From: a virus
DNA: 64,000 nt
Reading direction: 5' to 3' (one strand)
Virus record (IMG/VR): IMGVR_UViG_3300044712_000688
Span: 1-64,000 of that record
Shown here: piece by piece, positions 1-64,000 of the stretch
Layout: each line of letters starts with the position of its first letter
Numbering within the stretch: position 1 is the stretch's first letter
The notes under the pieces: generated by a model
Seen by the model: the letters and a program-made list of their open reading frames with translations, nothing else
Database searches by the model: none
What the model was told of the DNA's origin: nothing
Position numbers and translations under genes: made by a program

Positions 1-1900
1 TCTTGTTTGTTAGTGTCTGAGAACCAGAGTTAGTTGTGACGGTAGAGTCATCTATCTGTAATTTATTACCAGTAAACATAAGACCGATGTCAGCATTTAC
101 AGAAAGTGCTCCTGTAGAGTCGTTATAGACAATACCGTTACCTAAAGCATTGCCAATAGCATCTTGGGCACGCTCATTTGTGAAGTATAGGTTTGTAACA
201 CCCTCTTCGATATCGTCAGTATCTAGGGCACTGATAGCGCTGTCAGTGTAGGTATTGGCTGCTGATTCCGCGGCATCTGCCTTATTCTGAGCGCCCGATT
301 GGGTTTCAAGTAGCGATGTATCAGCAATACCGTGGACATTTGTAGTGTCAGATGCATGGTCGGATAGGTCAGTAGAGCTGGCCTTAGAGTTTAGCTGAGT
401 CTGGATCGAGCTGGTGACACCATCTACGTAGTTTAGCTCAGCGGTCGAAGCAGTGACGCCATCTAATAGGTTTAGTTCAGCAGTGCTGGCAGTAATCCCA
501 TCTAGAGTGTTTAGCTCTGATGCAGTTGCAGTTACACCAGTAAGAATGTTTAGTTCTGTGGTGCTAGCAGTAACTCCGTCTAGCTTATTCAGTTCTGCGG
601 TGCTAGCAGTGATTCCATCAAGAACATTTAATTCCGAGGCGCTTGCTGTGACACCATTTAGGATATTCAGCTCTTCTGTAGTAGCGATAACGCCATCTAG
701 AATGTTGAGTTCTGCAGTAGATGCTGTAATACCATCTAAAACGTTCAATTCTGATGAAGTTATTGTAGCTCCATTTAGGATGTTCAGTTCAGTGGAGTCT
801 GCTAGAAGTCCAGAAAGCTTGGATATCTCGGATGAATTTACTGATCCAATGCTAGTTGTAGATGGAAGTACAACACTTCCGGTGAAAGTAGGGCTATCTA
901 AGTACGCAAGGTTTGCAGTGTTAGAAATTCCGTGTACTGATGTGGTGTCCGAACTGTGAGTTGATATAGCAGAAGCTACGTCAGTTAGGTATGCCAAATC
1001 TTCAGTATTACTAATACCGTGAATATTTGTAGTGACATTGTGATCTGTAAGCGCGTTACTTACATAGGTCTGATAAGCAGTAGTAATGCTTGAAGTCAGG
1101 GAAGTGATTTCAGTAGAAGTGGTTCCTGCATATGCCAGTGAAGTCCAGGCTGTTACACCATTTCCAATCTTGAACTTACCAGTGTTGCTCTCTAGGGCAA
1201 ATACGTTTGCTGAGACAACTGGGTTTGTATTGGTCCAGTTGGTAGAGGTATTGATCTCTAGCGTAGCTTTTGTGCCGATAGAGGTGGTGATGGTTGAGGC
1301 AAAGTTTGGGTCATCACCTAGTGCTGCAGCTAACTCATTGAGAGTGTTTAGGGTAGTTGGTGAAGAATCAATTAGATTGGCAATAGCAGTATCCGTGTAA
1401 GAATTAGCCGCTGACTCTGCTGAATCTGCCTTGTTCTGGGCACCAGTTTGAGTCTCTAGCTCACTGGTATCTGCAATTCCGTGAACGTTTGTAGTTTCGG
1501 CATTGTGGTTGTAGACAGCAGTATCTGTGTAGTCCTTTACCTCGGTTTCGAGCGTGTCTACCTTTGACTGCGCCCCGGACTGAGTCTCTAGTAGAGAAGT
1601 GTCTGCAATTCCGTGGATGTTAGTGGTATCGGATGCGTGATTTGAAAGATCGGTAGAAGAAGCTTTGGCATTTAGCTGAGTTTGAATAGCAGAGGTGACA
1701 CCATCTAGGTAGCCAATCTCGGTATCAGAAACTCCAGTCACTGCACCGACATATGGAAGTGACGTCCATGCTGTCGAACCATTGCCTACTTTAACCTTGC
1801 CAGTATCGGTCTCAAATGCGAGCTCGCCTACGGAAAGAGTAGGGTTAGTAGAGGTCCAGTTAGCCGCTGTACCGCGACGTATTTGAATTTTAACTGCCAT
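1..1900 (-). CDS. Tail fibre protein, C-terminal part beyond window
   Basis: The frame is open from an ATG at 1900 to the window edge, at least 633 codons, so it is partial. The N-terminus (MAVKIQIRRGTAANW, then ETDTGKVKVGNGSTAW) is the small module found at the start of many phage fibres and tropism determinants. It is followed by long Ser/Thr/Asn-rich repeats with HGIADTS and ELNxLDGVTAS units, a shaft-like composition. The ATG overlaps the stop of the next upstream gene in a TAATG junction, so translation is probably coupled. It lies downstream of three other fibre or baseplate-like genes on the same strand. The inferred role is host recognition at the tail tip; the receptor cannot be told. 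Confidence 0.85.
   Translation of the reverse strand, partial: MAVKIQIRRGTAANWTSTNPTLSVGELAFETDTGKVKVGNGSTAWTSLPYVGAVTGVSDTEIGYLDGVTSAIQTQLNAKASSTDLSNHASDTTNIHGIADTSLLETQSGAQSKVDTLETEVKDYTDTAVYNHNAETTNVHGIADTSELETQTGAQNKADSAESAANSYTDTAIANLIDSSPTTLNTLNELAAALGDDPNFASTITTSIGTKATLEINTSTNWTNTNPVVSANVFALESNTGKFKIGNGVTAWTSLAYAGTTSTEITSLTSSITTAYQTYVSNALTDHNVTTNIHGISNTEDLAYLTDVASAISTHSSDTTSVHGISNTANLAYLDSPTFTGSVVLPSTTSIGSVNSSEISKLSGLLADSTELNILNGATITSSELNVLDGITASTAELNILDGVIATTEELNILNGVTASASELNVLDGITASTAELNKLDGVTASTTELNILTGVTATASELNTLDGITASTAELNLLDGVTASTAELNYVDGVTSSIQTQLNSKASSTDLSDHASDTTNVHGIADTSLLETQSGAQNKADAAESAANTYTDSAISALDTDDIEEGVTNLYFTNERAQDAIGNALGNGIVYNDSTGALSVNADIGLMFTGNKLQIDDSTVTTNSGSQTLTNK
425..815 (-). 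repeat. 39-nt tandem repeat inside the tail fibre gene
   Basis: Ten consecutive 13-residue units of the form TASxxELNxLDGV are encoded with an exact 39-nt period; the ELN codons fall near 433, 469, 508, 547, 586, 625, 664, 703, 742 and 781. An eleventh, degenerate unit follows. Repeats of this kind form fibre shafts in many phages and are prone to expansion and contraction by recombination. Confidence 0.85.
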
Positions 1901-2301
1901 TAGAAGCTACTTTCGTTTCCACCGTCATATACCGACACAAATAGCGTGGTGTTGTGAAGTCCACCATCTATTGTACCAGTAAAATCAGTTGTATTGTATG
2001 ATCCGCCGTCCCCTGTGATTAGCCCAAAGTTGGCCAGCATGTCAATAAAATTGACGTTAACCCATTTGCTAGTGCTACCGTCATATATAAGTGTCTGCCC
2101 ATTGATTGGGTCAGTCAGTGTCGCGTCTGTTAGCTCGGATAGTGCCGACGCGCCACTCCCCTGGGATGCTACCCACGAGCTACCGTTGTGTACATAGATC
2201 GCTTGCTCGTCTAGTTTGTAAAAGAGATCGCCAGCAGAGCCTACCGACGGGAGGGTTGCTCCCGACGGTAGACCAACTGGTGTTAGAAACCTTCTAGACA
2301 A
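1900..2301 (-). CDS. Tail fibre-associated protein
   Basis: 133 residues. The N-terminal motif (FLTPVGLP, then AGDLFYKLDEQAIYVHNGSSW) is the same style of fibre-attachment module seen in the neighbouring fibre genes: a parameter phrase, 'Y' strand and NGSxW turn. The C-terminus is Gly/Asn/Thr rich. Its stop codon overlaps the start of the long fibre gene (TAATG). Probably a short fibre or adaptor in the tail-tip complex; the exact role is unknown. Confidence 0.7.
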   Translation of the reverse strand: MSRRFLTPVGLPSGATLPSVGSAGDLFYKLDEQAIYVHNGSSWVASQGSGASALSELTDATLTDPINGQTLIYDGSTSKWVNVNFIDMLANFGLITGDGGSYNTTDFTGTIDGGLHNTTLFVSVYDGGNESSF

Positions 2302-2326
2302 GTTCTATCCTCGGTAGATTGTAAAA

Positions 2327-3967
2327 CTAGCCTACAACAACAACGCGGTATGAATCAGCACTAACATCCCCAGAAACCCATGAAAGGGTAACTACTGAGG
2401 TGCTGGTGCGAACTACATCTACCTCGACTTGGTCGTAACTTACTGCATCAAAGACCTGTACAGTTACGTCACGAGTTCCTAGACCGTGAGTTACGGTCCA
2501 AGTTACGGAACCTGAAGTTGCGGTTAGAGCTGAGTTGTTGACGGCATACTTAGTAGTAGGTGCTGCAGCTGTAATTGCATCTGCAATCTCATTATCTACG
2601 TACTGCTTGGTGGCAGCGTGTAGGTCTAGAGTAGGGTCACCAGAAAGAACTAGCGCACCAGTCATGGTGTCGCCAGACTTAGCTACCTTCTCACCGATTG
2701 AGGTGGTGATGGTTGTAGCAAAGCTAGAGTCATCGTTAATCGCAGCAGCGAGCTCGTTAAGAGTGTCTAGTAGTGCTGGAGCACCGTCTACTAGATCTGA
2801 AACTGCAGTAGCAATTCGATCAGTAATGGTGTTGCCAGTTGAACCATCTACAGTGCCATCACCGATGTATTGGTCAAGACGCCCCTGAGTTAGTATCTCA
2901 TTTGACCCGGTAGCTGATGACTTGTAGATACTGCCGTCAGCATCAAGGATGATATCGCCGTTAGCGGTCTCTAGGGTTAAATCATTGCGTGCACTGACAA
3001 ATAGGTTGCTACCGACAGCGTTAATGGTGCTAGCAATACCAGTACCATCGAAGAAAGTTAGAGAATCAGAGATGGTCTTGTTGCTAAGAGTCTGAATATC
3101 TGAGGTGCCAACAATGTTACCAGTAACACCGTGCGTAGTGGTGTCTGACTCGTGGTCGCCGAGAGCATCGTTGACCGTTGCAATACGATCAGTAATGGTG
3201 TTACCGTCAGTACCGTCAACAGTAACGTCACCAATGCGGTCGTTGATGTAGGTCTTTGATGCAACTGGGCTGTCTGAGCCGGTCTTAACCATAAGCTGGT
3301 TAGCCGAGCCGCCAGTCCAGATACTGGTGTCATCGGTTATGACTTTTAGGTTTCCAGAACCGTCAACGCCAATTGCGCCAGCGAATGCGCTAAACTTAGC
3401 ACTAATGGCACCAGATGCGTCATCGTACTTAATACCGTCACCAACTGCGTTACCAACAGCATCCTGAGCACGTTCGGCAGTGAAGTAGAGGTTAGTGCTG
3501 CCCTCTTCGATGTCATCGGTATCTAGCCCGTTGATAGCTGTGTCGGTGTAGCTGTTCGCATTCGTCTCGGCTGTTGAAGCCGCGCCAGCCGCATCGTAGT
3601 TAGTAGCAAGGCTGTCAGCGTAGGACTCTGCGTTCGCCTGAGCAGTCGATGCAGCACCTGCAGCGTCATATGCCGATGCAGTTGCATCTAGAGCACGTTG
3701 GTTGGTGAAGTAGAGATTACTTGAACCCTCTTCAATGTCATCGGTAGTTAAGGCATCAATTGCATTGTTAATTGCTTCGGTAACGTTCCCGCCAGCAGCT
3801 AGCGCAAGCCAGTCTGTACCATTCCAAACGGTTAGCTGGTTAGTGTCAGTGTCGTAGTAGATCTGACCAGATACCGGGCTTGATGGCGGGGTGGATAGGT
3901 TTTGGATTCTTGCGTTGAGAAGCTCATTCTTATTAAGATTGAGCCCCGTGAGGAACTGCTTAGCCAT
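2327..3967 (-). CDS. Tail fibre protein
   Basis: 546 residues, complete. The N-terminus (MAKQFLTGLNLNKNELLNA, then SGQIYYDTDTNQLTVWNGTDW) is a typical phage fibre anchoring module. The middle contains repeated DDIEEGSxNLYFTxxRA and AYDAAGAASTAQANAESYADS units, likely trimeric shaft. The last 70 residues (HGLGTRDVTVQVFD, then VxVDVVRTSTxxVTLSW) match a beta-sandwich commonly found at fibre C-termini. It shares the EEGxxNLYFT repeat with the partial fibre gene at the window edge, so the two are paralogous in part. Transcribed leftwards with the other tail genes. Confidence 0.85.
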   Translation of the reverse strand: MAKQFLTGLNLNKNELLNARIQNLSTPPSSPVSGQIYYDTDTNQLTVWNGTDWLALAAGGNVTEAINNAIDALTTDDIEEGSSNLYFTNQRALDATASAYDAAGAASTAQANAESYADSLATNYDAAGAASTAETNANSYTDTAINGLDTDDIEEGSTNLYFTAERAQDAVGNAVGDGIKYDDASGAISAKFSAFAGAIGVDGSGNLKVITDDTSIWTGGSANQLMVKTGSDSPVASKTYINDRIGDVTVDGTDGNTITDRIATVNDALGDHESDTTTHGVTGNIVGTSDIQTLSNKTISDSLTFFDGTGIASTINAVGSNLFVSARNDLTLETANGDIILDADGSIYKSSATGSNEILTQGRLDQYIGDGTVDGSTGNTITDRIATAVSDLVDGAPALLDTLNELAAAINDDSSFATTITTSIGEKVAKSGDTMTGALVLSGDPTLDLHAATKQYVDNEIADAITAAAPTTKYAVNNSALTATSGSVTWTVTHGLGTRDVTVQVFDAVSYDQVEVDVVRTSTSVVTLSWVSGDVSADSYRVVVVG

Positions 3968-3979
3968 TTTTCTTCTTTC

Positions 3980-4297
3980 TTATGAGAGATGAGCCGTCCC
4001 AGCAAGTGCGCTGGAGAAGGTTATTGTTAGGGTTGTTTCGTTAGTATGTGATACGTTTCCCTCTACCTGATCGCCAGCACTATTGAATATTGTGACGTTC
4101 GGGTAGAAGTTGAGATTGTGATTTATAGTCCATGTACTGAGGGGTGCGTTTTGAAGGTGACGATATGACACTAAATCAATTATGTTGTCAGCTTGGACTC
4201 CATCAGCGCCAGCTGGCCCCTGGGGCCCTGGGGCGGTGACGACTATCTGCCTAACATAGCGCCCAGTAGTAATGCTGCTTGGGACATCTCCAGCCAT
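3980..4297 (-). CDS. Small tail protein with collagen-like segment
   Basis: 105 residues. A short collagen-like stretch (GPQGPAGADG) links an N-terminal segment to a C-terminal domain reading STWTINHNLNFYPNVTIFN, the same 'HxLxxxPxVxIF' sandwich fold that ends the adjacent fibre. Its start overlaps the upstream stop (TAATG). Probably a short fibre or decoration protein at the tail tip. Confidence 0.7.
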   Translation of the reverse strand: MAGDVPSSITTGRYVRQIVVTAPGPQGPAGADGVQADNIIDLVSYRHLQNAPLSTWTINHNLNFYPNVTIFNSAGDQVEGNVSHTNETTLTITFSSALAGTAHLS

Positions 4298-4659
4298 TAC
4301 CTAGTCACCTCCGACCTAACTACAAAATTGCCTTGTATTAATTTGTATATGTATAAGGCCTCGGATGGAGCTATTAGCTCTAAGTCATATACATATTTAT
4401 CTTCTGGAATCGTAGCCATGACTTCGTCTGATATCAGAAGGGTTATTTGACCGTTAGTCGGATGTAGCGATATCCCACCATTTTCGGTGGTAAGCTCTAG
4501 AACTACAGTTGGACTATCAGTCGTTTTTCTGACTTGCATCCTAGCTTTATACCCTCGCATGAGAATTGGCTTCTTAGCTGGGTCTCGCCAGACGATGGTA
4601 CGAGAAAACGTAGAGCCTTGATTGGCTACTATGTTATAAAGTCCAGCGGGGGTGCTCAT
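4297..4659 (-). CDS. Probable baseplate/tail structural protein
   Basis: 120 residues: QGSTFSRTIVWRDPAKKPI, then a beta-rich body with GYKARMQVRK and NGQITLLIS. This pattern occurs in phage baseplate upper-domain (BppU-like) and tail-tip proteins. It is the first gene of the leftward tail-fibre transcript seen here and is coupled to the next by TAATG. Assignment rests on pattern and position only. Confidence 0.55.
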   Translation of the reverse strand: MSTPAGLYNIVANQGSTFSRTIVWRDPAKKPILMRGYKARMQVRKTTDSPTVVLELTTENGGISLHPTNGQITLLISDEVMATIPEDKYVYDLELIAPSEALYIYKLIQGNFVVRSEVTR

Positions 4660-4721
4660 GGCAGGCTTTCGGCTAAATACAAGACACTATTATTGTACCT
4701 CATTTAGTTTGTGGTAAGATG

Positions 4722-4749
4722 TTGACTTTTTTCATAGATTTAGTATTTT
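4722..4749 (+). promoter_or_regulatory. Candidate sigma70-type promoter
   Basis: TTGACT at 4722-4727 and TATTTT at 4744-4749, 16 nt apart, in an AT-rich divergent gap between the leftward tail genes and the rightward glycosidase-like gene. Confidence 0.45.
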
Positions 4750-4813
4750 TTATCCAAAAAATTACTACATCTTGTGGTTTTGTGGGTTTTTAAAATCAAA
4801 CTATAATTATGAA

Positions 4814-5740
4814 ATGAAGCAGAATCGATTTGAAGATCTTGGGGGGGAGACTTGGCGCATACTTAGACTTGCCGATCCCGCTGATCATCGCTGGTCTGCC
4901 TTCAATCCTTCTATTGCTTATTCCCCGGAGGAGGGCTACAAGGTTCTTTTTCGGTCCAGTAACTATTTTTTAGATCCCGCAACCACTGACGCCAAAATGA
5001 CTGATGGTGCTACTGTAAAAAGTAATATGTGGCTAGGTACCTTAGACGCTAATTGGCAGATATCTTCTCTAGAGAAGCTTGATTTTTCAGAGGCTGGACT
5101 TGTATTTACTCGAGGTGCCGAAGATGGACGCCTGTACTGGGTAGATGGTGCTTGGGAAATCACTGCTGGACTCAAGGAGCCATCTGTTCCTCTACCAAGA
5201 ATTGCTAGGTTCCGTCTCGAGGGGCTAAAAGCAAAGCTTGTGAAGATATATGAAGATGGCCCTCTTTATGACGTAGAGAAGAACTGGATGGCCCCTACGG
5301 TCAAATCAGACAAGTTTGACTACATCTATAACCCTATTGCCGTCTATAAAGATGGCGTTGGTCCGATTAAAGTTAGAGAAGCTTTCGAGTCAGTTAGGCA
5401 TGTAAGGGGCGGTAGTCAGCTTTGGCCTATAAAAGACGGGTACTTGGCAATAATTCATGAAGCCATAATCAAACTTGTATATATGTACATACCTCGCTAC
5501 TTCGGGTATAAAAACGTGAGGGTCCGTCACTATGTGCATAGATTTGCTAAGTATGACTTGAATGGTAAGTTGTGTGCTTTATCTGACACATTTAAATTGT
5601 CTGATGCTCGCATAGAATTTGCAGCTGGTCTGGTTATTGACAATGACGATGTGATTGTTTCCTATGGATATAAAGATGTAGCATCGTACTTAGGCAAAAT
5701 TAAATTGAGTAAAGTTCTAGAAATGTTAAAGGAGGTTTGA
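4814..5740 (+). CDS. GH130-like five-bladed beta-propeller glycosidase/phosphorylase homologue
   Basis: 308 residues from the ATG at 4814 (an in-frame TTG lies 42 nt upstream; neither has a strong ribosome site). The order of motifs resembles GH130 mannoside phosphorylases and related propeller glycosidases: FNPSIAY, RGAEDGRLYWVDG, YDVEKNWMAP, YIYNPIAVY, RGGSQLWPI, HYVHRFAKYD, then EFAAGLVIDNDDVIVSYG. The acidic EDGR and final SYG blade are kept. GH130 enzymes cleave beta-mannosides by phosphorolysis or hydrolysis; the substrate here cannot be told. It sits beside the tail-fibre genes, so capsule or cell-wall glycan processing is plausible. Confidence 0.6.
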   Translation: MKQNRFEDLGGETWRILRLADPADHRWSAFNPSIAYSPEEGYKVLFRSSNYFLDPATTDAKMTDGATVKSNMWLGTLDANWQISSLEKLDFSEAGLVFTRGAEDGRLYWVDGAWEITAGLKEPSVPLPRIARFRLEGLKAKLVKIYEDGPLYDVEKNWMAPTVKSDKFDYIYNPIAVYKDGVGPIKVREAFESVRHVRGGSQLWPIKDGYLAIIHEAIIKLVYMYIPRYFGYKNVRVRHYVHRFAKYDLNGKLCALSDTFKLSDARIEFAAGLVIDNDDVIVSYGYKDVASYLGKIKLSKVLEMLKEV

Positions 5741-5742
5741 TT

Positions 5743-5976
5743 GTGAGTACTGAAACATTAGAATCCACTGAAGTAACCATAGAGCTTGATGAAGACGGAA
5801 ATGAAAAGCTCGCGCACTACGCCGAATCTGTTTCTGTTACCGAGGGTTATGTACTAGGAACTCCAATTCAAGCCATCTGCGGAAAAATTTTTGTACCTTC
5901 TCGTGATCCAGAAAAGCTTCGAAAGTGTCCGATTTGCGTAGAAATTATGGACGCACTATTCTATTCAGCGGACTAA
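5743..5976 (+). CDS. DUF3039-like zinc-binding protein
   Basis: 77 residues from a GTG preceded by AAAGGAGG at ideal spacing; a TTG six bases upstream is less likely. The core ICGKIFVPSRDPEKLRKCPIC matches the DUF3039 family of actinobacterial chromosomes (GxPxxALCGKxWVPxRDPxxxPVCPxC), with one Cys plus a CPxC pair that could bind zinc. The function of that family is not known. It starts 3 nt after the glycosidase-like gene and is probably co-transcribed with it. Presence of a host-type family is one sign of an actinobacterial host. Confidence 0.75.
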   Translation: MSTETLESTEVTIELDEDGNEKLAHYAESVSVTEGYVLGTPIQAICGKIFVPSRDPEKLRKCPICVEIMDALFYSAD

Positions 5977-6010
5977 AATCAGTCCAAAGAAATTGTCTTA
6001 TACTGGTATT

Positions 6011-6070
6011 CCAGCTCCTGACGAAACCCCGGCTCTCGGGTCTAACTCAAGTTTAGACGTCAGGATTTGG
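6011..6070 (+). promoter_or_regulatory. Structured 5' leader before nrdH (three-way junction)
   Basis: A long closing helix pairs TCCTGACG (6016-6023) with CGTCAGGA (6058-6065) and is extended by CCA/TGG (6011-6013 with 6068-6070). Inside it lie two hairpins: ACCCC(G)/CGGGT (6026-6041) and TCTAA/TTAGA (6041-6057, loop CTCAAGT). It sits in the 122-nt gap directly before the ribonucleotide reductase genes. No riboswitch class that I know fits, so it is called only as a candidate regulatory RNA. Confidence 0.5.
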
Positions 6071-6098
6071 CTTATCTATTACCCTTGGAAGGTCCAAA

Positions 6099-6320
6099 AT
6101 GGTCACTGTCTACACTCTCCCTTCATGCGTTCAGTGTGAGAGCACAAAGAAGTTTTTAGCAAAAAACGATGTGCCGTTTGAGACTGTAGACCTTAGCCAG
6201 GATGAGTCGGCTATGGCTCGTGTTCGTGCGCTTGGATATCAAGCAGCTCCAGTTGTTATTGCTGGTGAAGATCACTGGAGCGGGTTCCGACCTGATAAGC
6301 TAAACGCCCTTACCGTATAG
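6099..6320 (+). CDS. nrdH: NrdH glutaredoxin-like redoxin
   Basis: 73 residues. The CVQC redox motif is at residues 9-12 and the C-terminal WSGFRPDKL is the NrdH signature that recognises thioredoxin reductase. It donates electrons to class Ib ribonucleotide reductase. A GGAAGG ribosome site lies 6 nt before the ATG. First gene of nrdH-I-E-F, the same order as in bacterial class Ib operons. A phage copy makes deoxynucleotide synthesis less dependent on the host. Confidence 0.95.
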   Translation: MVTVYTLPSCVQCESTKKFLAKNDVPFETVDLSQDESAMARVRALGYQAAPVVIAGEDHWSGFRPDKLNALTV

Positions 6321-6333
6321 AAGGGTGGCCGGT

Positions 6334-6753
6334 GTGTTTGACATCGTTTATTTTTCAAACGTGTCTGAAAACACCAAGCGATTTGTAGAAAAACTAGGTT
6401 TTTCAAATATAAGAATCCCAATCAAGTGGGATGACAAATCCCCCTTGGTCGTTGAGAGAGACTTCATCTTGGTTGTTCCGTCATATGGCGGTGGGGCTGA
6501 GGGTAGGACTGTGCCTAAGTCAGTCGTAAATTTTTTAAACATTGAGCAAAATAGAAACTTGCTCCGCGGTATCGTTGGTACGGGCAACACTAATTTTGGT
6601 GTCCACTACTGCAAAGCTGCGGAAATCGTTGCGGTAAAAACTGGTGCGCCATTACTGTATCGAGTAGAAATAACTGGCACACCGGACGATGTTATTCAAG
6701 TACAAGAGAGGCTGAGCCAGCTGTGGACAATAAATATAGCTACCACGAACTAA
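6334..6753 (+). CDS. nrdI: NrdI flavodoxin
   Basis: 139 residues from the GTG at 6334, which has AGAAGG 7 nt upstream; the GTG at 6325 directly abuts that site and is less likely. The flavin phosphate loop [16 protein letters not shown] and the [15 protein letters not shown] motif are typical of NrdI, which supplies oxidant to activate the manganese cofactor of NrdF. The gene overlaps nrdE by 31 nt, indicating tight coupling. Confidence 0.93.
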
Positions 6754-8840
6754 ATGCAATGATCAATCTGTGGGATGCTGATGGTAAATTACAGCTCCAC
6801 AAGGACAAAGAAGCTGCTCGCGCTTACTTCCTAGACCATGTAAATCAGAACACCGTCTTCTTCCACAGCTTGGAAGAGAAGCTGGGCTATTTGGTAGATA
6901 ACGACTACTACGAAAAAGAAGTTTTAGAGCAGTACGACCCAGAGTTCATCAAAGAGACTTTCAAGTACGCTTACTCGTTTAAGTACCGCTTTGAGGCCTT
7001 CATGGGTGCCTACAAGTTTTTCAGCTCATATGCCCTCAAGACTTTTGATGGTGAGCGCTACCTAGAGCGCTTTGAGGACCGCGTTGTGATGAACGCGCTT
7101 ACACTTGCTCGTGGAGACCGTGAGATGGCCATGAAGCTCGTAGAGGAGATCATTACTGGCCGTTTCCAGCCTGCTACCCCGACATTCTTGAACGCTGGTA
7201 AGAAGCAGCGCGGTGAGTTTGTCTCCTGCTTCCTACTTCGTATCGAAGACAACATGGAGTCAATCTCTCGCGGTATCAACTCGGCTCTTCAGCTCTCAAA
7301 GCGTGGTGGCGGTGTAGCCCTAAACCTCAGCAACTTGCGCGAGGCTGGTGCCCCTATCAAGAAGATCGAGGGCCAGTCATCGGGTGTTATTCCTGTGATG
7401 AAGCTTCTTGAAGACTCATTCTCGTACGCAAATCAGTTGGGCGCTCGCCAGGGTGCTGGTGCGGTCTACCTGAACGCTCACCACCCAGACATCATGAAGT
7501 TCCTAGACACCAAGCGTGAGAACGCCGATGAGAAGATTCGTATCAAGACTCTGTCTATCGGTGTGGTTATTCCAGATGTGACCCTTGAGCTTGCAAAGAA
7601 TGGCGATGACATGTATCTGTTTTCGCCATACGATGTTGAGCGCGTTTACGGCGTTCCATTCGGAGACATCTCGGTAACCGAGAAGTACCAGGAGATGGTT
7701 GACGATGCTCGCATCAAGAAGACCAAGATCAAGGCACGTGTTCTATTTGAGCGCATCGCTGAGCTTCAGTTCGAGTCGGGCTACCCATACATCATGTACG
7801 AGGACACCGTAAACAACGCCAACCCAATCGCTGGCCGCATCAACATGTCTAACCTCTGCTCTGAGATCCTTCAGGTAAACACACCTTCTACCTATAAGGC
7901 TGATCTTGGCTACAACATTATTGGTAGTGACATCAGCTGTAACCTAGGCTCGCTAAACATTGCCAAGGTTATGGATGGCGGTAAGTTTGCTCAGACCATC
8001 GAAACTTCTGTGCGAGCCCTTACTGCTGTATCGGACCTAAGCTACATTGACTCGGTACCTTCTATTGCTGAAGGTAACAAGCGTGCTCACGCTATTGGTC
8101 TTGGCCAGATGAATCTGCACGGTTACTTAGGACGCGAGAAGATCCACTATGGTTCAGAAGAAGGTTTGGATTTTACAAACATCTACTTCTACACCGTGCT
8201 GTTCCACGCTCTAAAGGCTTCTAACACGATTGCCAAGGAACGTAACGAAGTGTTCCACGGATTCTATGAGTCGAAGTATGCAACTGGTGAGTTCTTTGAT
8301 AAGTATCTAACTCAGGAGTGGAAGCCTACTACTGATAAGGTTGCAAAGATTTTTGCAGACGCTGGTATTGAGATCCCTACTCAGGATGACTGGAAGAAGC
8401 TTAAGAAGTCTGTACAGACTTACGGTATCTATAACCAGAACCTGCAGGCTGTTCCACCAACTGGTTCGATCTCGTACATCAACAACTCAACCTCGTCAAT
8501 TCACCCAATTGCATCGAAGATTGAAACTCGTAAGGAAGGAAAGCTTGGTCGCGTTTACTACCCAGCTCCGTTCCTTGCTGACGATAATCTTGAGTACTTT
8601 GAAGATGCTTACGAGATCGGCCCAGAAAAGATTATTGATACCTACGCTGCTGCAACCCAGCACGTAGACCAGGGACTATCGCTCACCTTGTTCTTCAAAG
8701 ACACCGCAACCACTCGCGATGTTAACCGTGCGCAGATTTATGCATGGAAGAAGGGCATCAAGACTATTTACTACATCCGTATTCGTCAGCTTGCACTAGA
8801 CGGAACTGATGTGGAACAATGTGTTAGCTGCATGCTATAA
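6723..8840 (+). CDS. nrdE: Ribonucleotide reductase class Ib, alpha subunit
   Basis: 705 residues, close to the usual 700-720. It starts at a GTG inside the end of nrdI; the N-terminal [16 protein letters not shown] is conserved in NrdE, so this start is supported over the later ATG at 6759. Catalytic-domain motifs include [44 protein letters not shown] and [16 protein letters not shown]. The C-terminus ends CVSCML, the swinging-arm cysteine pair reduced by NrdH. It converts NDPs to dNDPs together with NrdF. Confidence 0.97.
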
Positions 8841-9803
<963 letters not shown>

Positions 9804-9812
9804 GGAGGAATC

Positions 9813-9863
9813 ATGGACGGCTGCAAGTGTGGCGGATCTTGCCCTTGCGGTAAAGAAGACTAA
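9813..9863 (+). CDS. 16-residue Cys-rich peptide after nrdF
   Basis: A 17-codon reading frame lies between the nrdF stop and the terminator. It has a strong TAAGGAGG ribosome site (sharing the nrdF stop codon) and encodes MDGCKCGGSCPCGKED, with two CxC pairs. Such spacing suggests a metal-binding peptide, metallothionein-like in miniature. No family is recognised. It would be made with NrdF and could hold or deliver a metal, but that is inference. Confidence 0.55.
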   Translation: MDGCKCGGSCPCGKED

Positions 9864-9867
9864 AGAA

Positions 9868-9895
9868 GACCACCCTTCGGGGTGGTTTTTCTTTT
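9868..9895 (+). terminator. Rho-independent terminator after nrd operon
   Basis: CCACCC-TTCG-GGGTGG stem-loop (9870-9885) followed by TTTTTCTTTT. Confidence 0.9.
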
Positions 9896-9908
9896 GTAAG
9901 ATAGAACC

Positions 9909-10094
9909 ATGCCAACCTACGAATATAAGTGTTCTGAAAATAGTGAGCACAAGTACAAAGAAATTCGCGGAATGAACGAAGAAGCTACTCGCTCGACTTG
10001 CGCTGAGGAGGGGTGTTCGGGTAGACTCATACGCGTATTTGGAACACCTCCGATCACTTTTAAAGGGACCGGATTCAGCGCAAAACGAGGGTAA
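9909..10094 (+). CDS. FmdB-like zinc ribbon protein
   Basis: 61 residues. MPTYEYKC at the N-terminus, a second Cys pair region (CAEEGCSGRLIRVFG) and the ending PPITFKGTGFSAKRG match the short FmdB zinc-ribbon family, common in actinobacteria and of unclear role. A TAAGAT -10 box (9897-9902) lies six bases before the ATG, so the mRNA is probably leaderless, starting right after the nrd terminator. Confidence 0.85.
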   Translation: MPTYEYKCSENSEHKYKEIRGMNEEATRSTCAEEGCSGRLIRVFGTPPITFKGTGFSAKRG

Positions 10095-10100
10095 CTACAT

Positions 10101-10424
10101 ATGTTCTTAGACTCCATTCTTCCGGCAGACTATCCTGATTTTGAAGAGTTTGGGACCGCCCCCTGTGCTGAAAGTGATCCTGACGCATTCTTCCCAGAGG
10201 ATAGGCCAGAAGGCAACTTCATGCCTAATAGGCTGGCTTATCCTATGGAGCGCGAGGCTAAAATGACTTGCCGTGAGTGCCCATATAAGTTGCGGTGTCT
10301 AGAGTATGCCTTAAAGAATGAGGATCTCCAGGGTATCTGGGGTGGGTTCACTGAGAGTGAGCGACGCAAGCTCCGCCGTGGAATCCCTGTCCGTATGAGG
10401 ATTCCCGAGGCTAAGCACATCTAA
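10101..10424 (+). CDS. WhiB-family iron-sulfur transcription factor
   Basis: 107 residues. Four cysteines in the WhiB pattern (C22, then C57xxC60xxxxxC66), the APCAESDPDAFFP lead-in, the GIWGG turn (78-82) and a basic C-terminus ERRKLRRG. WhiB proteins bind a [4Fe-4S] cluster and region 4 of the main sigma factor, and occur only in actinobacteria and their phages. It may redirect host transcription. Six nt separate it from the FmdB-like gene, so they are one transcript. Confidence 0.93.
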   Translation: MFLDSILPADYPDFEEFGTAPCAESDPDAFFPEDRPEGNFMPNRLAYPMEREAKMTCRECPYKLRCLEYALKNEDLQGIWGGFTESERRKLRRGIPVRMRIPEAKHI

Positions 10425-10434
10425 CTAAATGTGG

Positions 10435-10488
10435 TAAAATATAACTGCCGGGAGAGGGTGTCTAATCAACCTACTCTTGGGAGAAAAT
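10435..10488 (+). promoter_or_regulatory. Promoter and hairpin leader of holin-like gene (copy A)
   Basis: TAAAAT (10435-10440) is followed nine bases later by GGGAGAGG (10450-10457), then a hairpin whose loop holds CTAATC (10462-10467) and whose arms are AGAGGGT and ACCTACTCT. A GGGAGAAA ribosome site precedes the ATG. A matching element lies before the paralogous gene at 33.9 kb on the other strand. Confidence 0.55.
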
Positions 10489-10749
10489 ATGGAAATCGCA
10501 AAAAAGATCTTCAAGCGCACTATTGCTCTTGTGATCCTAAAGGTTAGCGGTGTTTTGGCCGCTGGATCTATCGCTGGAGTTGAGCTCTGGCAGTCTGCTC
10601 TTGTAGCTGCATTCGTTGGTGTAATGGAAGTGGCTGAGTCTCTAGCCCGTGCCTACGTTGTTGACGGAAGTCTTTCTGATGAAGAAATTGATGTTGCATT
10701 CGCAAGCTCGGCCGAGGCTGAGGTAGCACGTAATAAAAAGGTGGAGTAA
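10489..10749 (+). CDS. Small membrane protein, holin-like (paralogue 1)
   Basis: 86 residues from the ATG at 10489; an upstream in-frame TTG has no support. Two hydrophobic segments: residues 12-30 (IALVILKVSGVLAAGSIAG) and 35-55 (WQSALVAAFVGVMEVAESLA), then DGSLSDEEIDVAF and a charged tail. It is clearly related to the protein at 33604-33909 (shared AGSI-G-x-x-x-W-x-SAL and LAxAxxxDGxxSxxE). Size and layout fit a holin, but no holin family is certain. A terminator follows. Confidence 0.6.
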   Translation: MEIAKKIFKRTIALVILKVSGVLAAGSIAGVELWQSALVAAFVGVMEVAESLARAYVVDGSLSDEEIDVAFASSAEAEVARNKKVE

Positions 10750-10762
10750 TCTATCTTTAAAA

Positions 10763-10796
10763 TAGATGCCTCCGCTTGCGGGGGCATTTATTTTTA
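10763..10796 (+). terminator. Rho-independent terminator
   Basis: GCCTCCGC-TT-GCGGGGGC stem (10768-10785) followed by ATTTATTTTT. Confidence 0.85.
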
Positions 10797-10827
10797 TGTA
10801 TCATGTGATTACCAAAGAAAGGAAATC

Positions 10828-10962
10828 ATGGCAAAAGGTAAGGGTAAGGGCAGTGCTCCAGCTCCACAGAAGTCAACCACTGACCGCAAGAACGGCAAGG
10901 CTTCAAAGAAGCGTCCAAAGATTTTCGATGCTGTAAAGCGTCGATTGGTTACTGACAAGTAA
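10828..10962 (+). CDS. 44-residue Lys-rich basic protein
   Basis: Starts with ATG after an AAAGGAAA ribosome site and ends at a TAA just before tRNA-Asn. Sequence begins MAKGKGKGSAPAPQK and ends FDAVKRRLVTDK: about one third Lys or Arg, predicted net positive and likely nucleic-acid binding. No family recognised. It stands alone between a terminator and the tRNA/tmRNA pair. Confidence 0.65.
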   Translation: MAKGKGKGSAPAPQKSTTDRKNGKASKKRPKIFDAVKRRLVTDK

Positions 10963-10969
10963 TCAACCA

Positions 10970-11041
10970 TCCTCTCTAGCTCAATGGCAGAGCAACGAGC
11001 TGTTAACTCGTCGGTTCGTGGTTCGAATCCACGGAGGGGAG
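10970..11041 (+). tRNA. tRNA-Asn (GTT)
   Basis: Full cloverleaf: acceptor TCCTCTC/GAGGGGA, D-arm GCTC/GAGC, anticodon stem ACGAG/CTCGT with loop CTGTTAA (anticodon 11002-11004), T-arm CGTGG/CCACG with TTCGAAT. No encoded CCA. It lies 26 nt before tmRNA. Confidence 0.95.
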
Positions 11042-11067
11042 CTATAATTGAATATAACTAAATACAA

Positions 11068-11404
11068 GGGCCTGACTGGTTTCGACAGTGGGACTGAAGT
11101 CGGTGAAGCAAGCCGAGATAGCGGAGTCTCGTAAAAACCGCTAACAAAAATAAATGCTGAATCACGTTCTGCATTCGCTCTAGCTGCTTAGTAGTAGTTA
11201 GAACCCCTAGCAAAGCACTAGTCCTAAGTGGGCAGCTAGGCTTTAAATAAATAGGACAACCAGCACCAAGGCGGTTACGGGCCTTTAAATCGTAGTGGCT
11301 AGACGGTCTGGCAGGTCAAACGTCTAGTGATATGAAAACTGCCTAAGCTTGTAGAAGAACGATGGAACTTTCATTGGACGCGGGTTCAATTCCCGCCAGG
11401 TCCA
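11068..11404 (+). ncRNA. ssrA: tmRNA (transfer-messenger RNA)
   Basis: The 5' end GGGCCTGACTGGTTTCGACA and 3' end with GCGGGTTCAATTCCCGC and CAGGTCC form the tRNA-like domain. The tag frame begins at GCT 11156 and reads AESRSAFALAA before TAGTAG (11189-11194). The ALAA ending directs proteolysis by Clp-type proteases and is standard. It rescues stalled ribosomes with SmpB, which is not encoded here and must come from the host. No CCA is encoded. Some large actinophages carry tmRNA; it is otherwise rare in phages. Confidence 0.96.
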
Positions 11405-11406
11405 CT

Positions 11407-11979
11407 CTAGAGAGCGTAGCTCTTATCTGTGGTTAGCCACAATGGCATGGTGTATCTGTGTTGATCTATTTCCTTGACTTCGTGGTTTCCGGTGCCTTGC
11501 GATGGAAATACAACTAGATCGCCTGCAGAAGGCTTTATCGAGTAGCCTAGATCGATAAATATCAGGTCACCCGTGTTGCTAAGGGTGTTTAGATACAGAA
11601 CTGCACTATAAGCAAAGTGGGTGTTTCTGCCTTCATCTGTATCATCATGCATTTGAACGTTTGCACCTGGTAGCTGTTTAGCTAGCCAAAAACCACAAAC
11701 ATAGAGATCTCTGGAATCTTGATAAATACTTTTTACAGTTTCAATTACTTTTGAGAAGTATGACCTAACTAAATCTTTAACCTCTGGGATTGTAGAATCT
11801 AGGTCTAGTAGAGGATGTTGATCATCTCTAGTTTTTTCAAACTGAAGGACTGGACGCTTGCCGTTATTTCCAATAAAAAATATTTCTGGCCTAGAGTCTA
11901 AAAGATAGTCATTGTATGACTTAAATATCTCTATATCTTCTTCAGAAATAAAGCTATTTATTACTTTTATTTGATCCAT
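11407..11979 (-). CDS. 2-oxoglutarate/Fe(II)-dependent oxygenase
   Basis: 190 residues. The iron triad is HxD at H111/D113 (MHDDTDEG) and H166 (GNHEV), with R175 (HRYTMPLW) for 2-oxoglutarate; SAVLYLN and SAGDLVVFPS are the usual jelly-roll strands of the prolyl-4-hydroxylase-like group. Substrate unknown. It starts 9 nt after the peroxidase-like gene, so the two form a leftward operon. One of five such oxygenases in the window. Confidence 0.88.
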   Translation of the reverse strand: MDQIKVINSFISEEDIEIFKSYNDYLLDSRPEIFFIGNNGKRPVLQFEKTRDDQHPLLDLDSTIPEVKDLVRSYFSKVIETVKSIYQDSRDLYVCGFWLAKQLPGANVQMHDDTDEGRNTHFAYSAVLYLNTLSNTGDLIFIDLGYSIKPSAGDLVVFPSQGTGNHEVKEIDQHRYTMPLWLTTDKSYAL

Positions 11980-11988
11980 GTAAAAAGA

Positions 11989-12609
11989 CTAAAGCAACTT
12001 CTCGATTTCAGAGCAAATTAGTTCATATGCTTCTTGAGAAGTCAATGGTTCTGGGTCATTCTGTTTCATAGCATAGATTCCCTTTTTTACATTGTCATAG
12101 TAGTAGTCAAGCAATGTAAAGTTGTGGAACCTCTTAACAAAGTTTCCATCTCTGTCAATTAAAAACTTCTCGAAGTTACCACCCATAGGAAATGTCTTTG
12201 GGGCTAGTGCTTCAAATAGAGGGTGTGTTTCGCGGTAGTTGTTGCGCTTTTCTCGCCAAACATCGTGAGCCTGAGAAGTGATCATCTCAGAAAAGTCATA
12301 GGTTACTTGATAAGTATCTAATGCATAGGTCCTAGCGTCATTGGCACAAGTGATGCCGTTTTCCCACTCGTTATATGTAATGCCTGGACCGCAGAAGTCA
12401 TTGGTGGGGATAGCTGCAATCTCGAAGCCTTGATCCTTATACTTTTGGTAGATTTCTTCCAGCGGAGCAAGCTGAGGTGCATTGCCACAATTCGCCGTGA
12501 CATTTACAATCAGGGTTACTTTGCCCTTGTACTTAGATAAAAAATTATCCTTGTTGTCCCAAGACTTTAGTTGGATGTCATAAATAGATTCAATAGTATT
12601 TGCGGTCAT
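11989..12609 (-). CDS. Glutathione peroxidase family protein
   Basis: 206 residues. GKVTLIVNVTANCGNAPQ matches the GPx active-site strand (NVxSxCGxTxQ) with Cys in the catalytic place, followed by LEEIYQKYKDQGFEIAAIPTNDFCG, and GGNFEKFLIDRDGNFVKRF (the NFEKFL block; the usual WNF is GNF). Such enzymes reduce peroxides with thioredoxin or glutathione. A TAAAAT box six bases before the ATG (minus strand) predicts a leaderless mRNA diverging from dut. Unusual cargo for a phage; it may protect radical enzymes such as RNR or the oxygenases. Confidence 0.85.
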   Translation of the reverse strand: MTANTIESIYDIQLKSWDNKDNFLSKYKGKVTLIVNVTANCGNAPQLAPLEEIYQKYKDQGFEIAAIPTNDFCGPGITYNEWENGITCANDARTYALDTYQVTYDFSEMITSQAHDVWREKRNNYRETHPLFEALAPKTFPMGGNFEKFLIDRDGNFVKRFHNFTLLDYYYDNVKKGIYAMKQNDPEPLTSQEAYELICSEIEKLL

Positions 12610-12648
12610 ACTAAAATTTTACTGGACATATCCTGATAGGATTTTTGC

Positions 12649-13077
12649 ATGGTAGATATAAATGTAGAAGTATCCGAATTGAGCTTACTTCCTAGCTATG
12701 CTAATATTGGCGATGCGGGGGCCGACCTACGAGCTGCTGACTCTTATGTAGTGGCACCTCGGGATCGTGCACTAATTAAGACTGGTCTCAAGATTGCCCT
12801 CCCTATTGGCTATGTTGCCTTAGTACACCCTAGAAGCGGGCTAGCTCTTAAGCATGGAATTACGGTTTTGAATACCCCTGGAACCATTGATTCTGGCTAT
12901 AGGGGAGAAATTGCAGTCATTCTTTACAACACCTCTGACGAACCATTCTCAGTTAACAAGGGTGATCGTATTGCTCAGATGGTAATTCAAAAGTATGAAA
13001 CTGCAACGTTTTCTGTAGTTGAGTCACTAGATGACACCGATCGTGGTGCTGGTGGCTTTGGGTCAACAGGAGTATAG
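12649..13077 (+). CDS. dut: dUTPase
   Basis: 142 residues with all five trimeric dUTPase motifs: DAGADLRA, PRSGLALKHG, GTIDSGYRGE, GDRIAQMVI and the C-terminal RGAGGFGSTG. Converts dUTP to dUMP, feeding ThyX next door. An extended -10 (TGATAGGAT, 12634-12642) lies six bases before the ATG, so the transcript should be leaderless. Confidence 0.96.
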   Translation: MVDINVEVSELSLLPSYANIGDAGADLRAADSYVVAPRDRALIKTGLKIALPIGYVALVHPRSGLALKHGITVLNTPGTIDSGYRGEIAVILYNTSDEPFSVNKGDRIAQMVIQKYETATFSVVESLDDTDRGAGGFGSTGV

Positions 13078-13081
13078 AAAA

Positions 13082-13780
13082 ATGACTGAAGTGACTTTCC
13101 GCAGTGACATGACTGTAAAGCTAATAAACTCTATGGCCTCTGATTCTGCAGTTGTTATGGCAGCTAGGGTGTCAACTGGTGCGTCTAGTGAAGACACTAG
13201 TAGGGACGCTGGGCTGATTAATTATCTAATGCGTGACCGTCACGGTTCGCCTTTTGAGCACAATGCCTTTACCTTTTTCATTGAAGCTCCAATCTTTGTG
13301 TTCCGCGAATTCATGCGTCACCGCATCGCTTCGTACAATGAAGAGAGTGGACGCTATAAGGAGCTATCTCCGGTCTTCTATGTTCCAGATGAGAATCGTA
13401 AGTTGATTCAAGTTGGTAAGCCGGGTGCCTACACCTTTGAGAGTGGGACCCGTGAACAACATCAAGAAACTTATGAAGCAATCACTGAAAGTAGTGTTCA
13501 GTCATATCAGTACTATCAGCAGATGCTGGATGCTGGAGTAGCTAGAGAAGTGGCCCGTGCCGTACTTCCGGTCAATACTTACTCGAGCATGTATGTGACC
13601 ATGAACGCTCGTGCACTTATGAACTTCCTAAGCCTTAGAACTATGCGCGAGGGCACTCACTTCCCGTCCTTCCCACAGCGTGAGATCGAAATGGTTGCCG
13701 AGAAGATGGAGTGTCATTTTGCGGAAAAGATGCCTATCACATATGATTCTTTTAACAAGAACGGAAGAGTAGCTCCTTAA
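13082..13780 (+). CDS. thyX: Flavin-dependent thymidylate synthase ThyX
   Basis: 232 residues from the ATG at 13082 (CAGGAG upstream); a longer frame begins inside dut but lacks support. The ThyX signature RHRIASYNEESGRY is present, with RDRHGSPFEHNAF upstream and LRTMREGTHFPSFPQREI downstream. Makes dTMP from dUMP using FAD and folate. Four nt after dut and coupled by TAATG to the next gene. Confidence 0.96.
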   Translation: MTEVTFRSDMTVKLINSMASDSAVVMAARVSTGASSEDTSRDAGLINYLMRDRHGSPFEHNAFTFFIEAPIFVFREFMRHRIASYNEESGRYKELSPVFYVPDENRKLIQVGKPGAYTFESGTREQHQETYEAITESSVQSYQYYQQMLDAGVAREVARAVLPVNTYSSMYVTMNARALMNFLSLRTMREGTHFPSFPQREIEMVAEKMECHFAEKMPITYDSFNKNGRVAP

Positions 13781-14070
13781 TGTCAATTAACGATTTTGAA
13801 ACTGTGCCTGATCCAGACGAGATCATTGTGTCTAAGATTGGCCCTACGGTTCGACTAGCTATGGCAGCTAAGGAAACCCTGAATGATGCAATTGCATCGG
13901 CAATCGAGACCTCTACTGACTTCGGGTATGCCCTTGGAGCTGCCGATGAGCGAGACAAACTTATTGAAGCTTTGGAAGCTGAAAAGAGTGCTCTACTTGA
14001 GCTAGATATGAACGAGCAGTATATTTCTGGAATTAGTCACGCTATCGCACTTCTAAAGGCAACTAAGTAA
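13780..14070 (+). CDS. Hypothetical protein between thyX and dNMP kinase
   Basis: 96 residues, mostly helical by composition (KETLNDAIASAIETSTDFG, ALEAEKSALLELDMNEQYI). Start overlaps the thyX stop and its stop overlaps the next ATG, both TAATG, so it belongs to the nucleotide operon. The same 'GxALGAADERDKLI' style occurs in other small actinophage proteins, but I recognise no named family. Confidence 0.75.
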   Translation: MSINDFETVPDPDEIIVSKIGPTVRLAMAAKETLNDAIASAIETSTDFGYALGAADERDKLIEALEAEKSALLELDMNEQYISGISHAIALLKATK

Positions 14071-14963
14071 TGAAGATTTACATTGCTGGTCCCATGACTG
14101 GCTACAAAAATTGGAACTTCCCTGCATTCTTTGAAGCAGAAGAACAGCTGATTAAGTTGGGCCACGCTCCTGTAAATCCGGCGCATAATGACGGAGCTAC
14201 GGTGCAGGAGGCTCTAGAGTCAGCTGGAAGCCCCGACTTCCCTAATAATCCATGGCGTTGGTACATGCGTCGTGATCTTCCTCAGGTATTAGAGGTAGAG
14301 GCCCTGTGTGTTCTACCTGGCTGGCAAAAATCTAAAGGTGCTTCGCTGGAGGTAACGGTTGCTAAGGCAATTGGTCTCCCAATCATGGTCTTAAAGAATG
14401 GTCAGCTTATTCCTAGGGTTCAGGCAATTGGACTTTCTGGATGGGCCAGATCTGGTAAAGATACCGTTGCAGATGTCCTAGTTAATCATGGTGGCTACAC
14501 CAAAGTCTCTTTCGCTGACCCCATGCGTGAGGCACTACTTCGCCTAAACCCCAACATTACTTACGGTGACATGCGAAATGTTCCGCTAACAACGGCAGTT
14601 CGTGGTTCATCCACTTGGGACAACGTTAAAGAATTTAGTCCAGACATTCGTCCTCTCATGCAGAGGCTCGGTACCGAGGTTGGTCGAGAGATGTTTGGCG
14701 AGAACTTTTGGGTAAATCTAGCTATTGACCGAATTCCTGATGGCTCCAAGGTTGTATTTGCAGACGTTCGATTCCCTAATGAAGCTAAGGCTGTTAAAGA
14801 CTTAGGTGGTCAGGTTTGGCGAGTAATGCGTAATGGAGTTGGCCCAGCAAATGATCACATTTCCGAACATGCACTAAATGACTATCAGGAATTTGATCAG
14901 ATTATTCTAAATAATGGGTCAATCAGCGACCTAAATCAAATGGTAAAAAAGTTTTTAGATTAA
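14070..14963 (+). CDS. DUF4406 / deoxynucleoside monophosphate kinase fusion
   Basis: 297 residues in two domains. Residues 1-112 (MKIYIAGPMTGYKNWNFPAF, RRDLPQVLEVEALCVLPGW, SKGASLEVTVAKAIGLP) are a DUF4406 nucleoside 2-deoxyribosyltransferase-like fold. Residues 116-297 have a P-loop GLSGWARSGKDT and VVFADVRFPNEAKAVKDLGG, as in phage dNMP kinases (T4 gp1-like). Such fusions occur in actinophages. Together with dut and thyX it completes dTTP supply. Confidence 0.88.
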   Translation: MKIYIAGPMTGYKNWNFPAFFEAEEQLIKLGHAPVNPAHNDGATVQEALESAGSPDFPNNPWRWYMRRDLPQVLEVEALCVLPGWQKSKGASLEVTVAKAIGLPIMVLKNGQLIPRVQAIGLSGWARSGKDTVADVLVNHGGYTKVSFADPMREALLRLNPNITYGDMRNVPLTTAVRGSSTWDNVKEFSPDIRPLMQRLGTEVGREMFGENFWVNLAIDRIPDGSKVVFADVRFPNEAKAVKDLGGQVWRVMRNGVGPANDHISEHALNDYQEFDQIILNNGSISDLNQMVKKFLD

Positions 14964-14964
14964 T

Positions 14965-14993
14965 TTGATATTTTCTTAAAAGCCCTGTAGTTT
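14965..14993 (+). promoter_or_regulatory. Promoter of the secreted subtilisin gene
   Basis: TTGATA (14965-14970), 17-nt spacer, TAGTTT (14988-14993), then seven bases to the ATG at 15001. Predicted leaderless start. Confidence 0.6.
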
Positions 14994-15000
14994 TGATGCC

Positions 15001-16200
15001 ATGAAGAAAAACATGGTAATCGCAGCTGTGGCTGCTGCTGTAATTTCAGCCACTTCCGTGCTACCAGCTTCGGCTGTAGTAGCCACCTCTTGGGGCCTAG
15101 ACCGTATTGATGGCACCCTAGACGGCTCATACAATCCTCCTGCACTCACTGGTGCTGGAGTTACCGCCTATGTTTTGGACTCTGGCGTCAATATTTCTGA
15201 CTCTGGCTTTGGTGGACGCGCTTCTGGTGACACTGATTGCATGGGGCACGGTACTCACGTGGCTGGAATTATTGGTAGCTCCGAGTTCGGCGTGGCCCGA
15301 TCTGTAAACATTGTCTCCATCAAGGTCACTGATAACTGTGGCGGAGGGGTTACTGCTAGGAATCTGGTTGCTGGAATTGACAAAATTCTATCTATCCACA
15401 AGCCTGGGACCCCTGGAGTGGTAAACATCAGCATCACTATTGGTAAGGATGTTTTAGTAGATTCGGCAATCGAGCGCCTATATAACGCTGGACTTCTACC
15501 TGTAGTTGCAGCTTCGAATGTTAATTCGGACGCTTGTCTGTTTAGTCCTAGTGGAGCTTCTCGCGCATTCACTGTTGGCGGTATCAATCGAAATGATATG
15601 AGGACTAACACTTCCAGCTGGGGCAACTGTGTAGATATCTTTGCTCCAGGCGGTCTGATTGTTTCTGAAAATCTAAATGACCCTAATGGATCTAGGACCA
15701 TGACTGGCACTTCCATGGCCACTCCGCACGTGACTGGTGTAGCTGCGTTGTATCTTGAGCGTAACCCGAAGGCCAAGCCAGCTGAGGTCGAGAACGCTTT
15801 GCGCTCTGGTGCACTAGCTGGTGTAGTAGTTGACGCTAAGTCGGCTAACGGTAACTACCTTTTGAATACTGCTTTCTTGTCTGGACAAGCTCCAGTAAAC
15901 GCCCCTACTGTTATTGCACCACCAACCGCCGTAGAGGTTCCGGCTAGGGTATCTGGAATCAATGCAACTCGATCGGCCAATGGATACTTGGTTTCTTGGA
16001 AAGCTTCTACAAATGTGTTGAATGCTGGATCAGTAACTTATAGGGTAGAGGCAAGTTCAGATAAAAACTCTTGGGCAGTAGTTGCTCAGGTAAGTGGAAC
16101 TTCTGTAGACGTACCTACATGGAAGTTCTATCGTGTAACGGCTGTAGGTACACTTGGCGCAAGTGCTCCAAGCCTGATTTTGATGGTGGTGACTAAGTAA
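15001..16200 (+). CDS. Secreted subtilisin-like serine protease (S8)
   Basis: 399 residues. Residues 1-25 form a signal peptide (KKN start, Ala/Val core, PASA cut site). The catalytic triad is D60 (VLDSGV), H83 (HGTHVAG) and S238 (GTSMATPH), with oxyanion Asn at N173. There is no I9 pro-domain. After the protease domain (about 30-300) comes a fibronectin type III-like domain (VSGINATRSANGYLVSWKAS). It should act outside the cell or in the cell wall. Secreted S8 proteases are very rare in phages; roles could include surface protein cleavage at exit or superinfection control. It has its own promoter. Confidence 0.9.
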   Translation: MKKNMVIAAVAAAVISATSVLPASAVVATSWGLDRIDGTLDGSYNPPALTGAGVTAYVLDSGVNISDSGFGGRASGDTDCMGHGTHVAGIIGSSEFGVARSVNIVSIKVTDNCGGGVTARNLVAGIDKILSIHKPGTPGVVNISITIGKDVLVDSAIERLYNAGLLPVVAASNVNSDACLFSPSGASRAFTVGGINRNDMRTNTSSWGNCVDIFAPGGLIVSENLNDPNGSRTMTGTSMATPHVTGVAALYLERNPKAKPAEVENALRSGALAGVVVDAKSANGNYLLNTAFLSGQAPVNAPTVIAPPTAVEVPARVSGINATRSANGYLVSWKASTNVLNAGSVTYRVEASSDKNSWAVVAQVSGTSVDVPTWKFYRVTAVGTLGASAPSLILMVVTK

Positions 16201-16613
16201 TGACTATGTACACTTCGACTCCTCACGCTGGGCGTGATCTGACGGATAGTCTTGATAAAGATCTAGAAAAACTACTAAACCTATCGGTAGAAGGTGACAT
16301 TGCATACGTAATGAAACGCTCAGACGGTTTGTGGGCAATTAAAAGCGATCCTCGGGGGACTAGTAAGTGGTATAAACTGTCTGGCCCTAATGCTGGTGAG
16401 ACCATGGATCCAGGCAAAGCTAAATTTAGGACTTCGACCGAACCAGAGTCGATTCATGAAAAAGAAGAGGAAGAAAAACCTAGCTATCAACTTGGCTGGT
16501 ATCAGAGCCCTAAAGCTGATCTTTACAAGTATGATGGAGAGCAGTGGACTGACGGCAAGAAAACTGTACTAGTATCAAAACCCTTGTTTAATACTTTAGA
16601 GTTCTTAGGATAA
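16200..16613 (+). CDS. Hypothetical protein
   Basis: 137 residues. Two aromatic SH3-like stretches can be seen: DGLWAIKSDPRGTSKWYKLSG and QLGWYQSPKADLYKYDGEQW, the latter like the short 'GWYxxxxGxLYxYDGxxW' binding motif. Joined to the subtilisin gene by TAATG. Function not known. Confidence 0.75.
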   Translation: MTMYTSTPHAGRDLTDSLDKDLEKLLNLSVEGDIAYVMKRSDGLWAIKSDPRGTSKWYKLSGPNAGETMDPGKAKFRTSTEPESIHEKEEEEKPSYQLGWYQSPKADLYKYDGEQWTDGKKTVLVSKPLFNTLEFLG

Positions 16614-16615
16614 AA

Positions 16616-16885
16616 ATGACAGATGCAAAAAACCCAGAACTAAAGACCATTACCTTAGAAGATATGACGGAGGCCCAAGAGTTGGCTGTTCAAATCGTAA
16701 TGGACACTGGCAAATACAATGAGCGTGATCGAATCCGAGAGTTTGTTTTGCACTACTCGAGCCGTATCGAGATGGAGCCTGGAAACTATGTACGTGATGA
16801 AATCACGCTTAGTGTTTCACAGTTCCTACAGCTTTTACACAGTGATAAGTCCCGTCTAGAGGAGCTGTCTGATGGCAAAGAATAA
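16616..16885 (+). CDS. Hypothetical protein
   Basis: 89 residues, acidic and helical. Ends 14 nt inside the next gene. No recognised domain; the arrangement (short spacing, overlap) supports it as part of the same operon. Confidence 0.7.
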   Translation: MTDAKNPELKTITLEDMTEAQELAVQIVMDTGKYNERDRIREFVLHYSSRIEMEPGNYVRDEITLSVSQFLQLLHSDKSRLEELSDGKE

Positions 16886-17171
16886 AAAAGAAGAGCGCAG
16901 GATCTATCGTGAATTCACGATGGAAGAATTTGATGAGTTTGCACTTGAAGCTCAGGCGGAGGGCGCTCATCACTATAAGAATGCGGTATTGGCCGAACTA
17001 GAGCGTCGCCGAGGCCAAGTAGTGCAGCTTATGTTTTCTCTACCATCTGGAAGTAGTATCGCTGAGGACCTAGCCGGAATTATTGCTGGACTAACGACTG
17101 CTAGCAACTACATCGAAAATATGGATGACTATGAAGATTGCGTCGGTTGTCCAGAATGTGGAAGCTTCTGA
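16872..17171 (+). CDS. Small protein with C-terminal Cys cluster
   Basis: 99 residues. Basic N-terminus (MAKNKKEERR), helical middle, then CVGCPEC at the end, a possible zinc site. Overlaps both neighbours (14 nt and TGATG). Function unknown. Confidence 0.72.
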   Translation: MAKNKKEERRIYREFTMEEFDEFALEAQAEGAHHYKNAVLAELERRRGQVVQLMFSLPSGSSIAEDLAGIIAGLTTASNYIENMDDYEDCVGCPECGSF

Positions 17172-17485
17172 TGAGCTTTGAACGAATGAGTAGCTCAGAT
17201 ATTTACATCTTTGAGCATGTTGGTGGGTTTATTCAGTGTTGCGGTTGCCGACTAACGGAGCCTGAAGATTATGAAGATGTTGGGTTTGCCAATCTAAAAA
17301 CTCCTAGGGAAGCCTTGGCTCACTTGGATGATCATGAGGCAGCTGGCGATGACATTGGCGGTGCTCGTAGGCGGATCGAGAAGAAATACGAAGATCTGGA
17401 CGCCCCTATTGAGCCGTATGTGACTCCACCTGAAGTTCGAGAGCGCCAGCTTAAACGTATGCGGGAATTGTTTAACCGTGATTAG
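17171..17485 (+). CDS. Putative zinc-binding protein
   Basis: 104 residues from the ATG at 17171 that overlaps the upstream stop; an earlier in-frame start would overlap by 33 nt more. The pattern FIQCCGC, about 30 residues, then HLDDHEAAGD is C2H2-like and common in small actinophage proteins. The C-terminal half is charged and helical. Function unknown. Confidence 0.7.
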   Translation: MSFERMSSSDIYIFEHVGGFIQCCGCRLTEPEDYEDVGFANLKTPREALAHLDDHEAAGDDIGGARRRIEKKYEDLDAPIEPYVTPPEVRERQLKRMRELFNRD

Positions 17486-17651
17486 GTTTCGCTGGTATCC
17501 GAATAAACCATTAAAATACACTGCTTGGGATACGCACTGGGGTTGGCAGCTTTGGGGTCACAAGGCAAATGGCATTCGTGGCCCATATAAATGGACACTT
17601 GACATTTATTTGGGAAAGCGTATACTTGTAGTTATCTTTGGAAGGAGATAA
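17478..17651 (+). CDS. 57-residue Trp/Tyr-rich protein
   Basis: GTG start overlapping the end of the previous gene, stop inside the ribosome site of the next. Sequence contains RFRWYPNKPLKYTAWDTHWGWQ, then GPYKWTLDIYLGKRILVV. The last part resembles SFTLDIIHWYMGVQVW in the protein at 21982-22164, so the two may be related. Six tryptophans in 57 residues is unusual. Function unknown. Confidence 0.5.
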   Translation: MIRFRWYPNKPLKYTAWDTHWGWQLWGHKANGIRGPYKWTLDIYLGKRILVVIFGRR

Positions 17652-17654
17652 CAA

Positions 17655-17996
17655 ATGCCATGTCAAGTAGAGACGTATGATGATGGATATTCACGAGCAC
17701 GTGAGGCAAACGCTGAAACGCAGAAGTGGAAGAAAATTGCTGACAAGCTAACCCATGAGAACGATATTCTCCGTGAAGGTATTCTTGCTGCTGCAGAGAA
17801 GGCACCTAAGGCTTTTACCGCTAGCTTCTTGAAGAAGGTGAACCTAGATCAGGTTGCTCACCGCAAGGAAGATCTTCGCCGTCTAGAGAAGACTTTCCGT
17901 GCATCTAAGGATGCAGAGAAGCTAGGTCTTGTTATGTTGGCTGACCCAAATAAGCCACTACAGAAGCAACTTGGATTTGATCCTGATGCCTACTAA
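17655..17996 (+). CDS. Hypothetical coiled-coil protein
   Basis: 113 residues. Heptad-like region AREANAETQKWKKIADKLTH through LREGILAAAEKA. Strong GAAGGAGATA ribosome site. Its stop codon lies inside the start of the polynucleotide kinase gene (11-nt overlap), so it belongs to the RNA-repair operon. No family recognised. Confidence 0.75.
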   Translation: MPCQVETYDDGYSRAREANAETQKWKKIADKLTHENDILREGILAAAEKAPKAFTASFLKKVNLDQVAHRKEDLRRLEKTFRASKDAEKLGLVMLADPNKPLQKQLGFDPDAY

Positions 17997-18906
17997 AAAA
18001 GTAATTATTCCCCGTGGTCTGCCAGGCTCCGGCAAGAGTACTTGGGTGAAAGAGCAGTTGGCTACGCACCCTGCTGGCACTGCTGTTCGCTTGAACAACG
18101 ACGATCTTTCCATGATGCTCTACAACGAGATGTGGGGCAACATGTTCAACAACACGAGCAAGGAGCTGCTCCACCACTTGCGTTTGGCAATGCTTAAGAC
18201 CTTTCTTGCGCAGGAGTACATCACGCATATTTACGTTGATAACACTAATCTTGCACGCGCAACGGTTAAGGCTCTGCAGGATGTTACTTTGTTAGCTGGT
18301 GCCGAGTTTGTTGTTGTAGACACTTTTCTGGACGTCCCTATTGAAGAGTGCATCGAGCGTGACTCGAAGCGAGAGAAGGTTGTTGGCGGAGATATTATCC
18401 GCAAGATGGCTGGTCAGCTGAAGGGCATTAAACCTTGGGTTGTGCCAGAAACCCCCTCTATCAAACCATACCCAAATAAGTTCCACGAAAATATGGAATC
18501 AGTCGTGCTTTGTGATATCGATGGAACCATTGCATTGATGAACGGTCGTGGTCCTTATGAGTTTGATAAGGTTCACACTGATCTGCCTAACTTTCCGGTG
18601 GCTGGTCTAGTAAACTCACTCTATTCAATTGGCACGAAGGTGATTTTCATGTCTGGACGTGGGGAAGAGTCTCGCTCAGAGACAGCCGCGTGGTTGTGGA
18701 ACGAGCTTGGCTTTGAATCAGAACTTTATATGCGTGCAGCTGGAGATATGCGTCCAGATTGGATTGTAAAGTATGAGCTATTCCAAGAGCACATTGCTGG
18801 TAAGTATCACGTTTGGTTTGTACTTGATGACCGTGATCAGGTTGTTGATCTTTGGCGTCGTAAGCTCGGTCTTCCGACTTTTCAGGTAGCGGATGGTGAT
18901 TTCTAA
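17986..18906 (+). CDS. pnk: Polynucleotide 5'-kinase / 3'-phosphatase
   Basis: 306 residues from the ATG at 17986; a longer frame runs into the previous gene and is not supported. N-terminal kinase with P-loop GLPGSGKST (11-19). C-terminal HAD phosphatase with DIDGT at 177-181 and SGRGEESRSET. The kinase-then-phosphatase order is that of T4 Pnk. It heals RNA ends left by anticodon nucleases, for sealing by the RNA ligase encoded next (TAATG overlap). Confidence 0.95.
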   Translation: MPTKKVIIPRGLPGSGKSTWVKEQLATHPAGTAVRLNNDDLSMMLYNEMWGNMFNNTSKELLHHLRLAMLKTFLAQEYITHIYVDNTNLARATVKALQDVTLLAGAEFVVVDTFLDVPIEECIERDSKREKVVGGDIIRKMAGQLKGIKPWVVPETPSIKPYPNKFHENMESVVLCDIDGTIALMNGRGPYEFDKVHTDLPNFPVAGLVNSLYSIGTKVIFMSGRGEESRSETAAWLWNELGFESELYMRAAGDMRPDWIVKYELFQEHIAGKYHVWFVLDDRDQVVDLWRRKLGLPTFQVADGDF

Positions 18907-20009
18907 TGGTGCACCTATTTAATGTCGTAGACCGCGCTACATACAGGAAAGCTTTAGAGGCTGGTTATATTAAAATTCAATCGCACCCCGAGATTCAGGG
19001 CTACGCTATCCACAACTATACTGATGCCTGTACTTGGGACCAAGCGTGGGATGAAGCAACTTTAAACTGCCGTGGCCTTATCACGGATGATGATGGCAAC
19101 ATTGTTGCTCGTGGTATGCCTAAGTTCTTTAATTCAGATCAAGAACAGGCACCTGTATTTGCTCTGGATGATGAGGTTATCGTTTCGGACAAGATGGATG
19201 GTTCTCTAGGTATTCTTTACTATCCACCAGACTTTAGCGAGGCTATCGCTACCCGTGGTTCCTTTACTTCTGATCAGGCAGCGTGGGCGACTAATTGGTG
19301 GAGAGCTAACCGTCCAAATATTGCTCTAGAGGCTGGAAAGACTTATCTATTTGAAATCATATACCCTGAGAACCGTATCGTTGTTGACTATGGTGGTAAA
19401 GAAGGTCTGGTCTGGCTTGGCACTGTAGATAACGAAACTGGTAAGTTTGAGCCTGGATGGAGTCTACCTATTGACTCTGCTCAGCAGTATAGCTATAGGA
19501 CTTGGGGTGAAGTTCTAGCTGCACCTGCACGCGATAATGCTGAAGGATTTGTAGTGACTCGAGTATCTGATGGCGCAATGGTAAAGATTAAGTACGAGGA
19601 CTATAAGCGTCTGCATAAGTATATGACTCGAATTACTGAGCGTCATGTGTGGGAATGTCTAGCTGAGGAGCGATCTTTAGAAGCAGAGTTTGCAGGTGCA
19701 CCTGATGAGTTTCATATTTGGGTTAAGGAAGTTGCTGACCGACTAAACTCTGAGTTAGAGCAGCGACACATCCAACTAATCAAGGACTATCGCGCAATTA
19801 TGTTTGGTCCACTGGAAAAGACGTTCTCCTATCCTTACGTTGAAGAGCGCGAGGCAAAGAAAAACTTTGCGCTAGCGGTTAAAGATGAAAAGGATAAGGC
19901 GTACTTCTTTATGATGTATGACGAAAAGACTTGTATTCCGAGTATCTGGAAAGAACTTAAGCCAGCTGGCGGAAATACATTTCGTATTGTAAGTTCAGAT
20001 GCAGATTAA
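18906..20009 (+). CDS. RNA ligase, T4 Rnl1-like
   Basis: 367 residues. Nucleotidyltransferase motifs: I SDKMDGSLGILY (K96 takes AMP), III LFEIIYPENRIVVDYG, IV AEGFVVT and V MVKIKYEDY. The pairing with pnk in one operon mirrors the T4 tRNA-repair system that defeats host anticodon nucleases such as PrrC. The presence of tRNA genes and tmRNA in the same genome fits a translation-maintenance role. Confidence 0.93.
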   Translation: MVHLFNVVDRATYRKALEAGYIKIQSHPEIQGYAIHNYTDACTWDQAWDEATLNCRGLITDDDGNIVARGMPKFFNSDQEQAPVFALDDEVIVSDKMDGSLGILYYPPDFSEAIATRGSFTSDQAAWATNWWRANRPNIALEAGKTYLFEIIYPENRIVVDYGGKEGLVWLGTVDNETGKFEPGWSLPIDSAQQYSYRTWGEVLAAPARDNAEGFVVTRVSDGAMVKIKYEDYKRLHKYMTRITERHVWECLAEERSLEAEFAGAPDEFHIWVKEVADRLNSELEQRHIQLIKDYRAIMFGPLEKTFSYPYVEEREAKKNFALAVKDEKDKAYFFMMYDEKTCIPSIWKELKPAGGNTFRIVSSDAD

Positions 20010-20019
20010 GGAAATAGTA

Positions 20020-20235
20020 ATGGCACTACCAAAAATTCCTATGATTCTGGGTGCTCATGGTGTTCAGGCTCTTGTTCGTAGAGATACTGCTGCCCGCTGG
20101 GAAGAAGTTAATCCTGTGCTAAGAGCAGATGAAATAGGATATGAAATAGATACCGACATCTTTAAAGTTGGTGACGGTATCCGTGAATGGGTTGACCTTA
20201 AGCCATACAGGAAGTCAAATGATAATCAAAACTGA
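20020..20235 (+). CDS. Stand-alone fibre N-terminal-like module
   Basis: 71 residues from an ATG preceded by AAGGAAA; a longer frame begins in the ligase gene. RRDTAARWEEVNPVLRADEI, then YEIDTDIFKVGDGIREWVDL, is the same module as residues 6-45 of the fibre at the window start (RRGTAANWTSTNP, then ETDTGKVKVGNGSTAWTSL). It lacks any fibre shaft and lies in a non-structural operon. Role unknown; an assembly or blocking factor is conceivable. Confidence 0.65.
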   Translation: MALPKIPMILGAHGVQALVRRDTAARWEEVNPVLRADEIGYEIDTDIFKVGDGIREWVDLKPYRKSNDNQN

Positions 20236-20470
20236 GAGCGGATCCCGCTATGAAATTGATGACCACGGGATTTGTCGTAAATTTAATAGTGAAGGTGCCG
20301 GCGTAGACTCATTCAAAGTATTCTTCATGAAAGCTATTCCAGATACGGTATCTCAGATGGGAGATATCTGGGACTATCCGAATGGCGATCCAGAAGTTGG
20401 TAAGCTGCTTTATATTGGTGGCAAAGACGGATGGTGGCTAAGCACCAAGGTTATTTCTATTGAAGATTAG
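20219..20470 (+). CDS. Hypothetical protein
   Basis: 83 residues from the ATG at 20219, overlapping the previous gene by 17 nt. Contains GSRYEIDDHG and KLLYIGGKDGWWLSTKVISIE, a beta-rich pattern found in small actinophage proteins. A short intergenic gap follows with a TAAGGAG site for the next gene. Function unknown. Confidence 0.68.
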   Translation: MIIKTESGSRYEIDDHGICRKFNSEGAGVDSFKVFFMKAIPDTVSQMGDIWDYPNGDPEVGKLLYIGGKDGWWLSTKVISIED

Positions 20471-20520
20471 TTGCGTAATTTAATTTTATGTTGTAGTCTT
20501 TAGCTCTACTAAGGAGAAAA

Positions 20521-21057
20521 ATGAAAGACGAAATTGAGGCGCTTCCAGTAGAGAAGAAGCTACTTGATCGCATTGATCCTAGCTATGGCAAATGGATTAG
20601 CTGTGATAAGGGCTGGTATCGAATTCTGGAAGAACTAGATGCAAAGTTGGAATACCTATATCCTGGCTACAAGATTGCCCAAGTAAAGGAGAAGTTTGGT
20701 ACTCTTCGGTTCTACACTGAAGGAGTGCCTGTTGGTATTGTCGGAGAACTGATGGATGACGCTATTGCAGAAGCTTCGCGCCTATCTGCTAAAACTTGTG
20801 AAATCTGTGGCAAGTCTTCTATGCGTGGTGGCAATGGTTGGGTCTATGACCCTTCTGTTGGAACTCGTGTGCGGGGAGGTTGGTACAAGACTGTCTGTGA
20901 TGATTGTGGCATTCCACTGGGGTATGCTCCGCCTAAAGATTCATATGAAAGTGCGTATGATGATTGCATTACAGACCTTAAAGATTTTTATAAAAGTAAA
21001 GACCTTGAAGTTCCTGAAGGCCTTATCAAGTATCTGACAGGAAAAGACGATGAATAA
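20521..21057 (+). CDS. Conserved phage zinc-binding protein
   Basis: 178 residues. CDKGWYRILEELDAKLE, QVKEKFGTLRFY and TCEICGKSSMRGG, then TVCDDCG. This series occurs in a phage protein family of unknown function. Two CxxC pairs (near residues 98-101 and 126-129) should bind zinc. Good ribosome site AAGGAGAAAA. Confidence 0.75.
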   Translation: MKDEIEALPVEKKLLDRIDPSYGKWISCDKGWYRILEELDAKLEYLYPGYKIAQVKEKFGTLRFYTEGVPVGIVGELMDDAIAEASRLSAKTCEICGKSSMRGGNGWVYDPSVGTRVRGGWYKTVCDDCGIPLGYAPPKDSYESAYDDCITDLKDFYKSKDLEVPEGLIKYLTGKDDE

Positions 21058-21199
21058 CGACTTACTGCATGCGCTCGAGATGTCTAAGGACATTATCTCG
21101 ATGTTAGCTGGTGTAAAAAAGCAAGCTGCAGATGCCGGGTTTAGCGAAGAGATTGCAGAATTAATTGCTTTAGAGATCTTAAAAAAGGGTGGTTCTTAA
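21050..21199 (+). CDS. 49-residue helical protein
   Basis: ATG overlaps the end of the previous gene. Sequence MNNDLLHALEMSKDIISM through AELIALEILKKGGS is almost all helix-forming; the pattern EEIAELIALEIL is typical of short phage proteins that follow larger operon members. No known function. Confidence 0.6.
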   Translation: MNNDLLHALEMSKDIISMLAGVKKQAADAGFSEEIAELIALEILKKGGS

Positions 21200-21200
21200 T

Positions 21201-21317
21201 TTGTCTATTTTTGGTTGGTGCCTAACTGGTCATCATGAGCATTGTATCCTTAAACTACCTTCAGCTGATGTTTTATGTGGTTGCAAATGCCACTCTAAGA
21301 AAAAGGAGTCAGAATGA
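21201..21317 (+). CDS. 38-residue Cys/His peptide
   Basis: TTG start two bases after the preceding stop, AGGGTGGT upstream, and the stop overlaps the next ATG (ATGA), which supports translation. FGWCLTGHHEHC followed by CGCKCHSKKK gives four Cys and four His, a likely zinc knuckle. Such CxCxCH peptides recur in actinophages. Function unknown. Confidence 0.5.
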   Translation: MSIFGWCLTGHHEHCILKLPSADVLCGCKCHSKKKESE

Positions 21318-21784
21318 TTTCTCAGGATGATCTTGATAAAGCAAAAGAAATTGCTCGACTTCATGATGAAGCTTTTTGGCATCTACATAAATTTGATGGC
21401 CATGCTAAAAGTGGCGACGGCAATGTCTCCATCGAACTTGGACTAGGCACTGTTTGGGATAGGCAAGATGGTCCGGTAGAGCCGACAATTAGTGTAAATA
21501 TCTACTCATATGTAGTTGCAAGTGATACTCCTTCTTACCCTAACTTTGGACAACGCAGCCACTACTTCGAATCAGTAGATCAAGCACTTGATGCAATGAG
21601 GGAGTGGCACGCTGAAGCCATGGCGTACAATCCGTCTGAAGCAGACATCGCAGAGGCCAATGAAATGGCAAGTGATATCTGGGAAATTGTCAAGGATAAA
21701 ACAACTATTTATGAGTTGAAGAATGGTGAGACTACCCAGGTTTGGCCACCAAAGCGATTCAGGGATATTGCTAATGGAGAGTAG
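21314..21784 (+). CDS. Hypothetical protein
   Basis: 156 residues, AAAAAGGAG ribosome site. NVSIELGLGTVWDRQ and ISVNIYSYVVASDTPSYPNF suggest a beta-rich first half; the second half, DALDAMREWHAEAMAYNPSE onwards, is helical. No family recognised. Confidence 0.75.
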   Translation: MISQDDLDKAKEIARLHDEAFWHLHKFDGHAKSGDGNVSIELGLGTVWDRQDGPVEPTISVNIYSYVVASDTPSYPNFGQRSHYFESVDQALDAMREWHAEAMAYNPSEADIAEANEMASDIWEIVKDKTTIYELKNGETTQVWPPKRFRDIANGE

Positions 21785-21786
21785 TC

Positions 21787-21981
21787 ATGCCATTTAAATT
21801 AGACGGCACTTACACTAATCGGTGCAGTGCTCACAAAAACAAAATGATTTATGGTGATCCAAATACCATCGTTAACATCGTACTCAGGACTCAAGCGCGA
21901 TTTGGTATAAAGCTGGCTTGGTATAAATGTGAAGTCTGGGGCGGATACCATTTGTGTAAGTTTGAGAATAAGCAGGACTAA
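21787..21981 (+). CDS. Small phage protein with KCEVWGGYHL motif
   Basis: 64 residues. The ending WYKCEVWGGYHLCKFENK is a variant of the 'YxCxxCGxWHL' zinc motif of small phage proteins, with one Cys replaced by Trp, so metal binding may be altered. It abuts the next ATG (stop at 21981, start at 21982). Confidence 0.7.
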   Translation: MPFKLDGTYTNRCSAHKNKMIYGDPNTIVNIVLRTQARFGIKLAWYKCEVWGGYHLCKFENKQD

Positions 21982-22164
21982 ATGATTAAATTTGAAAAGC
22001 TTTGGACTGGTACCCTAACCATGACCATTGGAAACAAGATTCACTTCTATCTAGGAACTACTGATCACTGGGGTCTAGGGTTTGACTACAACCACTACGA
22101 CCGATCGTTCACTCTGGATATTATTCACTGGTATATGGGTGTTCAGGTTTGGCACAATGAATGA
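21982..22164 (+). CDS. 60-residue aromatic-rich protein
   Basis: Starts directly after the previous stop. Beta-type sequence with TDHWGLGFDYNHYDRSFTLDI. Its end resembles the small protein at 17478-17651. Overlaps the next gene by 8 nt. Function unknown. Confidence 0.6.
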   Translation: MIKFEKLWTGTLTMTIGNKIHFYLGTTDHWGLGFDYNHYDRSFTLDIIHWYMGVQVWHNE

Positions 22165-22438
22165 TTACTTACGCTCTACTCGTATATTGCTAGAAAACAC
22201 AGGTACATATGTCTATTGCCACGATGAACTAAGTTGTCGTGGTAGCTACTGCACGCTACATAACCGCAGTGACCATCACATGCGCAATATGCCTCAGATT
22301 TGGAGGAGTGATCGTGGCCTTATGGAGCGAGTTTGCGAGCATAGCGTTGGGCATCCTGATCCAGACGAGATTAATCTGGACTTGGGCGGCCGCGCAGTGC
22401 ACGGCTGTGACGGATGTTGTGGAAATATTGGCATCTAA
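22157..22438 (+). CDS. Cys/His-rich conserved actinophage protein
   Basis: 93 residues from the ATG at 22157. YCHDELSCRGSYCTLHNRSD, MERVCEHSVGHPDPDEI and HGCDGCC are characteristic of a small protein family frequent in actinophages, with eight Cys and many His, presumably binding zinc. No function is established. Confidence 0.75.
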   Translation: MNDYLRSTRILLENTGTYVYCHDELSCRGSYCTLHNRSDHHMRNMPQIWRSDRGLMERVCEHSVGHPDPDEINLDLGGRAVHGCDGCCGNIGI

Positions 22439-22470
22439 ACACTATGTTTTAAGTGTGGTATTTTACTGGT

Positions 22471-22815
22471 ATGGCAACTCCGAAGAAAATCAAGATAGCT
22501 GGACAGCTATATAACGTAGTCGAGCGCGACCCTAAGGAAGATGGGACGCTCAATGAAGCTAACTACGGATACACCCTAGATCAGGGTAATTTGATCGTTC
22601 TTGATAAAAGCATGTCTGTAAGTAAAAAGCAGCAGACGCTCCTACATGAAGTCATGCACGCTATTCGTATGGTTTTTGATGGCATGAAGAAGCCGAGTAA
22701 AAAAGATGACTATGAGACTTGGGAGCACCATTTCATCGGTGTATTCGAAGCTGGTATGTTAGCCTTTCTAAAAGACAACCCTGAAGTTGTGGAATGGCTA
22801 ACTAAGGAAGAGTAA
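22471..22815 (+). CDS. Putative zinc metallopeptidase (HExxH)
   Basis: 114 residues from the ATG at 22471. LLHEVMHAIRM supplies HExxH and EHHFIGVFEAG a plausible third ligand Glu, as in minimal IrrE/SprT-like peptidases of phages. TATTTT at 22459-22464 sits six bases before the ATG, so a leaderless mRNA is predicted. The substrate is unknown. Confidence 0.72.
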   Translation: MATPKKIKIAGQLYNVVERDPKEDGTLNEANYGYTLDQGNLIVLDKSMSVSKKQQTLLHEVMHAIRMVFDGMKKPSKKDDYETWEHHFIGVFEAGMLAFLKDNPEVVEWLTKEE

Positions 22816-22817
22816 TC

Positions 22818-23156
22818 GTGGGGCGTAAAAAGAAGTTTGTAGCTGCCGGACCAAAGCCAAATGATCTGTGGATCTATGAAACAGAAATTCAAATCAATGG
22901 TCGCAACGTTGCGCCGGGTACTGAATTAAAAATTGCAGGAGAGCGTGGACGCTTTCGTTTTATGCAACACGTAACTAACCACAATGGGGTGCAGTGGGTA
23001 GATGTCTGGGGCGGACCTAAGGGTTCAGAGAATTGCCGTAGTTTTCGTCCAGACAGGATCAAACGAGTACACTACAAAAATCAGACTGTAGAAAATCTTG
23101 CAGCTGAATATAAGGAAAAGAAGAAAGCTATAAAAGAAGCCGAAGAGAGCAACTAA
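22818..23156 (+). CDS. Conserved phage protein
   Basis: 112 residues, GTG start. KKFVAAGPKPNDLWIYETEI, NVAPGTELKIAGERGRFRF and VDVWGGPKGSENCRSFRPDRI match a small actinophage protein pattern (SH3-like barrel by look) followed by a Lys/Glu-rich helix. Converges on the minus-strand gene that ends at 23153 (4-nt overlap of stops). Confidence 0.72.
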   Translation: MGRKKKFVAAGPKPNDLWIYETEIQINGRNVAPGTELKIAGERGRFRFMQHVTNHNGVQWVDVWGGPKGSENCRSFRPDRIKRVHYKNQTVENLAAEYKEKKKAIKEAEESN

Positions 23157-23461
23157 GCTCCGTACGAGGCTCCGGTAACAAATCCAGCTAGCTGCTTGTA
23201 TGAATCGTACTTCTCTGCATACTCCACGATTTTGTAGTACTGCTCCGAAATTAGTGGCAACATCTCTGACCACTGATCAGCATTCTCGATAAGTGGGTGC
23301 CAAGTTGTTCCATCGAATACTGCTGGAGCTTCTTCTCCGTAAACGAGGACGTAACCTAGAGTCTGTCCGTTTTCTTCGAATGGGTTGTACAGAATTTTTT
23401 CAGGGTCTGGCCACAGACGAACACCGCGCATAAGTCCAGCTCGAGGATTGATGTTAATCAT
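23153..23461 (-). CDS. Hypothetical protein
   Basis: 102 residues. No clear domain; NPFEENGQTLGYVLVYGEEA and AVFDGTTWHPLIEN look beta-rich. Overlaps the upstream minus-strand gene by 8 nt, so the two are co-translated. Confidence 0.7.
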   Translation of the reverse strand: MININPRAGLMRGVRLWPDPEKILYNPFEENGQTLGYVLVYGEEAPAVFDGTTWHPLIENADQWSEMLPLISEQYYKIVEYAEKYDSYKQLAGFVTGASYGA

Positions 23462-23972
23462 TTTGATTCTCCAATTTCTTCAAAGAAGCAATGTGCTTTT
23501 CTGAGCAGTCATTACATACGTTACCAACAATAATAGTGTTATTGGCGCGAATTAGCACCTCTTGAAACTCTACATGCCCATCTGTCTCGCAATTGTCGCA
23601 CTTAGATGGATACTCCTTGGCATGTTGCATGCCATATGAATAGACGCAAGCCGGGCACATTAGGGTGTCTGGCTTAGACAAGGAAACCATCCATAGCGAT
23701 GGGTGGTCAAAATCTAGATGATCATCAGCAAAAATTTTGCCCTTTTCTACATATTCCCAGAACGTATCGCCCGTCCTAAACCAGGGCATACGCTTACCTA
23801 GGTAAGTATCGGCAACGCTGTACTTAGCTTCATCATTGATAAAAGCTGCCTGCATTTCTCCCCTTTGGGTGAAGACATCGGCAATAGTGTCACTAATGTC
23901 TTTTGCTTGGGCTTCTGCCCCTTCGAGCTGCTCTTTGAAGTGAGCCTCTCGGATGTTGTCATTTGTAGTCAT
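23454..23972 (-). CDS. Hypothetical zinc-binding protein
   Basis: 172 residues. Three Cys pairs: CPACVYSYGM, CDNCETDGH and CNDCSEKH, likely two zinc sites. A TAGAGT box six bases before the ATG on the minus strand predicts a leaderless mRNA. It diverges from the gene at 24047. Function unknown. Confidence 0.75.
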   Translation of the reverse strand: MTTNDNIREAHFKEQLEGAEAQAKDISDTIADVFTQRGEMQAAFINDEAKYSVADTYLGKRMPWFRTGDTFWEYVEKGKIFADDHLDFDHPSLWMVSLSKPDTLMCPACVYSYGMQHAKEYPSKCDNCETDGHVEFQEVLIRANNTIIVGNVCNDCSEKHIASLKKLENQND

Positions 23973-24046
23973 AAAATCACTCTATAGGTAAATGTTGCAA
24001 AATGCAAACTAATTCAGTAGTATGAAAATCTAACGAAAGGATTCAT

Positions 24047-24367
24047 ATGGAAAGCGTAAATGAACGCGCTCTAGAAATCATCAAGGCAGTCTCTGCTCAG
24101 ATCTCGAGCGAGAACCTAGTAGGCAAGTGTGTAAAGTTTGAGTATAAAGAAGGCTACACCGGATACATTGACGGTGGGCTAGTTCTTTATGAGAATGCAA
24201 GTGGACTTGGCCTAATGCTTTATCCAACTAACCCAGAGTTTTACTTTTTGCCGTGGTCATCAATTGGGCTGATTGAGGTTGTTAGCGAACCAGAAGAGCA
24301 GATTATGGCTCTATATAAGTTGGCAAAAAAGCACTCTCGCAATCCTGCTGGATTTGTTCTTCAGTAA
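24047..24367 (+). CDS. Hypothetical protein
   Basis: 106 residues. CVKFEYKEGYTGYIDGGLVL followed by YFLPWSSIGLIEVV is a small beta-barrel-like pattern. GAAAGGA ribosome site; TAGTAT about 30 nt upstream may be the -10. No family recognised. Confidence 0.72.
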   Translation: MESVNERALEIIKAVSAQISSENLVGKCVKFEYKEGYTGYIDGGLVLYENASGLGLMLYPTNPEFYFLPWSSIGLIEVVSEPEEQIMALYKLAKKHSRNPAGFVLQ

Positions 24368-24385
24368 TCTGCTAGGGTATAGCTT

Positions 24386-24952
24386 ATGACTTTAAAAATC
24401 GGTTCCTTGTTTAGTGGCTATGGTGGCCTAGACATGGCAGTATCTCAGGTATTCAACGGGGATGTTGTCTGGCACTGTGAATGGGAAGATGCTCCATCAA
24501 AGGTTTTAGCAGCTAACTTCCCTGGAGTCCCTAACTATCGAGACGTGACTAAGGTTGACTGGAAATCAGTTGAGCCAGTAGACATTCTTTGTGGTGGGTT
24601 TCCTTGTCAGGACCTCAGCTTAGCTGGTGGTCGGGCTGGATTAAAAGACGGAACTCGATCAGGACTGTGGTCAGAGTTCGCCGAGGCGATCCGAATTTTG
24701 TCGCCTAAGTATGTAGTAATTGAAAACGTAAGAGGGTTGTTGAGTGGAAAAGCATATAGCGACGTGGAACTCGGAGAAGAGCTTGTGGTACAAAAATCAG
24801 GAGACCCCGCTCTCAGGGCCATGGGTGCTGTACTCGGCGACCTGGCCGAGTTGCGGTATGACGCAAGGTGGCAAGGCGTACCAGCTTCCGCCGCGGGCGC
24901 TCCTCATGAACGGTTCCGAGTATTCATCCTCGCAATTAGACGAGATTCCTGA
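24386..24952 (+). CDS. C5-cytosine DNA methyltransferase, catalytic part
   Basis: 188 residues. Motif I FSGYGGLDMA (9-18), motif IV GGFPCQDLS with catalytic C74, motif VI ENVRG (113-117) and motif VIII HERFRVFILA (175-184). It stops before the target-recognition domain and motifs IX-X, which are encoded in another frame by the next, overlapping gene. The pair recalls the two-subunit enzyme M.AquI. TAGGGT lies seven bases before the ATG (leaderless). Marks phage DNA, probably against restriction. Confidence 0.88.
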   Translation: MTLKIGSLFSGYGGLDMAVSQVFNGDVVWHCEWEDAPSKVLAANFPGVPNYRDVTKVDWKSVEPVDILCGGFPCQDLSLAGGRAGLKDGTRSGLWSEFAEAIRILSPKYVVIENVRGLLSGKAYSDVELGEELVVQKSGDPALRAMGAVLGDLAELRYDARWQGVPASAAGAPHERFRVFILAIRRDS

Positions 24953-25706
24953 AGAATCAATGCTTCGTACTCCTTCAGCAATTGAGGGAGAGGGCGGTGC
25001 TATCCGCGAGGACGTAGCACGCGCTAAGAACCGTATGCTCATGGTTCGTGATCAGATGGCTCAGTTGGCATATGAAAATGGGCTACCTGTTCCAGATGCT
25101 ATCGCTAAGCTGCCAACTCCTATGGTGATGGATCGCGCCGGAGCCATGCACCCAGATGATCGTAAGAAGAGTGGTGCTGGATACGGCCCTGCACTTCGCG
25201 ACATCCCTTATCTGCTTGGTACTCCGCGTACAAGCTCTGCTAATGGCTCTAGTTCTATTCAAGTTGCAACTGGAGCACCTAAGTCTCGCTTGGAAGATCA
25301 GGCAGAAGTAATCAACAATCTTCCAACACCAACAACCCGTGACCACAAGGATGGCACTGTTCCGCACGAGCGTGACGGTGTTGTTCAGGTTGATACGGTT
25401 GCTCGTGCTGTAATCAATAGTGGTGAAGTTACCGACATTTCTTGGGGTAAGTTTGAACCTGCTATTCGCCGTTGGGAAAAAATTACTGGACGCCCTGCAC
25501 CTGCTCCTACTGAAGCTAGCGGTAAGAATGGTACACATAGGCTCAGCTCAAAACTGACGGAATGGATGATGGGGCTCCCGGACGGATTTATTACGGGTCA
25601 CGGTCTATCTCGCACTGCAGAATTGAAACTCGCTGGCAACGGGGTTTGCCCACAGCAGGCAGTTTTGGCTTTGACTTTACTTACACAAGATCTTGAACTA
25701 GAATAA
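24744..25706 (+). CDS. C5-cytosine DNA methyltransferase, recognition part
   Basis: 320 residues from a GTG, overlapping the catalytic gene by 209 nt in another frame. The first 60 residues include ATWPSCGMTQGGKAYQLPP, a phrase typical of the methyltransferase middle region in phages. Then LRTPSAIEGEG, LPTPTTRDHKDG, FEPAIRRWEKITGRPAPAPTE and EWMMGLPDGFIT, ending with motif X LAGNGVCPQQA. Must partner the catalytic part to act. The overlap appears to be truly read in both frames. Confidence 0.82.
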   Translation: MEKHIATWNSEKSLWYKNQETPLSGPWVLYSATWPSCGMTQGGKAYQLPPRALLMNGSEYSSSQLDEIPEESMLRTPSAIEGEGGAIREDVARAKNRMLMVRDQMAQLAYENGLPVPDAIAKLPTPMVMDRAGAMHPDDRKKSGAGYGPALRDIPYLLGTPRTSSANGSSSIQVATGAPKSRLEDQAEVINNLPTPTTRDHKDGTVPHERDGVVQVDTVARAVINSGEVTDISWGKFEPAIRRWEKITGRPAPAPTEASGKNGTHRLSSKLTEWMMGLPDGFITGHGLSRTAELKLAGNGVCPQQAVLALTLLTQDLELE

Positions 25707-25721
25707 CTAAACAACTAAAAA

Positions 25722-25795
25722 GGTCCTGTGGCGCAGTTGGTTAGCGCGTCTCCCTGTCACGGAGAAGGTCGCCAGTTCAAGTCTGGTCAGGATCG
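25722..25795 (+). tRNA. tRNA-Asp (GTC)
   Basis: Acceptor GGTCCTG/CAGGATC, anticodon arm TCTCC-CTGTCAC-GGAGA (anticodon 25756-25758), T-arm GCCAG-TTCAAGT-CTGGT. First of a four-tRNA run. Confidence 0.95.
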
Positions 25796-25799
25796 CGAT

Positions 25800-25874
25800 G
25801 GCCCCATAGTTTATCGGTTAGAACACCGCCCTTTCACGGCGGCAGGGCGAGTTCAATTCTCGCTGGGGTCACCA
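25800..25874 (+). tRNA. tRNA-Glu (TTC), CCA encoded
   Basis: Acceptor GGCCCCA/TGGGGTC, anticodon arm CCGCC-CTTTCAC-GGCGG (anticodon 25833-25835), T-arm GCGAG-TTCAATT-CTCGC. ACCA follows, so the 3' end is encoded. Confidence 0.95.
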
Positions 25875-25875
25875 A

Positions 25876-25950
<75 letters not shown>

Positions 25951-26024
25951 CGAGACTTAGCTCAGCTGGTTAGAGCCCCGAACTCATAATTCGGTCGTCG
26001 TGGGTTCAAGTCCCACAGTCTCGA
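25951..26024 (+). tRNA. tRNA with CAT anticodon (Met or Ile2)
   Basis: Acceptor CGAGACT/AGTCTCG, D-arm GCTC/GAGC, anticodon loop CTCATAA (anticodon 25985-25987), T-arm GTGGG-TTCAAGT-CCCAC. The C1-G72 pair and lack of three G-C pairs in the anticodon stem argue against initiator. Whether it is elongator Met or lysidine-modified Ile2 cannot be told by reading. Confidence 0.9.
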
Positions 26025-26041
26025 CGATGTAGACTATACCT

Positions 26042-26665
26042 ATGGATGGTTTTAGTCTCGTACATAACTTTATTTCTGAGGAAGAGAACAACCAGTTGGT
26101 TGAGTTCTTGGATGAAATATCGGGCTACTCACCTCAGGAGCCTTCACACAGACATGCCCTAGGCTATCCAGGGTTTAGAATTGCATCTAAAATTTGCATG
26201 GATAATCCTGCTCTTCCCTTAACGGGAGATCCTAAAAAAGATTCTGCAATCATGCTAATAACTGAGATCTATGACAGAGTCAAATATTTCTTGCAGGATG
26301 TATATAAAAAAGAGCTGCTACTAATCCAAGCCAGCTATACAGAAATCGGTGTTGGACCTGGGATGGGACTTCATTCAGATAACTACTGGCTTAACGGAGA
26401 GCTTAGAGATGACGACATTTCAATTGTCATGGAGCATTCAGCGGTGCTCTATTTGAACTCTCATGAGGATGAGTTCACTGGCGGAGGTCTATACTTCCCG
26501 TTGCAAGATTACAGGTACTTACCTCAAAAAAGCGACCTAGCATATTTCATCGGAGACTTGGATCACATTCACATTGTTGAACCAGTTGAAAGTGGAAAGA
26601 GAAAGAGTCTCTCTATTTTTTACGGAAATAAAGAAACTGTTTTATATCACTGCAACAACACTTAA
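26042..26665 (+). CDS. 2-oxoglutarate/Fe(II)-dependent oxygenase
   Basis: 207 residues. HxD at H111/D113 (GLHSDNYW), a later His at 175 or 177 (LDHIHIV) and R187 (GKRKSLSIF); SAVLYLNSHEDEFTGGGLYFP is the jelly-roll core. TAGACT (26030-26035) lies six bases before the ATG, overlapping the end of the tRNA run, so it is likely leaderless. Substrate unknown; it is divergent from the other four oxygenases. Confidence 0.87.
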   Translation: MDGFSLVHNFISEEENNQLVEFLDEISGYSPQEPSHRHALGYPGFRIASKICMDNPALPLTGDPKKDSAIMLITEIYDRVKYFLQDVYKKELLLIQASYTEIGVGPGMGLHSDNYWLNGELRDDDISIVMEHSAVLYLNSHEDEFTGGGLYFPLQDYRYLPQKSDLAYFIGDLDHIHIVEPVESGKRKSLSIFYGNKETVLYHCNNT

Positions 26666-26684
26666 ACTTATGTAGTGTAGTGCA

Positions 26685-26757
26685 CCCCGTGTACCCCAAT
26701 GGCAGAGGGACCCGACTTAAAATCGGCTCAGTATCGGTTCGAGTCCGATGGCGGGGA
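26685..26757 (+). tRNA. tRNA with TAA anticodon (Leu), short variable loop
   Basis: Acceptor CCCCGTG/GGCGGGG with a G-G mismatch at the seventh pair; D-stem CCC/GGG; anticodon stem CCGA/TCGG with loop CTTAAAA (anticodon 26718-26720); T-arm ATCGG-TTCGAGT-CCGAT. The variable loop is only about five bases, whereas bacterial tRNA-Leu normally has a long variable arm. Charging by leucyl-tRNA synthetase is therefore uncertain. Confidence 0.8.
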
Positions 26758-27372
26758 CTAAGGAAGCATGTCGTAGAAAAACACAAGAAGGTTTACGCGC
26801 GACCCCTTTGTAATCTCGTTGACTCCGTGAGATACGTAGTGGCCGGGAAACAAAACTAAACTTCCCTTTTTAGGCTTAATTACTACGCCTTGGTCATCAA
26901 ATAAAAGCTCTCCACCTTCATAGTCGTCATTTAGCAAGATGCTACAAACGTGAGATCTTTTCTTGCCGTCAAACTCTCCGTTTGGATTAGCATCCTCGTC
27001 TCGGTGAGACGCAAGCACCGCGCCCTTATCCATGACGTTCCCGAAGATTCTGCTGAACACAAATTCGCCATACATTTCATATGTGTTTTCGTAGTAATCT
27101 CGTACGGCTTCAACCAGATCAATTAGCTTCTTGTCTGGATCCTGGTGGAGAGGGTAGTGTCCAGCTGCTAACAACTCGCTATCAAAAAAGCCCATCCCAC
27201 GAAAGTGTGGCTTAGGGTCTTTTTGAGAATTCTGAAGTACTATCTGCGCAAAATAGTCGCAAGTTTCAGGTGATAGATAGTCTTCAATTACGTGAAATGA
27301 GCGTTCGCTAGTCAACCTAGTTCCTTTTGTTAGATAGTCCAATTGTACCTTAAATTGTGTTTGTCTTGACAA
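26758..27372 (-). CDS. 2-oxoglutarate/Fe(II)-dependent oxygenase
   Basis: 204 residues. H123/D125 (SHRDED), H182 (SHGV) and R192 (GSRVNLLVFF), with SILLNDDYEGGELLFDDQG and PKKGSLVLFPG: the prolyl-4-hydroxylase-like fold. Start is a TTG at 27372; AAGGTG lies just upstream. Its stop abuts tRNA-Leu on the opposite strand with no gap. Substrate unknown. Confidence 0.86.
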   Translation of the reverse strand: MSRQTQFKVQLDYLTKGTRLTSERSFHVIEDYLSPETCDYFAQIVLQNSQKDPKPHFRGMGFFDSELLAAGHYPLHQDPDKKLIDLVEAVRDYYENTYEMYGEFVFSRIFGNVMDKGAVLASHRDEDANPNGEFDGKKRSHVCSILLNDDYEGGELLFDDQGVVIKPKKGSLVLFPGHYVSHGVNEITKGSRVNLLVFFYDMLP

Positions 27373-27395
27373 AGCACCTTGGAGTCTGATATAAA
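27366..27395 (+). promoter_or_regulatory. Consensus promoter, leaderless start
   Basis: TTGACA (27366-27371), 18-nt spacer, TATAAA (27390-27395), six bases, then ATG at 27402. The -35 box overlaps the start of the divergent oxygenase gene. Confidence 0.7.
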
Positions 27396-27401
27396 TGTCC
27401 C

Positions 27402-27581
27402 ATGAGTAATTCAGATAATGGCGAAGAGCAGATGGATGACTTCCTATACCGCCTAAGGAACATTGACGGTAAGCTGGTCAAAGGTAAAAAAGAGATCGAG
27501 GATTTGGCCACAAAGATCGAATTTACGTTCCTAATGCTGGCAAATGATATGGCCTATCTTGATTCTGAGGATCGGCTATAA
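27402..27581 (+). CDS. 59-residue acidic helical protein
   Basis: MSNSDNGEEQMDDFLYRLRN, then a coiled-coil-like stretch KGKKEIEDLATKIEFTF. ATG lies exactly where transcription should begin from the promoter just upstream. The stop lies inside the next gene's TATAAT box. Function unknown. Confidence 0.65.
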   Translation: MSNSDNGEEQMDDFLYRLRNIDGKLVKGKKEIEDLATKIEFTFLMLANDMAYLDSEDRL

Positions 27582-27590
27582 TTGTAGCTG

Positions 27591-27755
27591 ATGCCATCAA
27601 AAGAAAATAATGACCAAGATAAGCCAGTAGCTACAGCTCGAGAGGTTCTTGACTTCTTGGTCAAAGCTGGCCATATAAACTACAGCAAGCCAGACAACGT
27701 GTATTTTTACTGGAAAGATGGCGATTTAATTTTCTTAAATTTTAGACTCGAATAA
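27591..27755 (+). CDS. 54-residue hypothetical protein
   Basis: MPSKENNDQDKPVATAREVL, then NVYFYWKDGDLIFLNF. A perfect TATAAT (27577-27582) ends eight bases before the ATG, so the transcript is leaderless or nearly so. No family recognised. Confidence 0.6.
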   Translation: MPSKENNDQDKPVATAREVLDFLVKAGHINYSKPDNVYFYWKDGDLIFLNFRLE

Positions 27756-27792
27756 TCTGATAGTATCTTCCTAACTAGAGAAAGAGATAGTG

Positions 27793-28092
27793 ATGCGAGA
27801 ACGACAGCTGCGAAAGATTCAAAAACAACGCCACATGTCAAACATCGCTATCATGATTTTGAATAATCCTGTGTTTAAAAATCTCAGCGATGCAGATCAA
27901 AAAAAGATGGCTAAGCTAATCTACAAAGCTGAAATGATTGAAATGCACGCCCGTGATAAAGACATCATTCGCCTAAACTCTTCCTTCCAAAACATCGTAG
28001 ACGCTATCCGTATCAATCTAGAGCAGCTAGATGAGCGTGAGTTTTTAGACGATGATGAAGATTTTGATGGAGACGGTGGAAACCGTCTATAA
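27793..28092 (+). CDS. Hypothetical helical protein
   Basis: 99 residues from the ATG at 27793 (a GTG directly before it is also possible); AGAGAAAGAG upstream as ribosome site. Basic N-terminus RERQLRKIQKQRH, helical middle DADQKKMAKLIYKAEMIEM, acidic end DDDEDFDGDGG. TAGTAT upstream is a possible -10. Followed by a strong terminator. Confidence 0.72.
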   Translation: MRERQLRKIQKQRHMSNIAIMILNNPVFKNLSDADQKKMAKLIYKAEMIEMHARDKDIIRLNSSFQNIVDAIRINLEQLDEREFLDDDEDFDGDGGNRL

Positions 28093-28097
28093 AAGAA

Positions 28098-28133
28098 AAT
28101 CCCCCCGGCTACGTAAACCGAGGGGGATTTCTT
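28098..28133. terminator. Bidirectional terminator
   Basis: AATCCCCC(C)GG paired with CCGAGGGGGATT around the loop CTACGTAAA, with A-run before and TTTCTT after. It separates the plus-strand gene from the converging endolysin gene. Confidence 0.88.
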
Positions 28134-28143
28134 GTTGGGTAAG

Positions 28144-29019
28144 TTAGCCTAGAGCTTTCCAAGTCAGGGGACCAACAATTCCGTCCGACTTGAGTCCACT
28201 CTTCTTCTGGAGTGCCGCTACTGCCTTATGGGTATTTTCACCAAATACGCCTAGCTGATCTCCCTGTACGGCTAACTTCGTTTGTAGATATTTAACCGCT
28301 GCTCCCTTAGAACCCTTCTTAAGTTCTCCAGTTAGTGCTGGCTTTGCCGGAGCTAGTGGTGCCTTCTTTACAACAGGTTTTGCTACTGGAGCAGGAGTTA
28401 CTGGAGCTGGAGCTTTATTAGCTGCCTTTTCTGCTTCATACTTTTCCTGTACCTTAGTTGCAAACTCTTCGGTGTGCTCTGGCGCATCTGCGGTAGGAGC
28501 ATCTTCTGGGGTAGAAGCTGGTGCTGCAGCAATCTCTGCTTCTTGTGCGATAAGTGCCTTGAAGAACTTAACTGCATTAACAAAGCCCTTGCCATCTGCT
28601 GACCAACCGTGAGACTTGCCTGCCCACATCTCCCAGTGGAGGTGAACACCAGTAGACATACCAGTGGTGCCCATGATTCCTAGAACTGTTCCGGCTTCAA
28701 TCTTCTGACCTGGCTTAACCTTGATTGAGCCATCCTTCATGTGTGCATAAAGAGTTGTGTAGTGCTTGCCGTTGATCTTGTGGTAAAGAACTACATAGTT
28801 ACCGAAGCCTCCGCCTGGTGCGGTTGACTTAGTTGCCTTGAGAACCTTACCTGCATAAGGCGCTTCGATGTAGAATGGGCCCTTACCTAGGCCGATAATG
28901 TCTGCGCCATTGTGGTGCTTTTTAGTCTTCTGAACTGGGTGAATTCTCCAGCCCATTTCGCTGGTAATCTTCCAGTCTTTTCCTAGCTTCCCGTCTAGTG
29001 GGAACTGTGCTTTTGCCAT
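28144..29019 (-). CDS. Endolysin: M23 peptidase plus peptidoglycan-binding domain
   Basis: 291 residues. LytM/M23 domain (10-145) with zinc ligands H36xxxD40 (HHNGAD), H93 (YAHMK) and HxH at H126/H128 (VHLHWE). Pro/Ala linker (185-225). C-terminal PG_binding_1 domain (ELKKGSKGAAVKYLQTKL, FGENTHKAVAALQKKSG, DGIVGPLTW). No signal peptide, so release needs a holin. It cuts peptide cross-links of peptidoglycan. Last gene of the leftward lysis-type operon. Confidence 0.92.
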   Translation of the reverse strand: MAKAQFPLDGKLGKDWKITSEMGWRIHPVQKTKKHHNGADIIGLGKGPFYIEAPYAGKVLKATKSTAPGGGFGNYVVLYHKINGKHYTTLYAHMKDGSIKVKPGQKIEAGTVLGIMGTTGMSTGVHLHWEMWAGKSHGWSADGKGFVNAVKFFKALIAQEAEIAAAPASTPEDAPTADAPEHTEEFATKVQEKYEAEKAANKAPAPVTPAPVAKPVVKKAPLAPAKPALTGELKKGSKGAAVKYLQTKLAVQGDQLGVFGENTHKAVAALQKKSGLKSDGIVGPLTWKALG

Positions 29020-29258
29020 GTCATATCCTTTAGTTTTGCCATAGCGTAGCTGTGGCGGTAGTTGTTTTTGTATCCTCTTTGGAAAGCTATGAAATCTTCC
29101 CGTCTTTGGTTGTACTCTGCAACCCTCGGGAACATATTTGAAGGATTGCGTAGCGGTCTGAGGGCATAGTAGGTCTTAGCTGCTAGATAGGCCTCCCTAC
29201 CTAGCTCTTTCTCATTTGGCTCGAAGTAGAACCGAATGTACGAGAAAAGCCTCTTCAT
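28995..29258 (-). CDS. Hypothetical basic protein
   Basis: 87 residues, rich in Arg and Tyr (SYIRFYFEPNEKELG, RREDFIAFQRGYKNNYRHS). Overlaps endolysin by 25 nt and the upstream mini-gene by 4 nt (ATGA), so it is part of the operon. No family recognised. Confidence 0.7.
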   Translation of the reverse strand: MKRLFSYIRFYFEPNEKELGREAYLAAKTYYALRPLRNPSNMFPRVAEYNQRREDFIAFQRGYKNNYRHSYAMAKLKDMTWQKHSSH

Positions 29259-29428
29259 GGCTCAATTTTATCAGCTTTAGCTATATCCCATTTGTGCATG
29301 AAATTGCAAATAAAATCGCGCCGAGAGCGCCAGTCTTTGGGACCTTCGACGCTTTCGACGCGACCTAGTGCTAGTTGTGCTTCTAGCCAAGCTTGGTGGC
29401 TATGTTCCTTGCACCCGCAGGAGAGCAT
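29255..29428 (-). CDS. 57-residue Cys/His protein
   Basis: MLSCGCKEHSHQAWLEAQLA, then VEGPKDWRSRRDFICNFMHKW. CxC plus HxH near the N-terminus may bind zinc. ATGA overlap with the downstream gene and 5 nt from the upstream one support translation. Function unknown. Confidence 0.6.
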   Translation of the reverse strand: MLSCGCKEHSHQAWLEAQLALGRVESVEGPKDWRSRRDFICNFMHKWDIAKADKIEP

Positions 29429-29433
29429 GTTTA

Positions 29434-29634
29434 CTACTCTTTGTCGTCCTTTTCTTCCTTTTCATAGCGGAAGATAGGGAATGTGATAATCCAGATGCTT
29501 AGGGTAATTAGGATCATATTTCCGACTAGCTCGCGGGCTGAACCCTCGAGAAGAACCCATGCAGTACCAAGACCGAGAAGAGTCCAAGCTTGGTCAACTA
29601 GGTCCTGAAAGAGAGCCTTGATAAAGTGCTTCAT
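29434..29634 (-). CDS. Small membrane protein, candidate holin
   Basis: 66 residues. Two likely membrane segments: residues 13-30 (VDQAWTLLGLGTAWVLLE) and 36-54 (LVGNMILITLSIWIITFPI), then a highly charged tail (RYEKEEKDDKE). Size, topology and place in the operon before endolysin fit a holin, though the paralogous pair at 10.5 and 33.6 kb are competing candidates. Confidence 0.62.
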   Translation of the reverse strand: MKHFIKALFQDLVDQAWTLLGLGTAWVLLEGSARELVGNMILITLSIWIITFPIFRYEKEEKDDKE

Positions 29635-29643
29635 TTCTATTCC

Positions 29644-30057
29644 TTACTTGTTTGTTTGAGCTGCTGCTCGGCGTTGTTTCAAAAGATCAAAGTCCTTGAT
29701 CTTGGTTTCTCCCATGTACTCCCAAGCGTAGCCACCTGCGATCATGGCTTCGTTGAAAGATTTTTCTGCTCCGTCAATGAACAACCAACCAAGTACTCGT
29801 CCGTACTTCTCAGATGAGTCTGGCTTTTCTGTTCTAATGACAACGGTTGTTGCTTTCTTAAGAGTTTCCTTAAGAAGATTCTTGACCTCTAGGCCAAGTA
29901 CTTTTTCTGCTTTGTCAGAAGTACGTGACTCGGGGGTGTCAATACCTGCAAGACGGACGCGCTTGGTAATTGAGATGTCAAACCCTAAGTCAATGTCAAC
30001 GTCAATAGTGTCTCCGTCAACAACGCCTAGAACAGACTTAACTCTGTATTCGTACAT
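29644..30057 (-). CDS. Staphylococcal nuclease-like thermonuclease
   Basis: 137 residues. SNase fold with VVDGDTIDVDIDLGF, VRLAGIDTPE (R35, D40, E43) and KYGRVLGWLFIDG (R87), then FNEAMIAGGYAWEY: catalytic residues are complete. Calcium-dependent cleavage of DNA or RNA. No signal peptide. Sits between the giant secreted protein (TAATG overlap) and the candidate holin. May degrade host DNA or act at lysis. Confidence 0.88.
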   Translation of the reverse strand: MYEYRVKSVLGVVDGDTIDVDIDLGFDISITKRVRLAGIDTPESRTSDKAEKVLGLEVKNLLKETLKKATTVVIRTEKPDSSEKYGRVLGWLFIDGAEKSFNEAMIAGGYAWEYMGETKIKDFDLLKQRRAAAQTNK

Positions 30058-33000
30058 TATTTGATCCTTCGTGAAGCTCCAGCAGGAGCGGCTGATGCGG
30101 TTGCAGCGATTGCTGCTCCAGCGATTTGACCAACGATAACCGCGGCTACGGTTGCCTTCTGTGCTTCTTCACGAACCTGAGGGTTCATGTCAGCACCAAC
30201 GTTAGACAAAAGGTTTAGAACTTCGGCAACTGCAACTGCGGCAGCACCAATACCTGGGATGCTTGCTAGCTCCTCTGACACAACAATGTCGTCAGCCTGA
30301 GCTGCAACATACAGTGCGTCAAGAGCTTGCTGGTATTCTTCTGATCCCTTTTCTGCGGTTTCGAATACCTGTAGAGCTGCTTCCTTAATTGCTTCCGCCT
30401 GAGATGGGGTTAGGTCCGTAGGAACAATCTCATCGAGAGCAATATTCAAAAGAACATCAGCAGTAATAACTTCTGGAAGATCCTTTACTGAGCTAATTGG
30501 TTCTTCTGGCTTAGCTGGTTCTTCTGGAGTCGGGGTTGGCTCTGGAGTTGGAGTTGGTTCAGGAGTTGGTTCAACGGTTGGTTCAGGTGTAGGAGTTGGC
30601 TCTGGGGTTGGGTCAACTGTAGGTTCTGGAGTCGGCTCTGGTGTTGGTGTTGGTGTTGGTGTTGGTTCTGGAGTTGGTTCTGGAGTTGGTTCTGGAGTTG
30701 GAGTCGGCTCAGGGGTAGGTTCTGGGGTTGGAGTTGGAGTTGGCTCTGGGGTAGGGGTAGGAGTAGGAGTAGGGGTAGGTTCTGGGGTTGGAGTTGGAGT
30801 TGGCTCTGGCTGAGGAGTTGGTGGGATAACTACAGGAATTGGGGTGTAGTTAATGTCTTGAATAATAAGAACTTTGACCACGCCAGGGCAGGTGTCTCCA
30901 GCAATGCTGTTGTCTGAGAAGGCAACAACTGACGAAGTTCCTGCGAAGATCTGAGTCATCTGTTGAGAAACATCTAGACCACAAGATGCGTCTTCTGGGT
31001 TTCCATACCAAGCTGTCACTGTCTGGAATGTGTGGCCTTGGATTGCATTGATTAGAAGTGATTGACCTTCAACAATCGAGTAAACTCCTGTTGGAGCTGG
31101 GGCTGGAATGTTGGCAGTGATAGTGGTTGAGAACTCTGAGTACAGCGAGATGCTATCAATATCACCGCGGATCTTGAAGGTGTAGGTTAGACCTCTTCCT
31201 CCGGTTGATGCAAAGATCTGAGCTGGGAGGTTGATTGAAGTAGAGTTGGCAGCTACTCCCCATCCTGCGTTGTTGCCAGTTGTGAAGAACACCGCGTAGC
31301 GTTCTACCTGAGTGTTCTGAGTGACTGATGCATCCCAAGTCAGGGTTACGGAACCATCTGAGTTAACGGTTGCCTGAAGATTAGTTGGAGCTTGAATCTT
31401 CGGAGAAACCTCTAGGTTGTTTGCGTACGCGAATGGGTGGGTGACCTGTGCTGAGAAGTTTGCAACATTAATTGCGTAGTAGGTATTTGTGTTGTTGGTG
31501 TAATCAAACTGGTTGTACTCAACAAATACTCCACCCTTACCGTCCCAGGTATTGCCCTGGATAGATGCGCCTCGTTGGTTAGATCTGCCGTCATTGTTGC
31601 GGTCATCTAGGGTGATAGCTTTATTTACGTTGTTGATAAAGGTGTTGTTGTGGATTACACGGCCCTGCGGTGGGTCCGAGAAGAACGAAGTCCAGCTGGT
31701 AGGAATCCACGAACTTGTGTAGATAGCGTACTGGTTTCCGTTGAATGTTGAGTTAGTTACTCGGTGCTTGTTGATTCCTTGCATGCGGAATCCAAACACG
31801 TTTGAGTTGAAGGTTGAGTTGTCAACTAAAACTGTGCGCTCACCGTAGATGGCAGTTGAGTTGCTGGTGAATGTTGTTCCGGTGATAGTGATGCGGTTGT
31901 CGTAAGCAGTGTCTACAGCTGTAGTAACGGAAGGGGTTGATCCGTAGTTAGAGAAGATACCTTGGTTGTTGTTCGTGAAAAGTGAGTTCGAGATGTTGAT
32001 GTACGAACCACCTTCCTTAGTTGTTACGGCAGTTCCCTGTGAGATGTTGCGGAAGTGGACGTTATTAACGTTGGCGGTTCCACGAACAATCCACAAAGCC
32101 GAACCGCGTTGCCAGTCAGCTGCGTATGTGTTCTGGATGGTGACATTAGATAGGTTTAGCGTTAGAGAGCTATTTCTCATGTCAAACGCTGTGAACTGGC
32201 CGTTTCCGTCAATAATCGAGGTTGCTCGGTTGGCAGAAGTGATTGTGATGTTCTGAGTAATCAGCGGTAGATTTGCGGTCAGAACAATTGGCTCTGTCGT
32301 CTTAATAGTGATGAGATCGTAGATACCGCCAGCTTGTGCGTTAGCCTGTGCGATTGCCCAGCGGAGGGTTCCTTCAGCTGTAGTGTCAGCTGTAGAGGTA
32401 ACTTCTAGGCTGGTAGGTGGCAAAGTAATGGCAGAAATCGCATCTGCAACTGCTTGTTTTGCAACTGTAGCAGTGTTTATTGCATTTGTGAGGGCAGTAA
32501 GAGTGGCAGAAACTACCTGTTGTGCATTGTCACGGATTGTTTCTAGGTTCTGAAGGTAGCTTGGGGCAGACAAATTGGTGTAATTTTGCTGAGAACTCGC
32601 AAGTGTAGCAGTCGCTGAAGTTACTGCATTGGTTGCTGAAGTGTAATTTGGAGTCAAAGCATCTAATGTTGCCTGTGCATCTAGGTAAGTCTGGTAGGCA
32701 TTTGCGTTGTATGAGTTGCTGGTGAATGTGAACTTATCTAGATAAAGGATGTCAAAGTCGCCTGGAATGACATAAGACTTAATAACTTTGCCAGAAGGTG
32801 CAGTGTAGGAAACGTTGCAGTAGTAGTTAGGGCAGTTATTGTTTCCGACACCATTAGGATTTGTGAAGGTGGCGGTGGTGTCATCAGTGAAGGTAACGGT
32901 AATTAGCTGGTCGCCATTACGTGCGTAGGTCTCGAAGCCTAGGGCGGTAGGTGAGGAGTTTGTAGGTGGAATTATTGTCAGACCTTGGCCCCACTGGTTC

Positions 33001-33626
33001 ACAAAGATGCGTCCGCTTGTAAGCATTGGGTTGCCAGTGTTAGACGCAATAGGGGTTGTACCAGCTAGCAGGAAGCGAATACCTGATGTGATCTGGTTAC
33101 CGTCAAAGTTCTCGATGATGTTCGAGTTGACAACGGTTGATTGATAGTTATTGAAGGCAGTATTTCTAGCAGACAAAGCTGCAGAATAGCTTGGTTGTAG
33201 GGCTGTCAGGGAAGCGGTAGCTGAGTCATAGTTTGCTTGGGCAACATCTAACGAAGCCTGAGCTGTAGCGATCTGCCTTGGAACAGCGCTAACGTTTGTC
33301 TGCGCTGTTTGAAGTGAAGCTAGTGCGCTGTAGTAGTTCTGTAGGGCTGTAGACGCATTTGCAACTTCTGATGAAAAAGTACCTAGGGTTGATGCAAACG
33401 TATTAAGTTCGTTGATCCTAGAAGAAGCGTAGGTCTGGTAGTGCCCTGTATAAGTTGAATACTGCTGGGTGTAGCTCTGTAGGTCCTGCTGGAGCCCTGC
33501 AACCTGCTGAGCAGGGTCTTCGGACGCATATGAGATTGTAGAGCCAACTGTTAGCGGAAATAGGAAAGCAAGGCTTACCGCTAAATATGCACTTAATAGA
33601 GGTCTATTTCTTAGGCTTAGACGCAT
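30057..33626 (-). CDS. Giant secreted beta-helix / FnIII / Pro-rich protein
   Basis: 1,189 residues from the ATG at 33626; a TTG 36 nt further upstream is possible. Residues 1-35 are a signal peptide (basic RLSLRNR, hydrophobic core, SYA cut). Next a coiled-coil, Ala/Gln/Thr-rich region (about 40-170), a carbohydrate-binding-like beta domain, a right-handed parallel beta-helix (about 410-720, [16 protein letters not shown]-type rungs), an FnIII-like domain ([21 protein letters not shown]), a PTPEPT repeat and an Ala-rich C-terminal end. No sortase signal seen. It resembles bacterial adhesins more than virion proteins. Role inside a lysis-type operon is unclear. Confidence 0.8.
30527..30825 (-). 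repeat. Pro-Thr-Glu-Pro repeat tract
   Basis: About 100 residues made of TPEP, TPTP and EPTP units in the giant secreted protein; at DNA level a GGTTCTGGAGTTGGA-like hexanucleotide-based repeat. Probably an extended cell-wall-spanning stalk. Prone to slippage. Confidence 0.9.
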
Positions 33627-33909
33627 TTGAGGAGTCTTCTCCAGCTTCTTTGAGGCGGACAACTTGAGAGAAAATCATGTTGACTTCACTTCGGCTGATC
33701 TTTCCGTCCTCTAAGAAAGCGAGAGCTAGCTTCTCAACAACCTTTGCAACTGCTAGCAGACCACCAAGCGCGGCAGACATCCATACATCTAAACCAATAA
33801 TTGAGCCAGCTCCGATTACGCCGAGTGCGCTGGCAATGAATGTGGCTATAACCCTGTACGTGATGTCGAGGGTTAGCCCGGCTTTGCTGTTCTTATTTTT
33901 TGTAGACAA
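33604..33909 (-). CDS. Small membrane protein, holin-like (paralogue 2)
   Basis: 101 residues, TTG start. Two hydrophobic segments: [20 protein letters not shown] and [19 protein letters not shown], then [13 protein letters not shown] and a Lys-rich tail. Aligns with the 86-residue protein at 10489 across its core. It heads the leftward lysis-type operon and overlaps the giant protein's start. Could be the holin or an antiholin. Confidence 0.62.
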
Positions 33910-33956
33910 AATGGAGGCTCCGATTAGGTGGCCTCTCCCCGATACCTATTTTACCA
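33908..33956 (-). promoter_or_regulatory. Promoter and hairpin leader of holin-like gene (copy B)
   Basis: Read on the minus strand: TAAAAT, eight bases, GGGAGAGG, then GAGGC paired with GCCTC around a loop containing CTAATC, then the start codon. Same order of elements as at 10435-10488. Confidence 0.55.
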
Positions 33957-34017
33957 TGTATAGCTTGCGCTGAATCGCCGTAGATGTTAGTATTTAGGGG
34001 ACCTTAAGGAGGTTACT

Positions 34018-34164
34018 GTGGTAATTTCATTCGTTCTAGATTGGGCTTCATTTGTTGCCGGAGTGGTGACAACCCTACTAGTCAGCTTCATTGGGCTGTT
34101 TGTTGTTGCTGGTATTCAGTACCGTAAGCACTCTCGTGGCACCGGACGCCGAGGCCGTATCTAA
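34018..34164 (+). CDS. 48-residue single-pass membrane protein
   Basis: GTG start after AAGGAGG. One hydrophobic segment (SFVAGVVTTLLVSFIGLFVV) and a basic tail (RKHSRGTGRRGRI), so the tail should be inside the cell. It diverges from the lysis-type operon. Function unknown. Confidence 0.68.
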   Translation: MVISFVLDWASFVAGVVTTLLVSFIGLFVVAGIQYRKHSRGTGRRGRI

Positions 34165-34178
34165 GTTATACTTAGAGC

Positions 34179-34358
34179 ATGGAAGATAGCTGGAGCTTAG
34201 TGTTGTTGGTGGTCGTTGTTATATGGCTACTATCAATACTAAGTTTTAGCATCTACTTCTGGCTTAGGGTTATGCCCGTTCTAAAGCAACTTCAGGAAGA
34301 GCCAGACGGAAACATGCAGCTGGTGAAGATCTTTTTCCCGCCTAAGTTCCACCGCTAA
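34179..34358 (+). CDS. 59-residue membrane protein
   Basis: One hydrophobic segment (LVLLVVVVIWLLSILSFSIY) then a charged C-terminal half. TATACT (34167-34172) lies six bases before the ATG: leaderless. Its stop overlaps the converging minus-strand gene by 4 nt. Function unknown. Confidence 0.65.
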   Translation: MEDSWSLVLLVVVVIWLLSILSFSIYFWLRVMPVLKQLQEEPDGNMQLVKIFFPPKFHR

Positions 34359-34576
34359 GAGAAACTCTCTTCTTCTTCCTCTGGCCCCCACGCATATAAC
34401 TTTGCAGTGCTTAGTAGATCTATAGCTTCATAAGCTAGGGCTTCTACTGCAAGTAGCAGGTCCGCCTTCTTCTCTGGGTCCGTAGGTTCTTCTACCTCGT
34501 AATGCGCCTCTTGGATGGCATAAGTACATAGCTCTATACGTTCTAGAGCTCGGCGCAGTGGATCCCTGGTTTCCAT
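34355..34576 (-). CDS. Hypothetical acidic protein
   Basis: 73 residues, helical (RRALERIELCTYAIQEAHYE), ending in EEEEESFS. On the minus strand TAAAAT lies six bases before the ATG, so leaderless. No family recognised. Confidence 0.68.
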   Translation of the reverse strand: METRDPLRRALERIELCTYAIQEAHYEVEEPTDPEKKADLLLAVEALAYEAIDLLSTAKLYAWGPEEEEESFS

Positions 34577-34605
34577 GAAACTATTTTAGCTTGGGATACT
34601 TTACC

Positions 34606-35619
34606 CTATTTAAGAAGTGCGTAAACCTTTTCGGTGACGTGTAGTGGTTTGTCTGCTGGACCCTTCACATATGAATCAATCCAGATGCGCTTGCGCTTCC
34701 ATTCCTTGTTGGCATCTTTATATGGTTGCCAGCGCCAGAATCCGTTTACAACCCAGCGGTGCGAATACTCTCGATCGCTTGATCCCCCGGAACTCGCAAC
34801 TGTTGCGTACTTACGTCGAATGTCAATGACCGTAACTTCGGTTGGCATCTTGCTTTTTGTAAGTCGAGCTGCTTTTTTCTTAGTAGCTTCGGCCTTAGAT
34901 AGATGGATTACCTCTGGTTCTTGGTTGAGCATGAGCATTAGAGCGTGAAAAACCTGCCTAGGATCTAGGTCAATTGCGTGCACGCTATACATTTCGCGAC
35001 TCTTAGCAGTGAACTCTTCGCGCTCTTCGGGGGTAACAGGAGAGAGTTGAGTTCCTTCGCGATATGAAAGGTTGAACCTAAATACCCAGCGTTCCCGTTT
35101 AATCTGGTCAAAGCCGTGGCGCTCTAGGTACTCTGTCCATGACCCCTTGGAGCCGTCCGCTTCGTTGAACTTATCATTCAGTCCGTAAACAAGAACGTTA
35201 CTAGGATCCTTAGGCTGTTCGCACCACAACAAAGCGTGAATAGTCATGCCCTCGGATACCTTAATACCCTGCGCAAAGTAGCAGAACCCGTACTTACTAG
35301 GTAGTAGCGTTAGATCTGTAAGGTCGGTATTGTCCATTGCTCCGGCGGATGCCTGGATAACTGCAGACATCTCTGGGTCGCAGTAGAAAACCTTTGGATT
35401 ACTATTGGCAACTGCAGCTACGCCGAACGCTAGGTAGTCGGCGCTTTCTTTAAGTTCCTTACCGTCAGTGCGCTTAGTTGGGTCAATCCCTTGAACAATA
35501 GAGTTGTTTACAAGGGTAGTAGCAAGGATCCTAAAGGAGCTTGCTTCAATGAACTGGTCATTCCTACTTACCTTAGCTAGGTCCGCGAGTAGTTCTAATG
35601 TATCTCGTGCATTAATCAT
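34606..35619 (-). CDS. Conserved actinophage protein
   Basis: 337 residues. The C-terminal part (YSHRWVVNGFWRWQPY, KRKRIWIDSYVKGPADKPL) recurs in proteins of actinobacteria and their phages, often followed by a short beta end as here (VTEKVYALLK). The first 200 residues have no motif that I can name. TAGGGT lies six bases before the ATG (leaderless). It reads away from the 730-bp non-coding region. Confidence 0.78.
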   Translation of the reverse strand: MINARDTLELLADLAKVSRNDQFIEASSFRILATTLVNNSIVQGIDPTKRTDGKELKESADYLAFGVAAVANSNPKVFYCDPEMSAVIQASAGAMDNTDLTDLTLLPSKYGFCYFAQGIKVSEGMTIHALLWCEQPKDPSNVLVYGLNDKFNEADGSKGSWTEYLERHGFDQIKRERWVFRFNLSYREGTQLSPVTPEEREEFTAKSREMYSVHAIDLDPRQVFHALMLMLNQEPEVIHLSKAEATKKKAARLTKSKMPTEVTVIDIRRKYATVASSGGSSDREYSHRWVVNGFWRWQPYKDANKEWKRKRIWIDSYVKGPADKPLHVTEKVYALLK

Positions 35620-35772
35620 GCTCTGACCCTACACCTCATATATAGATATGTCAACCCGCGGTGTGGGCCGCGCCGACGACGGGCTTAAAACTAGAGGGGG
35701 TGGCGGGGGCGGGAAGTCGTAGTAGGTATATGGGCAAAATAAGTTCGAACGAAGGATTCGTTGGAAGTAAAA

Positions 35773-36088
35773 AATAATAGACGCCGGTATTTAGATTCCT
35801 GTATCTAGATTCCTGTATCTGGATTCCTGAAATGCAATGCAGGAAATAAAGTTCTGGTATTTGACTTAAGTTGCTGCAACTTCGAATGAAGGTTCGTTGG
35901 AAGTTTACCTGGGAGGAACGTTACCGTTCCGTTATAAAAGAAAAAGATGGAAGGGTTAGGGTGAAAATGATAGACGCCGATATACGGATATAAGAAGCAG
36001 AGGCAGAGGAAAAGAAGGGTGAAGTGTAGCAGGGTGGGTTGGAGTATAGAAGGGTATGGGATTTAAGGCAAATGATAAACGCCGTTAT
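35773..36088 (+). repeat. Three spaced copies of AAATGATAGACGCCGNTAT
   Basis: Copies at 35773-35790, 35965-35983 and 36070-36088, differing at few positions; spacing about 190 and 105 bp. Same orientation. Confidence 0.75.
35793..35830 (+). repeat. 14-nt tandem repeat
   Basis: AGATTCCTGTATCT at 35793-35806 and 35807-35820, then a partial third copy GGATTCCTGA. Iteron-like. Confidence 0.85.
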
Positions 36089-36351
36089 TTATTTTGATAA
36101 TATCCGAAGGATCGGAGCTAAGGTAGGGTGGGTTATTAGCAAGAAGGGAGAAAAAAGAAGTGGAAAATTTTGCTAATGAAACTATGGTATCTATCTACTA
36201 TTAAATTATTAGTGATTATATTTCCTATTCACGCGCGAGAGATTTTTCCTAGCGCTGAATGTAAACCATAGTCGTTGATAGATTTATAGAAAAGTGATAG
36301 TATGTAATTGCTTGTAATTTGACATTTGACTTTTGAGATTGGAGAAAGGTT

Positions 36352-36810
36352 ATGAGTGATGTTTTTGACTTCCTAGGTGTAGACGAAAACGAAGCCGAGG
36401 AATATCTGAAAGAGATCGAGAACGGCAAACATATTCAGGATCGACGAGTTTGTATTTGTGGACATCCGATGGTGCGCCACAAGTTGGAAGTTGACCTGGG
36501 ATACTTTGTTTGCAGTCCAAACGCAGCTGGTTGTTTGTGTAGGACACCAAGGGCAGTGTTGGAGACCGGAGACTTGCGTAAGTTCTTGCGGAGTACCAAA
36601 GGAATGGGTTCGTCTCATGCTTTGACCCAGGGAATGTTGGCAGCTAAGAAGGCTGATGTTGAGATGAACTGGATTGAACAACCAAGCTGTGACAAGTGTG
36701 GCGCAAGTGGAGTTAAAGTTATTCCAGCACCAGTAAGTCCAAATGGTCAGATCTTGGACAAAGCAAGTCGTTTGAACGTCTTCTTGTGTCAAGACTGTCT
36801 TTTGTTGTAG
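36352..36810 (+). CDS. Hypothetical zinc-binding protein
   Basis: 152 residues. CICGHPMVRH, CSPNAAGCLC and CDKCGASGV, then CQDC: two zinc sites. First gene of the rightward half, with a GGAGAAAGG ribosome site; TTGACA (36321-36326) upstream may be part of its promoter. Function unknown. Confidence 0.75.
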   Translation: MSDVFDFLGVDENEAEEYLKEIENGKHIQDRRVCICGHPMVRHKLEVDLGYFVCSPNAAGCLCRTPRAVLETGDLRKFLRSTKGMGSSHALTQGMLAAKKADVEMNWIEQPSCDKCGASGVKVIPAPVSPNGQILDKASRLNVFLCQDCLLL

Positions 36811-36811
36811 G

Positions 36812-37036
36812 ATGGGGTTTAAGATGATGAAAGAAGAAGCTGCCCGATATCTTGAAGAACACATTCAAGTATTGGTAGACTACGATCTGATTGATTCAGG
36901 AGTAGCGGAAACGCTAACTGAATATATCTGGAAAGCTATCGGGGACATTGATCCGGTGGTTGACGTTGACTCACTAAACCAGATTTGGAAAAAATTTGGA
37001 GAAGAGGAAGAAGGACTAGGCCATGGGTCTATTTGA
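36812..37036 (+). CDS. Hypothetical protein
   Basis: 74 residues if the ATG at 36812 is used; ATGs at 36824 and 36827 are alternatives. Acidic and helical (YLEEHIQVLVDYDLIDSG). Overlaps the next gene by 14 nt. No family recognised. Confidence 0.65.
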   Translation: MGFKMMKEEAARYLEEHIQVLVDYDLIDSGVAETLTEYIWKAIGDIDPVVDVDSLNQIWKKFGEEEEGLGHGSI

Positions 37037-37349
37037 TTGGTTCCGCAAGGACAAGAAGAACACGCCAGCTGGTGTTGAGCGTGACGATAATGGTCGCTGG
37101 GTTGAGATTGAGGTAGTCCCAGCAACCGTATCTGGCAAGATTGATTCAATCCCAGAAATCAAGATTGAAGACAAGACTAAGCCAAAGCCAAAGCCTAAGC
37201 CGAAGAAGGTTGTTGCACCTACAACAAAGACTAAGCCAGTGGCTAAGTCGGCGGAGAAGAAGGAAGCAATCAAGAAGGATCTTGCTGACACTCCAGTTGC
37301 TAAGGCAAAGCCAAAGCCAAAGCCAAAGACCACTCCTAAAAAGAAGTAG
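37023..37349 (+). CDS. Lys-Pro-rich basic protein
   Basis: 108 residues. N-terminal MGLFDWFRKDKK amphipathic helix, a short ordered part, then KPKPKPKPKK tracts to the end, suggesting a disordered DNA- or surface-binding tail. A strong terminator follows. Function unknown. Confidence 0.7.
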   Translation: MGLFDWFRKDKKNTPAGVERDDNGRWVEIEVVPATVSGKIDSIPEIKIEDKTKPKPKPKPKKVVAPTTKTKPVAKSAEKKEAIKKDLADTPVAKAKPKPKPKTTPKKK

Positions 37350-37381
37350 GATGGATGTATAGGCGGGAGAGCCTGTACTCA

Positions 37382-37418
37382 AACGGGTCAGTTTTCGGAC
37401 TGGCCCGTTTTCTTTTTT
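37382..37418 (+). terminator. Rho-independent terminator
   Basis: ACGGGTCAGT paired with ACTGGCCCGT (one G-T) around TTTCGG, then TTTTCTTTTTT. Confidence 0.92.
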
Positions 37419-37435
37419 GTTGATAGAATTTAAAC

Positions 37436-38449
37436 ATGCTACCTACTTGGGACAAACCAGAATTCAACTCAGAGTACTACGAAGACCAGAGATATCTTTC
37501 CTTGAATGAACGAGGGATGTTTGTTGCGAACGAGACTAGTCGGATGAATGGTCACGGTGGCAAAATCATTGATTTGATTTCGGACGATAGGAAAGTCGTC
37601 ATTCCGATTCAGACCGCGTACTTCCATGTACTTACAGAGATTCTTCCTATCATCGTCAGCGAGATCAACGATGCTGAGTTAGACGGGAAGACGGTCCACT
37701 TTGTTTTGGGGATTGATGCCGGACAAGAGATGTTCCTAAGTACTCACGTGGCCCAGGTCTACGAGCATGTAAATAATCAGATAGTTCGTCATGGACACAA
37801 GGTTTCTTCGGTGGCATTGAGCAGTAATGACGAGCTGCTTATTGACAACTTTGCTATCTACAGGCAGTGCAATAGCAACTTGGCCTTGATTAGGAATGTT
37901 TCGGCATTCGTACTTGATGGCGTTGTTGATTTATCCAAGGTGGAACCAACTAGGAAGGTTTACCTGAGCCGAAGCAAGACTCTATCGAACAGTGTGTTTA
38001 GGGCAACGGATGAAGAATATCTAACACTGAGCATCGATGAGATTCGAGAGAAGTACAAGTACAAGATAAGCGATCGTGTTGATGACGAAGCTTTGTTGGA
38101 AGAATACTTTTCTGGGATGGGCTTCGAGATTATCTATCCAGAAGATATCAAGTCGTTTGAAGATCAGCTCAAGTTGGTTTCAGAAATCAAGACGGTTGTT
38201 TCAATCACCAGTGCAGGTCTAACTTCGATGATGTTCATGAAGCCAGGCGGAGTGGTCATCGAGTTGTCTACCCCACTAGACATCCTCATGGGTGAGGACA
38301 AGCACTTCATTTCTATCCACCCTCACTATCTCTACCTCGCTCACGAGTTCAAGCACATCTATGTTTCGCTACCGCACAGTAGGTCGGCCACCGAAATTGT
38401 TGAACGGATTACAAGCGATTCAAAAATCAAGAACCTATTTTCCAACTAG
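37436..38449 (+). CDS. Glycosyltransferase family 61-like protein
   Basis: 337 residues. RKVYLSRSK, then RVDDEALLEEYFSGMGFEII, then VVSITSAGLTSMMFMKPGGV and VIEL are the DUF563/GT61 signature. A TAGAAT box six bases before the ATG makes it leaderless. First of three adjacent genes that look like a glycan-building set. Such enzymes transfer sugars such as xylose or GlcNAc; acceptor not known. Confidence 0.82.
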   Translation: MLPTWDKPEFNSEYYEDQRYLSLNERGMFVANETSRMNGHGGKIIDLISDDRKVVIPIQTAYFHVLTEILPIIVSEINDAELDGKTVHFVLGIDAGQEMFLSTHVAQVYEHVNNQIVRHGHKVSSVALSSNDELLIDNFAIYRQCNSNLALIRNVSAFVLDGVVDLSKVEPTRKVYLSRSKTLSNSVFRATDEEYLTLSIDEIREKYKYKISDRVDDEALLEEYFSGMGFEIIYPEDIKSFEDQLKLVSEIKTVVSITSAGLTSMMFMKPGGVVIELSTPLDILMGEDKHFISIHPHYLYLAHEFKHIYVSLPHSRSATEIVERITSDSKIKNLFSN

Positions 38450-38455
38450 GACGAA

Positions 38456-39802
38456 ATGAACAAAGCACTTCTGTTCGATCTTGATGGAGTTCTGGTTGAT
38501 AGCCGAGAGCTTCACTTCGAAGCACTGAACTTGGCTTTGGCAGAGATTGACCCGAAGTATGTGATTAGTCTCGATGAGCAAGCAACAACTTACGAAGGAC
38601 TCACAACCAAAGTCAAGCTCGAGATTCTGAACAAGACCAGGGGATTTCCAGCCGATAGGTTCAAAGATGTTTGGCGGAGCAAGCAAAACCACACGGCTAA
38701 ACTATTTGAAAGTTTGAAAGAAGACCCAGAGCTCATCGAGATCTTTGAGCTTATTGAGAGCAGGGGTTTCAAGGTTGGTGTTGTCAGCAACAGCATCCGA
38801 CAAACTTTGGATGTGTGTCTTGAGAAACTAGGTATTGCTGAGTACATTGATTTGTCACTAAGTAACGAAGAAGTTTTGGAAGTCAAGCCATCCCCTAGCG
38901 GATACAAGATGGCAATGATTGGTTTGAAGTCCGACACCTTGACCACAGCCATCTTCGAAGATAGCATTGTAGGTAGACTTGCAGCTGAACAATCTGGTGC
39001 AAAGTTGGTGCCGGTAGACCAAAGAAAAGATCTAACGAAAGACTTGGTTGTAAAAGTGATGGATGACCTAGAGCAAAGTTCAGGGCCAGTCTTTAATATT
39101 CTTATCCCGATGGCTGGAGCCGGAAGCAGGTTCGCCGAGAAGGGATACGAGAAGCCAAAGTTTTTCATCGATGTTTGTGGCAAACCTATGATTCAACAGG
39201 TGGTGTCATCCTTGGGTATGAGTGGCCACTTCATTTATGTGACCCAATCAGAACACGCAAAGAAGTACGGGCTAAAAGATATTCTGCCGAGTTTAACTCC
39301 CGATGCTTCAGCGGTCACAGTTATCGAGGTCAACGAACTAACCTCGGGAGCTGCCACCACCACCCTCTTGGCTGAACCACTGATCGATAACGATGCTCCA
39401 CTAATCATTTGCAACTCAGACCAACTGGTCCAATGGGCGTCAAAAGATTTCTTGACCTATGCAGGGGACAATAACCTAGACGGATGTATTGCCATCTTTA
39501 GAAGCAACGAACCCCGATGGTCTTATGTAGAGACTTCGGACGGACAAGCCACTCGAGTTGCCGAGAAGGAAGTCATCAGTGATTTGGCAACGGTAGGTAT
39601 CTACTACTGGAAGCATGGCTCAGACTATGTGAAGTATGCCCACCAGATGGTCGCGAAACAGGTCACGACTAATGGCGAATTTTATGTCTGCCCTGTCTAT
39701 AATGAAGCTATCCAAGATGGTAAGAACATCGGTGTCTTTATGGTTGACAAGATGATCAGCCTAGGAACCCCAGAAGATTTGGAGGCATATGTCAACGGCT
39801 AA
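38456..39802 (+). CDS. HAD phosphatase / sugar nucleotidyltransferase fusion
   Basis: 448 residues. Residues 1-205: HAD with FDLDGVLVDSR, VVSNSIRQTL and a downstream EDSIVG acidic motif, beta-PGM-like. Residues 213-448: nucleotidyltransferase with IPMAGAGSRFAEKGYEKPKF, ICNSDQLVQW and TVGIYYWKHG. A single protein could dephosphorylate or isomerise a sugar and activate it. Six nt after GT61; overlaps the next gene by 14 nt. Confidence 0.85.
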   Translation: MNKALLFDLDGVLVDSRELHFEALNLALAEIDPKYVISLDEQATTYEGLTTKVKLEILNKTRGFPADRFKDVWRSKQNHTAKLFESLKEDPELIEIFELIESRGFKVGVVSNSIRQTLDVCLEKLGIAEYIDLSLSNEEVLEVKPSPSGYKMAMIGLKSDTLTTAIFEDSIVGRLAAEQSGAKLVPVDQRKDLTKDLVVKVMDDLEQSSGPVFNILIPMAGAGSRFAEKGYEKPKFFIDVCGKPMIQQVVSSLGMSGHFIYVTQSEHAKKYGLKDILPSLTPDASAVTVIEVNELTSGAATTTLLAEPLIDNDAPLIICNSDQLVQWASKDFLTYAGDNNLDGCIAIFRSNEPRWSYVETSDGQATRVAEKEVISDLATVGIYYWKHGSDYVKYAHQMVAKQVTTNGEFYVCPVYNEAIQDGKNIGVFMVDKMISLGTPEDLEAYVNG

Positions 39803-40226
39803 GCTAATCTCACACCGAGGCAACATTGACGGCCCGAACCCAGAACTTGAGAACACCCCTTCGTATCTAGTTCAAGCTTTGAATGTAGGAGTCGAAGTCG
39901 AAGTTGATGTCTGGGTCATTGATGGGAAGATCTTCTTCGGACACGATGCCCCACAGCACGAAGTTGGTGAGACCTTCGTTGAGCTCATCCATCGTGATGC
40001 TTGGTTCCATTGTAAAAATCTAGGGGCCCTTGACTACTTCTCAAAGAAGGACCAAGGCTACAAGTTCTTCTGGCACCAGTCCGATGACTACACCCTAACC
40101 AGCCACGGACAGATTTGGGTCTATCCAGGCAAACCTTTCACGAAGGATTCGATTGTCGTTGACCTCCGCCCCGACCACAACTACGGCGAGGGTGAAGTCT
40201 ATGCCGTCTGTGTTGATTACGTCTAG
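39789..40226 (+). CDS. GDPD-like phosphodiesterase family protein
   Basis: 145 residues. LISHRGNIDGPNPELENTPS and VEVEVDVWVIDGKIFFGHD match glycerophosphodiester phosphodiesterase-like proteins that occur beside polysaccharide genes; the HRG and ExxDV-HD catalytic residues are kept, but the barrel is shorter than a standard GDPD. Probably acts with the two genes before it. Confidence 0.72.
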   Translation: MSTAKLISHRGNIDGPNPELENTPSYLVQALNVGVEVEVDVWVIDGKIFFGHDAPQHEVGETFVELIHRDAWFHCKNLGALDYFSKKDQGYKFFWHQSDDYTLTSHGQIWVYPGKPFTKDSIVVDLRPDHNYGEGEVYAVCVDYV

Positions 40227-40234
40227 GAATCACT

Positions 40235-40510
40235 ATGGACGAAGACAAACTGATAAAGATTAAGTTAGCTGCCGAGTATGCTCAGGTCAGTGAAGGAACA
40301 ATCTATAACTGGATTAGGCAAGGTTTTCTGAAGTTAGGCTTCCCTGGATACGTCCTTGAATCCGATCTTCGGCGAGCAATCATTTTCGTCAGTGACCACA
40401 AAAAAGAACAAGCCAAGTCGCGTAGTGAGAAGTTCAAGCGTGATGAGAACGGCAAGTTCCGACTTCTATCGGGTGACCTGAACGGTAAAACCGAGGGCGG
40501 ATTACTATAG
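40235..40510 (+). CDS. Helix-turn-helix DNA-binding protein
   Basis: 91 residues. IKLAAEYAQVSEGTIYNWIRQGF is an excisionase/MerR-type winged HTH (HTH_17), followed by a basic tail. It could regulate transcription or, given the next gene, help DNA recognition in packaging; neither is shown. A 210-bp gap follows. Confidence 0.72.
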   Translation: MDEDKLIKIKLAAEYAQVSEGTIYNWIRQGFLKLGFPGYVLESDLRRAIIFVSDHKKEQAKSRSEKFKRDENGKFRLLSGDLNGKTEGGLL

Positions 40511-40720
40511 CAGGGTGGTTAGATACCCCCAAAGATTTGTTAATAAAAGAGGGAAAAGGCAGCCGTCTCCCTCTCCACGCGCAAAATTTTCGTCCGACTT
40601 CGTCCGAAGATAAATCAACATTAGTGGCGTCGCGTAAAATTAATACAGCGGCGGCTCGTTTACAAGTCCTCTCCCCAGTTAAGCGGGCCGTCGCCCTAAC
40701 TTCGAACGAAAGTTCATGAG
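40511..40720 (+). other. Non-coding gap with AACTTCGAACGAA element
   Basis: 210 bp without a convincing gene. It holds an AT-rich stretch with TAAAATTAATACA (40636-40648) that may include a -10, and the repeated element AACTTCGAACGAA at 40698-40710 just before the next start. Confidence 0.5.
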
Positions 40721-41662
40721 ATGTTTGATGACGAGATAGACAGCAAAAACTTAGCACCCGAATACATGATCGACGACCCGATCGACATGCGCGTTGACCT
40801 CAGCCAATACGGCATCGAGGAAGTGGACAAGGGCGTCTGCCAAGATACATTTGAGAACCGTGCTATTATTCGGCGAGCGCGTCTGATCTGGGACAGCGTT
40901 TATTCTATGAACGGAGTTCCAACGGGACTCATCCGCGTTCGTTCGAAGGAATCAATCGCCGAGAAGCGTCTACTATCTTTAGCCGAAAAGAAACCGATCC
41001 TTGCTGAACCGGACAACAAAAACTCCGACTTCATCACAGGCCTGGACCTCTTAGCGGAAACGGCGAGCGACTACTTGGTTCCTCCGTGGGTAGTTAATGC
41101 CACCCGTATGTACCTCAAGGAGCAAGAAGCCGGGGGACCTATGTCCCCGAAACGGAAACCGCTTGCCATGCCAGCTCGTTGCCGTCACATCAAGGATGAC
41201 GGTATACGTTGTATGCTTTGGTCTTCAGGACGTCCAAACGATGACGGCCTGTGCAGAGTACACCTCAGAAGCATCCAACATAAAACGACGGATGACATCG
41301 AACGAGCTCGTGCGAAGTTGATGCAGGCTGCACCGTATGCTGTAGACAAACTCGAAGAACTCATGGAGTATGCTGAGAGCGAGCCGGTAAGACTCAAAGC
41401 TGCAACGGAGATCCTAGATCGCGCTGGTGTAAGAGGCGGCGTGGAGATAGACACGAACGTCAACATTGATGTACGGCCAGCAGCTAGTGTCATTGCCGAG
41501 AGGTTGGACCGCCTAGCTCAAGGAGCGATCGCAACTGCTGCGAAGTTAGCGGATGCAGGTATTCACGTGTCTCCGGATAAAGAGATCATTGATGCTGATA
41601 TAGTCACGGATGAGAAAACGGAAGAGCGGCCTGCGCTTACTTCGGAGGAAGAAAAGAAATAA
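40721..41662 (+). CDS. Conserved phage protein, possibly small-terminase-like
   Basis: 313 residues. CRHIKDDGIRCMLWSSGRPNDDGLCRVH is a small Cys/His motif. ARAKLMQAAPYAVDKLEELM followed by VRLKAATEILDRAGVRGG is a helical pattern found in actinophage proteins near packaging genes and is similar to DNA-binding small terminases. No large terminase is next to it here, so the name is weak. Begins the GATC-rich 40.7-46 kb block. Confidence 0.6.
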   Translation: MFDDEIDSKNLAPEYMIDDPIDMRVDLSQYGIEEVDKGVCQDTFENRAIIRRARLIWDSVYSMNGVPTGLIRVRSKESIAEKRLLSLAEKKPILAEPDNKNSDFITGLDLLAETASDYLVPPWVVNATRMYLKEQEAGGPMSPKRKPLAMPARCRHIKDDGIRCMLWSSGRPNDDGLCRVHLRSIQHKTTDDIERARAKLMQAAPYAVDKLEELMEYAESEPVRLKAATEILDRAGVRGGVEIDTNVNIDVRPAASVIAERLDRLAQGAIATAAKLADAGIHVSPDKEIIDADIVTDEKTEERPALTSEEEKK

Positions 41663-41859
41663 TGAAAACTCAGGGAGAGATCCTCGAAGCGGCACGCGCT
41701 CTGTACGGGAACCTTAAAGCGGACATAGCAAATGCACATACACGGATCGAGCACATACGGATCACAACACTGACGCAGGAAGCTGCAAATCTTTTAACGG
41801 ATCTAGAAAATTTCTTTAGTGCGTCTACTGTGTTAGACTCAACGGGTGAGCAGATCTAA
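41662..41859 (+). CDS. Hypothetical helical protein
   Basis: 65 residues (EILEAARALYGNLKADIANA, TLTQEAANLLTDLENFF), probably a helical hairpin. TAATG overlap with the previous gene and 14-nt overlap with the next. Function unknown. Confidence 0.68.
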   Translation: MKTQGEILEAARALYGNLKADIANAHTRIEHIRITTLTQEAANLLTDLENFFSASTVLDSTGEQI

Positions 41860-42679
41860 TAAAGCTTTAATAAGCGCGTTTATTGCGACGGCGAGGAAGT
41901 ACAACGGGTATACCTCCGAGCTCCTCGGACGTAACATCTTTGGCCAGCGGGTTGGCTATGACGCTCAGCCTTGGGCGGGTGCCTTCGTTGATGTTGTTGC
42001 CCGCGAGTCCGGCCTGCATCTACCATCTTTCACTTATGTGCCCGCGGGACTAGCGGCCTGCGTACGTACGGGGAACATCTCACGAACACCTCGAGCCGGT
42101 GACATTGCGGTATATGCATTCTCCAGCAACACGGCGAGCGCGTTCTCTTCCCCCCACTGCGGGATCGTAACCGACGCACGTAACTTCAAACGAACCGGTG
42201 AGTTCCTCGCGATCGAAGGGGACACCGTCGGGACGGGCGTCTACCAAAACAAGAACGGCGTGCACCAACGGATCCGATCTTTAAACGAAGTTGTTTTGTT
42301 TTGCCGGCCGACGGATCCAGGGAGAAGCGGCCTGCATCTTCTGACGAAGCTTGTTCAGAAGTTAACGGGGGGAGCTCCGGATCGAGTCGAGCTTCAAACA
42401 ATTAACGAAGCGGCGAGCGCACCTAAGGAGATCCGCCTTTCTAAGTTAACGACCGCACGTACCAAGAACACGGACATCGAACGGGTCCAGCTAGCGCTTT
42501 CACTTGTAACGGATCTCAAGGGAGCTGACCGCGGGAAGTGGGATGCAGCTACAGCAAGTGCATTCGCTAACTTCCAACGGACGATCGGCCGAGTTGGATC
42601 CGACGCATCCGGTGCTCCAGATCTTCCAACGTTGCAACGTCTATCAAAAGAAACGGGCCTGTTCACAGTCTCCGAGTAG
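41846..42679 (+). CDS. CHAP-like protein lacking the catalytic Cys
   Basis: 277 residues, GTG start. Residues 10-155 resemble a CHAP amidase: YDAQPWAGAFVDVVARESGL, PRAGDIAVYAF and SPHCGIVTDA. The usual WCxxF is WAGAF, so the nucleophile is Ala44 and the enzyme should be inactive as an amidase. The C-terminal 80 residues (IERVQLALSLVTDLKGADRG, WDAATASAFANFQRTIG) look like a peptidoglycan-binding domain. It may be a structural or wall-binding protein. Related Cys-less proteins occur in other actinophages as far as I recall. Confidence 0.7.
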   Translation: MSRSNKALISAFIATARKYNGYTSELLGRNIFGQRVGYDAQPWAGAFVDVVARESGLHLPSFTYVPAGLAACVRTGNISRTPRAGDIAVYAFSSNTASAFSSPHCGIVTDARNFKRTGEFLAIEGDTVGTGVYQNKNGVHQRIRSLNEVVLFCRPTDPGRSGLHLLTKLVQKLTGGAPDRVELQTINEAASAPKEIRLSKLTTARTKNTDIERVQLALSLVTDLKGADRGKWDAATASAFANFQRTIGRVGSDASGAPDLPTLQRLSKETGLFTVSE

Positions 42680-42697
42680 ATGAGATATAATTCACGT

Positions 42698-43351
42698 ATG
42701 ACGTCTGATCCATTGCTACTTACCAAGGAGAATTTCGCGCTCGCAGAATTCGAAGCTGAGGAGATCTATCCGAGGATCTTTGTTGTTCATGACTTTGTCC
42801 GGCCTGCAGAGATCGAGAAGCTCGAGCTCCAGTTCTCAACAATGAACGAAGAAGACTGGCGAGTCTCCTACACTGAAAGCTTGTACCGATTCATCGAGGA
42901 CCAGTACGGCGTGCGTACGTTTGAAGAAGCCCAGGCGCTAGGTCACCGGATCGAACTCGACGGCGAGTGGGTAGACAAGAATGCGATCATCCAGGATACG
43001 TCGTTGATGCAAACTTTAAACGAACGGCTTGCTAAGATCTTCGCCGGCCTCCCTGGCGTCGAGCTTCGCGGCGTGGGCTCCATCCAAAGACAATACGAAG
43101 GCGTGCGGCTTAACTACCACATCGACAGCGAGTCAAACCCGCGGGTCCTCTACGCATGCGTGCTTTACGTGAACGGAGACTTCGAAGGCGGCGAGCTGCA
43201 CTTCCCACGAATTGATGTGAAGATTAAGCCGGCTGCAGGAGATCTAATCATCTTCCCATCAGCGGATGACTATTTGCACGGCGTGCTTCCCGTAGAAGCA
43301 GGACCCACCCGATATGCTTTACCAGCGTTCGTCGACAAGCGAGAGGATTAA
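42698..43351 (+). CDS. 2-oxoglutarate/Fe(II)-dependent oxygenase (tandem copy 1)
   Basis: 217 residues from the ATG at 42698. H141/D143 (YHIDSES), H194 (LHGV) and R205 (TRYALPAF). The block SIQRQYEGVRLNYHIDSES is shared with the next gene, so these are a tandem duplication. TATAAT (42686-42691) lies six bases before the ATG: leaderless, which also decides the start over an upstream in-frame ATG. Substrate unknown. Confidence 0.88.
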   Translation: MTSDPLLLTKENFALAEFEAEEIYPRIFVVHDFVRPAEIEKLELQFSTMNEEDWRVSYTESLYRFIEDQYGVRTFEEAQALGHRIELDGEWVDKNAIIQDTSLMQTLNERLAKIFAGLPGVELRGVGSIQRQYEGVRLNYHIDSESNPRVLYACVLYVNGDFEGGELHFPRIDVKIKPAAGDLIIFPSADDYLHGVLPVEAGPTRYALPAFVDKRED

Positions 43352-43354
43352 CGG

Positions 43355-44053
43355 ATGTCACTAACCATCGAAGCTTTTACCCAAGCGGGTTATGAAGTTG
43401 AGGAGCTAGCTACAGAAGTCTGGGAAGTTAAGAACTTCATGAGCTCAGCGGACATCAAACTAATCATGGACTTCATTGAAACTTTGACGGAGGAGGACTG
43501 GATCGGTCATTACATGAACCACCTCCGCGACAAGGCGGAGAAAGAGTTCGGGACTCGCGACATCGAAACTCTTCAGAAGGAGGGCAAGATGGAGATCACT
43601 TTCGACTGGGCTGATAAGAACATCATGTTTCCTAATTCGGAAGTTGTTGGTCGTATCAACGAGGGCGTCAGCAAAATCATTTCGTACGACCCAAACCTTC
43701 ACTTCCCAGGATCTGGTACCATCCAACGTCAGTACGAGGGATCTGACCTCAAGGTCCATGTTGACAATCACGTAGACCCATACGTTGCGTACGCTGCTGT
43801 GATTTATCTGAACGACGACTACGTACATGGCGAGGTTATCTTCCCTGAGCAAGGCCTGGAGTTAAAACCAAAGCCTGGTTCGATGTTGATGTTCTCATCT
43901 GGAGAGACTCACCCTCATGGCGTTAATCCTCCTGGGCCTGGTCCTCTGCGTTACGTCCTCCCTTGTTTCATCAAGCAGCACGAGCTGCCTGAGGGATTCG
44001 TGCACAACCCAAGTCCAATGCACCTGAAGTACCAAACAACGAAGAAGTACTAG
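43355..44053 (+). CDS. 2-oxoglutarate/Fe(II)-dependent oxygenase (tandem copy 2)
   Basis: 232 residues. H135/D137 (VHVDNHV), H188 (PHGV) and R199 (LRYVLPCF). Aligns with the previous gene along its length, including TIQRQYEGSDLKVHVD and GEVIFPEQGLELKPKPGSML. Start 4 nt after it. Differences in the substrate-facing loops suggest different targets or a heteromer. Confidence 0.88.
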   Translation: MSLTIEAFTQAGYEVEELATEVWEVKNFMSSADIKLIMDFIETLTEEDWIGHYMNHLRDKAEKEFGTRDIETLQKEGKMEITFDWADKNIMFPNSEVVGRINEGVSKIISYDPNLHFPGSGTIQRQYEGSDLKVHVDNHVDPYVAYAAVIYLNDDYVHGEVIFPEQGLELKPKPGSMLMFSSGETHPHGVNPPGPGPLRYVLPCFIKQHELPEGFVHNPSPMHLKYQTTKKY

Positions 44054-44163
44054 TGGCAGCTGTGACATGTGGCCACTGCAATGGCACTGGTTGGAACAAG
44101 GAAGACGCAGAGATCTGCAGGCATTGCTGGGGTTGTGGAGAAAGCTCTGCGCAGTTAACTTGA
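44053..44163 (+). CDS. 36-residue DnaJ-type zinc finger peptide
   Basis: GTG start overlapping the oxygenase stop (TAGTG). Sequence contains CGHCNGTGWN and CRHCWGCGES, i.e. two CxxCxGxG-type motifs as in DnaJ zinc fingers, the second with Cys at the first Gly. Could be a zinc-bearing partner. Function unknown. Confidence 0.6.
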   Translation: MAAVTCGHCNGTGWNKEDAEICRHCWGCGESSAQLT

Positions 44164-44188
44164 CATTCGGCGAGCGCCGTGTTACAGT
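44160..44188 (+). promoter_or_regulatory. Consensus promoter, leaderless start
   Basis: TTGACA (44160-44165), 17-nt spacer, TACAGT (44183-44188), six bases, then ATG at 44195. Overlaps the end of the mini zinc-finger gene. Confidence 0.75.
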
Positions 44189-44194
44189 TACTCC

Positions 44195-44419
44195 ATGGGA
44201 AAATTAAAAGTTACTTCTTCGGAAGCCATGCGCTGGGTTAACCAGGCAGTTATCACTTTGAATGACGGGCGTACGGTGCCCATCGGGTTCCTCTCCGATG
44301 ACGAGGGGCCAGAGCTTGAGTCCTTGGTTATCTACGGAGCGGGCGTGCCCGAATCGGTCGAGAATGAAATCAAAGATATTCTCGCGGAGGTCGGCGCGGA
44401 TGCCAACAACGACTGGTAG
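44195..44419 (+). CDS. Hypothetical protein
   Basis: 74 residues: beta-type start (KVTSSEAMRWVNQAVITLND) and acidic end. Leaderless from the promoter just upstream. Overlaps the next gene by 20 nt. No family recognised. Confidence 0.7.
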   Translation: MGKLKVTSSEAMRWVNQAVITLNDGRTVPIGFLSDDEGPELESLVIYGAGVPESVENEIKDILAEVGADANNDW

Positions 44420-44681
44420 TTGCGGCGAGCCTTTCTGTGAGGTAGACTGTGAGCCGTTTGTCTGTAGGGACTGCGGCGAGAACACGCTACACATCGATGA
44501 GTACTACATGCTGACGGACACGGTCTGGGACTCGATCTACAAGAAGCGGCGTGGAATGCTCTGCATCGGATGTGTCGAGCAACGGCTTGGTAGGAAGTTG
44601 GTGCCCGCGGACTTCGCGGATGTCCCTCTGAACTACTTCCCAACTTTTTCAAAACGGCTTGCCTCCAGACGGATGAGCTAA
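44400..44681 (+). CDS. Conserved phage zinc protein
   Basis: 93 residues from the ATG at 44400, with GGAGG upstream inside the previous gene; the longer frame is not supported. FVCRDCGENTLHIDEYYMLTD and LCIGCVEQRLGRKL belong to a small protein family seen in actinophages: two CxxC pairs, presumably zinc. Function unknown. Confidence 0.75.
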   Translation: MPTTTGSCGEPFCEVDCEPFVCRDCGENTLHIDEYYMLTDTVWDSIYKKRRGMLCIGCVEQRLGRKLVPADFADVPLNYFPTFSKRLASRRMS

Positions 44682-44701
44682 ACTATTAACGAAAGAAACA
44701 A

Positions 44702-44884
44702 ATGTACGGATTTGAATACCTGGTAAAACCTTCAGCGGCGAGCTCTAACTTCGAACGAGTGATCGTCTTTGCTGAAGATGTAACGGATGCTGAGAAGCAA
44801 CTTGCAGCTGTAACTTTCAACGGACACCCCTTGGTGAGCTGGACCCTGAAAGAAAGTAAGATGCTTCTTGCGACAAAGAATTAA
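44702..44884 (+). CDS. Hypothetical protein
   Basis: 60 residues (FEYLVKPSAASSNFERVIVF, DVTDAEKQLAAVTF): looks like a short alpha/beta protein. AACGAAAGAAAC upstream as ribosome site. Overlaps the next start by 17 nt. Confidence 0.65.
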   Translation: MYGFEYLVKPSAASSNFERVIVFAEDVTDAEKQLAAVTFNGHPLVSWTLKESKMLLATKN

Positions 44885-45176
44885 AGACGGCCTGCGCCAG
44901 TACGTCGCGCAGTTCAAACGAGCCCCATGGTGGGTTAAAGTCATCGCGACTCTATGCATTGCTTATTTGGTTGTACCCATTGATCCGTTTGACATCATCT
45001 TTCCTTGGATGGCATTCAGTGATGACTTGTTCGTCGCGGGTCTGCTTCTTAAACTTCTTCACAAGTACGGTGCCATCCCAGGTGATGAGAAGCTAACGCC
45101 GGCGCAACTTCTAACGAAGATCTTGCCTCCCCGTAAGAAGAAGCTGCAGGATCGATCCGAATCATTCCGCGGGTAG
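44868..45176 (+). CDS. DUF1232 (YkvA-like) membrane protein
   Basis: 102 residues, TTG start. WVKVIATLCIAYLVVPIDPF followed by SDDLFVAGLLLKLL matches the DUF1232 core (YLxxPxDxxPD...DDLxV). Basic C-terminus. Function of the family is unclear; a membrane role is likely. Confidence 0.72.
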   Translation: MRQRIKDGLRQYVAQFKRAPWWVKVIATLCIAYLVVPIDPFDIIFPWMAFSDDLFVAGLLLKLLHKYGAIPGDEKLTPAQLLTKILPPRKKKLQDRSESFRG

Positions 45177-45205
45177 TTGACATATCGGCATGCACATGCT
45201 ACGGT
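45177..45205 (+). promoter_or_regulatory. Consensus promoter
   Basis: TTGACA (45177-45182), 17-nt spacer, TACGGT (45200-45205). Predicted start near 45212, leaving a short leader with AGAAAGGGG before the ATG at 45234. Confidence 0.72.
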
Positions 45206-45233
45206 GGATACTACCTAGAGAAAGGGGTGTCCA

Positions 45234-45392
45234 ATGTATGGACTAGATTTCACCGACCCAGCTATCAAGAAGGCCTACCAACTGGGCTTCAATGACGGCC
45301 TGACCTGCGCGGTAGACAACGCGAAGGAATTCGAATACATCGACGACGAGCAAGCGGACGAGTTGCTGACTGAACTCGTAGACTTGAATTAA
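45234..45392 (+). CDS. 52-residue acidic protein
   Basis: MYGLDFTDPAIKKAYQLGFN, then acidic helix with EQADELLTELVDLN. The YxxGFxDG pattern is common in small phage proteins. AAAGGGG ribosome site. Function unknown. Confidence 0.65.
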   Translation: MYGLDFTDPAIKKAYQLGFNDGLTCAVDNAKEFEYIDDEQADELLTELVDLN

Positions 45393-45418
45393 CGGCGAGC
45401 ACCTGCTAAGGTATAGAT

Positions 45419-45619
45419 ATGACTACTAAACAACCATTCACTGTTTTATCGGGCGAGTCATTCACGGTGTTCGCCACTAGTGCTGATGAAGCGCTAGCCA
45501 AGTACTACGTATCCCAAGGGCACGTAGACGAGAACGAGTACGACGGCGAGCCGTTTGACTTCACGGACCTAGACAATGACGTCGAAGAATCAGAAACTAT
45601 GACGGAAGTGATTAACTAA
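45419..45619 (+). CDS. Small acidic protein
   Basis: 66 residues. TKQPFTVLSGESFTVFATSA, DEALAKYYV. TAAGGT lies six bases before the ATG (45407-45412): leaderless. TAATG overlap with the next gene. Function unknown. Confidence 0.68.
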   Translation: MTTKQPFTVLSGESFTVFATSADEALAKYYVSQGHVDENEYDGEPFDFTDLDNDVEESETMTEVIN

Positions 45620-45855
45620 TGGAAACCAAGTTTGATGCAAAGAAGTACATCCAGAAGGAATACGGTTCCATCGTCGGTGCCAAGATTATCGGCGTGCGAC
45701 CGCTGTCGGCGAGCGAACTGGATGCCATGGGATGGTATGACGGTGCGTATGATGTCGCGTTTGTTATTCTCCTTGATAACGGGCAAGCACTCATCCCATC
45801 GATGGACCCAGAAGGTAACGGTGCTGGTCACGTGTTCTTGGAGCGTTGGAAGTAA
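45619..45855 (+). CDS. Hypothetical protein
   Basis: 78 residues (GSIVGAKIIGVRPLSASELD, VAFVILLDNGQALIPSMDPEG), a small alpha/beta fold. Coupled to the previous gene. A terminator follows. Confidence 0.7.
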   Translation: METKFDAKKYIQKEYGSIVGAKIIGVRPLSASELDAMGWYDGAYDVAFVILLDNGQALIPSMDPEGNGAGHVFLERWK

Positions 45856-45878
45856 CTAACTAACGGGACAAGACTGAA

Positions 45879-45914
45879 ACTTCCTACGAATTCGTTCGTG
45901 GGAAGTTTTCTTTT
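45879..45914 (+). terminator. Rho-independent terminator
   Basis: GAAACTTCCTACGAA paired with TTCGTGGGAAGTTTTC, then TTTT. The arms contain the same AACTTCxxACGAA sequence as the intergenic element, here used as a hairpin. Confidence 0.85.
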
Positions 45915-45946
45915 AAGCGGATCAATCGCCGGACCTGGCCCTAGCT

Positions 45947-45959
45947 AACTTCGAACGAA
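45947..45959 (+). repeat. AACTTCGAACGAA element
   Basis: One copy of the repeated 13-nt element, 35 nt before the next gene. Its neighbours on both sides are GATC-rich spacer. Confidence 0.7.
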
Positions 45960-45993
45960 TCACTATTTATTAACTGCAGTACGATTAGATTCC

Positions 45994-46281
45994 ATGAGAG
46001 CAATTGAACTCCACTTAATAGAGAACGAAGTCGACGCTGGTATGGCCATCGTGGCTGGACTAGTTACCCCTGAAGATCTAGCTGACATTGAATGCATAAG
46101 CTGCACTGAAGAAGTAGGTCAGTCGAGTGGTTCGTTCTATGCATATCTAATAGGCCTTGATGAGAAGTCACAATGGATAGTGTGCCTGGACTGTGCTCAG
46201 GATGCGATCAGTGCTGTACCTGTAAGTCCATTCTTAGATGAGGATCTTGATCCCCTAACTTTTGACGAAGACGATGACTAG
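45994..46281 (+). CDS. Hypothetical zinc-binding acidic protein
   Basis: 95 residues. CISCTEEVG and CLDCAQDA form a likely zinc site; C-terminus is DEDLDPLTFDEDDD. TACGAT eight bases before the ATG suggests a very short or no leader. Function unknown. Confidence 0.72.
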   Translation: MRAIELHLIENEVDAGMAIVAGLVTPEDLADIECISCTEEVGQSSGSFYAYLIGLDEKSQWIVCLDCAQDAISAVPVSPFLDEDLDPLTFDEDDD

Positions 46282-46332
46282 CTGCTGATCGATCTTCCGA
46301 AAAAAAAAATAAAAAAATCTTTGTTGGAAGAG

Positions 46333-46384
46333 TTGCGCTTTTGTCGCGACTTCGTGTAAAGTTGCTCTTGTCGGGAAAACGACA
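46333..46384 (+). promoter_or_regulatory. Promoter with 5'-terminal hairpin
   Basis: TTGCGC (46333-46338), 18-nt spacer, TAAAGT (46357-46362); predicted start about 46369 is the first base of TGTCG-GGAAAA-CGACA (46369-46384). GGAAAGGCACGAAA then precedes the GTG start. Confidence 0.65.
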
Positions 46385-46408
46385 CTCAACTACTGGAAAG
46401 GCACGAAA

Positions 46409-46915
46409 GTGAACCCAACAACATTCGGGGAAGTATCTTCCGAAATTGCTGACGCACTTGCCACTTCGCACGAAGAGGTAAGCAACAAGCCTCGCCTAAT
46501 GGGAATGGGCATTTACCTTGAGGCGCACGCAACCAACTCATACCCACGAACCACGCAAGTTCTGATTACCCCAAGTGGTAAGAATGAAAAGGGTGAGGTC
46601 GTAAGTATGGCTGTTATCTATCGCACCATTAGCGAGTTCTCACCTCGCGCTCAATGGCGCACTAACTTTGTTCGCACTCCAAAAGAGTTTGAGGCTATGT
46701 CGCCTGTTGATAAGGCTGTTCACCTCGCCTCGCGTGCTAACGAAACCACTGCGCGTATGTTCCCAGAGGGATTTACGCCACGACCACGACCAATCGTGTT
46801 CGAACTAACTGATGTTGATTTCAGCGACATTAGTTCTTGGAAAGCACCTGCGTCTGCGTTGCGCCGAATTACTAAAGCGCGTGCCGAAGTGGGCTACCCA
46901 GAAAACCTTTACTAG
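46409..46915 (+). CDS. Hypothetical protein
   Basis: 168 residues, GTG start. SNKPRLMGMGIYLEAHATNS and TRPRPIVFELTD-like beta segments, but no family that I recognise. First gene of the GATC-poor block; likely co-transcribed with the AAA+ ATPase 27 nt downstream. Confidence 0.72.
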   Translation: MNPTTFGEVSSEIADALATSHEEVSNKPRLMGMGIYLEAHATNSYPRTTQVLITPSGKNEKGEVVSMAVIYRTISEFSPRAQWRTNFVRTPKEFEAMSPVDKAVHLASRANETTARMFPEGFTPRPRPIVFELTDVDFSDISSWKAPASALRRITKARAEVGYPENLY

Positions 46916-46942
46916 GGAAATCGAAAAGGACGGAAAACTAAA

Positions 46943-47959
46943 ATGACTATCGAAACCAAAACCCACGAAGAAATCGTGGACGCAATCTACCCAGACCTGA
47001 CTTCACTGATTTTCGGTGTCGCTGTTCAGGGTGAGGACGAAACCAAAGTTCCTGCTGGTCTGACTTCGCTAATGCCGAAAAGTGGACGCGCAAATCTTCG
47101 CGCTAAGATTGGAACTGGAACTCCAAAACCAAAGGCAAAGGCAACTGTGAGCGTAGATGTAATTGAGGGCGCAGAGAAGTATCAGCGTCCAAATGGCGAT
47201 TTCTACTTCTCGCGCTCTTGGGGCGAACATTCAGATGTTGAGGTGCTACGCAAAGCACGCGCAAACAATCAGTATGTGCTTTTGTATGGTGCGCCCGGAA
47301 CTGGCAAAACTGCCCTAGTTGAGGGCGCGTTCCCTAACGAACTTTACACAATTCTTGGTTCAGGCGACACCGAACTTTCGGACTTCATTGGTGGCTATGT
47401 TCAGACCCCAAGTGGTTCGTTCGAATGGGTGGACGGCGTTCTGGTCAAGTCTGCCGAAGAGGGCAAAGTTCTTCTGATTGACGAGATTGGTCTGATTGAC
47501 CCAAAGGTTCTTTCGGCGGTCTATGGTCTAATGGACGGACGCAAGGAAATCGTAATCACTGCGAACCCAGAGCGCGGAACTGTAAAAGCAAAGGACGGCT
47601 TTTATGTGGTCGGCGCGACAAACCCCAATGCGCCGGGCGTGCGCCTAAGCGAGGCGTTGCTCTCACGCTTTTCCATTCAGGCTGAAATGACGACTGACTG
47701 GGCATTGGCTAAGAAGTTGGGCGTTCCTGCGTCTGCTGTTTCAGTCGCACAAAACTTGGCGAAAAAGCAAATGAATGGCGAAACTTCGTGGTCGCCACAA
47801 ATGCGTGAACTGTTGGCATACAAGTCAATCAGCGAAGTGTTTGGAACTAAGTTTGCGATTTCGAACTTGCTTGCGAGTGCGCCCGAACTTGACCGCCCTG
47901 TTGTGGCAGATGTTTTCACTCGCGTGTTCGGTGAAGAGTGTCGCCCTGCGAAGATTTAG
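46943..47959 (+). CDS. MoxR-like AAA+ ATPase
   Basis: 338 residues. Walker A GAPGTGKT (116-123), Walker B VLLIDEIG (about 174-181), then ATNPNAPGVRLSEALLSRF as sensor 1 and arginine-finger region (AAA_5 type). N-terminal 90 residues are not typical. MoxR ATPases act with VWA proteins as chaperones for cofactor or metal insertion; a VWA gene is next. Confidence 0.9.
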   Translation: MTIETKTHEEIVDAIYPDLTSLIFGVAVQGEDETKVPAGLTSLMPKSGRANLRAKIGTGTPKPKAKATVSVDVIEGAEKYQRPNGDFYFSRSWGEHSDVEVLRKARANNQYVLLYGAPGTGKTALVEGAFPNELYTILGSGDTELSDFIGGYVQTPSGSFEWVDGVLVKSAEEGKVLLIDEIGLIDPKVLSAVYGLMDGRKEIVITANPERGTVKAKDGFYVVGATNPNAPGVRLSEALLSRFSIQAEMTTDWALAKKLGVPASAVSVAQNLAKKQMNGETSWSPQMRELLAYKSISEVFGTKFAISNLLASAPELDRPVVADVFTRVFGEECRPAKI

Positions 47960-47982
47960 TTTCCGTCCGAAACTGAAAAGCG

Positions 47983-48015
47983 AAGTGCCAGAGCAATCTG
48001 GCACTTTTGCTTTTT
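47983..48015 (+). terminator. Rho-independent terminator
   Basis: AAGTGCCAGA-GCAA-TCTGGCACTT (47983-48006) followed by TTGCTTTTT. The 48016-48214 spacer beyond it shows no gene. Confidence 0.93.
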
Positions 48016-48244
48016 CGGGGGTCGCAGCTTTGGGGATCGTACGCATTACTTCCCACGAAGAATTAACAAAGCTTTGCCCCTGATCGACCATGGCCCAGGG
48101 TTCACCCGGGCACTAGTAATTAGGGATAGAGCTGCGCCGGACTTGGGATCGAAACTGGCCGAAATCTTTTTGGGAAATGGGGTTGCGCTCAATCGCAAAA
48201 GTGCGCTATCCTAAATGGGTAATCAGTTTTGGAAAGGACTGGAA

Positions 48245-50035
48245 ATGACGCACTACAAACCAACTTCGCGCCTCGCTACTCGCGCTGGCGCAACTCCGTC
48301 TGAATGGTTAGCAACTTGCGCCCAGATTGGTCAAGTCGCTAATGAGTGGGCTGGTCGTAATGACTTGGCTGTCTATGCTGGTGAGGACGCTGGTATGGGT
48401 CAAGCGATTGCTTGCTTTATTGGCGACACTGCTGAAATCGAAATCAACTTGGCTGGCGCGTTTGGAAAAGCAACCACGCCTGAAATGGTTGGCGACTTTA
48501 CACTTCGCGCAACCCAATACGAATGGGCAGAACCAACTGGCGTGATTTACCACGAGGCTCTTCACGCGCGTTCGTCTGATAAGTGGGATTACTCGCTCTT
48601 CGAAAGTGAACACAACAAGGGCAACCAAAATGTTCTTGACGCTTTCTGGTTGCTAGAGGAAAGTCGCATTGAGCGCATTGGCGTTTTGACTTACCCAAAG
48701 AATAGGCTCTTCCTGCGTGCGTCTGCTCTTGGTCTGGCTCTTGGCGAGATTGACGAAGAGGCATTGGCAAAGGCAAGCGAGGTTCGCGTAATGGCGCAAA
48801 TGTCTGGACTTGCTCTCGCTCGCGTGGACGCTGGCGTTGTTGGTCTGGCAGATGTTCAGAAGATTTACGAGCGTGCGCTTGATGTTCTTGGCGAAGAGTT
48901 GTTTGAGAAGTTGCGTTCTGTTTGGGTGCGTTTCCACGCTCTTCCAAATGGCGCGACTGTCGCTGGTCTGGACTTGGCACGCGAGTGGGTTGAGTTGCTA
49001 CGCGAGGCTGACCCAGAGGGCGAGAATGGTCAAGGTGCTGGAATGGCTTTCGTTCTCGCGACCAAAGGCGACTTGGAAGAGGACGCTGGTGGCACTGCGA
49101 TTTCTGTTTCGATTGACTTGGCTGACCAACAGACTGACGAAGAGTGGGCAGAAGAGGCAAAGGGTCGCGCAACCCAGAGCAAGAAGAAGAGCGAAGAGCG
49201 CAAGGTCGCTGAAATTATTTTCGACAAGCGCGAAGAGGGTTCTACTGGAACTAAGTCGCGTTCAGCACTTCGCGAAAAGCGTGCGCCAAAATCAGGTGAG
49301 CGTGCGAGTGCTGTGAAGATTGCCGAAATGTTGGACAAGGCGAAGTATCGTGAGCGTTCAGTTCACATTCGCAAAACCCACGAACCACTTGGCAAACTCA
49401 ATACTCGCAACGCTGTTCAGAATAGTGCTATGAAGTCAATGGGATTGCGTGGCGAACTTCCTGCTTGGAAGTCGAAGTCGCGCAAACACACTGACGACCC
49501 AACGCTGACCATTGGCGTAATGGTGGACATTTCAGGTTCTATGGGTTCGGCTATGGACGCTATGGCGACAACTGCTTGGGTGCTAAGTGAGGCTGGTCGT
49601 AGGGTTCAGGCGAAAACCGCTATGGTCTATTTCGGCGAAGATGTATTCGCAACTCTCAAGGTTGGGCAGAAGTTGGAAGAGGTTTCGGTCTGGTCTGCGC
49701 CTGACGGAACAGAGGTCTTTGATAAAGGGTTCTCGGCTCTCAATGGTGCGCTCGGTCTGACCTACTCGGACGGCGTGCGTTTGTTGGTCGTTGTGTCGGA
49801 CGGAAACTACACCCCGAAAGAAACCGCCAACGCGAAACGGATTGTGAAAGAGTGCGAACAGGCTGGCGTGGCTGTGCTGTTCATTACCCCAAAGGATTGC
49901 TACGGCACTGGCGCACGCGACATTACTAACGGCACGCACGCGGTTCACCTAGACGGAATGGCTGTCGAAAGTATCGCGCTGGAAATCGGCAAGTCTGCGT
50001 CTGACGCTCTCGCGAAAATCGGGGGTGGCGTGTAA
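48245..50035 (+). CDS. VWA-domain protein with HExxH motif
   Basis: 596 residues from the ATG at 48245 (AAAGGACTGGAA upstream); an in-frame ATG at 48215 is less likely. Residues 100-110 contain YHEALHARS, a zinc-metallopeptidase-like HExxH. VWA domain at about 420-590 with the MIDAS DxSxS (VDISGSMG). A charged, Lys/Arg-rich stretch lies between them. This is the layout of CobT-like and phage 'peptidase + VWA' proteins that partner MoxR ATPases. Confidence 0.85.
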   Translation: MTHYKPTSRLATRAGATPSEWLATCAQIGQVANEWAGRNDLAVYAGEDAGMGQAIACFIGDTAEIEINLAGAFGKATTPEMVGDFTLRATQYEWAEPTGVIYHEALHARSSDKWDYSLFESEHNKGNQNVLDAFWLLEESRIERIGVLTYPKNRLFLRASALGLALGEIDEEALAKASEVRVMAQMSGLALARVDAGVVGLADVQKIYERALDVLGEELFEKLRSVWVRFHALPNGATVAGLDLAREWVELLREADPEGENGQGAGMAFVLATKGDLEEDAGGTAISVSIDLADQQTDEEWAEEAKGRATQSKKKSEERKVAEIIFDKREEGSTGTKSRSALREKRAPKSGERASAVKIAEMLDKAKYRERSVHIRKTHEPLGKLNTRNAVQNSAMKSMGLRGELPAWKSKSRKHTDDPTLTIGVMVDISGSMGSAMDAMATTAWVLSEAGRRVQAKTAMVYFGEDVFATLKVGQKLEEVSVWSAPDGTEVFDKGFSALNGALGLTYSDGVRLLVVVSDGNYTPKETANAKRIVKECEQAGVAVLFITPKDCYGTGARDITNGTHAVHLDGMAVESIALEIGKSASDALAKIGGGV

Positions 50036-50423
50036 GTCGGCGTGCCTAAGAAGTCCATTAGCGGATTGAGCAAACTCGTTTCCCCCCTTTCCAAAATCGC
50101 TCTCCGCTAACGGATTAGGAATTCCTATCAGTTCCCCCACTGGTAGGGATTTCGCTTTGCCCGGACTAGACGGATACGCGCAAGAGCTGCGAGCGCGTGA
50201 AGATCGATCTGGACTTTCCACGGATATGTGCCCGGGTCTTAATCAGGATCACGATCACTGGAACTTACCAAAGCTTCGGGGATCGTTAGCTGTGCCCGGG
50301 GCTGATCGATCAGAGAGCAAGGCCGGACCTGGCGAGAGCTGCTACGAAACTTCCAACGAAGATGTTTGTTTTGTCGCTGATGTGTGCTACTATTTACTTG
50401 TTGCCAAAAGAAGGGAAACGACA
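50036..50423 (+). other. Non-coding spacer with terminator and repeat element
   Basis: CCTATCAGT-TCCCCC-ACTGGTAGG (50124-50147) is a probable terminator. After it the spacer is rich in GATC, AGCT and CCCGGG, and carries AACTTCCAACGAA at 50348-50360. TACTAT (50389-50394) then AGAAGGGAAAC lead into the next gene. The long frame that crosses it is not a gene. Confidence 0.7.
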
Positions 50424-50711
50424 ATGTGCGACAACTGTGGAAACGACACCCCAAACTTCGCTGAAATGGAGTTGGACGAGAGGGACATTGCTGGCATTGC
50501 TCTTACTGCCATTGGTGTCTTTGTCGAGGACTACTGTAAGCAGGGATACGCTGACCCAAGGATGTATCGCTTGCTGGAACTTGCGACTGAACTTGGTAAG
50601 AAGTTTGGTAGCGAGGGATTGCTGAACTACTTGGAAACCACCAAGATTTACGCTGGTATGACCATTGACCATTTGATTGAGGAACACAACCTAACTGGAG
50701 AGGAGAACTAA
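50424..50711 (+). CDS. Hypothetical protein
   Basis: 95 residues from the ATG at 50424, preceded by AAGGGAAACGACA. MCDNCGNDTPNF may bind metal; the rest is helical (ELATELGKKFGSEGLLNYLE). No family recognised. Confidence 0.72.
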   Translation: MCDNCGNDTPNFAEMELDERDIAGIALTAIGVFVEDYCKQGYADPRMYRLLELATELGKKFGSEGLLNYLETTKIYAGMTIDHLIEEHNLTGEEN

Positions 50712-50713
50712 AA

Positions 50714-51571
50714 ATGCCAAACTGGGTTTACAACACCCTGAGCGTTTCAGGTTCAAAGGAAAAGATTGCTGAGTTCAAGGAACTGGCAGGACGCAAAGCA
50801 CCAACTGGATTCGATAGCGAAACTGGCGTGCTGACTTACGATAACAAGGAGGAGGTCTTGTCGTTCTGGAACTTCAAAGAGCCAAAGGACAAGGCTGTTT
50901 ACTTTGGGGCGAGCGACTACAAGCCAGAGGGCTACGACTCTTGGACTATGGAAGAGCGTATGGCTCACTCTATGAAGTTCTCATCTGATGGCTGGTATGA
51001 CTGGAACATTCGTGAGTGGGGCACTAAGTGGGACGCTTGTGATGTGGACTTGAATGACGACAGCGAAACCTCGCTGGGCTACTCGTTCAATACGGCGTGG
51101 AGTATTCCCGAGCCTGTGTTCGTGGCTATGGTTCAGAAGTTCCCGACTTTGGACTTCGAGTTCTGGAGTGAGGAAGAGCAGGGCTGGGGTGCGGAGTTCA
51201 CTTCTTCGGACGGCGACGAGGACGGCGAGCGTTCCTTGATTATGACTAAGGAATGGGACATCCCCGACAGCCACCAAGACTATGTGGACAGGGACAGGGA
51301 GGATTCCTGTAATTGTGCGAGCGACCCTGACGACGACGAGTATTGGTATGACGACTGCCCTCGTCCCGAAAAGGAGTTCGAGGTTGTAGTTCGGCAAGTC
51401 ATTCGCATTACGGCGAAGTCGGCTGAATCGGCGTGGGAGATTGCGAACGGCGTGCTGGAAAACTTCACCAACGCCGAGCAACCAGACGGCGTGCGTATTA
51501 GCGAGGACAGCGTGGCGTGGGTTGAGGAAGACGGAGTGCGTGTCTATCCGACCTTGACCGAGGTTGCCTAA
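50714..51571 (+). CDS. YubB/DUF1281-like ferredoxin-fold protein
   Basis: 285 residues. MPNWVYNTLSVSGSKEKIAE and WNIREWGTKWDACDVDL match the Api92/YubB ferredoxin-like family common on plasmids and phages; middle is very acidic with CNCASDPDDDEYW. A second beta-alpha part (FEVVVRQVIRITAKSAESAW) ends it. Function unknown. Two nt after the previous gene. Confidence 0.78.
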   Translation: MPNWVYNTLSVSGSKEKIAEFKELAGRKAPTGFDSETGVLTYDNKEEVLSFWNFKEPKDKAVYFGASDYKPEGYDSWTMEERMAHSMKFSSDGWYDWNIREWGTKWDACDVDLNDDSETSLGYSFNTAWSIPEPVFVAMVQKFPTLDFEFWSEEEQGWGAEFTSSDGDEDGERSLIMTKEWDIPDSHQDYVDRDREDSCNCASDPDDDEYWYDDCPRPEKEFEVVVRQVIRITAKSAESAWEIANGVLENFTNAEQPDGVRISEDSVAWVEEDGVRVYPTLTEVA

Positions 51572-51587
51572 CCCCTAACGGACAGAG

Positions 51588-51622
51588 AACACCAGTGGCG
51601 AGAGAGCTGCTGGTGTTTTTTG
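51588..51622 (+). terminator. Rho-independent terminator
   Basis: AACACCAG (51588-51595) paired with CTGGTGTT (51610-51617), then TTTTGTTT. Confidence 0.88.
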
Positions 51623-51623
51623 T

Positions 51624-51652
51624 TTGACGGATAGGCGTGCGTGGACTACGCT
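51624..51652 (+). promoter_or_regulatory. Consensus promoter, leaderless start
   Basis: TTGACG (51624-51629), 17-nt spacer, TACGCT (51647-51652), six bases, ATG at 51659. Confidence 0.7.
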
Positions 51653-51658
51653 GATCGT

Positions 51659-51961
51659 ATGAAAAATGAAATGCTTTACCGCGAAGCCCTCGGACACATT
51701 GTTCGAGAGGAACGGATCGATCAGGGACTGACTCTACGCCAGGTCGCAGCTCGTGCGAACATCGCACTCGGATACCTAAGCGAGGTCGAGCGCGGACAGA
51801 AAGAGCCGTCCTCTGTAATTGTGGAATGCCTAGCAACCGGACTTGGTCTAAGTACAGGCGAGCTGATTATTCGCGCCGGGATCCTGGTGGGTGGATACAA
51901 CATTCCAGATACTGTCGAAGAGCTGCTGGTCGATCTAGGCCAAAAAACTTTCGCCAAATAG
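51659..51961 (+). CDS. XRE-family regulator, ClgR-like
   Basis: 100 residues from the ATG at 51659. HIVREERIDQGLTLRQVAARA and ALGYLSEVERGQKEPSSVIV form a Cro/C1-type HTH very like actinobacterial ClgR, the activator of Clp protease genes. Unlike its neighbours it is rich in GATC and AGCT and uses a leaderless promoter, so it looks transplanted into this block. May bind the host clp promoters or the repeated phage element. Confidence 0.85.
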   Translation: MKNEMLYREALGHIVREERIDQGLTLRQVAARANIALGYLSEVERGQKEPSSVIVECLATGLGLSTGELIIRAGILVGGYNIPDTVEELLVDLGQKTFAK

Positions 51962-52036
51962 TTTGTATTTTCTCTGACTTAGTGTAAACTGGGGGCGTGC
52001 CTGAAAAAGAGTAGGGCGTAGGGAAAGGGAAGTCCA

Positions 52037-52510
52037 ATGGGACTAGATATGTATCTATCTGCTCGCAAGTACGTGAGTGGTTACGATTTCAACAAAGAGC
52101 CAGAAAAGCAGGCGTACGCTGAAGTTCTATCTGCTAGTGGCTTGACCAAGTCAGACTTGGAATATGGGAACCCAAGTGCCAACATCGTGATTAGCGTGGG
52201 GTACTGGCGCAAGGCGAACCAAATCCACAACTGGTTTGTTCAGAATGTTCAGGGTGGGGTTGATGAGTGCCAAAGGGCTTGGGTATCTCGTGAGCAACTG
52301 GCTGAACTTCTTCAGGCGTGCGAAACTGTTTTGGCTGATGCCACGAAGGCCGAAGAGTTGTTGCCACCACAGAGTGGGTTCTTCTTCGGAAGTACTGACC
52401 TTGATGAGTGGTACTACGAAGATGTGAAGTACACCGCCAAAATGCTGAACCACCTTTTGACTTCGGAAAATCTGAAGGAGTACGATTTCGAATACCAATC
52501 CAGTTGGTAG
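52037..52510 (+). CDS. Conserved phage protein
   Basis: 157 residues. MGLDMYLSARKYVSG, VGYWRKANQIHNWFVQNVQG, LPPQSGFFFGSTDLDEWY: a family found in many phages with no known function. TAAACT (51984-51989) may be the -10. A strong terminator follows. Confidence 0.82.
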   Translation: MGLDMYLSARKYVSGYDFNKEPEKQAYAEVLSASGLTKSDLEYGNPSANIVISVGYWRKANQIHNWFVQNVQGGVDECQRAWVSREQLAELLQACETVLADATKAEELLPPQSGFFFGSTDLDEWYYEDVKYTAKMLNHLLTSENLKEYDFEYQSSW

Positions 52511-52526
52511 TCGTTTCCCTAAAAAG

Positions 52527-52562
52527 CAAGAACCCTCGCCTTCGGGCGGGGGTTCTTGTTTG
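52527..52562. terminator. Rho-independent terminator
   Basis: CAAGAACCCTCGCC-TTCG-GGCGGGGGTTCTTG (52527-52558), flanked by A-run and T-run; could work both ways. Confidence 0.93.
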
Positions 52563-52638
52563 GCGTGAGCGCAGCTGAACCGGATCAATGGATTACGCGC
52601 TCGCGGTTTGGGTGATCCAGGCTGGGGGCTACCGTCGG

Positions 52639-52725
52639 AACTTCCAACGAAAAAAATTTCTCGTATGAAGTTGCGTATTATCGGCGTATCCTGCTAAACT
52701 CTAAGGGTGGACGAAAAAGTTCACT
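52639..52725 (+). promoter_or_regulatory. Element, promoter and 5' hairpin of ssb
   Basis: AACTTCCAACGAA (52639-52651), then TTGCGT and TAAACT, then GTGGAC-GAAAAA-GTTCAC near the predicted 5' end, and finally AAAGGGAAACAA before the ATG at 52749. Confidence 0.6.
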
Positions 52726-52748
52726 TGGAAACTATCAAAGGGAAACAA

Positions 52749-53138
52749 ATGGAAACCGTATCAGTCACTGGTCTAGTAGCAACCACACCTCGCCACATCG
52801 TAACTCAGGACGGCTTGCCGATTACTTCATTCCGTCTCGCGAGTTCTTACCGTCGGTTTGACCTCAACCAAGGCAAGTGGGTGGACGGCGAGACGAATTG
52901 GTTCACCGTCACTTCGTTCAAGCAACTCGCTATCAACGCGTCTCAGTCTGTAAGCAAGGGCGACCGTATCACCGTCACTGGCACTCTTCGCGTTCGCGAC
53001 TGGGACACTGGCGACCGTTCAGGAACTTCGGTTGAACTTGAGGCTACCTCAATGGGACACGACCTCGCTTGGGGAACTTCGGTTTTCACTCGCACCGTTT
53101 TGGTTCGCGAGGTTGAGCCTGAGGAGGAGTTAGTCTAA
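52749..53138 (+). CDS. ssb: Single-stranded DNA-binding protein
   Basis: 129 residues from the ATG at 52749, which has the standard leader; an upstream GTG frame is not needed. OB-fold: VSVTGLVATTPRHIVTQDG, FRLASSYRRFD, WFTVTSFKQLAINASQSVSK, GDRITVTGTLRVRDW. Shorter than host SSB and without the acidic DDDxPF tail (ends EVEPEEELV), so it may not recruit host partners. Coats ssDNA in replication. Confidence 0.88.
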   Translation: METVSVTGLVATTPRHIVTQDGLPITSFRLASSYRRFDLNQGKWVDGETNWFTVTSFKQLAINASQSVSKGDRITVTGTLRVRDWDTGDRSGTSVELEATSMGHDLAWGTSVFTRTVLVREVEPEEELV

Positions 53139-53297
53139 CCGCCAACTCAACCCGACAACCTGAGCAAGTTGTAAAACTGCTCGCCACTTATTTCTGGCTG
53201 GTCCAGGCGCGATCGATCTGCAGCTGGAGATCAAGGCTCGAAAAAAAGTTTCTGGCGTGTCGTTGAAAATGTCAGTGGGTGGTGCTACATTTGAAGT

Positions 53298-53504
53298 ATG
53301 TCAAACAGAAAAGAATTCAAGCAGATAGTCAAGGTCGCCGAGTCCAAGGGCTGGGTCGTGACTCTGACTAAGGGGGGACACTTGAAGTGGACTTCGCCAA
53401 CTGGGCAAATAGTTTTTTCCGCGTCCACGCCGTCAGACGGGCGTGCCGTCAAAAACCTAGTGTCGGAACTTCGCCGACACGGAATCACAATCGAGAGGAA
53501 ATAA
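53298..53504 (+). CDS. HicA-like protein
   Basis: 68 residues. FKQIVKVAESKGWVVTLTKG, GHLKWTSPTGQIVFSASTPS, KNLVSELRRHG is the dsRBD-like HicA fold, with the catalytic His in the GHLKW strand. HicA toxins cut mRNA, but no HicB antitoxin is encoded beside it. Orphan copies are frequent in phages and may have been recruited for another RNA task. Confidence 0.82.
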   Translation: MSNRKEFKQIVKVAESKGWVVTLTKGGHLKWTSPTGQIVFSASTPSDGRAVKNLVSELRRHGITIERK

Positions 53505-53505
53505 A

Positions 53506-53709
53506 TTGAGCAAGCAGGTATTTTTTGTCATTGGCGTTGATTTAGATGATAAAGAGGTTTTTATCGCAGATGACACTTATTCAGCGCGGTTTAGTGAAGA
53601 TGAGCAAGTTTGGGATACAGACGCAAACGAGTGGATTGAAGATGACGATAGGAAATACTATCTCGATGCGTTAGACCTTTTGAACACGAAGCGTCTAGCA
53701 AAAGACTAG
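53506..53709 (+). CDS. Hypothetical acidic protein
   Basis: 67 residues, TTG start one base after the HicA-like gene. VFFVIGVDLDDKEVFIADDT followed by acidic residues. Its position might suggest an antitoxin-like partner, but it has no HicB features. Confidence 0.62.
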   Translation: MSKQVFFVIGVDLDDKEVFIADDTYSARFSEDEQVWDTDANEWIEDDDRKYYLDALDLLNTKRLAKD

Positions 53710-53744
53710 GGGCGCGGCGCTCGCCGGATCGCTGGAAAAAAACT

Positions 53745-53810
53745 TTCGTTGAAAGTTGCCAAAATGTCGGCATAGTATGCTAAAGTTCTATTAGTTGGGA
53801 AATGCCCAAC
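53745..53810 (+). promoter_or_regulatory. Element, promoter and 5' hairpin module
   Basis: TTCGTTGAAAGTT (53745-53757), TAGTAT (53773-53778) or TAAAGT (53781-53786) as -10, then GTTGGG-AAATG-CCCAAC (53794-53810) at the predicted 5' end. Confidence 0.62.
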
Positions 53811-53822
53811 AGTTAGGGAGAC

Positions 53823-54032
53823 ATGGAACCTCAAGTTCTAACTGACGCACTAGCGTCAATCGCAGATGCCAACTCGAAGTTGGATGCCATTCAACCACTA
53901 TCCGAGGCTGTTTCTAGCCTTATGGTCGTGGCTAACCTTTTGACTGACCTCAAGATGTTTGAGCAGGTCAATTCGGTTCTCGAAGTATCAAACTCACTTC
54001 TGGAAATCGTGAACTCACGCCTAAACGCTTAG
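53823..54032 (+). CDS. Helical/coiled-coil protein
   Basis: 69 residues: DALASIADANSKLDAIQPLS, then EQVNSVLEVSNSLLEIVNS. Leucine and valine fall in heptads, so a helical bundle is likely. GTTAGGGAGAC ribosome site. Function unknown. Confidence 0.7.
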   Translation: MEPQVLTDALASIADANSKLDAIQPLSEAVSSLMVVANLLTDLKMFEQVNSVLEVSNSLLEIVNSRLNA

Positions 54033-54048
54033 GCTAGGTTCGAGAGCG

Positions 54049-54083
54049 AACGCTCACCCTTCGGGGTGGGCGTTTTCTCTTTG
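54049..54083 (+). terminator. Rho-independent terminator
   Basis: AACGCTCACCC-TTCG-GGGTGGGCGTT (54049-54074), then TTCTCTTT. Confidence 0.92.
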
Positions 54084-54233
54084 TCCGGTGAGTGGAGAGC
54101 TGCAACTCAGATCGATCTAACCCTGGCCGGCCGATCCCGAGCTGGTGAAAAGTTTTCTTCGTTGGTTGTTGCGTTTTTTATCAGTTGATGGTAATTTTGT
54201 TGTGTAGCGAGTTGCTACGGAAAGTAGGGAAAA

Positions 54234-54464
54234 TTGAAGTTTTACATTCGCAGGGCAGTTGTTGGAATTATCTCAATTCCATTCGTGGCTGGTGCTTGGT
54301 GCTTTTTCTATTTGTTGTTGTTGCTGGCTGGTGGCGAGAGTAATCAAACCATTACCGAAACTTTTCAGAATGGTATTTTGATTGGAGTTGTTTTGGCATT
54401 GGTTTTCACTTTTGCCCCGCAGGTGAATGCTTTCGTGGAAAAGTTCACTGGCTCACCTGACTAA
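54234..54464 (+). CDS. Small membrane protein
   Basis: 76 residues, TTG start after GTAGGGAAAA. Two hydrophobic segments: VVGIISIPFVAGAWCFFYLL and ILIGVVLALVFTFAPQV. Function unknown. A weak terminator (CCCC...GGGG, TTTTCTTCT, 54482-54515) follows. Confidence 0.68.
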   Translation: MKFYIRRAVVGIISIPFVAGAWCFFYLLLLLAGGESNQTITETFQNGILIGVVLALVFTFAPQVNAFVEKFTGSPD

Positions 54465-54481
54465 CATTCGTTCGAAGTCAA

Positions 54482-54515
54482 CCCCGCAGCTCTCGCAGCT
54501 CGTGGGGTTTTCTTC
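54482..54515 (+). terminator. Probable terminator
   Basis: CCCC and GGGG arms around an AGCT-AGCT inner pair, followed by TTTTCTTCT. Confidence 0.7.
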
Positions 54516-54667
54516 TGCCCTGGCTGGTTGATTGATCGCCGGAGATCCTGCAGCTGAAAAGTTTGAAGATCTTAGGGCTGAAAAAGTCTGGGCGAGTTGT
54601 TGCAAAATGTCAGGGGTCTATGCAATAATTAGGTGTGGTCAAGTTGACCACCTACGAAGGGAAACTA

Positions 54668-55192
54668 ATGGGAACTCGAAACCTAACCGCAGTAATCAAG
54701 AATGGCTCACCTGTAATCGCGCAGTATGGCCAATGGGATGGCTACCCCGAAGGTCAGGGAGCAACTGTCTATGAATTTATCAAGGGCGCTGGCGTTGCGA
54801 AACTTGAAGCGAACTTGGACAAGGCTTACTGGGCAGACGAAGCCGAACTCAAGGCGATTGACTTGAAGTATGCTGGCCCCGATGGCTGGATGACTATGGA
54901 ACAAGCCGAAGCATTTGGCAAGGATTATCCAAGTCTCTCGCGCAACACTTGTGCCGAAATCCTAAGCGTGGTTGCCAACGCAACCGAGCGTGTGCCATTG
55001 GTCAACGAAATGGAATTCTTACAGGACACTCTGTTTTGCGAGTGGGCGTATGTGCTTGACCTTGACGTTCACACTCTCAAGGTCTACGCTGGGTCAACCG
55101 AGCCTTGTGCCGAGTTTGACCTTTACAGTATGCCAAGCACTCTTGCCGAGTTTGTGAAGGGTTGCTACAGCGCGAGCGAGTCTCGCGTCTAG
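54668..55192 (+). CDS. Conserved phage protein (MGTRNLT family)
   Basis: 174 residues from the ATG at 54668. MGTRNLTAVIKNGSPVIAQY and GQWDGYPEGQGATVYEFIKG are typical of a phage family of unknown function. The leader has a perfect hairpin GTGGTCAA-G-TTGACCAC about 20 nt upstream, then GAAGGGAAACTA. Replaces an upstream in-frame GTG that falls inside the hairpin. Confidence 0.82.
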   Translation: MGTRNLTAVIKNGSPVIAQYGQWDGYPEGQGATVYEFIKGAGVAKLEANLDKAYWADEAELKAIDLKYAGPDGWMTMEQAEAFGKDYPSLSRNTCAEILSVVANATERVPLVNEMEFLQDTLFCEWAYVLDLDVHTLKVYAGSTEPCAEFDLYSMPSTLAEFVKGCYSASESRV

Positions 55193-55206
55193 TCGCAACA
55201 AAAGAA

Positions 55207-55238
55207 TGCCCCCGCAGAAATGCGGGGGTTTTCTTTTG
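55207..55238 (+). terminator. Rho-independent terminator
   Basis: CCCCCGCA-GAAA-TGCGGGGG (55209-55228), then TTTTCTTTT. Confidence 0.92.
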
Positions 55239-55423
55239 TCTGGAGATCTTCGAACTAGCTGACCCGCCGGACCGCCTGGACTGCAGCTCGAGAGTGGAAA
55301 ATTTTCGTTACAAATCTGTTACCAAAAAAGTTGCCTCTGGACTTGACTTGCGAAATGTATGCCACTAGGCTTGGTATTACAAGCGAACACAAGGTTGGCT
55401 TGTTTTCTAGGGAAAGGACGAAA

Positions 55424-55723
55424 ATGGCTAAGGCTGTTGTCGTTGATGTTGTGGCACTGATTGACGAACTGATTGAGGTTCGTGAAGCAAAGGCTGAACT
55501 GTCTGCTCGTGAGAGCGTAATCCGCAAGTCGGTTCTTGGAGCGACTGGCAACACTGCTGTTCAGATTGCTGACGAGGCTGGCGTGATTATCGCTGAGGTC
55601 ACTGAGAGCGTTCGCCGTTCAGTCGGGGACTGGGACGAGTTCGAAGCGACCTATCCAGAGGCTTACGAGGCTCTGGTCAAGTTCACTGATGTGCTGACTC
55701 TCAACACTCTCAAAAAGAAGTAA
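55424..55723 (+). CDS. Hypothetical protein, paralogue of 62149-62451
   Basis: 99 residues from the ATG at 55424. VVALIDELIEVREAKAELSA, then EVTESVRRSV and DWDEFEATYPEAYEALVKFT, the last part nearly identical to the second copy 6.7 kb away. The promoter is TTGACT-17-TAGGCT and the leader holds ACAAGC/GCTTGT. No function known. Confidence 0.75.
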   Translation: MAKAVVVDVVALIDELIEVREAKAELSARESVIRKSVLGATGNTAVQIADEAGVIIAEVTESVRRSVGDWDEFEATYPEAYEALVKFTDVLTLNTLKKK

Positions 55724-55737
55724 GTCGAGAAATCGCA

Positions 55738-55770
55738 AACCCCTCAGTCGAGAGACTGGGGGGTTTTGCT
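55738..55770 (+). terminator. Rho-independent terminator
   Basis: AACCCCTCAGTC-GAGA-GACTGGGGGGTT, then TTGCTTT. Confidence 0.9.
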
Positions 55771-55912
55771 TTATCCCGAAATCTGGTCAATCCGCCGGAC
55801 CGCCTGGACTCTCGCCGAGATCGCTGTTCGTTCGTTCGTTCGAAGTTATGAAGCAGCTTAGTGGCAGCTCGTGGCAGCTCGTGAGCGTTACAAATTCGTT
55901 ATCAAAAAATAC

Positions 55913-55941
55913 TTGACACGCTTTGGGTTGGGTAGTATATT
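55913..55941 (+). promoter_or_regulatory. Consensus promoter of mini-gene
   Basis: TTGACA (55913-55918), 17-nt spacer, TATATT (55936-55941). Confidence 0.75.
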
Positions 55942-55972
55942 TGAAGTTAGAAAGGGAGATAGGGGGTGTGAG

Positions 55973-56029
55973 ATGTGTGAGGACTTTCCTTGCTGTGGCC
56001 ATGACCATGGCGACTGCCCAAGACGGTAG
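55973..56029 (+). CDS. 18-residue Cys/His peptide with its own transcription unit
   Basis: MCEDFPCCGHDHGDCPRR, read from an ATG preceded by AAAGGGAGATAGGGGG. Four Cys and two His in 18 residues. It has a consensus promoter 32 nt upstream and a perfect terminator 11 nt downstream and nothing else in the unit, so it is either a real peptide or a short RNA. Similar 'CPDYPCCGH' peptides occur in other actinophages as far as I recall. Likely binds one zinc. Confidence 0.6.
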   Translation: MCEDFPCCGHDHGDCPRR

Positions 56030-56039
56030 TTGATAAAGA

Positions 56040-56068
56040 GCCCTGGCTTCGGCCAGGGTTTCTTTTTG
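56040..56068 (+). terminator. Rho-independent terminator
   Basis: CCCTGGC-TTCG-GCCAGGG (56041-56058), then TTTCTTTTT. Confidence 0.93.
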
Positions 56069-56193
56069 CCCGGACCGGACCGGAGCTGATCTTGCAGCTT
56101 GTCAATCTGCCAGAAATTCCGTTATCTTTTTGTTATGGAAATTTGTACAAACTGACTTGCGCTAAGTGGCAAAGTGTGGTTTACTATTACTAA

Positions 56194-56376
56194 CAATTCA
56201 ATAGTGTTCTTAGTCGCAACATCTAATGGCTATGGATTACCAACTTGGGCTTGATACTAGTAAGAGTCGCTCGTTTGTAAATACGGTTTCAGATTTCCCT
56301 TCGACAAGAAATGAGAATTGGTCTCTGCAGAGACAGAACCCCCTAGGCGACGGTCTGGGGGGTTTTCTCATTTCTG
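56194..56376 (+). ncRNA. Candidate phage small RNA 1
   Basis: Upstream TTGCGC (56157-56162) and TACTAT (56182-56187) form a promoter with a long 19-nt spacer. The 3' part folds into a three-way junction: AGAAATGAGAA (56307-56317) pairs perfectly with TTCTCATTTCT (56365-56375) and encloses GTCTC-TGCA-GAGAC (56321-56334) and CCCCCTAG/CTGGGGGG (56339-56362, terminator-like, TTTTCT after). A short frame from 56227 has no ribosome site and runs through the terminator. It shares ACTTGGGCTTGA and TCGCTCG with candidate RNA 2. Confidence 0.5.
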
Positions 56377-56462
56377 GGGTGGTCGATCCGGCGTGATGCG
56401 TTTCGATCGGATTCAAAGCTGCAGCTCGCCAGGGCCGGATCGATCGACACGCAGCGAAAACA

Positions 56463-56475
56463 TTCGTTGAAAGTT
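56463..56475 (+). repeat. TTCGTTGAAAGTT element
   Basis: Copy of the intergenic element just before the promoter region of the next gene. Confidence 0.7.
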
Positions 56476-56521
56476 TTCCTTATGTATGGTAAGTTTGTAG
56501 TGGATAGAAAGGGGTAGCCAA

Positions 56522-56839
56522 ATGGCTCGAATTCCAAATTACAAGATTGAAGAAAAACTGAAGAACTTTGAAAGTTTTGAGAACTACAACCGAACCATTA
56601 CCGCGGTTCGTGACGGTTCTCGCTATTCGATTGTTCACTGGAACACACCGATTCTTGAGTATGACGTGGACAAGTCTGAGATTGTCATGTTTCGCAGTTA
56701 CCACATTTCTCAAACAACTAGCACGCTGGTCGGCCGTATCTTGCGCTCGCTACCGCCCGAAGTTGTGCTTGAGATGTCGCGCAAGTTTTCGGAGCGCCGA
56801 GAGCAGTATCGCATTTTGAAAATGGCTCGCTTGATTTGA
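56522..56839 (+). CDS. Conserved phage protein
   Basis: 105 residues. ITAVRDGSRYSIVHWNTPIL, YDVDKSEI, then SYHISQTTSTLVGRILRSLP: the last phrase (SxTTSxLxGRILR) recurs in phage proteins of unknown function. GAAAGGGGTAGCCAA ribosome leader. Confidence 0.76.
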   Translation: MARIPNYKIEEKLKNFESFENYNRTITAVRDGSRYSIVHWNTPILEYDVDKSEIVMFRSYHISQTTSTLVGRILRSLPPEVVLEMSRKFSERREQYRILKMARLI

Positions 56840-56851
56840 AAGTGAGCAAAC

Positions 56852-56884
56852 CGGAACCCCGCCCAAGTGGCGGGGTTTTGTTTT
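56852..56884 (+). terminator. Rho-independent terminator
   Basis: ACCCCGCC-CAAGT-GGCGGGGT (56856-56876), then TTTGTTTT. Confidence 0.92.
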
Positions 56885-56953
56885 GATCGGATCTAGTGCC
56901 GAGAGCTCGCCCCGGGTTCGCAGCTGATCGATCTGAAGACACGAAAGAAAATG

Positions 56954-57015
56954 TTCGTTGGAAGTTGCGTGTTGTTTCGAAATGCGGTATCTTTTTATTA
57001 GGCGAAAACGCCTAA
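56954..57015 (+). promoter_or_regulatory. Element, promoter and 5' hairpin module
   Basis: TTCGTTGGAAGTT (56954-56966) overlaps the -35 TTGCGT (56965-56970); 17-nt spacer; TATCTT (56988-56993); then TTAGGCG-AAAA-CGCCTAA (56998-57015) at the predicted start of the RNA. ACGAAAGGGAAACGAA follows before the ATG. Confidence 0.72.
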
Positions 57016-57031
57016 ACGAAAGGGAAACGAA

Positions 57032-57349
57032 ATGGCAATGACCAAGAGAACAGCACACCTTTTGACTAGTGACTTTTGCCTAAAGGGTCACGACATTCGG
57101 GATAAAGAAGTTGCTCTCACTAGACACAATAGGCGCAACGGTGACGGCGAAATTGTTGGCGTGACGATTAGGTGTCGTGTCTGCTGGAACGATACCAGTA
57201 GGGAGCAGATGTATAAATTCAGGAAAACCGCTGGAACACCTGCTCTACAAATCAAGCGCTTACTAATCAAGCACCCAGAACTCGCACCTGCTCTACTGGA
57301 ACACGCTAAAAACCTGCTGTTGGCGCAGGCTATGAGCGTCAAGTCTTAG
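57032..57349 (+). CDS. Hypothetical Cys-containing protein
   Basis: 105 residues. SDFCLKGHDIRDKEV and IRCRVCWNDTSRE suggest a zinc site like those of small HNH-related proteins, but no HNH residues are present. C-terminal half is helical and basic. Function unknown. Confidence 0.72.
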   Translation: MAMTKRTAHLLTSDFCLKGHDIRDKEVALTRHNRRNGDGEIVGVTIRCRVCWNDTSREQMYKFRKTAGTPALQIKRLLIKHPELAPALLEHAKNLLLAQAMSVKS

Positions 57350-57396
57350 CAACTATCTCTGTAACAACTACCAACCAAAAACGAAAGGGAAACAAA

Positions 57397-57777
57397 ATGG
57401 CAAACTTTGATTTGATCGAGGAACGCGTTGAAGACGCAAAGGCAATTGCTTGGGACACTTGCCACAAGATTTATGTTCTTATGGATGATGAACAAGTCTC
57501 ACTTATGCGTAAGTATGAGTATGACCCGATTATCACCAAAGACGAAATGACCGCAACTGAAATGGCAGAGACTATCAAGAAGTGGTATGACGAAAGTTGT
57601 GGTTTGCGTTTCGTGAGCGCGGTCTCAACTATGCCCGAAGGTCAAGACGCTAACGAAGGTTTCGAAACCCTAATCGGGCAATTCGAAGAAGACGATTGTG
57701 AAGATTGTGGTGAGCGCGGTTGCGCTGGTGTCTGTAATGACTACGAAGACGAAGACGAAGAAGAAGAAGAAGACTAG
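57397..57777 (+). CDS. Hypothetical zinc/acidic protein
   Basis: 126 residues. Helical first 100 residues (LIEERVEDAKAIAWDTCHKI, YVLMDDEQVSLM), then CEDCGERGCAGVC and a tail of Glu and Asp. CGAAAGGGAAACAAA leader. Follows the previous gene by 47 nt, apparently without a terminator between. Confidence 0.73.
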   Translation: MANFDLIEERVEDAKAIAWDTCHKIYVLMDDEQVSLMRKYEYDPIITKDEMTATEMAETIKKWYDESCGLRFVSAVSTMPEGQDANEGFETLIGQFEEDDCEDCGERGCAGVCNDYEDEDEEEEED

Positions 57778-57856
57778 GGGGTGAGCTAAGCTTCGGCCGC
57801 GCTCGCGGATCGAAGTGGTCGCCCTGGTCGATCGATCGCCGGACACGAAAATAATC

Positions 57857-57916
57857 TTCGTTAGAAGTTGCGCTAACAACCAAAATACAGTATCTTTGTA
57901 GTAGGCAAATTGCCTA
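57857..57916 (+). promoter_or_regulatory. Element, promoter and 5' hairpin module
   Basis: TTCGTTAGAAGTT (57857-57869) overlaps TTGCGC (57868-57873); 17-nt spacer; TATCTT (57891-57896); TAGGCA-AAT-TGCCTA (57902-57916) at the predicted 5' end. Confidence 0.72.
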
Positions 57917-57934
57917 GAAAGTAGGGAAAGAAAA

Positions 57935-58144
57935 ATGAGTTTCGGAGAGCCGAAGTATCCAGATGTTCAGGTTCAGTTGGTCGGGGAAGACGGAAACGCT
58001 TTCGCGATTATGGGGCGTGTGGCTAGCGCACTAAAGAGCGCAGGTGTGTCTCAGTCTGAGATTGACGAATACTATGCCGAGAGCACAAGTGGCGATTATG
58101 ACCACTTGCTACGCACCGCAGTCAAATGGGTGGCGGTGGCATAA
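57935..58144 (+). CDS. Conserved small phage protein
   Basis: 69 residues. YPDVQVQLVGEDGNAFAIMG and SGDYDHLLRTAVKWV belong to a family frequent in phages, of unknown function. GTAGGGAAAGAAAA leader. The stop overlaps the next ATG. Confidence 0.8.
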   Translation: MSFGEPKYPDVQVQLVGEDGNAFAIMGRVASALKSAGVSQSEIDEYYAESTSGDYDHLLRTAVKWVAVA

Positions 58145-58491
58145 TGGGAGACCGCTCGCTGATTCAGATTGAGAGCAAGTCTTTCAAGACCCCGATTACC
58201 CTTTATGGACACTGGTCGGGTGGAGATAACCTAATCGCTGTTCGCAATGTGCTGACTCGCACTGACCGAATCGGAGACCCAAATTACCTAACCGCGCAGC
58301 TGTTCTATGAGTTCGCGGTGGCTTTGGGTGGCTACGCCGGAGAGTTGTCTTTCGGGATTGACGCCTATGGTGCTAGCGAGAGCGATGTCTGGGTTGATAA
58401 CGACACAGTGGTTGTGAACGCCGACACTGGAGAGTATTCAGTCGGTGGAGAATTGTTTACCGAATTTGCGAAAGTCGCAGATAGCGTGTAA
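58144..58491 (+). CDS. Conserved small phage protein
   Basis: 115 residues from the ATG at 58144 overlapping the previous stop. MGDRSLIQIESKSFKTPITL and YGHWSGGDNLIAVRNVL are typical of a phage family with no known role; the pair with the preceding gene is common. The 3' end also carries the promoter of candidate RNA 2. Confidence 0.8.
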   Translation: MGDRSLIQIESKSFKTPITLYGHWSGGDNLIAVRNVLTRTDRIGDPNYLTAQLFYEFAVALGGYAGELSFGIDAYGASESDVWVDNDTVVVNADTGEYSVGGELFTEFAKVADSV

Positions 58492-58494
58492 ACT
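58466..58494 (+). promoter_or_regulatory. Promoter of candidate small RNA 2
   Basis: TTGCGA (58466-58471), 17-nt spacer, TAAACT (58489-58494); located within the last codons of the preceding gene. Confidence 0.6.
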
Positions 58495-58500
58495 GATAGA

Positions 58501-58617
58501 AGTCACTTGGGCTTGAGATTACTCGCTCGGGTGATTATGCGGAAGGAGTTATCCCCCTTTCACCTTCCGCAAAGAGAGCGGTAGCAATTCCCCCCAATTG
58601 CTACCGTTTTTCTTTTG
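58501..58617 (+). ncRNA. Candidate phage small RNA 2
   Basis: About 115 nt from the predicted start to the T-run. Two strong hairpins: TGCGGAAGG/CCTTCCGCA (58538-58571), which buries a GGAAGGAG sequence in its stem and loop edge, and CGGTAGCAATT-CCCCCC-AATTGCTACCG (58579-58606) with TTTTTCTTTT, a terminator. No reading frame follows the ribosome-like sequence. The 5' part shares ACTTGGGCTTGA and TCGCTCG with candidate RNA 1. Confidence 0.5.
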
Positions 58618-58705
58618 TCTGGATTAGGGCCGCGCTCGCGGTGATCGATCAGAGCTGCACCCTGGCCGGACCGGAGCTTGCCGGGATCGAAACGCGCTCG
58701 CGGAA

Positions 58706-58718
58706 TTCGTTTGAAGTT
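58706..58718 (+). repeat. TTCGTTTGAAGTT element
   Basis: Copy of the intergenic element, ending at the TTGC of a -35-like box for the next gene. Confidence 0.72.
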
Positions 58719-58774
58719 GCTTGCTTTTCTTGTTGTTGTGGAGTAACCTGTTGGTATCCAAAGAAAGGGAAACA

Positions 58775-58915
58775 ATGGAAACCAAAGAGATTACCGAGTG
58801 CTACAAATGCCAAACCGAGATTGAAGCATTCGTTGGGCAAGTTCATCCGTTGTGTGATGAGTGTCAAGAAAGTTTTGACGATTGGTTCGCACAACAATTG
58901 CGGATGTTCAAGTAA
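58775..58915 (+). CDS. 46-residue zinc-ribbon peptide
   Basis: From the ATG at 58775 with AAGAAAGGGAAACA leader. CYKCQTEIEAF and CDECQESFDDW give a four-Cys zinc ribbon. TTGG-TAT-CCAA hairpin lies in the leader. Function unknown. Confidence 0.7.
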   Translation: METKEITECYKCQTEIEAFVGQVHPLCDECQESFDDWFAQQLRMFK

Positions 58916-58992
58916 TCGCACGACACGACTAACCTAGTTGCGTGTTTGAGCAAACTAGGCTAATCTGGAATTACCTAGAAAGGGGAAACGAA

Positions 58993-59142
58993 ATGGCAAA
59001 GCAAGACACGATTTGGATTGGTTGCTGGGATTGTGGTAAGACTATTGAAGTGCCTTGGATTGGGGACTATTCAAGTCGCCAGATTTGTGCCGAGTGTAAA
59101 GCAGAAAGGGCTGAAAAATGGGCAGTAATCTCGAAGGGCTAA
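58993..59142 (+). CDS. 49-residue zinc-ribbon protein
   Basis: From the ATG at 58993 (AAAGGGGAAACGAA leader). CWDCGKTIEVP and CAECKAERAEKW: four-Cys zinc ribbon. Promoter TTGCGT-17-TAATCT upstream. Overlaps the next frame. Confidence 0.7.
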   Translation: MAKQDTIWIGCWDCGKTIEVPWIGDYSSRQICAECKAERAEKWAVISKG

Positions 59143-59342
59143 GTCGCTACAAAAGGCGCAAGGAAATTATGAACGCACGAAAGACCGCACTAGAAGTCTT
59201 TGGGGCGCTCGCCGAGTATGACGCAAAGCCAGAAGTCTTTTCGATTTTCGATGGAATGGAATTCGAAGTCGTGAACGAAACTGGAATGGCGTTGGATGTT
59301 GAGTTCGTTGGTCGCACCATTACAATTAGGAATTGGAAATAA
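59118..59342 (+). CDS. Hypothetical protein
   Basis: 74 residues from the ATG at 59118, which has AAAGGGCTG upstream; an ATG at 59169 with AAGGAAATT is equally possible and would give 57 residues. Core ALEVFGALAEYDAKPE and DVEFVGRTITIRNW is a small alpha/beta fold. Function unknown. Confidence 0.65.
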   Translation: MGSNLEGLSRYKRRKEIMNARKTALEVFGALAEYDAKPEVFSIFDGMEFEVVNETGMALDVEFVGRTITIRNWK

Positions 59343-59344
59343 TC

Positions 59345-59539
59345 GTGATTGGATTTCACCGTTTTATGGAAAAGTTTTGGCGAGTGATTAGCGCGATTGC
59401 CTTTCGCACTTTTCACACTACGCAGACGCTCGCGCATAAGTCTTATGTAAAGGGTGGTCGCCACGGTCGCCGTCGTCAGGAACGCAAACCCCTAACCGCA
59501 ATCTGGAAGTGGTGGCAGAATGTCAAAGCGCAATTCTGA
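59345..59539 (+). CDS. 64-residue basic protein
   Basis: GTG start after GGAAATAATC; a TTG 12 nt earlier is possible. Arg/Lys/His-rich (KGGRHGRRRQERKPLTAIWK), probably nucleic-acid or membrane associated. Overlaps the next gene by 20 nt. Confidence 0.6.
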   Translation: MIGFHRFMEKFWRVISAIAFRTFHTTQTLAHKSYVKGGRHGRRRQERKPLTAIWKWWQNVKAQF

Positions 59540-59681
59540 GTTCGCGATTATTTGGCGTGGCCTTGCTGTTGGGCTAGGGTTTGTCTTTATTATGGGGTTC
59601 GCGATCGGTTATCGTGACGGGCTTACCCCCTGGTTTTTGCTTGGCGCAGCTACTGTTTGTTGGTGGCTATCAAGAAATTGA
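59520..59681 (+). CDS. 53-residue membrane protein
   Basis: Two hydrophobic segments (FAIIWRGLAVGLGFVFIMGF and WFLLGAATVCWWL) joined by AIGYRDGLTP. Starts inside the previous gene. Function unknown. Confidence 0.62.
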   Translation: MSKRNSEFAIIWRGLAVGLGFVFIMGFAIGYRDGLTPWFLLGAATVCWWLSRN

Positions 59682-59682
59682 T

Positions 59683-59732
59683 TTGACTTTTTAGGGAAAC
59701 GCAGTAAACTGATTCTGTTAGCAAATGCTGAC
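59683..59732 (+). promoter_or_regulatory. Promoter with 5'-terminal hairpin
   Basis: TTGACT (59683-59688), 16-nt spacer, TAAACT (59705-59710), six bases, then GTTAGCA-AA-TGCTGAC (59717-59732). ACGAAAGGGAAACAAA follows. Confidence 0.7.
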
Positions 59733-59752
59733 ACTTACGAAAGGGAAACAAA

Positions 59753-60124
59753 ATGGGAACAAAGGTATTCGCAATTCGTATCAATGAAGATGGCGGATTT
59801 GTTTTCGGGGACGAAACTCACGAAGTAATTTCACTTGACTTTCTACAGTCATTCGTTGGCGGTTGGGTTCAGGTTGTGCCACTATCTGGTTCACTCTCTG
59901 GCTTGTCAATGTGGCTAAACGAAGAAGGCAAGTTTTCAGACCTTCCGCTAAATGAGTTGGCAACCGCAATTTGGGAAGACTCATACGGCAAGACTGATTT
60001 TATCGTTGGCAATGTTCTAATCACTGGTGGCGAAGACTACGATGGTGAGATTGAAACTCTCACTAGTGAAGAAACTGATAAGATTATGGAAGTTGTTCTG
60101 AAAGCAATGGAACACTCTCACTAA
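59753..60124 (+). CDS. DUF3846-like protein
   Basis: 123 residues. ISLDFLQSFVGGWVQVVPLS, MWLNEEGKFSDLPLNELATA and FIVGNVLITGGEDYDGEIE match the DUF3846 pattern (VGGxIxxV, NEEGKL, LPxNxxAT, GNxLI). Found in phages and plasmids; function unknown. Confidence 0.8.
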   Translation: MGTKVFAIRINEDGGFVFGDETHEVISLDFLQSFVGGWVQVVPLSGSLSGLSMWLNEEGKFSDLPLNELATAIWEDSYGKTDFIVGNVLITGGEDYDGEIETLTSEETDKIMEVVLKAMEHSH

Positions 60125-60314
60125 GTTTCGTTTCCCTACGAAAAAAGACCTAGGCTAAGTCTCTAAACTGGCCTTTTATCACGCCTAGATTATGGAAGCT
60201 CGCGCTCGCAGTTTTGATCAAAATTGTTCGCAGCTTGGCCCGGCCCTGGCCTAGTTGGTCGATCCGCGCTCGCCGGCCTTGGTCGATCCGCGCAGCTCGA
60301 CACGCTCGCAAACA
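60125..60314 (+). other. Non-coding GATC/AGCT-rich spacer
   Basis: No gene. A weak CTAGGC/GCCTAG hairpin follows the stop, then a spacer of TCGATC, GCTCGC, CGCCGG and AGCT words as in the other inter-cassette gaps. Confidence 0.6.
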
Positions 60315-60381
60315 TTCGTTGGAAGTTGCTTGACTTTTACTCGCGCAGTGTGGCAAGATTGAGTTAGCCGAAAGGCACTAA
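60315..60381 (+). promoter_or_regulatory. Element, promoter and 5' hairpin module
   Basis: TTCGTTGGAAGTT (60315-60327), TTGACT (60330-60335), 18-nt spacer, CAAGAT (60354-60359), then TTAGCC-GAAA-GGCACTAA hairpin (60364-60381). Confidence 0.65.
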
Positions 60382-60396
60382 GGAAAGGGAAACAAA

Positions 60397-60825
60397 ATGG
60401 AAACTGTAGTAATGGCATTCGAAACTTTCGAGATTACCAATTCTTGTATCTGTGAAGATTACGATGAAGACACCGAGATGTCGTCACCTAGCAACGAATG
60501 TTGGGGTTGCTATGACGATGAAGTTAGCAACTTGTGGTATGAAGTCATCAAGCCTTGGATGAACGCGAATGGCTACGATGAAGCCACTAACCTAATCATT
60601 CGCGGAAGTGGAATGACTTGGCAACGCTTGAGCGGATACGCTTACGCGACACCGAAGACGCTTGTTGAGAAGTTGTCTATCAACGGCGATTGGACACTAA
60701 GGTTCAAGATTACAGACGGCGCGAAGACACTCACCGCTGTTCGCTACTCTCACGATGAGCCAGTTGGCACTGGCGAGTTTACTTTCGAAGTTGCCGAAGA
60801 AGAAGACGAAGACGAATTGTTCTAG
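60397..60825 (+). CDS. Hypothetical protein
   Basis: 142 residues, GGAAAGGGAAACAAA leader. CICEDYDEDTEM and CWGCYDDEV may form a metal site; later NLIIRGSGMTWQRLSGYAYA and DWTLRFKITD are beta-rich; acidic end. No family recognised. Confidence 0.74.
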   Translation: METVVMAFETFEITNSCICEDYDEDTEMSSPSNECWGCYDDEVSNLWYEVIKPWMNANGYDEATNLIIRGSGMTWQRLSGYAYATPKTLVEKLSINGDWTLRFKITDGAKTLTAVRYSHDEPVGTGEFTFEVAEEEDEDELF

Positions 60826-60845
60826 CGCGACACGCTCGCGACACG

Positions 60846-60867
60846 CAACCGCCCGATGTGGCGGTTG
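60846..60867 (+). terminator. Terminator overlapping next promoter
   Basis: CAACCGCC-CGATGT-GGCGGTTG, followed by TTGTGTTTTT, which also forms the -35 of the next cassette. Confidence 0.75.
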
Positions 60868-60918
60868 TTGTGTTTTTGGCAGATGTGTGGCATACTTTTG
60901 TTATCGGCAGAAAGCCGA
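60868..60918 (+). promoter_or_regulatory. Promoter with 5'-terminal hairpin
   Basis: TTGTGT (60868-60873), 17-nt spacer, CATACT (60891-60896), then TCGGC-AGAAA-GCCGA (60904-60918). Confidence 0.65.
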
Positions 60919-60936
60919 AAAACGAAAGGGAAACAA

Positions 60937-61107
60937 ATGGCACTAGACGCACAGACCGCAAACACCGTTCGACACTTGCTAATGCGCTTGTCGGCAGAGA
61001 CAACCGTAGACGCTTGGTTGCTCGCAGAGAATGAAGAATTGGCAGAAATGTGGAAAGACGGCGCAACCTATGAGCAAATGCTCGAATGGGTAAACGAAAA
61101 CTTTTAG
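60937..61107 (+). CDS. 56-residue helical protein
   Basis: From the ATG at 60937 with AACGAAAGGGAAACAA leader; the longer frame runs through the hairpin and is not used. TANTVRHLLMRLSAETTVDA, WLLAENEELAEMW: helical, acidic. Function unknown. Confidence 0.7.
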   Translation: MALDAQTANTVRHLLMRLSAETTVDAWLLAENEELAEMWKDGATYEQMLEWVNENF

Positions 61108-61121
61108 CCCGAAGAAATGGA

Positions 61122-61152
61122 AAGCCCTCGCGAAAGCGGGGGTTTTCTTTTT
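61122..61152 (+). terminator. Rho-independent terminator
   Basis: CCCTCGC-GAAA-GCGGGGG (61125-61142), then TTTTCTTTTT. The spacer beyond (61153-61317) is AGCT/GATC-rich with TTCGTTCGAAGTT at 61208-61220 and has no gene. Confidence 0.9.
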
Positions 61153-61317
61153 ACGCGCTCGCGGGTTTTTGATTCTGATCGATCACCGGCCAGGACCGCG
61201 CAGCTTGTTCGTTCGAAGTTGGCAGCTTGTTCGCCGGATACCGCCGGGCTTAGGCAGCTTGTTCGCCGGGGCAAGGCCGGAAGCCGTTATCAATTTGTTA
61301 CAAAAATTATTTGGAAA

Positions 61318-61369
61318 TTGACTTGTATTTTCGAAAAATAGAGTATGCTTATTACATAAGCCGAAAGGC
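61318..61369 (+). promoter_or_regulatory. Promoter with 5' GAAA-loop hairpin
   Basis: TTGACTTGTAT (61318-61328) and TATGCT (61344-61349), matching the two modules downstream; leader begins with GCC-GAAA-GGC (61360-61369). Confidence 0.6.
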
Positions 61370-61389
61370 AAAAACGAAAGGGAAACGAA

Positions 61390-61722
61390 ATGCTACTAAA
61401 CACTAAGACCGAGATTGCTTTCACTACTGGCGAGATTGACGGCAAGAAGTTCATCGGCGCAACCAAAGCAGACGCAAGCGCAGTTTTCACCGCTTGGCTA
61501 AACGACAACCTAGATTGGGTTTCGGCAGGGCGTGAGAACAACGCGGTTGAGATTGTTGGCGTATCTTATGACTTGGTTTCGTTCAACAATTCTGTTTATG
61601 TCGCTTGGTTGTGCAATGAATGCGAGAGCAACGATTGCGAGAGCGATGGCGAACCGCACGAAGAAGAGATTGGCAATTGCCGATTCGAAGATTTGGAATT
61701 GGTTAGCGAGTATCGGCGCTAA
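61390..61722 (+). CDS. Hypothetical protein
   Basis: 110 residues. AFTTGEIDGKKFIGATKADA, VYVAWLCNECESNDCESDGE: a Cys cluster near residue 75-80. ACGAAAGGGAAACGAA leader. No family recognised. Confidence 0.74.
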   Translation: MLLNTKTEIAFTTGEIDGKKFIGATKADASAVFTAWLNDNLDWVSAGRENNAVEIVGVSYDLVSFNNSVYVAWLCNECESNDCESDGEPHEEEIGNCRFEDLELVSEYRR

Positions 61723-61735
61723 CCCCAAACCCGAA

Positions 61736-61766
61736 AGCCCCTAGCAGAGATGCTAGGGGTTTCTTT
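61736..61766 (+). terminator. Rho-independent terminator
   Basis: CCCCTAGCA-GAGA-TGCTAGGGG (61738-61759), then TTTCTTTTT. Confidence 0.93.
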
Positions 61767-62071
61767 TTGTGTGGATTGTTTCGCGCTCGCGGTCTCTAAT
61801 TTTGATCGAAATTGCTCGCAGCTTGTTGGTCGATCGACCGAAGTTTTTGGCAGCTCGCGCCGGGTTGTTCGCAGCTCATACCCCAAACCTTGCCGGGTTG
61901 TTCGTTAGAAGTTTGCCGGATTGCTCGCAGCTCATAGTCGGATTGCGCCGGGCCTTGCCGGGTTAGAAGCAGCTCGCGCTCGCCGGATTGGTTGGAAGTT
62001 GGTTAGCAGTCTGCCGGGGCGAGTGCTAATTTCCCGTTATCAAACTGTGATAAAAATTTTCTCGAATTGAC
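61767..62071 (+). other. Non-coding spacer of short repeated words
   Basis: About 300 bp with no gene. It is made of recurring words: GCAGCTCG or GCAGCTTG (five times), CCGGGTTG or CCGGATTG, GATCGA, TTGTTCG, and two variants of the repeat element (TTCGTTAGAAGTT near 61901 and GGTTGGAAGTT near 61991). Confidence 0.65.
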
Positions 62072-62123
62072 TTGACAAAAGAAAAAATACCGCTTATGCT
62101 TATTCCATAAGCCAAACGGCTTA
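62072..62123 (+). promoter_or_regulatory. Promoter with 5'-terminal hairpin
   Basis: TTGACA (62072-62077), 17-nt spacer, TATGCT (62095-62100), then TAAGCC-AAAC-GGCTTA (62108-62123) starting at the predicted +2. Confidence 0.75.
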
Positions 62124-62148
62124 GATACAAAAACGAAAGGGAAACAAA

Positions 62149-62451
62149 ATGACCGCAAAGACCGCAACCGTAGCAGTAGACCTAGTTTCACTCATCGCCG
62201 AGTTGGTAGATGTGAAGAAGGCAAAGGCAGACCTAGCAAACCGCGAGAGCGCAATTCGCAAGGTTGTCTTGGCAGAAACTGGAAATACCGCAACCGTAAT
62301 CGCAGACCCAAAAACTGGCGAAGTGATTGCCGAAGTGACCGAGAGCGTTCGCCGTTCGGTAAACGATTGGGAAGAGTTCGAAGCAACTTACCCAGAAGCA
62401 TACGAAGCCTTGGTGAAGTTCACCGATGTTTTGACCCTGAACACAAAGTAA
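62149..62451 (+). CDS. Hypothetical protein, paralogue of 55424-55723
   Basis: 100 residues. Shares SxRESxIRKxVL, then EVTESVRRSVNDWEEFEATY and PEAYEALVKFTDVLTLNT with the earlier copy. It has TGNTATVIADPKTGEV where the other has AVQIADEAGV. Lys/Ala-rich N-terminal helix. Two diverged copies in separate cassettes suggest dosage or different timing. Function unknown. Confidence 0.75.
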   Translation: MTAKTATVAVDLVSLIAELVDVKKAKADLANRESAIRKVVLAETGNTATVIADPKTGEVIAEVTESVRRSVNDWEEFEATYPEAYEALVKFTDVLTLNTK

Positions 62452-62463
62452 AGGGAAAGCGAA

Positions 62464-62500
62464 AGCCCCTAGCCCGAAAGGGTTAGGGGTTTTCTTTTGC
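62464..62500 (+). terminator. Rho-independent terminator
   Basis: CCCCTAGCCC-GAAA-GGGTTAGGGG (62466-62489), then TTTTCTTTT. Confidence 0.93.
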
Positions 62501-62565
62501 GCTCGCCAGGATTTGCCTTGGTCGATCCGCGCAACACGCTGAAGAAAAAAAGTTTTGGAATTGAC

Positions 62566-62616
62566 TTGACAAATAAATTAGACCCTGTATGCTTATTACA
62601 TAAGCCAAAAGGGCTT
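62566..62616 (+). promoter_or_regulatory. Promoter with 5'-terminal hairpin
   Basis: TTGACA (62566-62571), 16-nt spacer, TATGCT (62588-62593), then AAGCC-AAAAG-GGCTT (62602-62616). Confidence 0.72.
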
Positions 62617-62644
62617 GAGAAAAAAACGAAAGGGAAACAGAAAA

Positions 62645-62938
62645 ATGACTTACACGAAGCACGAAGTAGCGCAGGGTATCGCAGCTTGGTTCGCAATTCT
62701 ATCGGCAGGAATTGTCGCGCCGTTTAGCCTAGAGTTCGTTGGCGTTATCAACTCGATTGGATACGCAGACCTAGCCGAGAAGCAGGCCGACATTGCGCCT
62801 TACCTATTCGGTTCGCTCGCCGTCTTGGTTGTGGCTATGGCGGTTCTGATTGGTTCGTATGTGGCCGAGAACAGGTTCTGGCTACGCCGTAGCCTTGCCG
62901 ACAAACTGGAAAGGCTCGCGCTCGCCGTTCGTGGCTAA
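62645..62938 (+). CDS. Small membrane protein
   Basis: 97 residues from the ATG at 62645 (CGAAAGGGAAACAGAAAA leader). Two long hydrophobic segments: GIAAWFAILSAGIVAPFSLE and PYLFGSLAVLVVAMAVLIGS, then a basic tail (RRSLADKLERLALAVRG). Function unknown; similar in design to the next gene. Confidence 0.72.
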   Translation: MTYTKHEVAQGIAAWFAILSAGIVAPFSLEFVGVINSIGYADLAEKQADIAPYLFGSLAVLVVAMAVLIGSYVAENRFWLRRSLADKLERLALAVRG

Positions 62939-62952
62939 CCCCCTAGCCGAGA

Positions 62953-62988
62953 AGCCCCTAGCCGATTGTGGCTAGGGGTTTTTCTTTA
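62953..62988 (+). terminator. Rho-independent terminator
   Basis: CCCCTAGCC-GATTGT-GGCTAGGGG (62955-62978), then TTTTTCTTT. Confidence 0.92.
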
Positions 62989-63025
62989 CCGCGACACGCT
63001 CGAAAAAAAAGTTTGCGGAAACCCT

Positions 63026-63078
63026 TGACAATTGGTTTAGGGTTGGTAAATTAGAAGTGTTAGGTGATACCGCCTAGC
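63026..63078 (+). promoter_or_regulatory. Promoter with 5' hairpin
   Basis: TTGACA, about 16 nt, TAAATT, then TAGG/CCTA-type hairpin (TAGGTGATACCGCCTA) and AACGAAAGGGAAATGAA before the ATG at 63098. Confidence 0.6.
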
Positions 63079-63097
63079 AAAACGAAAGGGAAATGAA

Positions 63098-63331
63098 ATG
63101 AACATTCAGAAGTTTGAGAAGGCACAAGACAGACTAACCGCGGTTGTATTCGTTGCGGGTATGGTTGCTTGGTTCTTTGGCGCGGATTACTACGGCTTGG
63201 CTATGGCTAATGACCTAAGCGGATTCGGTGAAGTTGCTTACCCGATTATTCTTGCCGTTAGCGCGGTTGTGGCTATTACCGCGCTCGCGGTGAAAGCCTA
63301 CGGATACCGCCTAGCAAAGACTTACCGCTAA
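63098..63331 (+). CDS. Small membrane protein
   Basis: 77 residues. Two hydrophobic segments: VVFVAGMVAWFFGADYYGLA and YPIILAVSAVVAITALAVKA. Last recognisable gene in the window. Function unknown. Confidence 0.72.
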   Translation: MNIQKFEKAQDRLTAVVFVAGMVAWFFGADYYGLAMANDLSGFGEVAYPIILAVSAVVAITALAVKAYGYRLAKTYR

Positions 63332-63352
63332 CCCCCTAAGCGGTAAACCGAA

Positions 63353-63384
63353 AGCCCCCTAGCCCCCTAGGGGGTTTTCTTTTG
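63353..63384 (+). terminator. Rho-independent terminator
   Basis: CCCCCTAG units facing CTAGGGGG (63355-63375), then TTTTCTTTT. Confidence 0.88.
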
Positions 63385-64000
63385 CCGTTGCCGTCTAGGA
63401 TTGCTCGCAGCTTGGGCTTGCCGTTGCTTGGTTGTTGGGTTGGTTGTTGGTCGATCCGCGCGTGAGTATCGCGCCCCCGGAAATGGCTCGCCAGTTTTGC
63501 TCGCGTGTTGCTTGGCTAGGCACACACACACACAAACACGCAGGGCTAGGTTTGCTCGAAGCAAAGCTCGAAGACTTGGCAGAAGTTTGCCTAGGCTCGC
63601 CAGGATTAGGCTAACCCCTAAACCCTAGCCCCCTAGGTTCGTTGATAGGTTGTTAGCCCCTAGGCAGACTTATGATGACCCCCAAAGGTTCGTGAGAAGG
63701 CTCGCACACACACAAGACACAAAGACCTAGGCACTTAGTCTTGACCCTTTCGAAGTTGTATCACTATGACCCCCTAGAAAAAAACTTTTTTTATTTTTGG
63801 CAGGAAAAAGGCACTAACTATCAACGAAGAAAAAAGGAAGGCATACCCCCTACTTTTAGGAAACAATTTCGGGGGCGGCCACGATCAACGACTGCCGTCT
63901 CACCCGCCAAAAGCACCTAGCGGTCAATATAGCATAGTACCCCCCTTCTGCAAATTCCTCGGCCAAATAGACGCCCCTATTTACAAAATCCAGCTCCACA
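63385..64000 (+). other. Non-coding right-hand region
   Basis: About 600 bp with no convincing gene on either strand. It contains GATC/AGCT spacer words up to about 63620, two CA-dinucleotide tracts (63521-63534 and 63705-63714), C-rich CCCTAG words (63610-63640), a poly-A/T stretch (63776-63800) and a purine-rich tract. It may be close to a genome end or packaging site, but no cohesive or terminal repeat can be seen within this window. Confidence 0.5.

Follow-up and report, generated by a model that had tools for sequence, protein, structure and literature searches.

Two overlapping reading frames with C5-methyltransferase motifs

The window analysed here is a stretch of 64,000 nucleotides, positions 1 to 64,000 of a 136,298-base virus record (IMG/VR IMGVR_UViG_3300044712_000688). 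It contains two open reading frames that overlap by 209 nt, the second lying in the +1 frame relative to the first. The features of the locus are as follows.

24386..24952, + strand: ORF1 (alpha), C5-methyltransferase catalytic part with motifs I-VIII (PF00145; aligned with 16 single-chain relatives)
24605-24607, + strand: catalytic Cys codon of ORF1 (FPCQD)
24722..24730, + strand: ENV motif of ORF1, the conserved anchor for comparisons (sequence)
24730..24736, + strand: Shine-Dalgarno-like AAGAGGG, 7 nt 5' of the ORF2 GTG (sequence; AGR enrichment)
24743..24746, + strand: AGTG, in which the ORF1 Ser codon AGT (24743-24745) creates the ORF2 GTG (24744-24746) (AGT enrichment)
24744..25706, + strand: ORF2 (beta), +1 frame, with a beta-rich N-terminal domain, a middle part and motifs IX and X
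24744..24952, + strand: dual-coding overlap of 209 nt, ORF1 motifs VII-VIII over the ORF2 N-terminal domain
24905..24934, + strand: motif VIII region of ORF1, HERFRVFILA (sequence)
25560..25586, + strand: motif IX of ORF2, EWMMGLPDG (alignment; weak profile match to DRM2)
25635..25658, + strand: motif X of ORF2, GNGVCPQQ (alignment with single-chain relatives)

ORF1 (188 amino acids, ATG start) matched PF00145 in Pfam (2.3e-35) and phrog_363 in PHROGs (2e-68), and it contains motifs I-VIII of the C5-methyltransferases, including the catalytic PC and ENV. Motifs IX and X were found in ORF2 instead of ORF1. The first-pass annotation had described a catalytic half ending at motif VIII in one frame and a second half that begins 209 nt before that end in another frame and ends with motif X, and both halves are as it described them. 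ORF2 (320 amino acids) starts with a GTG immediately 3' of an in-frame TGA (24741-24743). It matched phrog_1008 (1e-53), which PHROGs labels DNA methyltransferase; no family in Pfam or NCBIfam was matched by ORF2 or by the other +1 proteins searched. Five other +1 proteins tested also matched phrog_1008, and one other frame-1 protein tested (L080) matched phrog_363. PHROGs gives phrog_363 the same label as phrog_1008, and the entries for the two families are silent on any sharing of DNA between them.

A cluster of tRNA genes (Asp, Glu, Thr, Met; 25722-26025) lies directly 3' of ORF2, with a tRNA-Leu farther downstream (26685-26758). Elsewhere in the window there is a tmRNA gene (11068-11405, tag AESRSAFALAA) beside a tRNA-Asn (10970-11042).

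Stop codons in the +1 frame of relatives

We collected relatives in five IMG/VR scans, four made with frame-1 proteins and one with ORF2 (5 loci), and added eight phage records from the ORF2 match list. The resulting 290 loci (289 fetched plus the window) were obtained mostly by similarity to ORF1, with 13 of the 290 fetched by ORF2. Removal of short loci left 286 that were aligned, 280 of these were usable, and 204 formed the non-redundant set once loci at least 90% alike had been removed. The tested segment ran from ten codons upstream of GDL through the end of motif VIII. For the null expectation, the ORF1 protein was held fixed and its codons were redrawn from the usage upstream in the same ORF1.

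We found a +1 stop within the tested segment in 3 of the 204 loci, compared to 137.8 expected. The +2 frame had a stop in 152 of 204, compared to 143.5 expected. Among AT-rich loci (GC3 < 0.4), none of 18 had a +1 stop, and 17.1 were expected to. The three exceptions (L060, L189 and L206), which were retained in every count, have one stop each in a +1 frame that is otherwise family-like. Free disruption of the second frame in homologues, which the first-pass annotation had named as a sign against dual coding, thus amounts to three single stops.

The stop-free zone is sharply bounded. In the actinophage-type loci it begins just past ENVRGLLS, which is the start of ORF2, and in the larger group it extends from about 20 codons upstream of ENV to beyond motif VIII. 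In the 34 actinophage-type loci where the +1 frame ends within a longer ORF1 (actN), there were zero +1 stops per 10-codon window from -60 to +29 codons around the end of motif VIII. In bacterial genomes the +1 frame was open in 75 of 75 aligned loci (out of 80, 77 with ORF1 on the + strand), a set that we left out as a test because its retrieval by an ORF2 motif biases it.

Selection in both frames

Some of the likeness among +1 proteins arises from ORF1 itself. The ORF1 phrase GDLAELxYDAxW read in the +1 frame passively gives part of ATWPSCGMTQGG. Likewise, translation by hand showed that GDLAELGYDAEW, which is conserved in ORF1, becomes ATWPSSGMTRSG in the +1 frame when its codons end in G or C. 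Because the resemblance at ATWPSCGMTQGG is partly passive, inspection by eye is insufficient and tests against a null are needed.

If conservation of ORF1 and biased codon use alone made the +1 frame look conserved, codon-randomised sequences should resemble the +1 family, and to a degree they do, with mean +1 profile scores of 16.2 and 23.7 bits. The real +1 sequences scored well above this null. When the 146 loci outside the actinophage type were scored with a profile of actinophage-type +1 proteins, the mean was 49.2 bits, compared to 16.2 for the randomised versions, and 132 of the 146 beat all 50 of their own. The reverse profile, from the other group to the actinophage-type loci, gave 54.1 compared to 23.7 bits, and every one of the 58 loci outscored its 50 randomised versions. 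The same explanation is at odds with the stop depletion in AT-rich loci, and the effect was missing from canonical enzymes. We used as controls 30 C5-methyltransferase loci from actinobacterial genomes, where a PF00145 search matched 58 of 198 genomes. In the +1 frame, 21 of the 30 carried a stop (25.8 expected), and their mean scores against the two +1 profiles were 9.7 and 0.3 bits. The +1 gene was also absent from two E. coli plasmid enzymes that were inspected.

Substitution rates at ORF1 codon positions 1, 2 and 3, taken over BLAST-alignable parts of pairs that are not independent observations, were.17,.13 and.51 upstream,.23,.14 and.39 in the overlap, and.36,.09 and.09 past motif VIII in the gnN loci (larger group, +1 frame ending within a longer ORF1). 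In this last stretch it is the third +1 codon position that is free to vary, and the stretch therefore evolves as +1 coding sequence. In a reverse test, where the expectation kept only the +1 protein and the pairs were again non-independent and confined to BLAST-alignable parts, an ORF1 stop was found after motif VIII in 2 of 134 loci, compared to 118.6 expected. Between the window and its relative L011, ORF1 third positions differed in 62 of 110 codons upstream and in 11 of 64 in the overlap (Fisher 2.8e-7; the pairs counted are not independent of each other), which agrees with the synonymous-site conservation that had been proposed as a check.

Passive similarity from codon bias is refuted by the stop test, the reverse ORF1 test, the cross-profile test and the canonical controls, and we give it almost no probability. 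The statistics indicate that conservation of the +1 protein exceeds what passive similarity would give. The stop counts, the cross-profile test and the third-position test also bear out the earlier suspicion that the 209-nt overlap truly codes in both frames.

A recent frameshift decay or a sequencing error, splitting one gene in this genome, would fit with the existence of single-chain relatives. However, the layout of the window is common to its close relatives L009 and L010 and to 24 split loci in all, and synonymous sites in the overlap are constrained. These two observations refute decay or error, the probability of which is negligible.

The start of ORF2

We compared the start site in 58 actinophage-type loci, using upstream codons as the background. 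The ORF1 Ser codon that makes the start was AGT in 39 of the 56 loci with Ser at this place, compared to 21 of 394 upstream (Fisher 1.2e-27). Similarly, of the 54 loci with Arg right after ENV, 38 use an AGR codon, compared to 50 of 387 (2.6e-18). AGA or AGG at this place gives a purine-rich site ahead of the ORF2 start, and in the window AAGAGGG takes in the Arg codon AGA (24731-24733). A start at +22 or +25 was present in 40 of the 58 loci and absent in 18. An ATG at +4 was found in 9 of these 18 and in 5 of the 40 (p 0.006), and nine loci have neither the +22/+25 start nor the +4 ATG. L244 has kept an ATG at the ORF2 start position although its ORF1 has His there, not Ser. The AGT and AGR enrichment, the +4 ATG and L244 therefore favour separate initiation of ORF2. 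On the sequence statistics as a whole, dual coding together with a separate start for ORF2 appears close to certain.

Placement of motifs among layout classes

The 204 loci comprised 133 gnN, 34 actN, 24 actS (split as in the window), 11 gnS (larger group, +1 frame outlasting ORF1) and 2 cut by a contig end. ORF1 outlasts the +1 frame in 168 of the 204. Motifs were placed by a simple motif scan, in which one truncated locus was counted with gnN to give 134. Among these 134, motif IX was confined to the +1 frame in 101 (ORF1 only in 8, both in 7, none found in 18), motif X was in ORF1 only in 120, and the two placements were combined in 91. In actS loci ORF2 holds motif IX in 17 of 24 and motif X in 20 of 24, and in actN loci motif IX is within ORF1 in 28 of 34. 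By the motif scan, the catalytic part is therefore fixed in frame 1 and the beta-rich N-terminal domain is fixed in the +1 frame. The remaining parts, as placed here, have changed frame between lineages.

These placements bear on whether the +1 product is a separate small protein, such as a regulator or an antagonist of restriction or defence, that merely shares the DNA. Such a protein would account for the persistence of a nested +1 ORF where ORF1 looks complete, as in the 34 actN loci and in Streptococcus phage MM1. In MM1 and the 28 actN loci noted above, ORF1 holds motif IX and looks complete, so beta in these loci is not simply a missing half; our guess is that its N-terminal domain has a structural or stabilising role there. 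However, the gnN products look complementary, because motif IX is mostly in the +1 frame only and motif X mostly in ORF1. In addition, neither of the two +1 proteins compared with PADLOC had a match, and M.EcoHK31I requires two proteins, as the title of Lee et al. (1995) states. We consider a separate small protein unlikely.

We picked twelve named records from match lists and found the +1 gene in eight and no +1 gene in four. The carriers are phages of Streptococcus, Paenibacillus, Porphyromonas, Bacillus, Vibrio and Synechococcus (the Vibrio and Synechococcus records came from a +1 query), a Megaera plasmid and a plasmid of the archaeon Methanomethylovorans. In actinobacterial genomes, phrog_1008 was present in 5 of 198; these include the genome around which the set was drawn, which was already known to carry it.

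The Megaera plasmid (L379) has motif IX (LNPDWVEWLMGYPISWTD) and motif X together in frame 1, and its +1 frame retains the GRSGMMQSG domain, making it a useful form for reading nested layouts. Streptococcus phage MM1 (L372) and Bacillus phage BhaS-171 (L376) have a segment DILEEEVxExYFLS in the +1 frame. Its counterparts in Javan141 (DILEDSVDEKYYLS) and an E. coli plasmid enzyme (DILEKSVDNKYTLS) are read in frame 1, a difference suggestive of a frame change in an ancestral segment.

Structure and a proposed two-subunit enzyme

The end of ORF2, with motifs IX-X, could be aligned with 16 single-chain relatives, and the matches of an ORF2 profile to PDB sequences were all weak (DRM2, E 0.021). 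The model of ORF2 by itself had a mean pLDDT of 60.8. Residues 1-50 form a small beta-rich domain (block means 66-84) and residues 231-290 a helical end (82-90); the middle is of low confidence, with residues 122-148 and 150-214 under 50. Foldseek returned nothing at E <= 0.001 for this model, and nearly all of the 50 matches listed were C5-methyltransferases, at E of about 1-4. We also modelled a joined ORF1-ORF2 chain, an artificial construct that corresponds to no known product. It aligned with M.HhaI residues 10-325 (Z 21.7, rmsd 3.6, 234 aligned), and by this fit ORF2 therefore supplies parts missing from ORF1.

The complete C5-methyltransferase fold in the model of the joined chain would also suit a programmed +1 frameshift close to the ORF1 stop, which would fuse motifs I-VIII with IX-X in one chain; frameshifting had been raised as an alternative by the first-pass annotation. 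ORF1 ends in TCC TGA, a context known from antizyme frameshifting, and single-chain relatives exist. Several observations oppose this mechanism. ORF2 has a conserved start and Shine-Dalgarno-like site of its own. The codons before the ORF1 stop, and the distance of that stop past motif VIII, vary among the 24 split loci, and no shared shift-site context was seen when their ORF1 ends were compared by eye. A fused product would lose the conserved, dual-coded N-terminal domain of ORF2, and in the 168 loci where ORF1 outlasts the +1 frame it runs on. Because ORF2 has its own start and ribosome site, the ORF1 stop contexts are variable and ORF1 is mostly unstopped there, frameshifting is unsupported, and we think it very unlikely.

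The reading that we consider probable is a two-subunit C5-methyltransferase with alpha and beta chains translated independently from overlapping frames. One mRNA with two initiation sites would give two chains and one enzyme. ORF1 would give the alpha chain, whose motifs I-VIII would bind SAM and carry out catalysis. Ribosomes would enter again at the Shine-Dalgarno-like site and GTG inside ORF1 and make the beta chain in the +1 frame, with its beta-rich N-terminal domain over motifs VII-VIII followed by the variable region and motifs IX and X. Assembly of alpha and beta into one methyltransferase, filling the canonical C5-methyltransferase fold, seems to us just as probable. We infer that both chains would be translated in infection and bind each other, and that the complex would methylate DNA, probably as self-protection against host restriction. 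The layout would be an old family trait, in which the point where the variable region, IX and X return to the frame of ORF1 varies. Counting against this reading are the complete-looking ORF1 of MM1 and of 28 actN loci, the low-confidence middle of the ORF2 model and the 18 actinophage-type loci without the +22/+25 start, nine of which have no +4 ATG either.

Comparison with known two-chain methyltransferases

The small gene of M.EcoHK31I is probably nested within the large gene in another frame. According to an excerpt of PMC3404938, its large chain has motifs I-VIII, X and a predicted recognition domain, and its small chain has motif IX. The 91 of 134 nested relatives in the larger group with IX and X divided between the frames resemble this enzyme. 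The window divides its motifs differently: its ORF2 carries both IX and X, and ORF1 ends soon past VIII. Also, the recognition domain of M.EcoHK31I is predicted on the large chain in that excerpt, whereas the stretch after motif VIII in the nested relatives evolves as +1 sequence. In the window the two genes have a long +1 overlap, and in 168 of the 204 loci the +1 frame ends before ORF1.

M.AquI is described in the same excerpt (PMC3404938) as having an alpha chain with motifs I-VIII and a beta chain with part of the variable region and IX-X. The window has the same division, alpha with I-VIII and beta with the variable region and IX-X. It differs in that its beta bears an extra N-terminal domain overlying motifs VII-VIII; a comparably long overlap is not stated for M.AquI in the excerpt. 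The two-subunit reading modelled on M.AquI, which the first-pass annotation had offered, fits the evidence, with the qualification that M.EcoHK31I is an equally close precedent.

In Streptococcus phage MM1 1998, orf13 and orf14 are annotated as C5 methyltransferase alpha and beta subunit. The nested +1 ORF in this methyltransferase gene matches the beta profile (39.1 bits). Unlike the window, MM1 has a complete ORF1 with motifs I-X, and its +1 ORF ends soon past the DILEEEVDERYFLS segment, without motifs IX-X. Since M.AquI and M.EcoHK31I have been described and the MM1 record labels a nested beta, the two-chain kind of enzyme is already known. A second frame within actinophage methylase genes has been described as a mobile insertion (ShiLan; excerpt of PMC11855218), which differs from the overlap of two methyltransferase parts here. 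Our literature search found no description of this ORF1/ORF2 overlap. Apparently new, as not found in the literature searched, are the actinophage variant, the selection in two frames, its breadth and the frame changes.

To our knowledge, two conserved domains seldom share a long piece of one strand in different frames, whether in large-genome DNA phages or in cells. The dual coding described here is backed statistically in 204 non-redundant loci, with the start and ribosome site kept by rare codons. The first-pass annotation had called the dual coding remarkable; it is confirmed and larger than claimed, as a trait of the whole family that is not peculiar to this phage. The surprise is its breadth. 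The family is a large natural data set on the evolution of overlapping genes and on the movement of protein parts between frames. Several public records annotate just one of the pair, and supposed single-chain enzymes may therefore need a second subunit.

A broader reading, to which we give somewhat less than an even chance, is that a mostly viral clade of C5-methyltransferases obligately encodes a +1 beta over motifs VII-VIII, with the N-terminal domain overprinted on the catalytic gene and IX-X frame-hopped. Its members would include an archaeal plasmid as well as phages whose hosts belong to several bacterial phyla. Because both chains would always be made, the variable region and IX-X would be free to hop through small indels. 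If this is true, the AquI-like, EcoHK31I-like and single-chain layouts derive from one ancestor.

Annotation of the two frames differs among public records. The Paenibacillus phage record annotates both. In three others (L005, L374 and L381; Gordonia phage Geodirt, Porphyromonas phage018a and Vibrio phage 1.236) only the +1 protein is annotated and the catalytic frame is omitted.

What the first reader, a model, noticed from the sequence alone, without database searches (positions are those of the whole stretch)
46333..63078. Right block: 5'-terminal hairpins with changing sequence but conserved pairing, then GAAAGGGAAAC
In separate cassettes the predicted RNA starts directly with a short stem-loop: TGTCG/CGACA (46369), GTTGGG/CCCAAC (53794), GTGGTCAA/TTGACCAC (54645 region), TTAGGCG/CGCCTAA (56998), TAGGCA/TGCCTA (57902), GTTAGCA/TGCTGAC (59717), TTAGCC/GGC..TAA (60364), TCGGC/GCCGA (60904), TAAGCC/GGCTTA (62108), AAGCC/GGCTT (62602). 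Stem sequences differ while pairing is retained, and loops are A-rich. Each is followed by ACGAAAGGGAAACAAA and ATG. This is compensatory variation, so the structure itself is under selection, perhaps to block 5'-dependent mRNA decay. Start-associated sequences of cluster K mycobacteriophages are a loose analogue of the constant part, but I know of no described set of varied 5' caps like this.
Basis: seen in the sequence. Interest (0 to 1): 0.82.

Follow-up and report, generated by a model that had tools for sequence, protein, structure and literature searches.

The report
Varied hairpins capping phage mRNA starts
Many genes in one block of this uncultured actinobacterial phage make messages predicted to begin, at the very first base, with a small RNA hairpin whose letters change from gene to gene and phage to phage while the pairing is kept, which suggests the phage protects or handles the start of its messages by shape alone.

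Summary
In the right block about 15 promoters are followed, exactly where transcription should start (7 nt after the -10, marked by a pyrimidine at -1 and a purine at +1), by a short RNA hairpin. In the four closest phages every block leader whose Shine-Dalgarno (SD) lies 18-40 nt from the predicted 5' end has one (25 of 25); leaders with a closer SD have none (0 of 26). Stem starts peak sharply at +1 in four phage groups, far above shuffled controls, and are absent from cultured Microbacterium relatives. Orthologous genes keep the hairpin while both arms change: among 59 further diverged leaders 25 have one, 2.7 expected. G-U pairs outnumber A-C mismatches (18 to 6), which points to RNA, not a DNA operator. 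The GAAAGGGAAAC part is an extended SD and a separate module. My best explanation is protection of the 5' end from 5'-dependent decay; this is inferred only, and a study in M. smegmatis found no general effect of 5' structure on half-life. A new variant of a known kind (ompA-type 5' stem-loops); phage SPO1 has a similar, smaller set by my own scan.

The parts
46333..46384 (+). promoter TTGCGC-18-TAAAGT and 5' hairpin TGTCG/CGACA (46369-46384), gene 46409-46915
   Evidence: hairpin identical in three relatives
51963..52018 (+). promoter and weak 5' hairpin 51996-52018, gene 52037-52510
   Evidence: (z -1.3)
52671..52724 (+). promoter and 5' hairpin GTGGAC/GTTCAC (52707-52724, one G-U pair), SSB gene 52749-53138
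   Evidence: (SSB, PF00436); stem kept, loop length changes in relatives
53781..53810 (+). -10 TAAAGT and 5' hairpin GTTGGG/CCCAAC (53794-53810), gene 53823-54032
   Evidence: compensated G-C to A-U change in two relatives
54600..54651 (+). promoter and 5' hairpin GTGGTCA/TGACCAC (54635-54651), gene 54668-55192
   Evidence: compensated change to GTAGTC/GGCTAC in relatives
55343..55403 (+). promoter and 5' hairpin ACAAGC..GCTTGT with inner stem (55379-55403), gene 55424-55723
56965..57015 (+). promoter TTGCGT-17-TATCTT and 5' hairpin TTAGGCG/CGCCTAA (56998-57015), gene 57032-57349
   Evidence: (z -5.2)
57868..57916 (+). promoter and 5' hairpin TAGGCA/TGCCTA (57902-57916), gene 57935-58144
59683..59732 (+). 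promoter TTGACT-16-TAAACT and 5' hairpin GTTAGC/GCTGAC (59717-59732), gene 59753-60124
   Evidence: replaced by TGCTAG/CTAGCA in G002
60330..60381 (+). promoter and 5' hairpin GCC-GAAA-GGC with possible outer TTA/TAA (60364-60381), gene 60397-60825
60868..60918 (+). promoter and 5' hairpin TCGGC/GCCGA (60904-60918), gene 60937-61107
61344..61369 (+). -10 TATGCT (61344-61349) and short GNRA hairpin GCC-GAAA-GGC (61360-61369), gene 61390-61722
   Evidence: sequence; the automatic promoter call for this gene (AAAAAT) is probably wrong
62072..62123 (+). promoter TTGACA-17-TATGCT and 5' hairpin TAAGCC/GGCTTA (62108-62123), gene 62149-62451
62566..62617 (+). promoter TTGACA-16-TATGCT and 5' hairpin TAAGCC/GGGCTTG (62601-62617), gene 62645-62938
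63025..63078 (+). promoter TTGACA-16-TAAATT and 5' hairpin GTTAGG/CCTAGC (63059-63078), gene 63098-63331
57383..57393 (+). GAAAGGGAAAC (extended SD) at an internal gene without a promoter hairpin: shows the SD is a separate module
56467..56521 (+). example of the second leader class: promoter, no hairpin, SD less than 10 nt from the predicted 5' end (also 58775, 58993)

Best explanation
The hairpins are 5'-terminal RNA stem-loops kept by selection for shape. Each small transcription unit starts transcription at or within one or two bases of a 5-9 bp stem, so that the nascent mRNA has almost no free single-stranded 5' end. I propose that this hinders enzymes that need a single-stranded 5' end (RppH-type pyrophosphohydrolase, the RNase E 5' sensor, RNase J), prolonging the life of early mRNAs. 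Units whose SD lies within about 17 nt of the 5' end lack a hairpin, perhaps because a bound ribosome covers the end instead. Shown here by computation: position at the predicted +1, excess over chance, compensated changes, strand-specific G-U tolerance, the dichotomy with SD distance. Inferred: actual 5' ends, the enzyme, and any effect on half-life.
For: Stem starts peak at -2..+3 of the predicted +1 and hardly elsewhere: 27 seen/4.9 expected (window phage and three relatives), 29/4.1, 19/3.4 and 12/1.1 in three other sets. The predicted +1 is A or G in about 70% and -1 is a pyrimidine in 66-75%, also in leaders without hairpins. 67 of 77 distinct hairpins leave at most one unpaired 5' base, while RppH of B. 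subtilis needs at least two (PMC3997798). Leaders with SD at 18-40 nt: 25 of 29 have a hairpin, the four others lying outside the block; leaders with SD at 17 nt or less: 0 of 26. Among ortholog groups 25 of 59 further diverged leaders keep a hairpin, 2.7 expected; examples GTTCC/GGAAC to ATCCC/GGGAT and GTTGGG/CCCAAC to GTTGGA/TCCAAC. 18 G-U against 6 A-C single departures. 5' secondary structures of this kind stabilise mRNA in E. coli (review PMC3997798).
Against: No transcript has been mapped and no decay measured. In M. smegmatis, also an actinobacterium, 5' UTR hairpins did not stabilise a reporter and 5' structure did not correlate with half-life (PMC11728522). Phages with the same cassette layout do without hairpins (DSL-LC01; L043/L044/L046). 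A hairpin needs room, so part of the dichotomy with SD distance is geometry. The host and its RNases are unknown.
Confidence: 0.5

Rival explanations
1. Translation insulation: the hairpin folds the otherwise floppy leader away so that the SD stays single-stranded and accessible.
For: Hairpins occur only where the leader is long enough to interfere; the segment after them is A-rich and open in the predicted folds.
Against: Hairpin starts are tied to +1 while the distance from hairpin end to SD varies widely (sd 9.7 nt); stems are not in excess elsewhere in leaders. Caveat: the small spread around +1 is limited by the search range.
Confidence: 0.2
2. DNA operator: the dyads at +1 are binding sites for a dimeric repressor, as proposed for the ESAS repeats of cluster K mycobacteriophages.
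For: Dyads at the start point of strong promoters; an HTH protein is encoded in the block (51659-51961).
Against: 59 different 5' arms and 45 different loops among 77 hairpins, loops 3-9 nt; G-U departures exceed A-C (18 to 6, P 0.003, not corrected for relatedness), whereas a double-stranded site treats the two alike.
Confidence: 0.07
3. Transcription-level signal: the first RNA hairpin to emerge acts on RNA polymerase (escape, anti-pausing), like HK022 put RNA.
For: Position at the very start of the transcript; HK022 putL lies just downstream of its promoter (PMC9378689).
Against: put RNAs are about 70 nt, two stem-loops and share sequence; here one short stem without conserved sequence, and many units end at a near terminator.
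Confidence: 0.1
4. Recognition by an RNA-binding protein of phage or host that reads a hairpin with an A-rich loop.
For: Loops are 58% A.
Against: Loop sequence and length vary widely; unpaired parts of these leaders are A-rich anyway.
Confidence: 0.1

Closest known systems
5'-terminal stem-loops of the ompA/papA type (E. coli mRNA stabilisers)
   Same: Short stem at or next to the mRNA 5' end, few unpaired 5' bases, SD downstream and free
   Different: Here a whole set in one phage block, different sequence in each gene and each phage; effect on decay untested; host probably actinobacterial
SAS/ESAS of cluster K mycobacteriophages (TM4, Adephagia)
   Same: Dyad near the promoter start point followed by an SD-containing conserved element before short early genes
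   Different: SAS sequence absent; ESAS repeats are conserved in sequence, come in two copies, one over the -35, and in TM4 the second mostly begins at the end of the -10, so the RNA would start inside it (read; PMC3203893, PMC11373665)
Early transcripts of Bacillus phage SPO1 (host-takeover region)
   Same: By my scan several early leaders fold into GC-rich hairpins close to +1 (genes 41, 43, 45, 47)
   Different: Few cases, more unpaired 5' bases (often about four), unrelated phage; not checked against a publication (not held)
HK022 put RNA
   Same: Structured RNA at the start of early phage transcripts
   Different: About 70 nt, two stem-loops with shared sequence, acts on RNA polymerase (PMC9378689)
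Actinomycetia phage DSL-LC01 (OQ999401)
   Same: Homologous genes (AAA ATPase 74%, VWA-type protein 42%), similar short promoter-leader-SD-gene units
   Different: One conserved promoter and mostly unstructured leaders

Membership tests
5'-terminal mRNA-stabilising stem-loop (ompA type) | stem begins at or within a few nt of the transcript 5' end | tested here: met
   predicted ends only:
5'-terminal mRNA-stabilising stem-loop (ompA type) | sequence can vary if pairing is kept | tested here: met
5'-terminal mRNA-stabilising stem-loop (ompA type) | lengthens mRNA half-life | not testable with these tools
   needs experiment; negative precedent in M. smegmatis
SAS/ESAS of cluster K | 13-bp GGGATAGGAGCCC before the start codon | tested here: not met
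   0 matches with up to 2 mismatches
SAS/ESAS of cluster K | conserved 17-bp inverted repeats, two copies around the promoter | tested here: not met
   59 different 5' arms of 77, single hairpin downstream of the promoter
HK022 put | about 70 nt, two stem-loops with shared sequence | tested here: not met
   definition from PMC9378689
described Rfam RNA family | match at gathering score | tested here: not met
   no match in 44000-64000

The most novel reading that the evidence does not exclude
Several lineages of actinobacterial phages have acquired or kept, gene by gene, sequence-free hairpin caps on their early mRNAs that shield them from a 5'-end-dependent nuclease of the host, of a defence system or of the phage itself, so that structure alone marks phage mRNA; units without a cap rely on a ribosome bound next to the 5' end.
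Probability: 0.3. Interest if true: 0.8.

Novelty: new variant of a known kind. Interest (0 to 1): 0.62.

Why it matters
Whether 5' structure matters for mRNA fate in actinobacteria is open: host data from M. smegmatis say it hardly does. These phages carry dozens of natural stem variants, placed at the predicted start base, with a natural hairpin-free class beside them. That makes the question directly testable and may yield compact expression leaders.

Tried and rejected
A near-identity search in cultured phages found nothing. A search with the ATPase in GTDB genomes gave no relative, so the host is unknown. Rfam: none. Hairpin and SD as one element: rejected, since the SD occurs without a hairpin (57383, 58763) and hairpins occur with other SDs. 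DNA operator: unlikely. The consensus promoter scan found only slightly more sites than expected (18 against 11.9); I relied on a more permissive weight matrix of my own tied to SD and gene starts, whose -10 choice is visibly wrong for 61390 and probably for a few sites inside genes. Alignment of the 54668 leaders by MAFFT misplaced the stem of the third row, so those counts were read by eye. Control phages without a clear excess: A3Wally, Pumpernickel (0 of 25 stems), GodonK, Mareelih; T4 part 5 stems against 2.1 expected but none by folding energy.

Full report
Setting. The window is bases 1-64000 of an uncultured virus record of 136,298 bp with tmRNA and tRNA genes, ribonucleotide reductase, ThyX, polynucleotide kinase and RNA ligase genes. 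Its nearest deposited relative by the block's ATPase is Actinomycetia phage DSL-LC01 from Dishui Lake, so an actinobacterial host is likely but not shown. The right block holds small genes in short units: promoter, short leader, SD, gene and, for many, an intrinsic terminator.

Observation. Promoters were called with a weight matrix of my own, and +1 was set at the 7th base after the -10. That choice is supported by a pyrimidine at -1 (66-75%) and a purine at +1 (about 70%), with or without hairpin. No 5' end has been measured.

More than chance. In the window genome 12 of 35 leaders have a stem of at least 5 bp at +1, 3.0 expected with dinucleotide shuffles; in G026 20 of 52 against 4.1; in G028 12 of 36 against 1.0. 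An energy-based measure agrees. Over all leaders the stem start peaks at -2..+3 and not elsewhere. The P values treat leaders as independent, which related leaders are not.

Structure kept, sequence not. Leaders of orthologous genes were grouped by blastp. Taking leaders less than 75% identical within a group, 25 of 59 beyond the first have a hairpin, 2.7 expected; the first leader of each group was chosen for having a hairpin and is not counted. Groups without any hairpin were left out, so this is a rate within hairpin-bearing groups. Clear compensated pairs: GTTCC/GGAAC to ATCCC/GGGAT, two pairs changed on both sides (the alignment is small, 40 of 500 shuffles reach the same score); GTTGGG/CCCAAC to GTTGGA/TCCAAC; GTGGTC/GACCAC to GTAGTC/GGCTAC. 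Stems with one departure from Watson-Crick pairing show 18 G-U and 6 A-C, against 1.8 and 2.2 expected, which points to RNA.

Two leader classes. In the window phage and its three close relatives, leaders with the SD at most 17 nt from +1 have no hairpin (0 of 26) and those with the SD at 18-40 nt nearly all have one (25 of 29, the four others lying outside the block). Part of this is geometric, since a hairpin needs space; that long leaders without hairpin are missing in the block is not.

Spread. On a tree of the ATPase the trait needs at least three changes on well supported branches and five in all. It is strong in the window clade, in G026, in the L033-L047 clade and in G028, weak or absent in DSL-LC01, L042-L044, L046 and the cultured Microbacterium and Gordonia phages. 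My labelling of genomes as having the trait was by eye from these counts.

Mechanism. The position, the small number of unpaired 5' bases (at most one in 67 of 77) and the freedom of sequence fit protection of the 5' end, as known from E. coli and B. subtilis (PMC3997798). Against it stands the negative result in M. smegmatis (PMC11728522). I hold it at 0.5. Insulation of the SD, an effect on RNA polymerase, an RNA-binding protein and a DNA operator remain as rivals, in about that order of likelihood.

Known relatives of the idea. SAS/ESAS is not the same: no SAS in the window, conserved and duplicated repeats there (PMC3203893; PMC11373665). SPO1 early leaders show similar hairpins in a scan made here; the SPO1 papers are not held, so whether this is already described I cannot say. 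In ten literature searches I found no description of a phage-wide set of varied 5' hairpins; most subscription papers are not in that library.

Noticed in passing
46000-63700 (coding parts and spacers): In the block's coding parts many 4-bp palindromes are nearly absent (TGCA 1, TTAA 0, CATG 1, ACGT 3, GATC 6, AGCT 6; 28-45 expected with codon-preserving shuffles), not so in 1-44 kb; the spacers are instead rich in GATC, AGCT and CCGG. Early blocks of relatives are also depleted, G026 and G028 without any GATC in the stretches read.
   Followed up: partly
55973-56029: Possible 18-residue Cys/His-rich micropeptide MCEDFPCCGHDHGDCPRR in its own promoter-terminator unit; the reading frame and most residues are kept in three relatives.
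   Followed up: partly
56190-56370: Promoter-terminator unit without a clear gene, possibly a small RNA; found in one close relative only.
   Followed up: partly
53747, 56465, 56956, 57859, 58708, 60317: Conserved element CGTTNGAAGTT (or CGTTGAAAGTT) just upstream of or overlapping the -35 of several block promoters.
   Followed up: no
48219-48245: Leader of the 596-aa gene folds so that its SD lies in or next to the hairpin loop, identical in three relatives.
   Followed up: no
L019 (DSL-LC01), intergenic stretches: Nearly identical promoter TCTAAAGATGTTATAATAGAATCA repeated before many genes, with mostly unstructured leaders.
   Followed up: no
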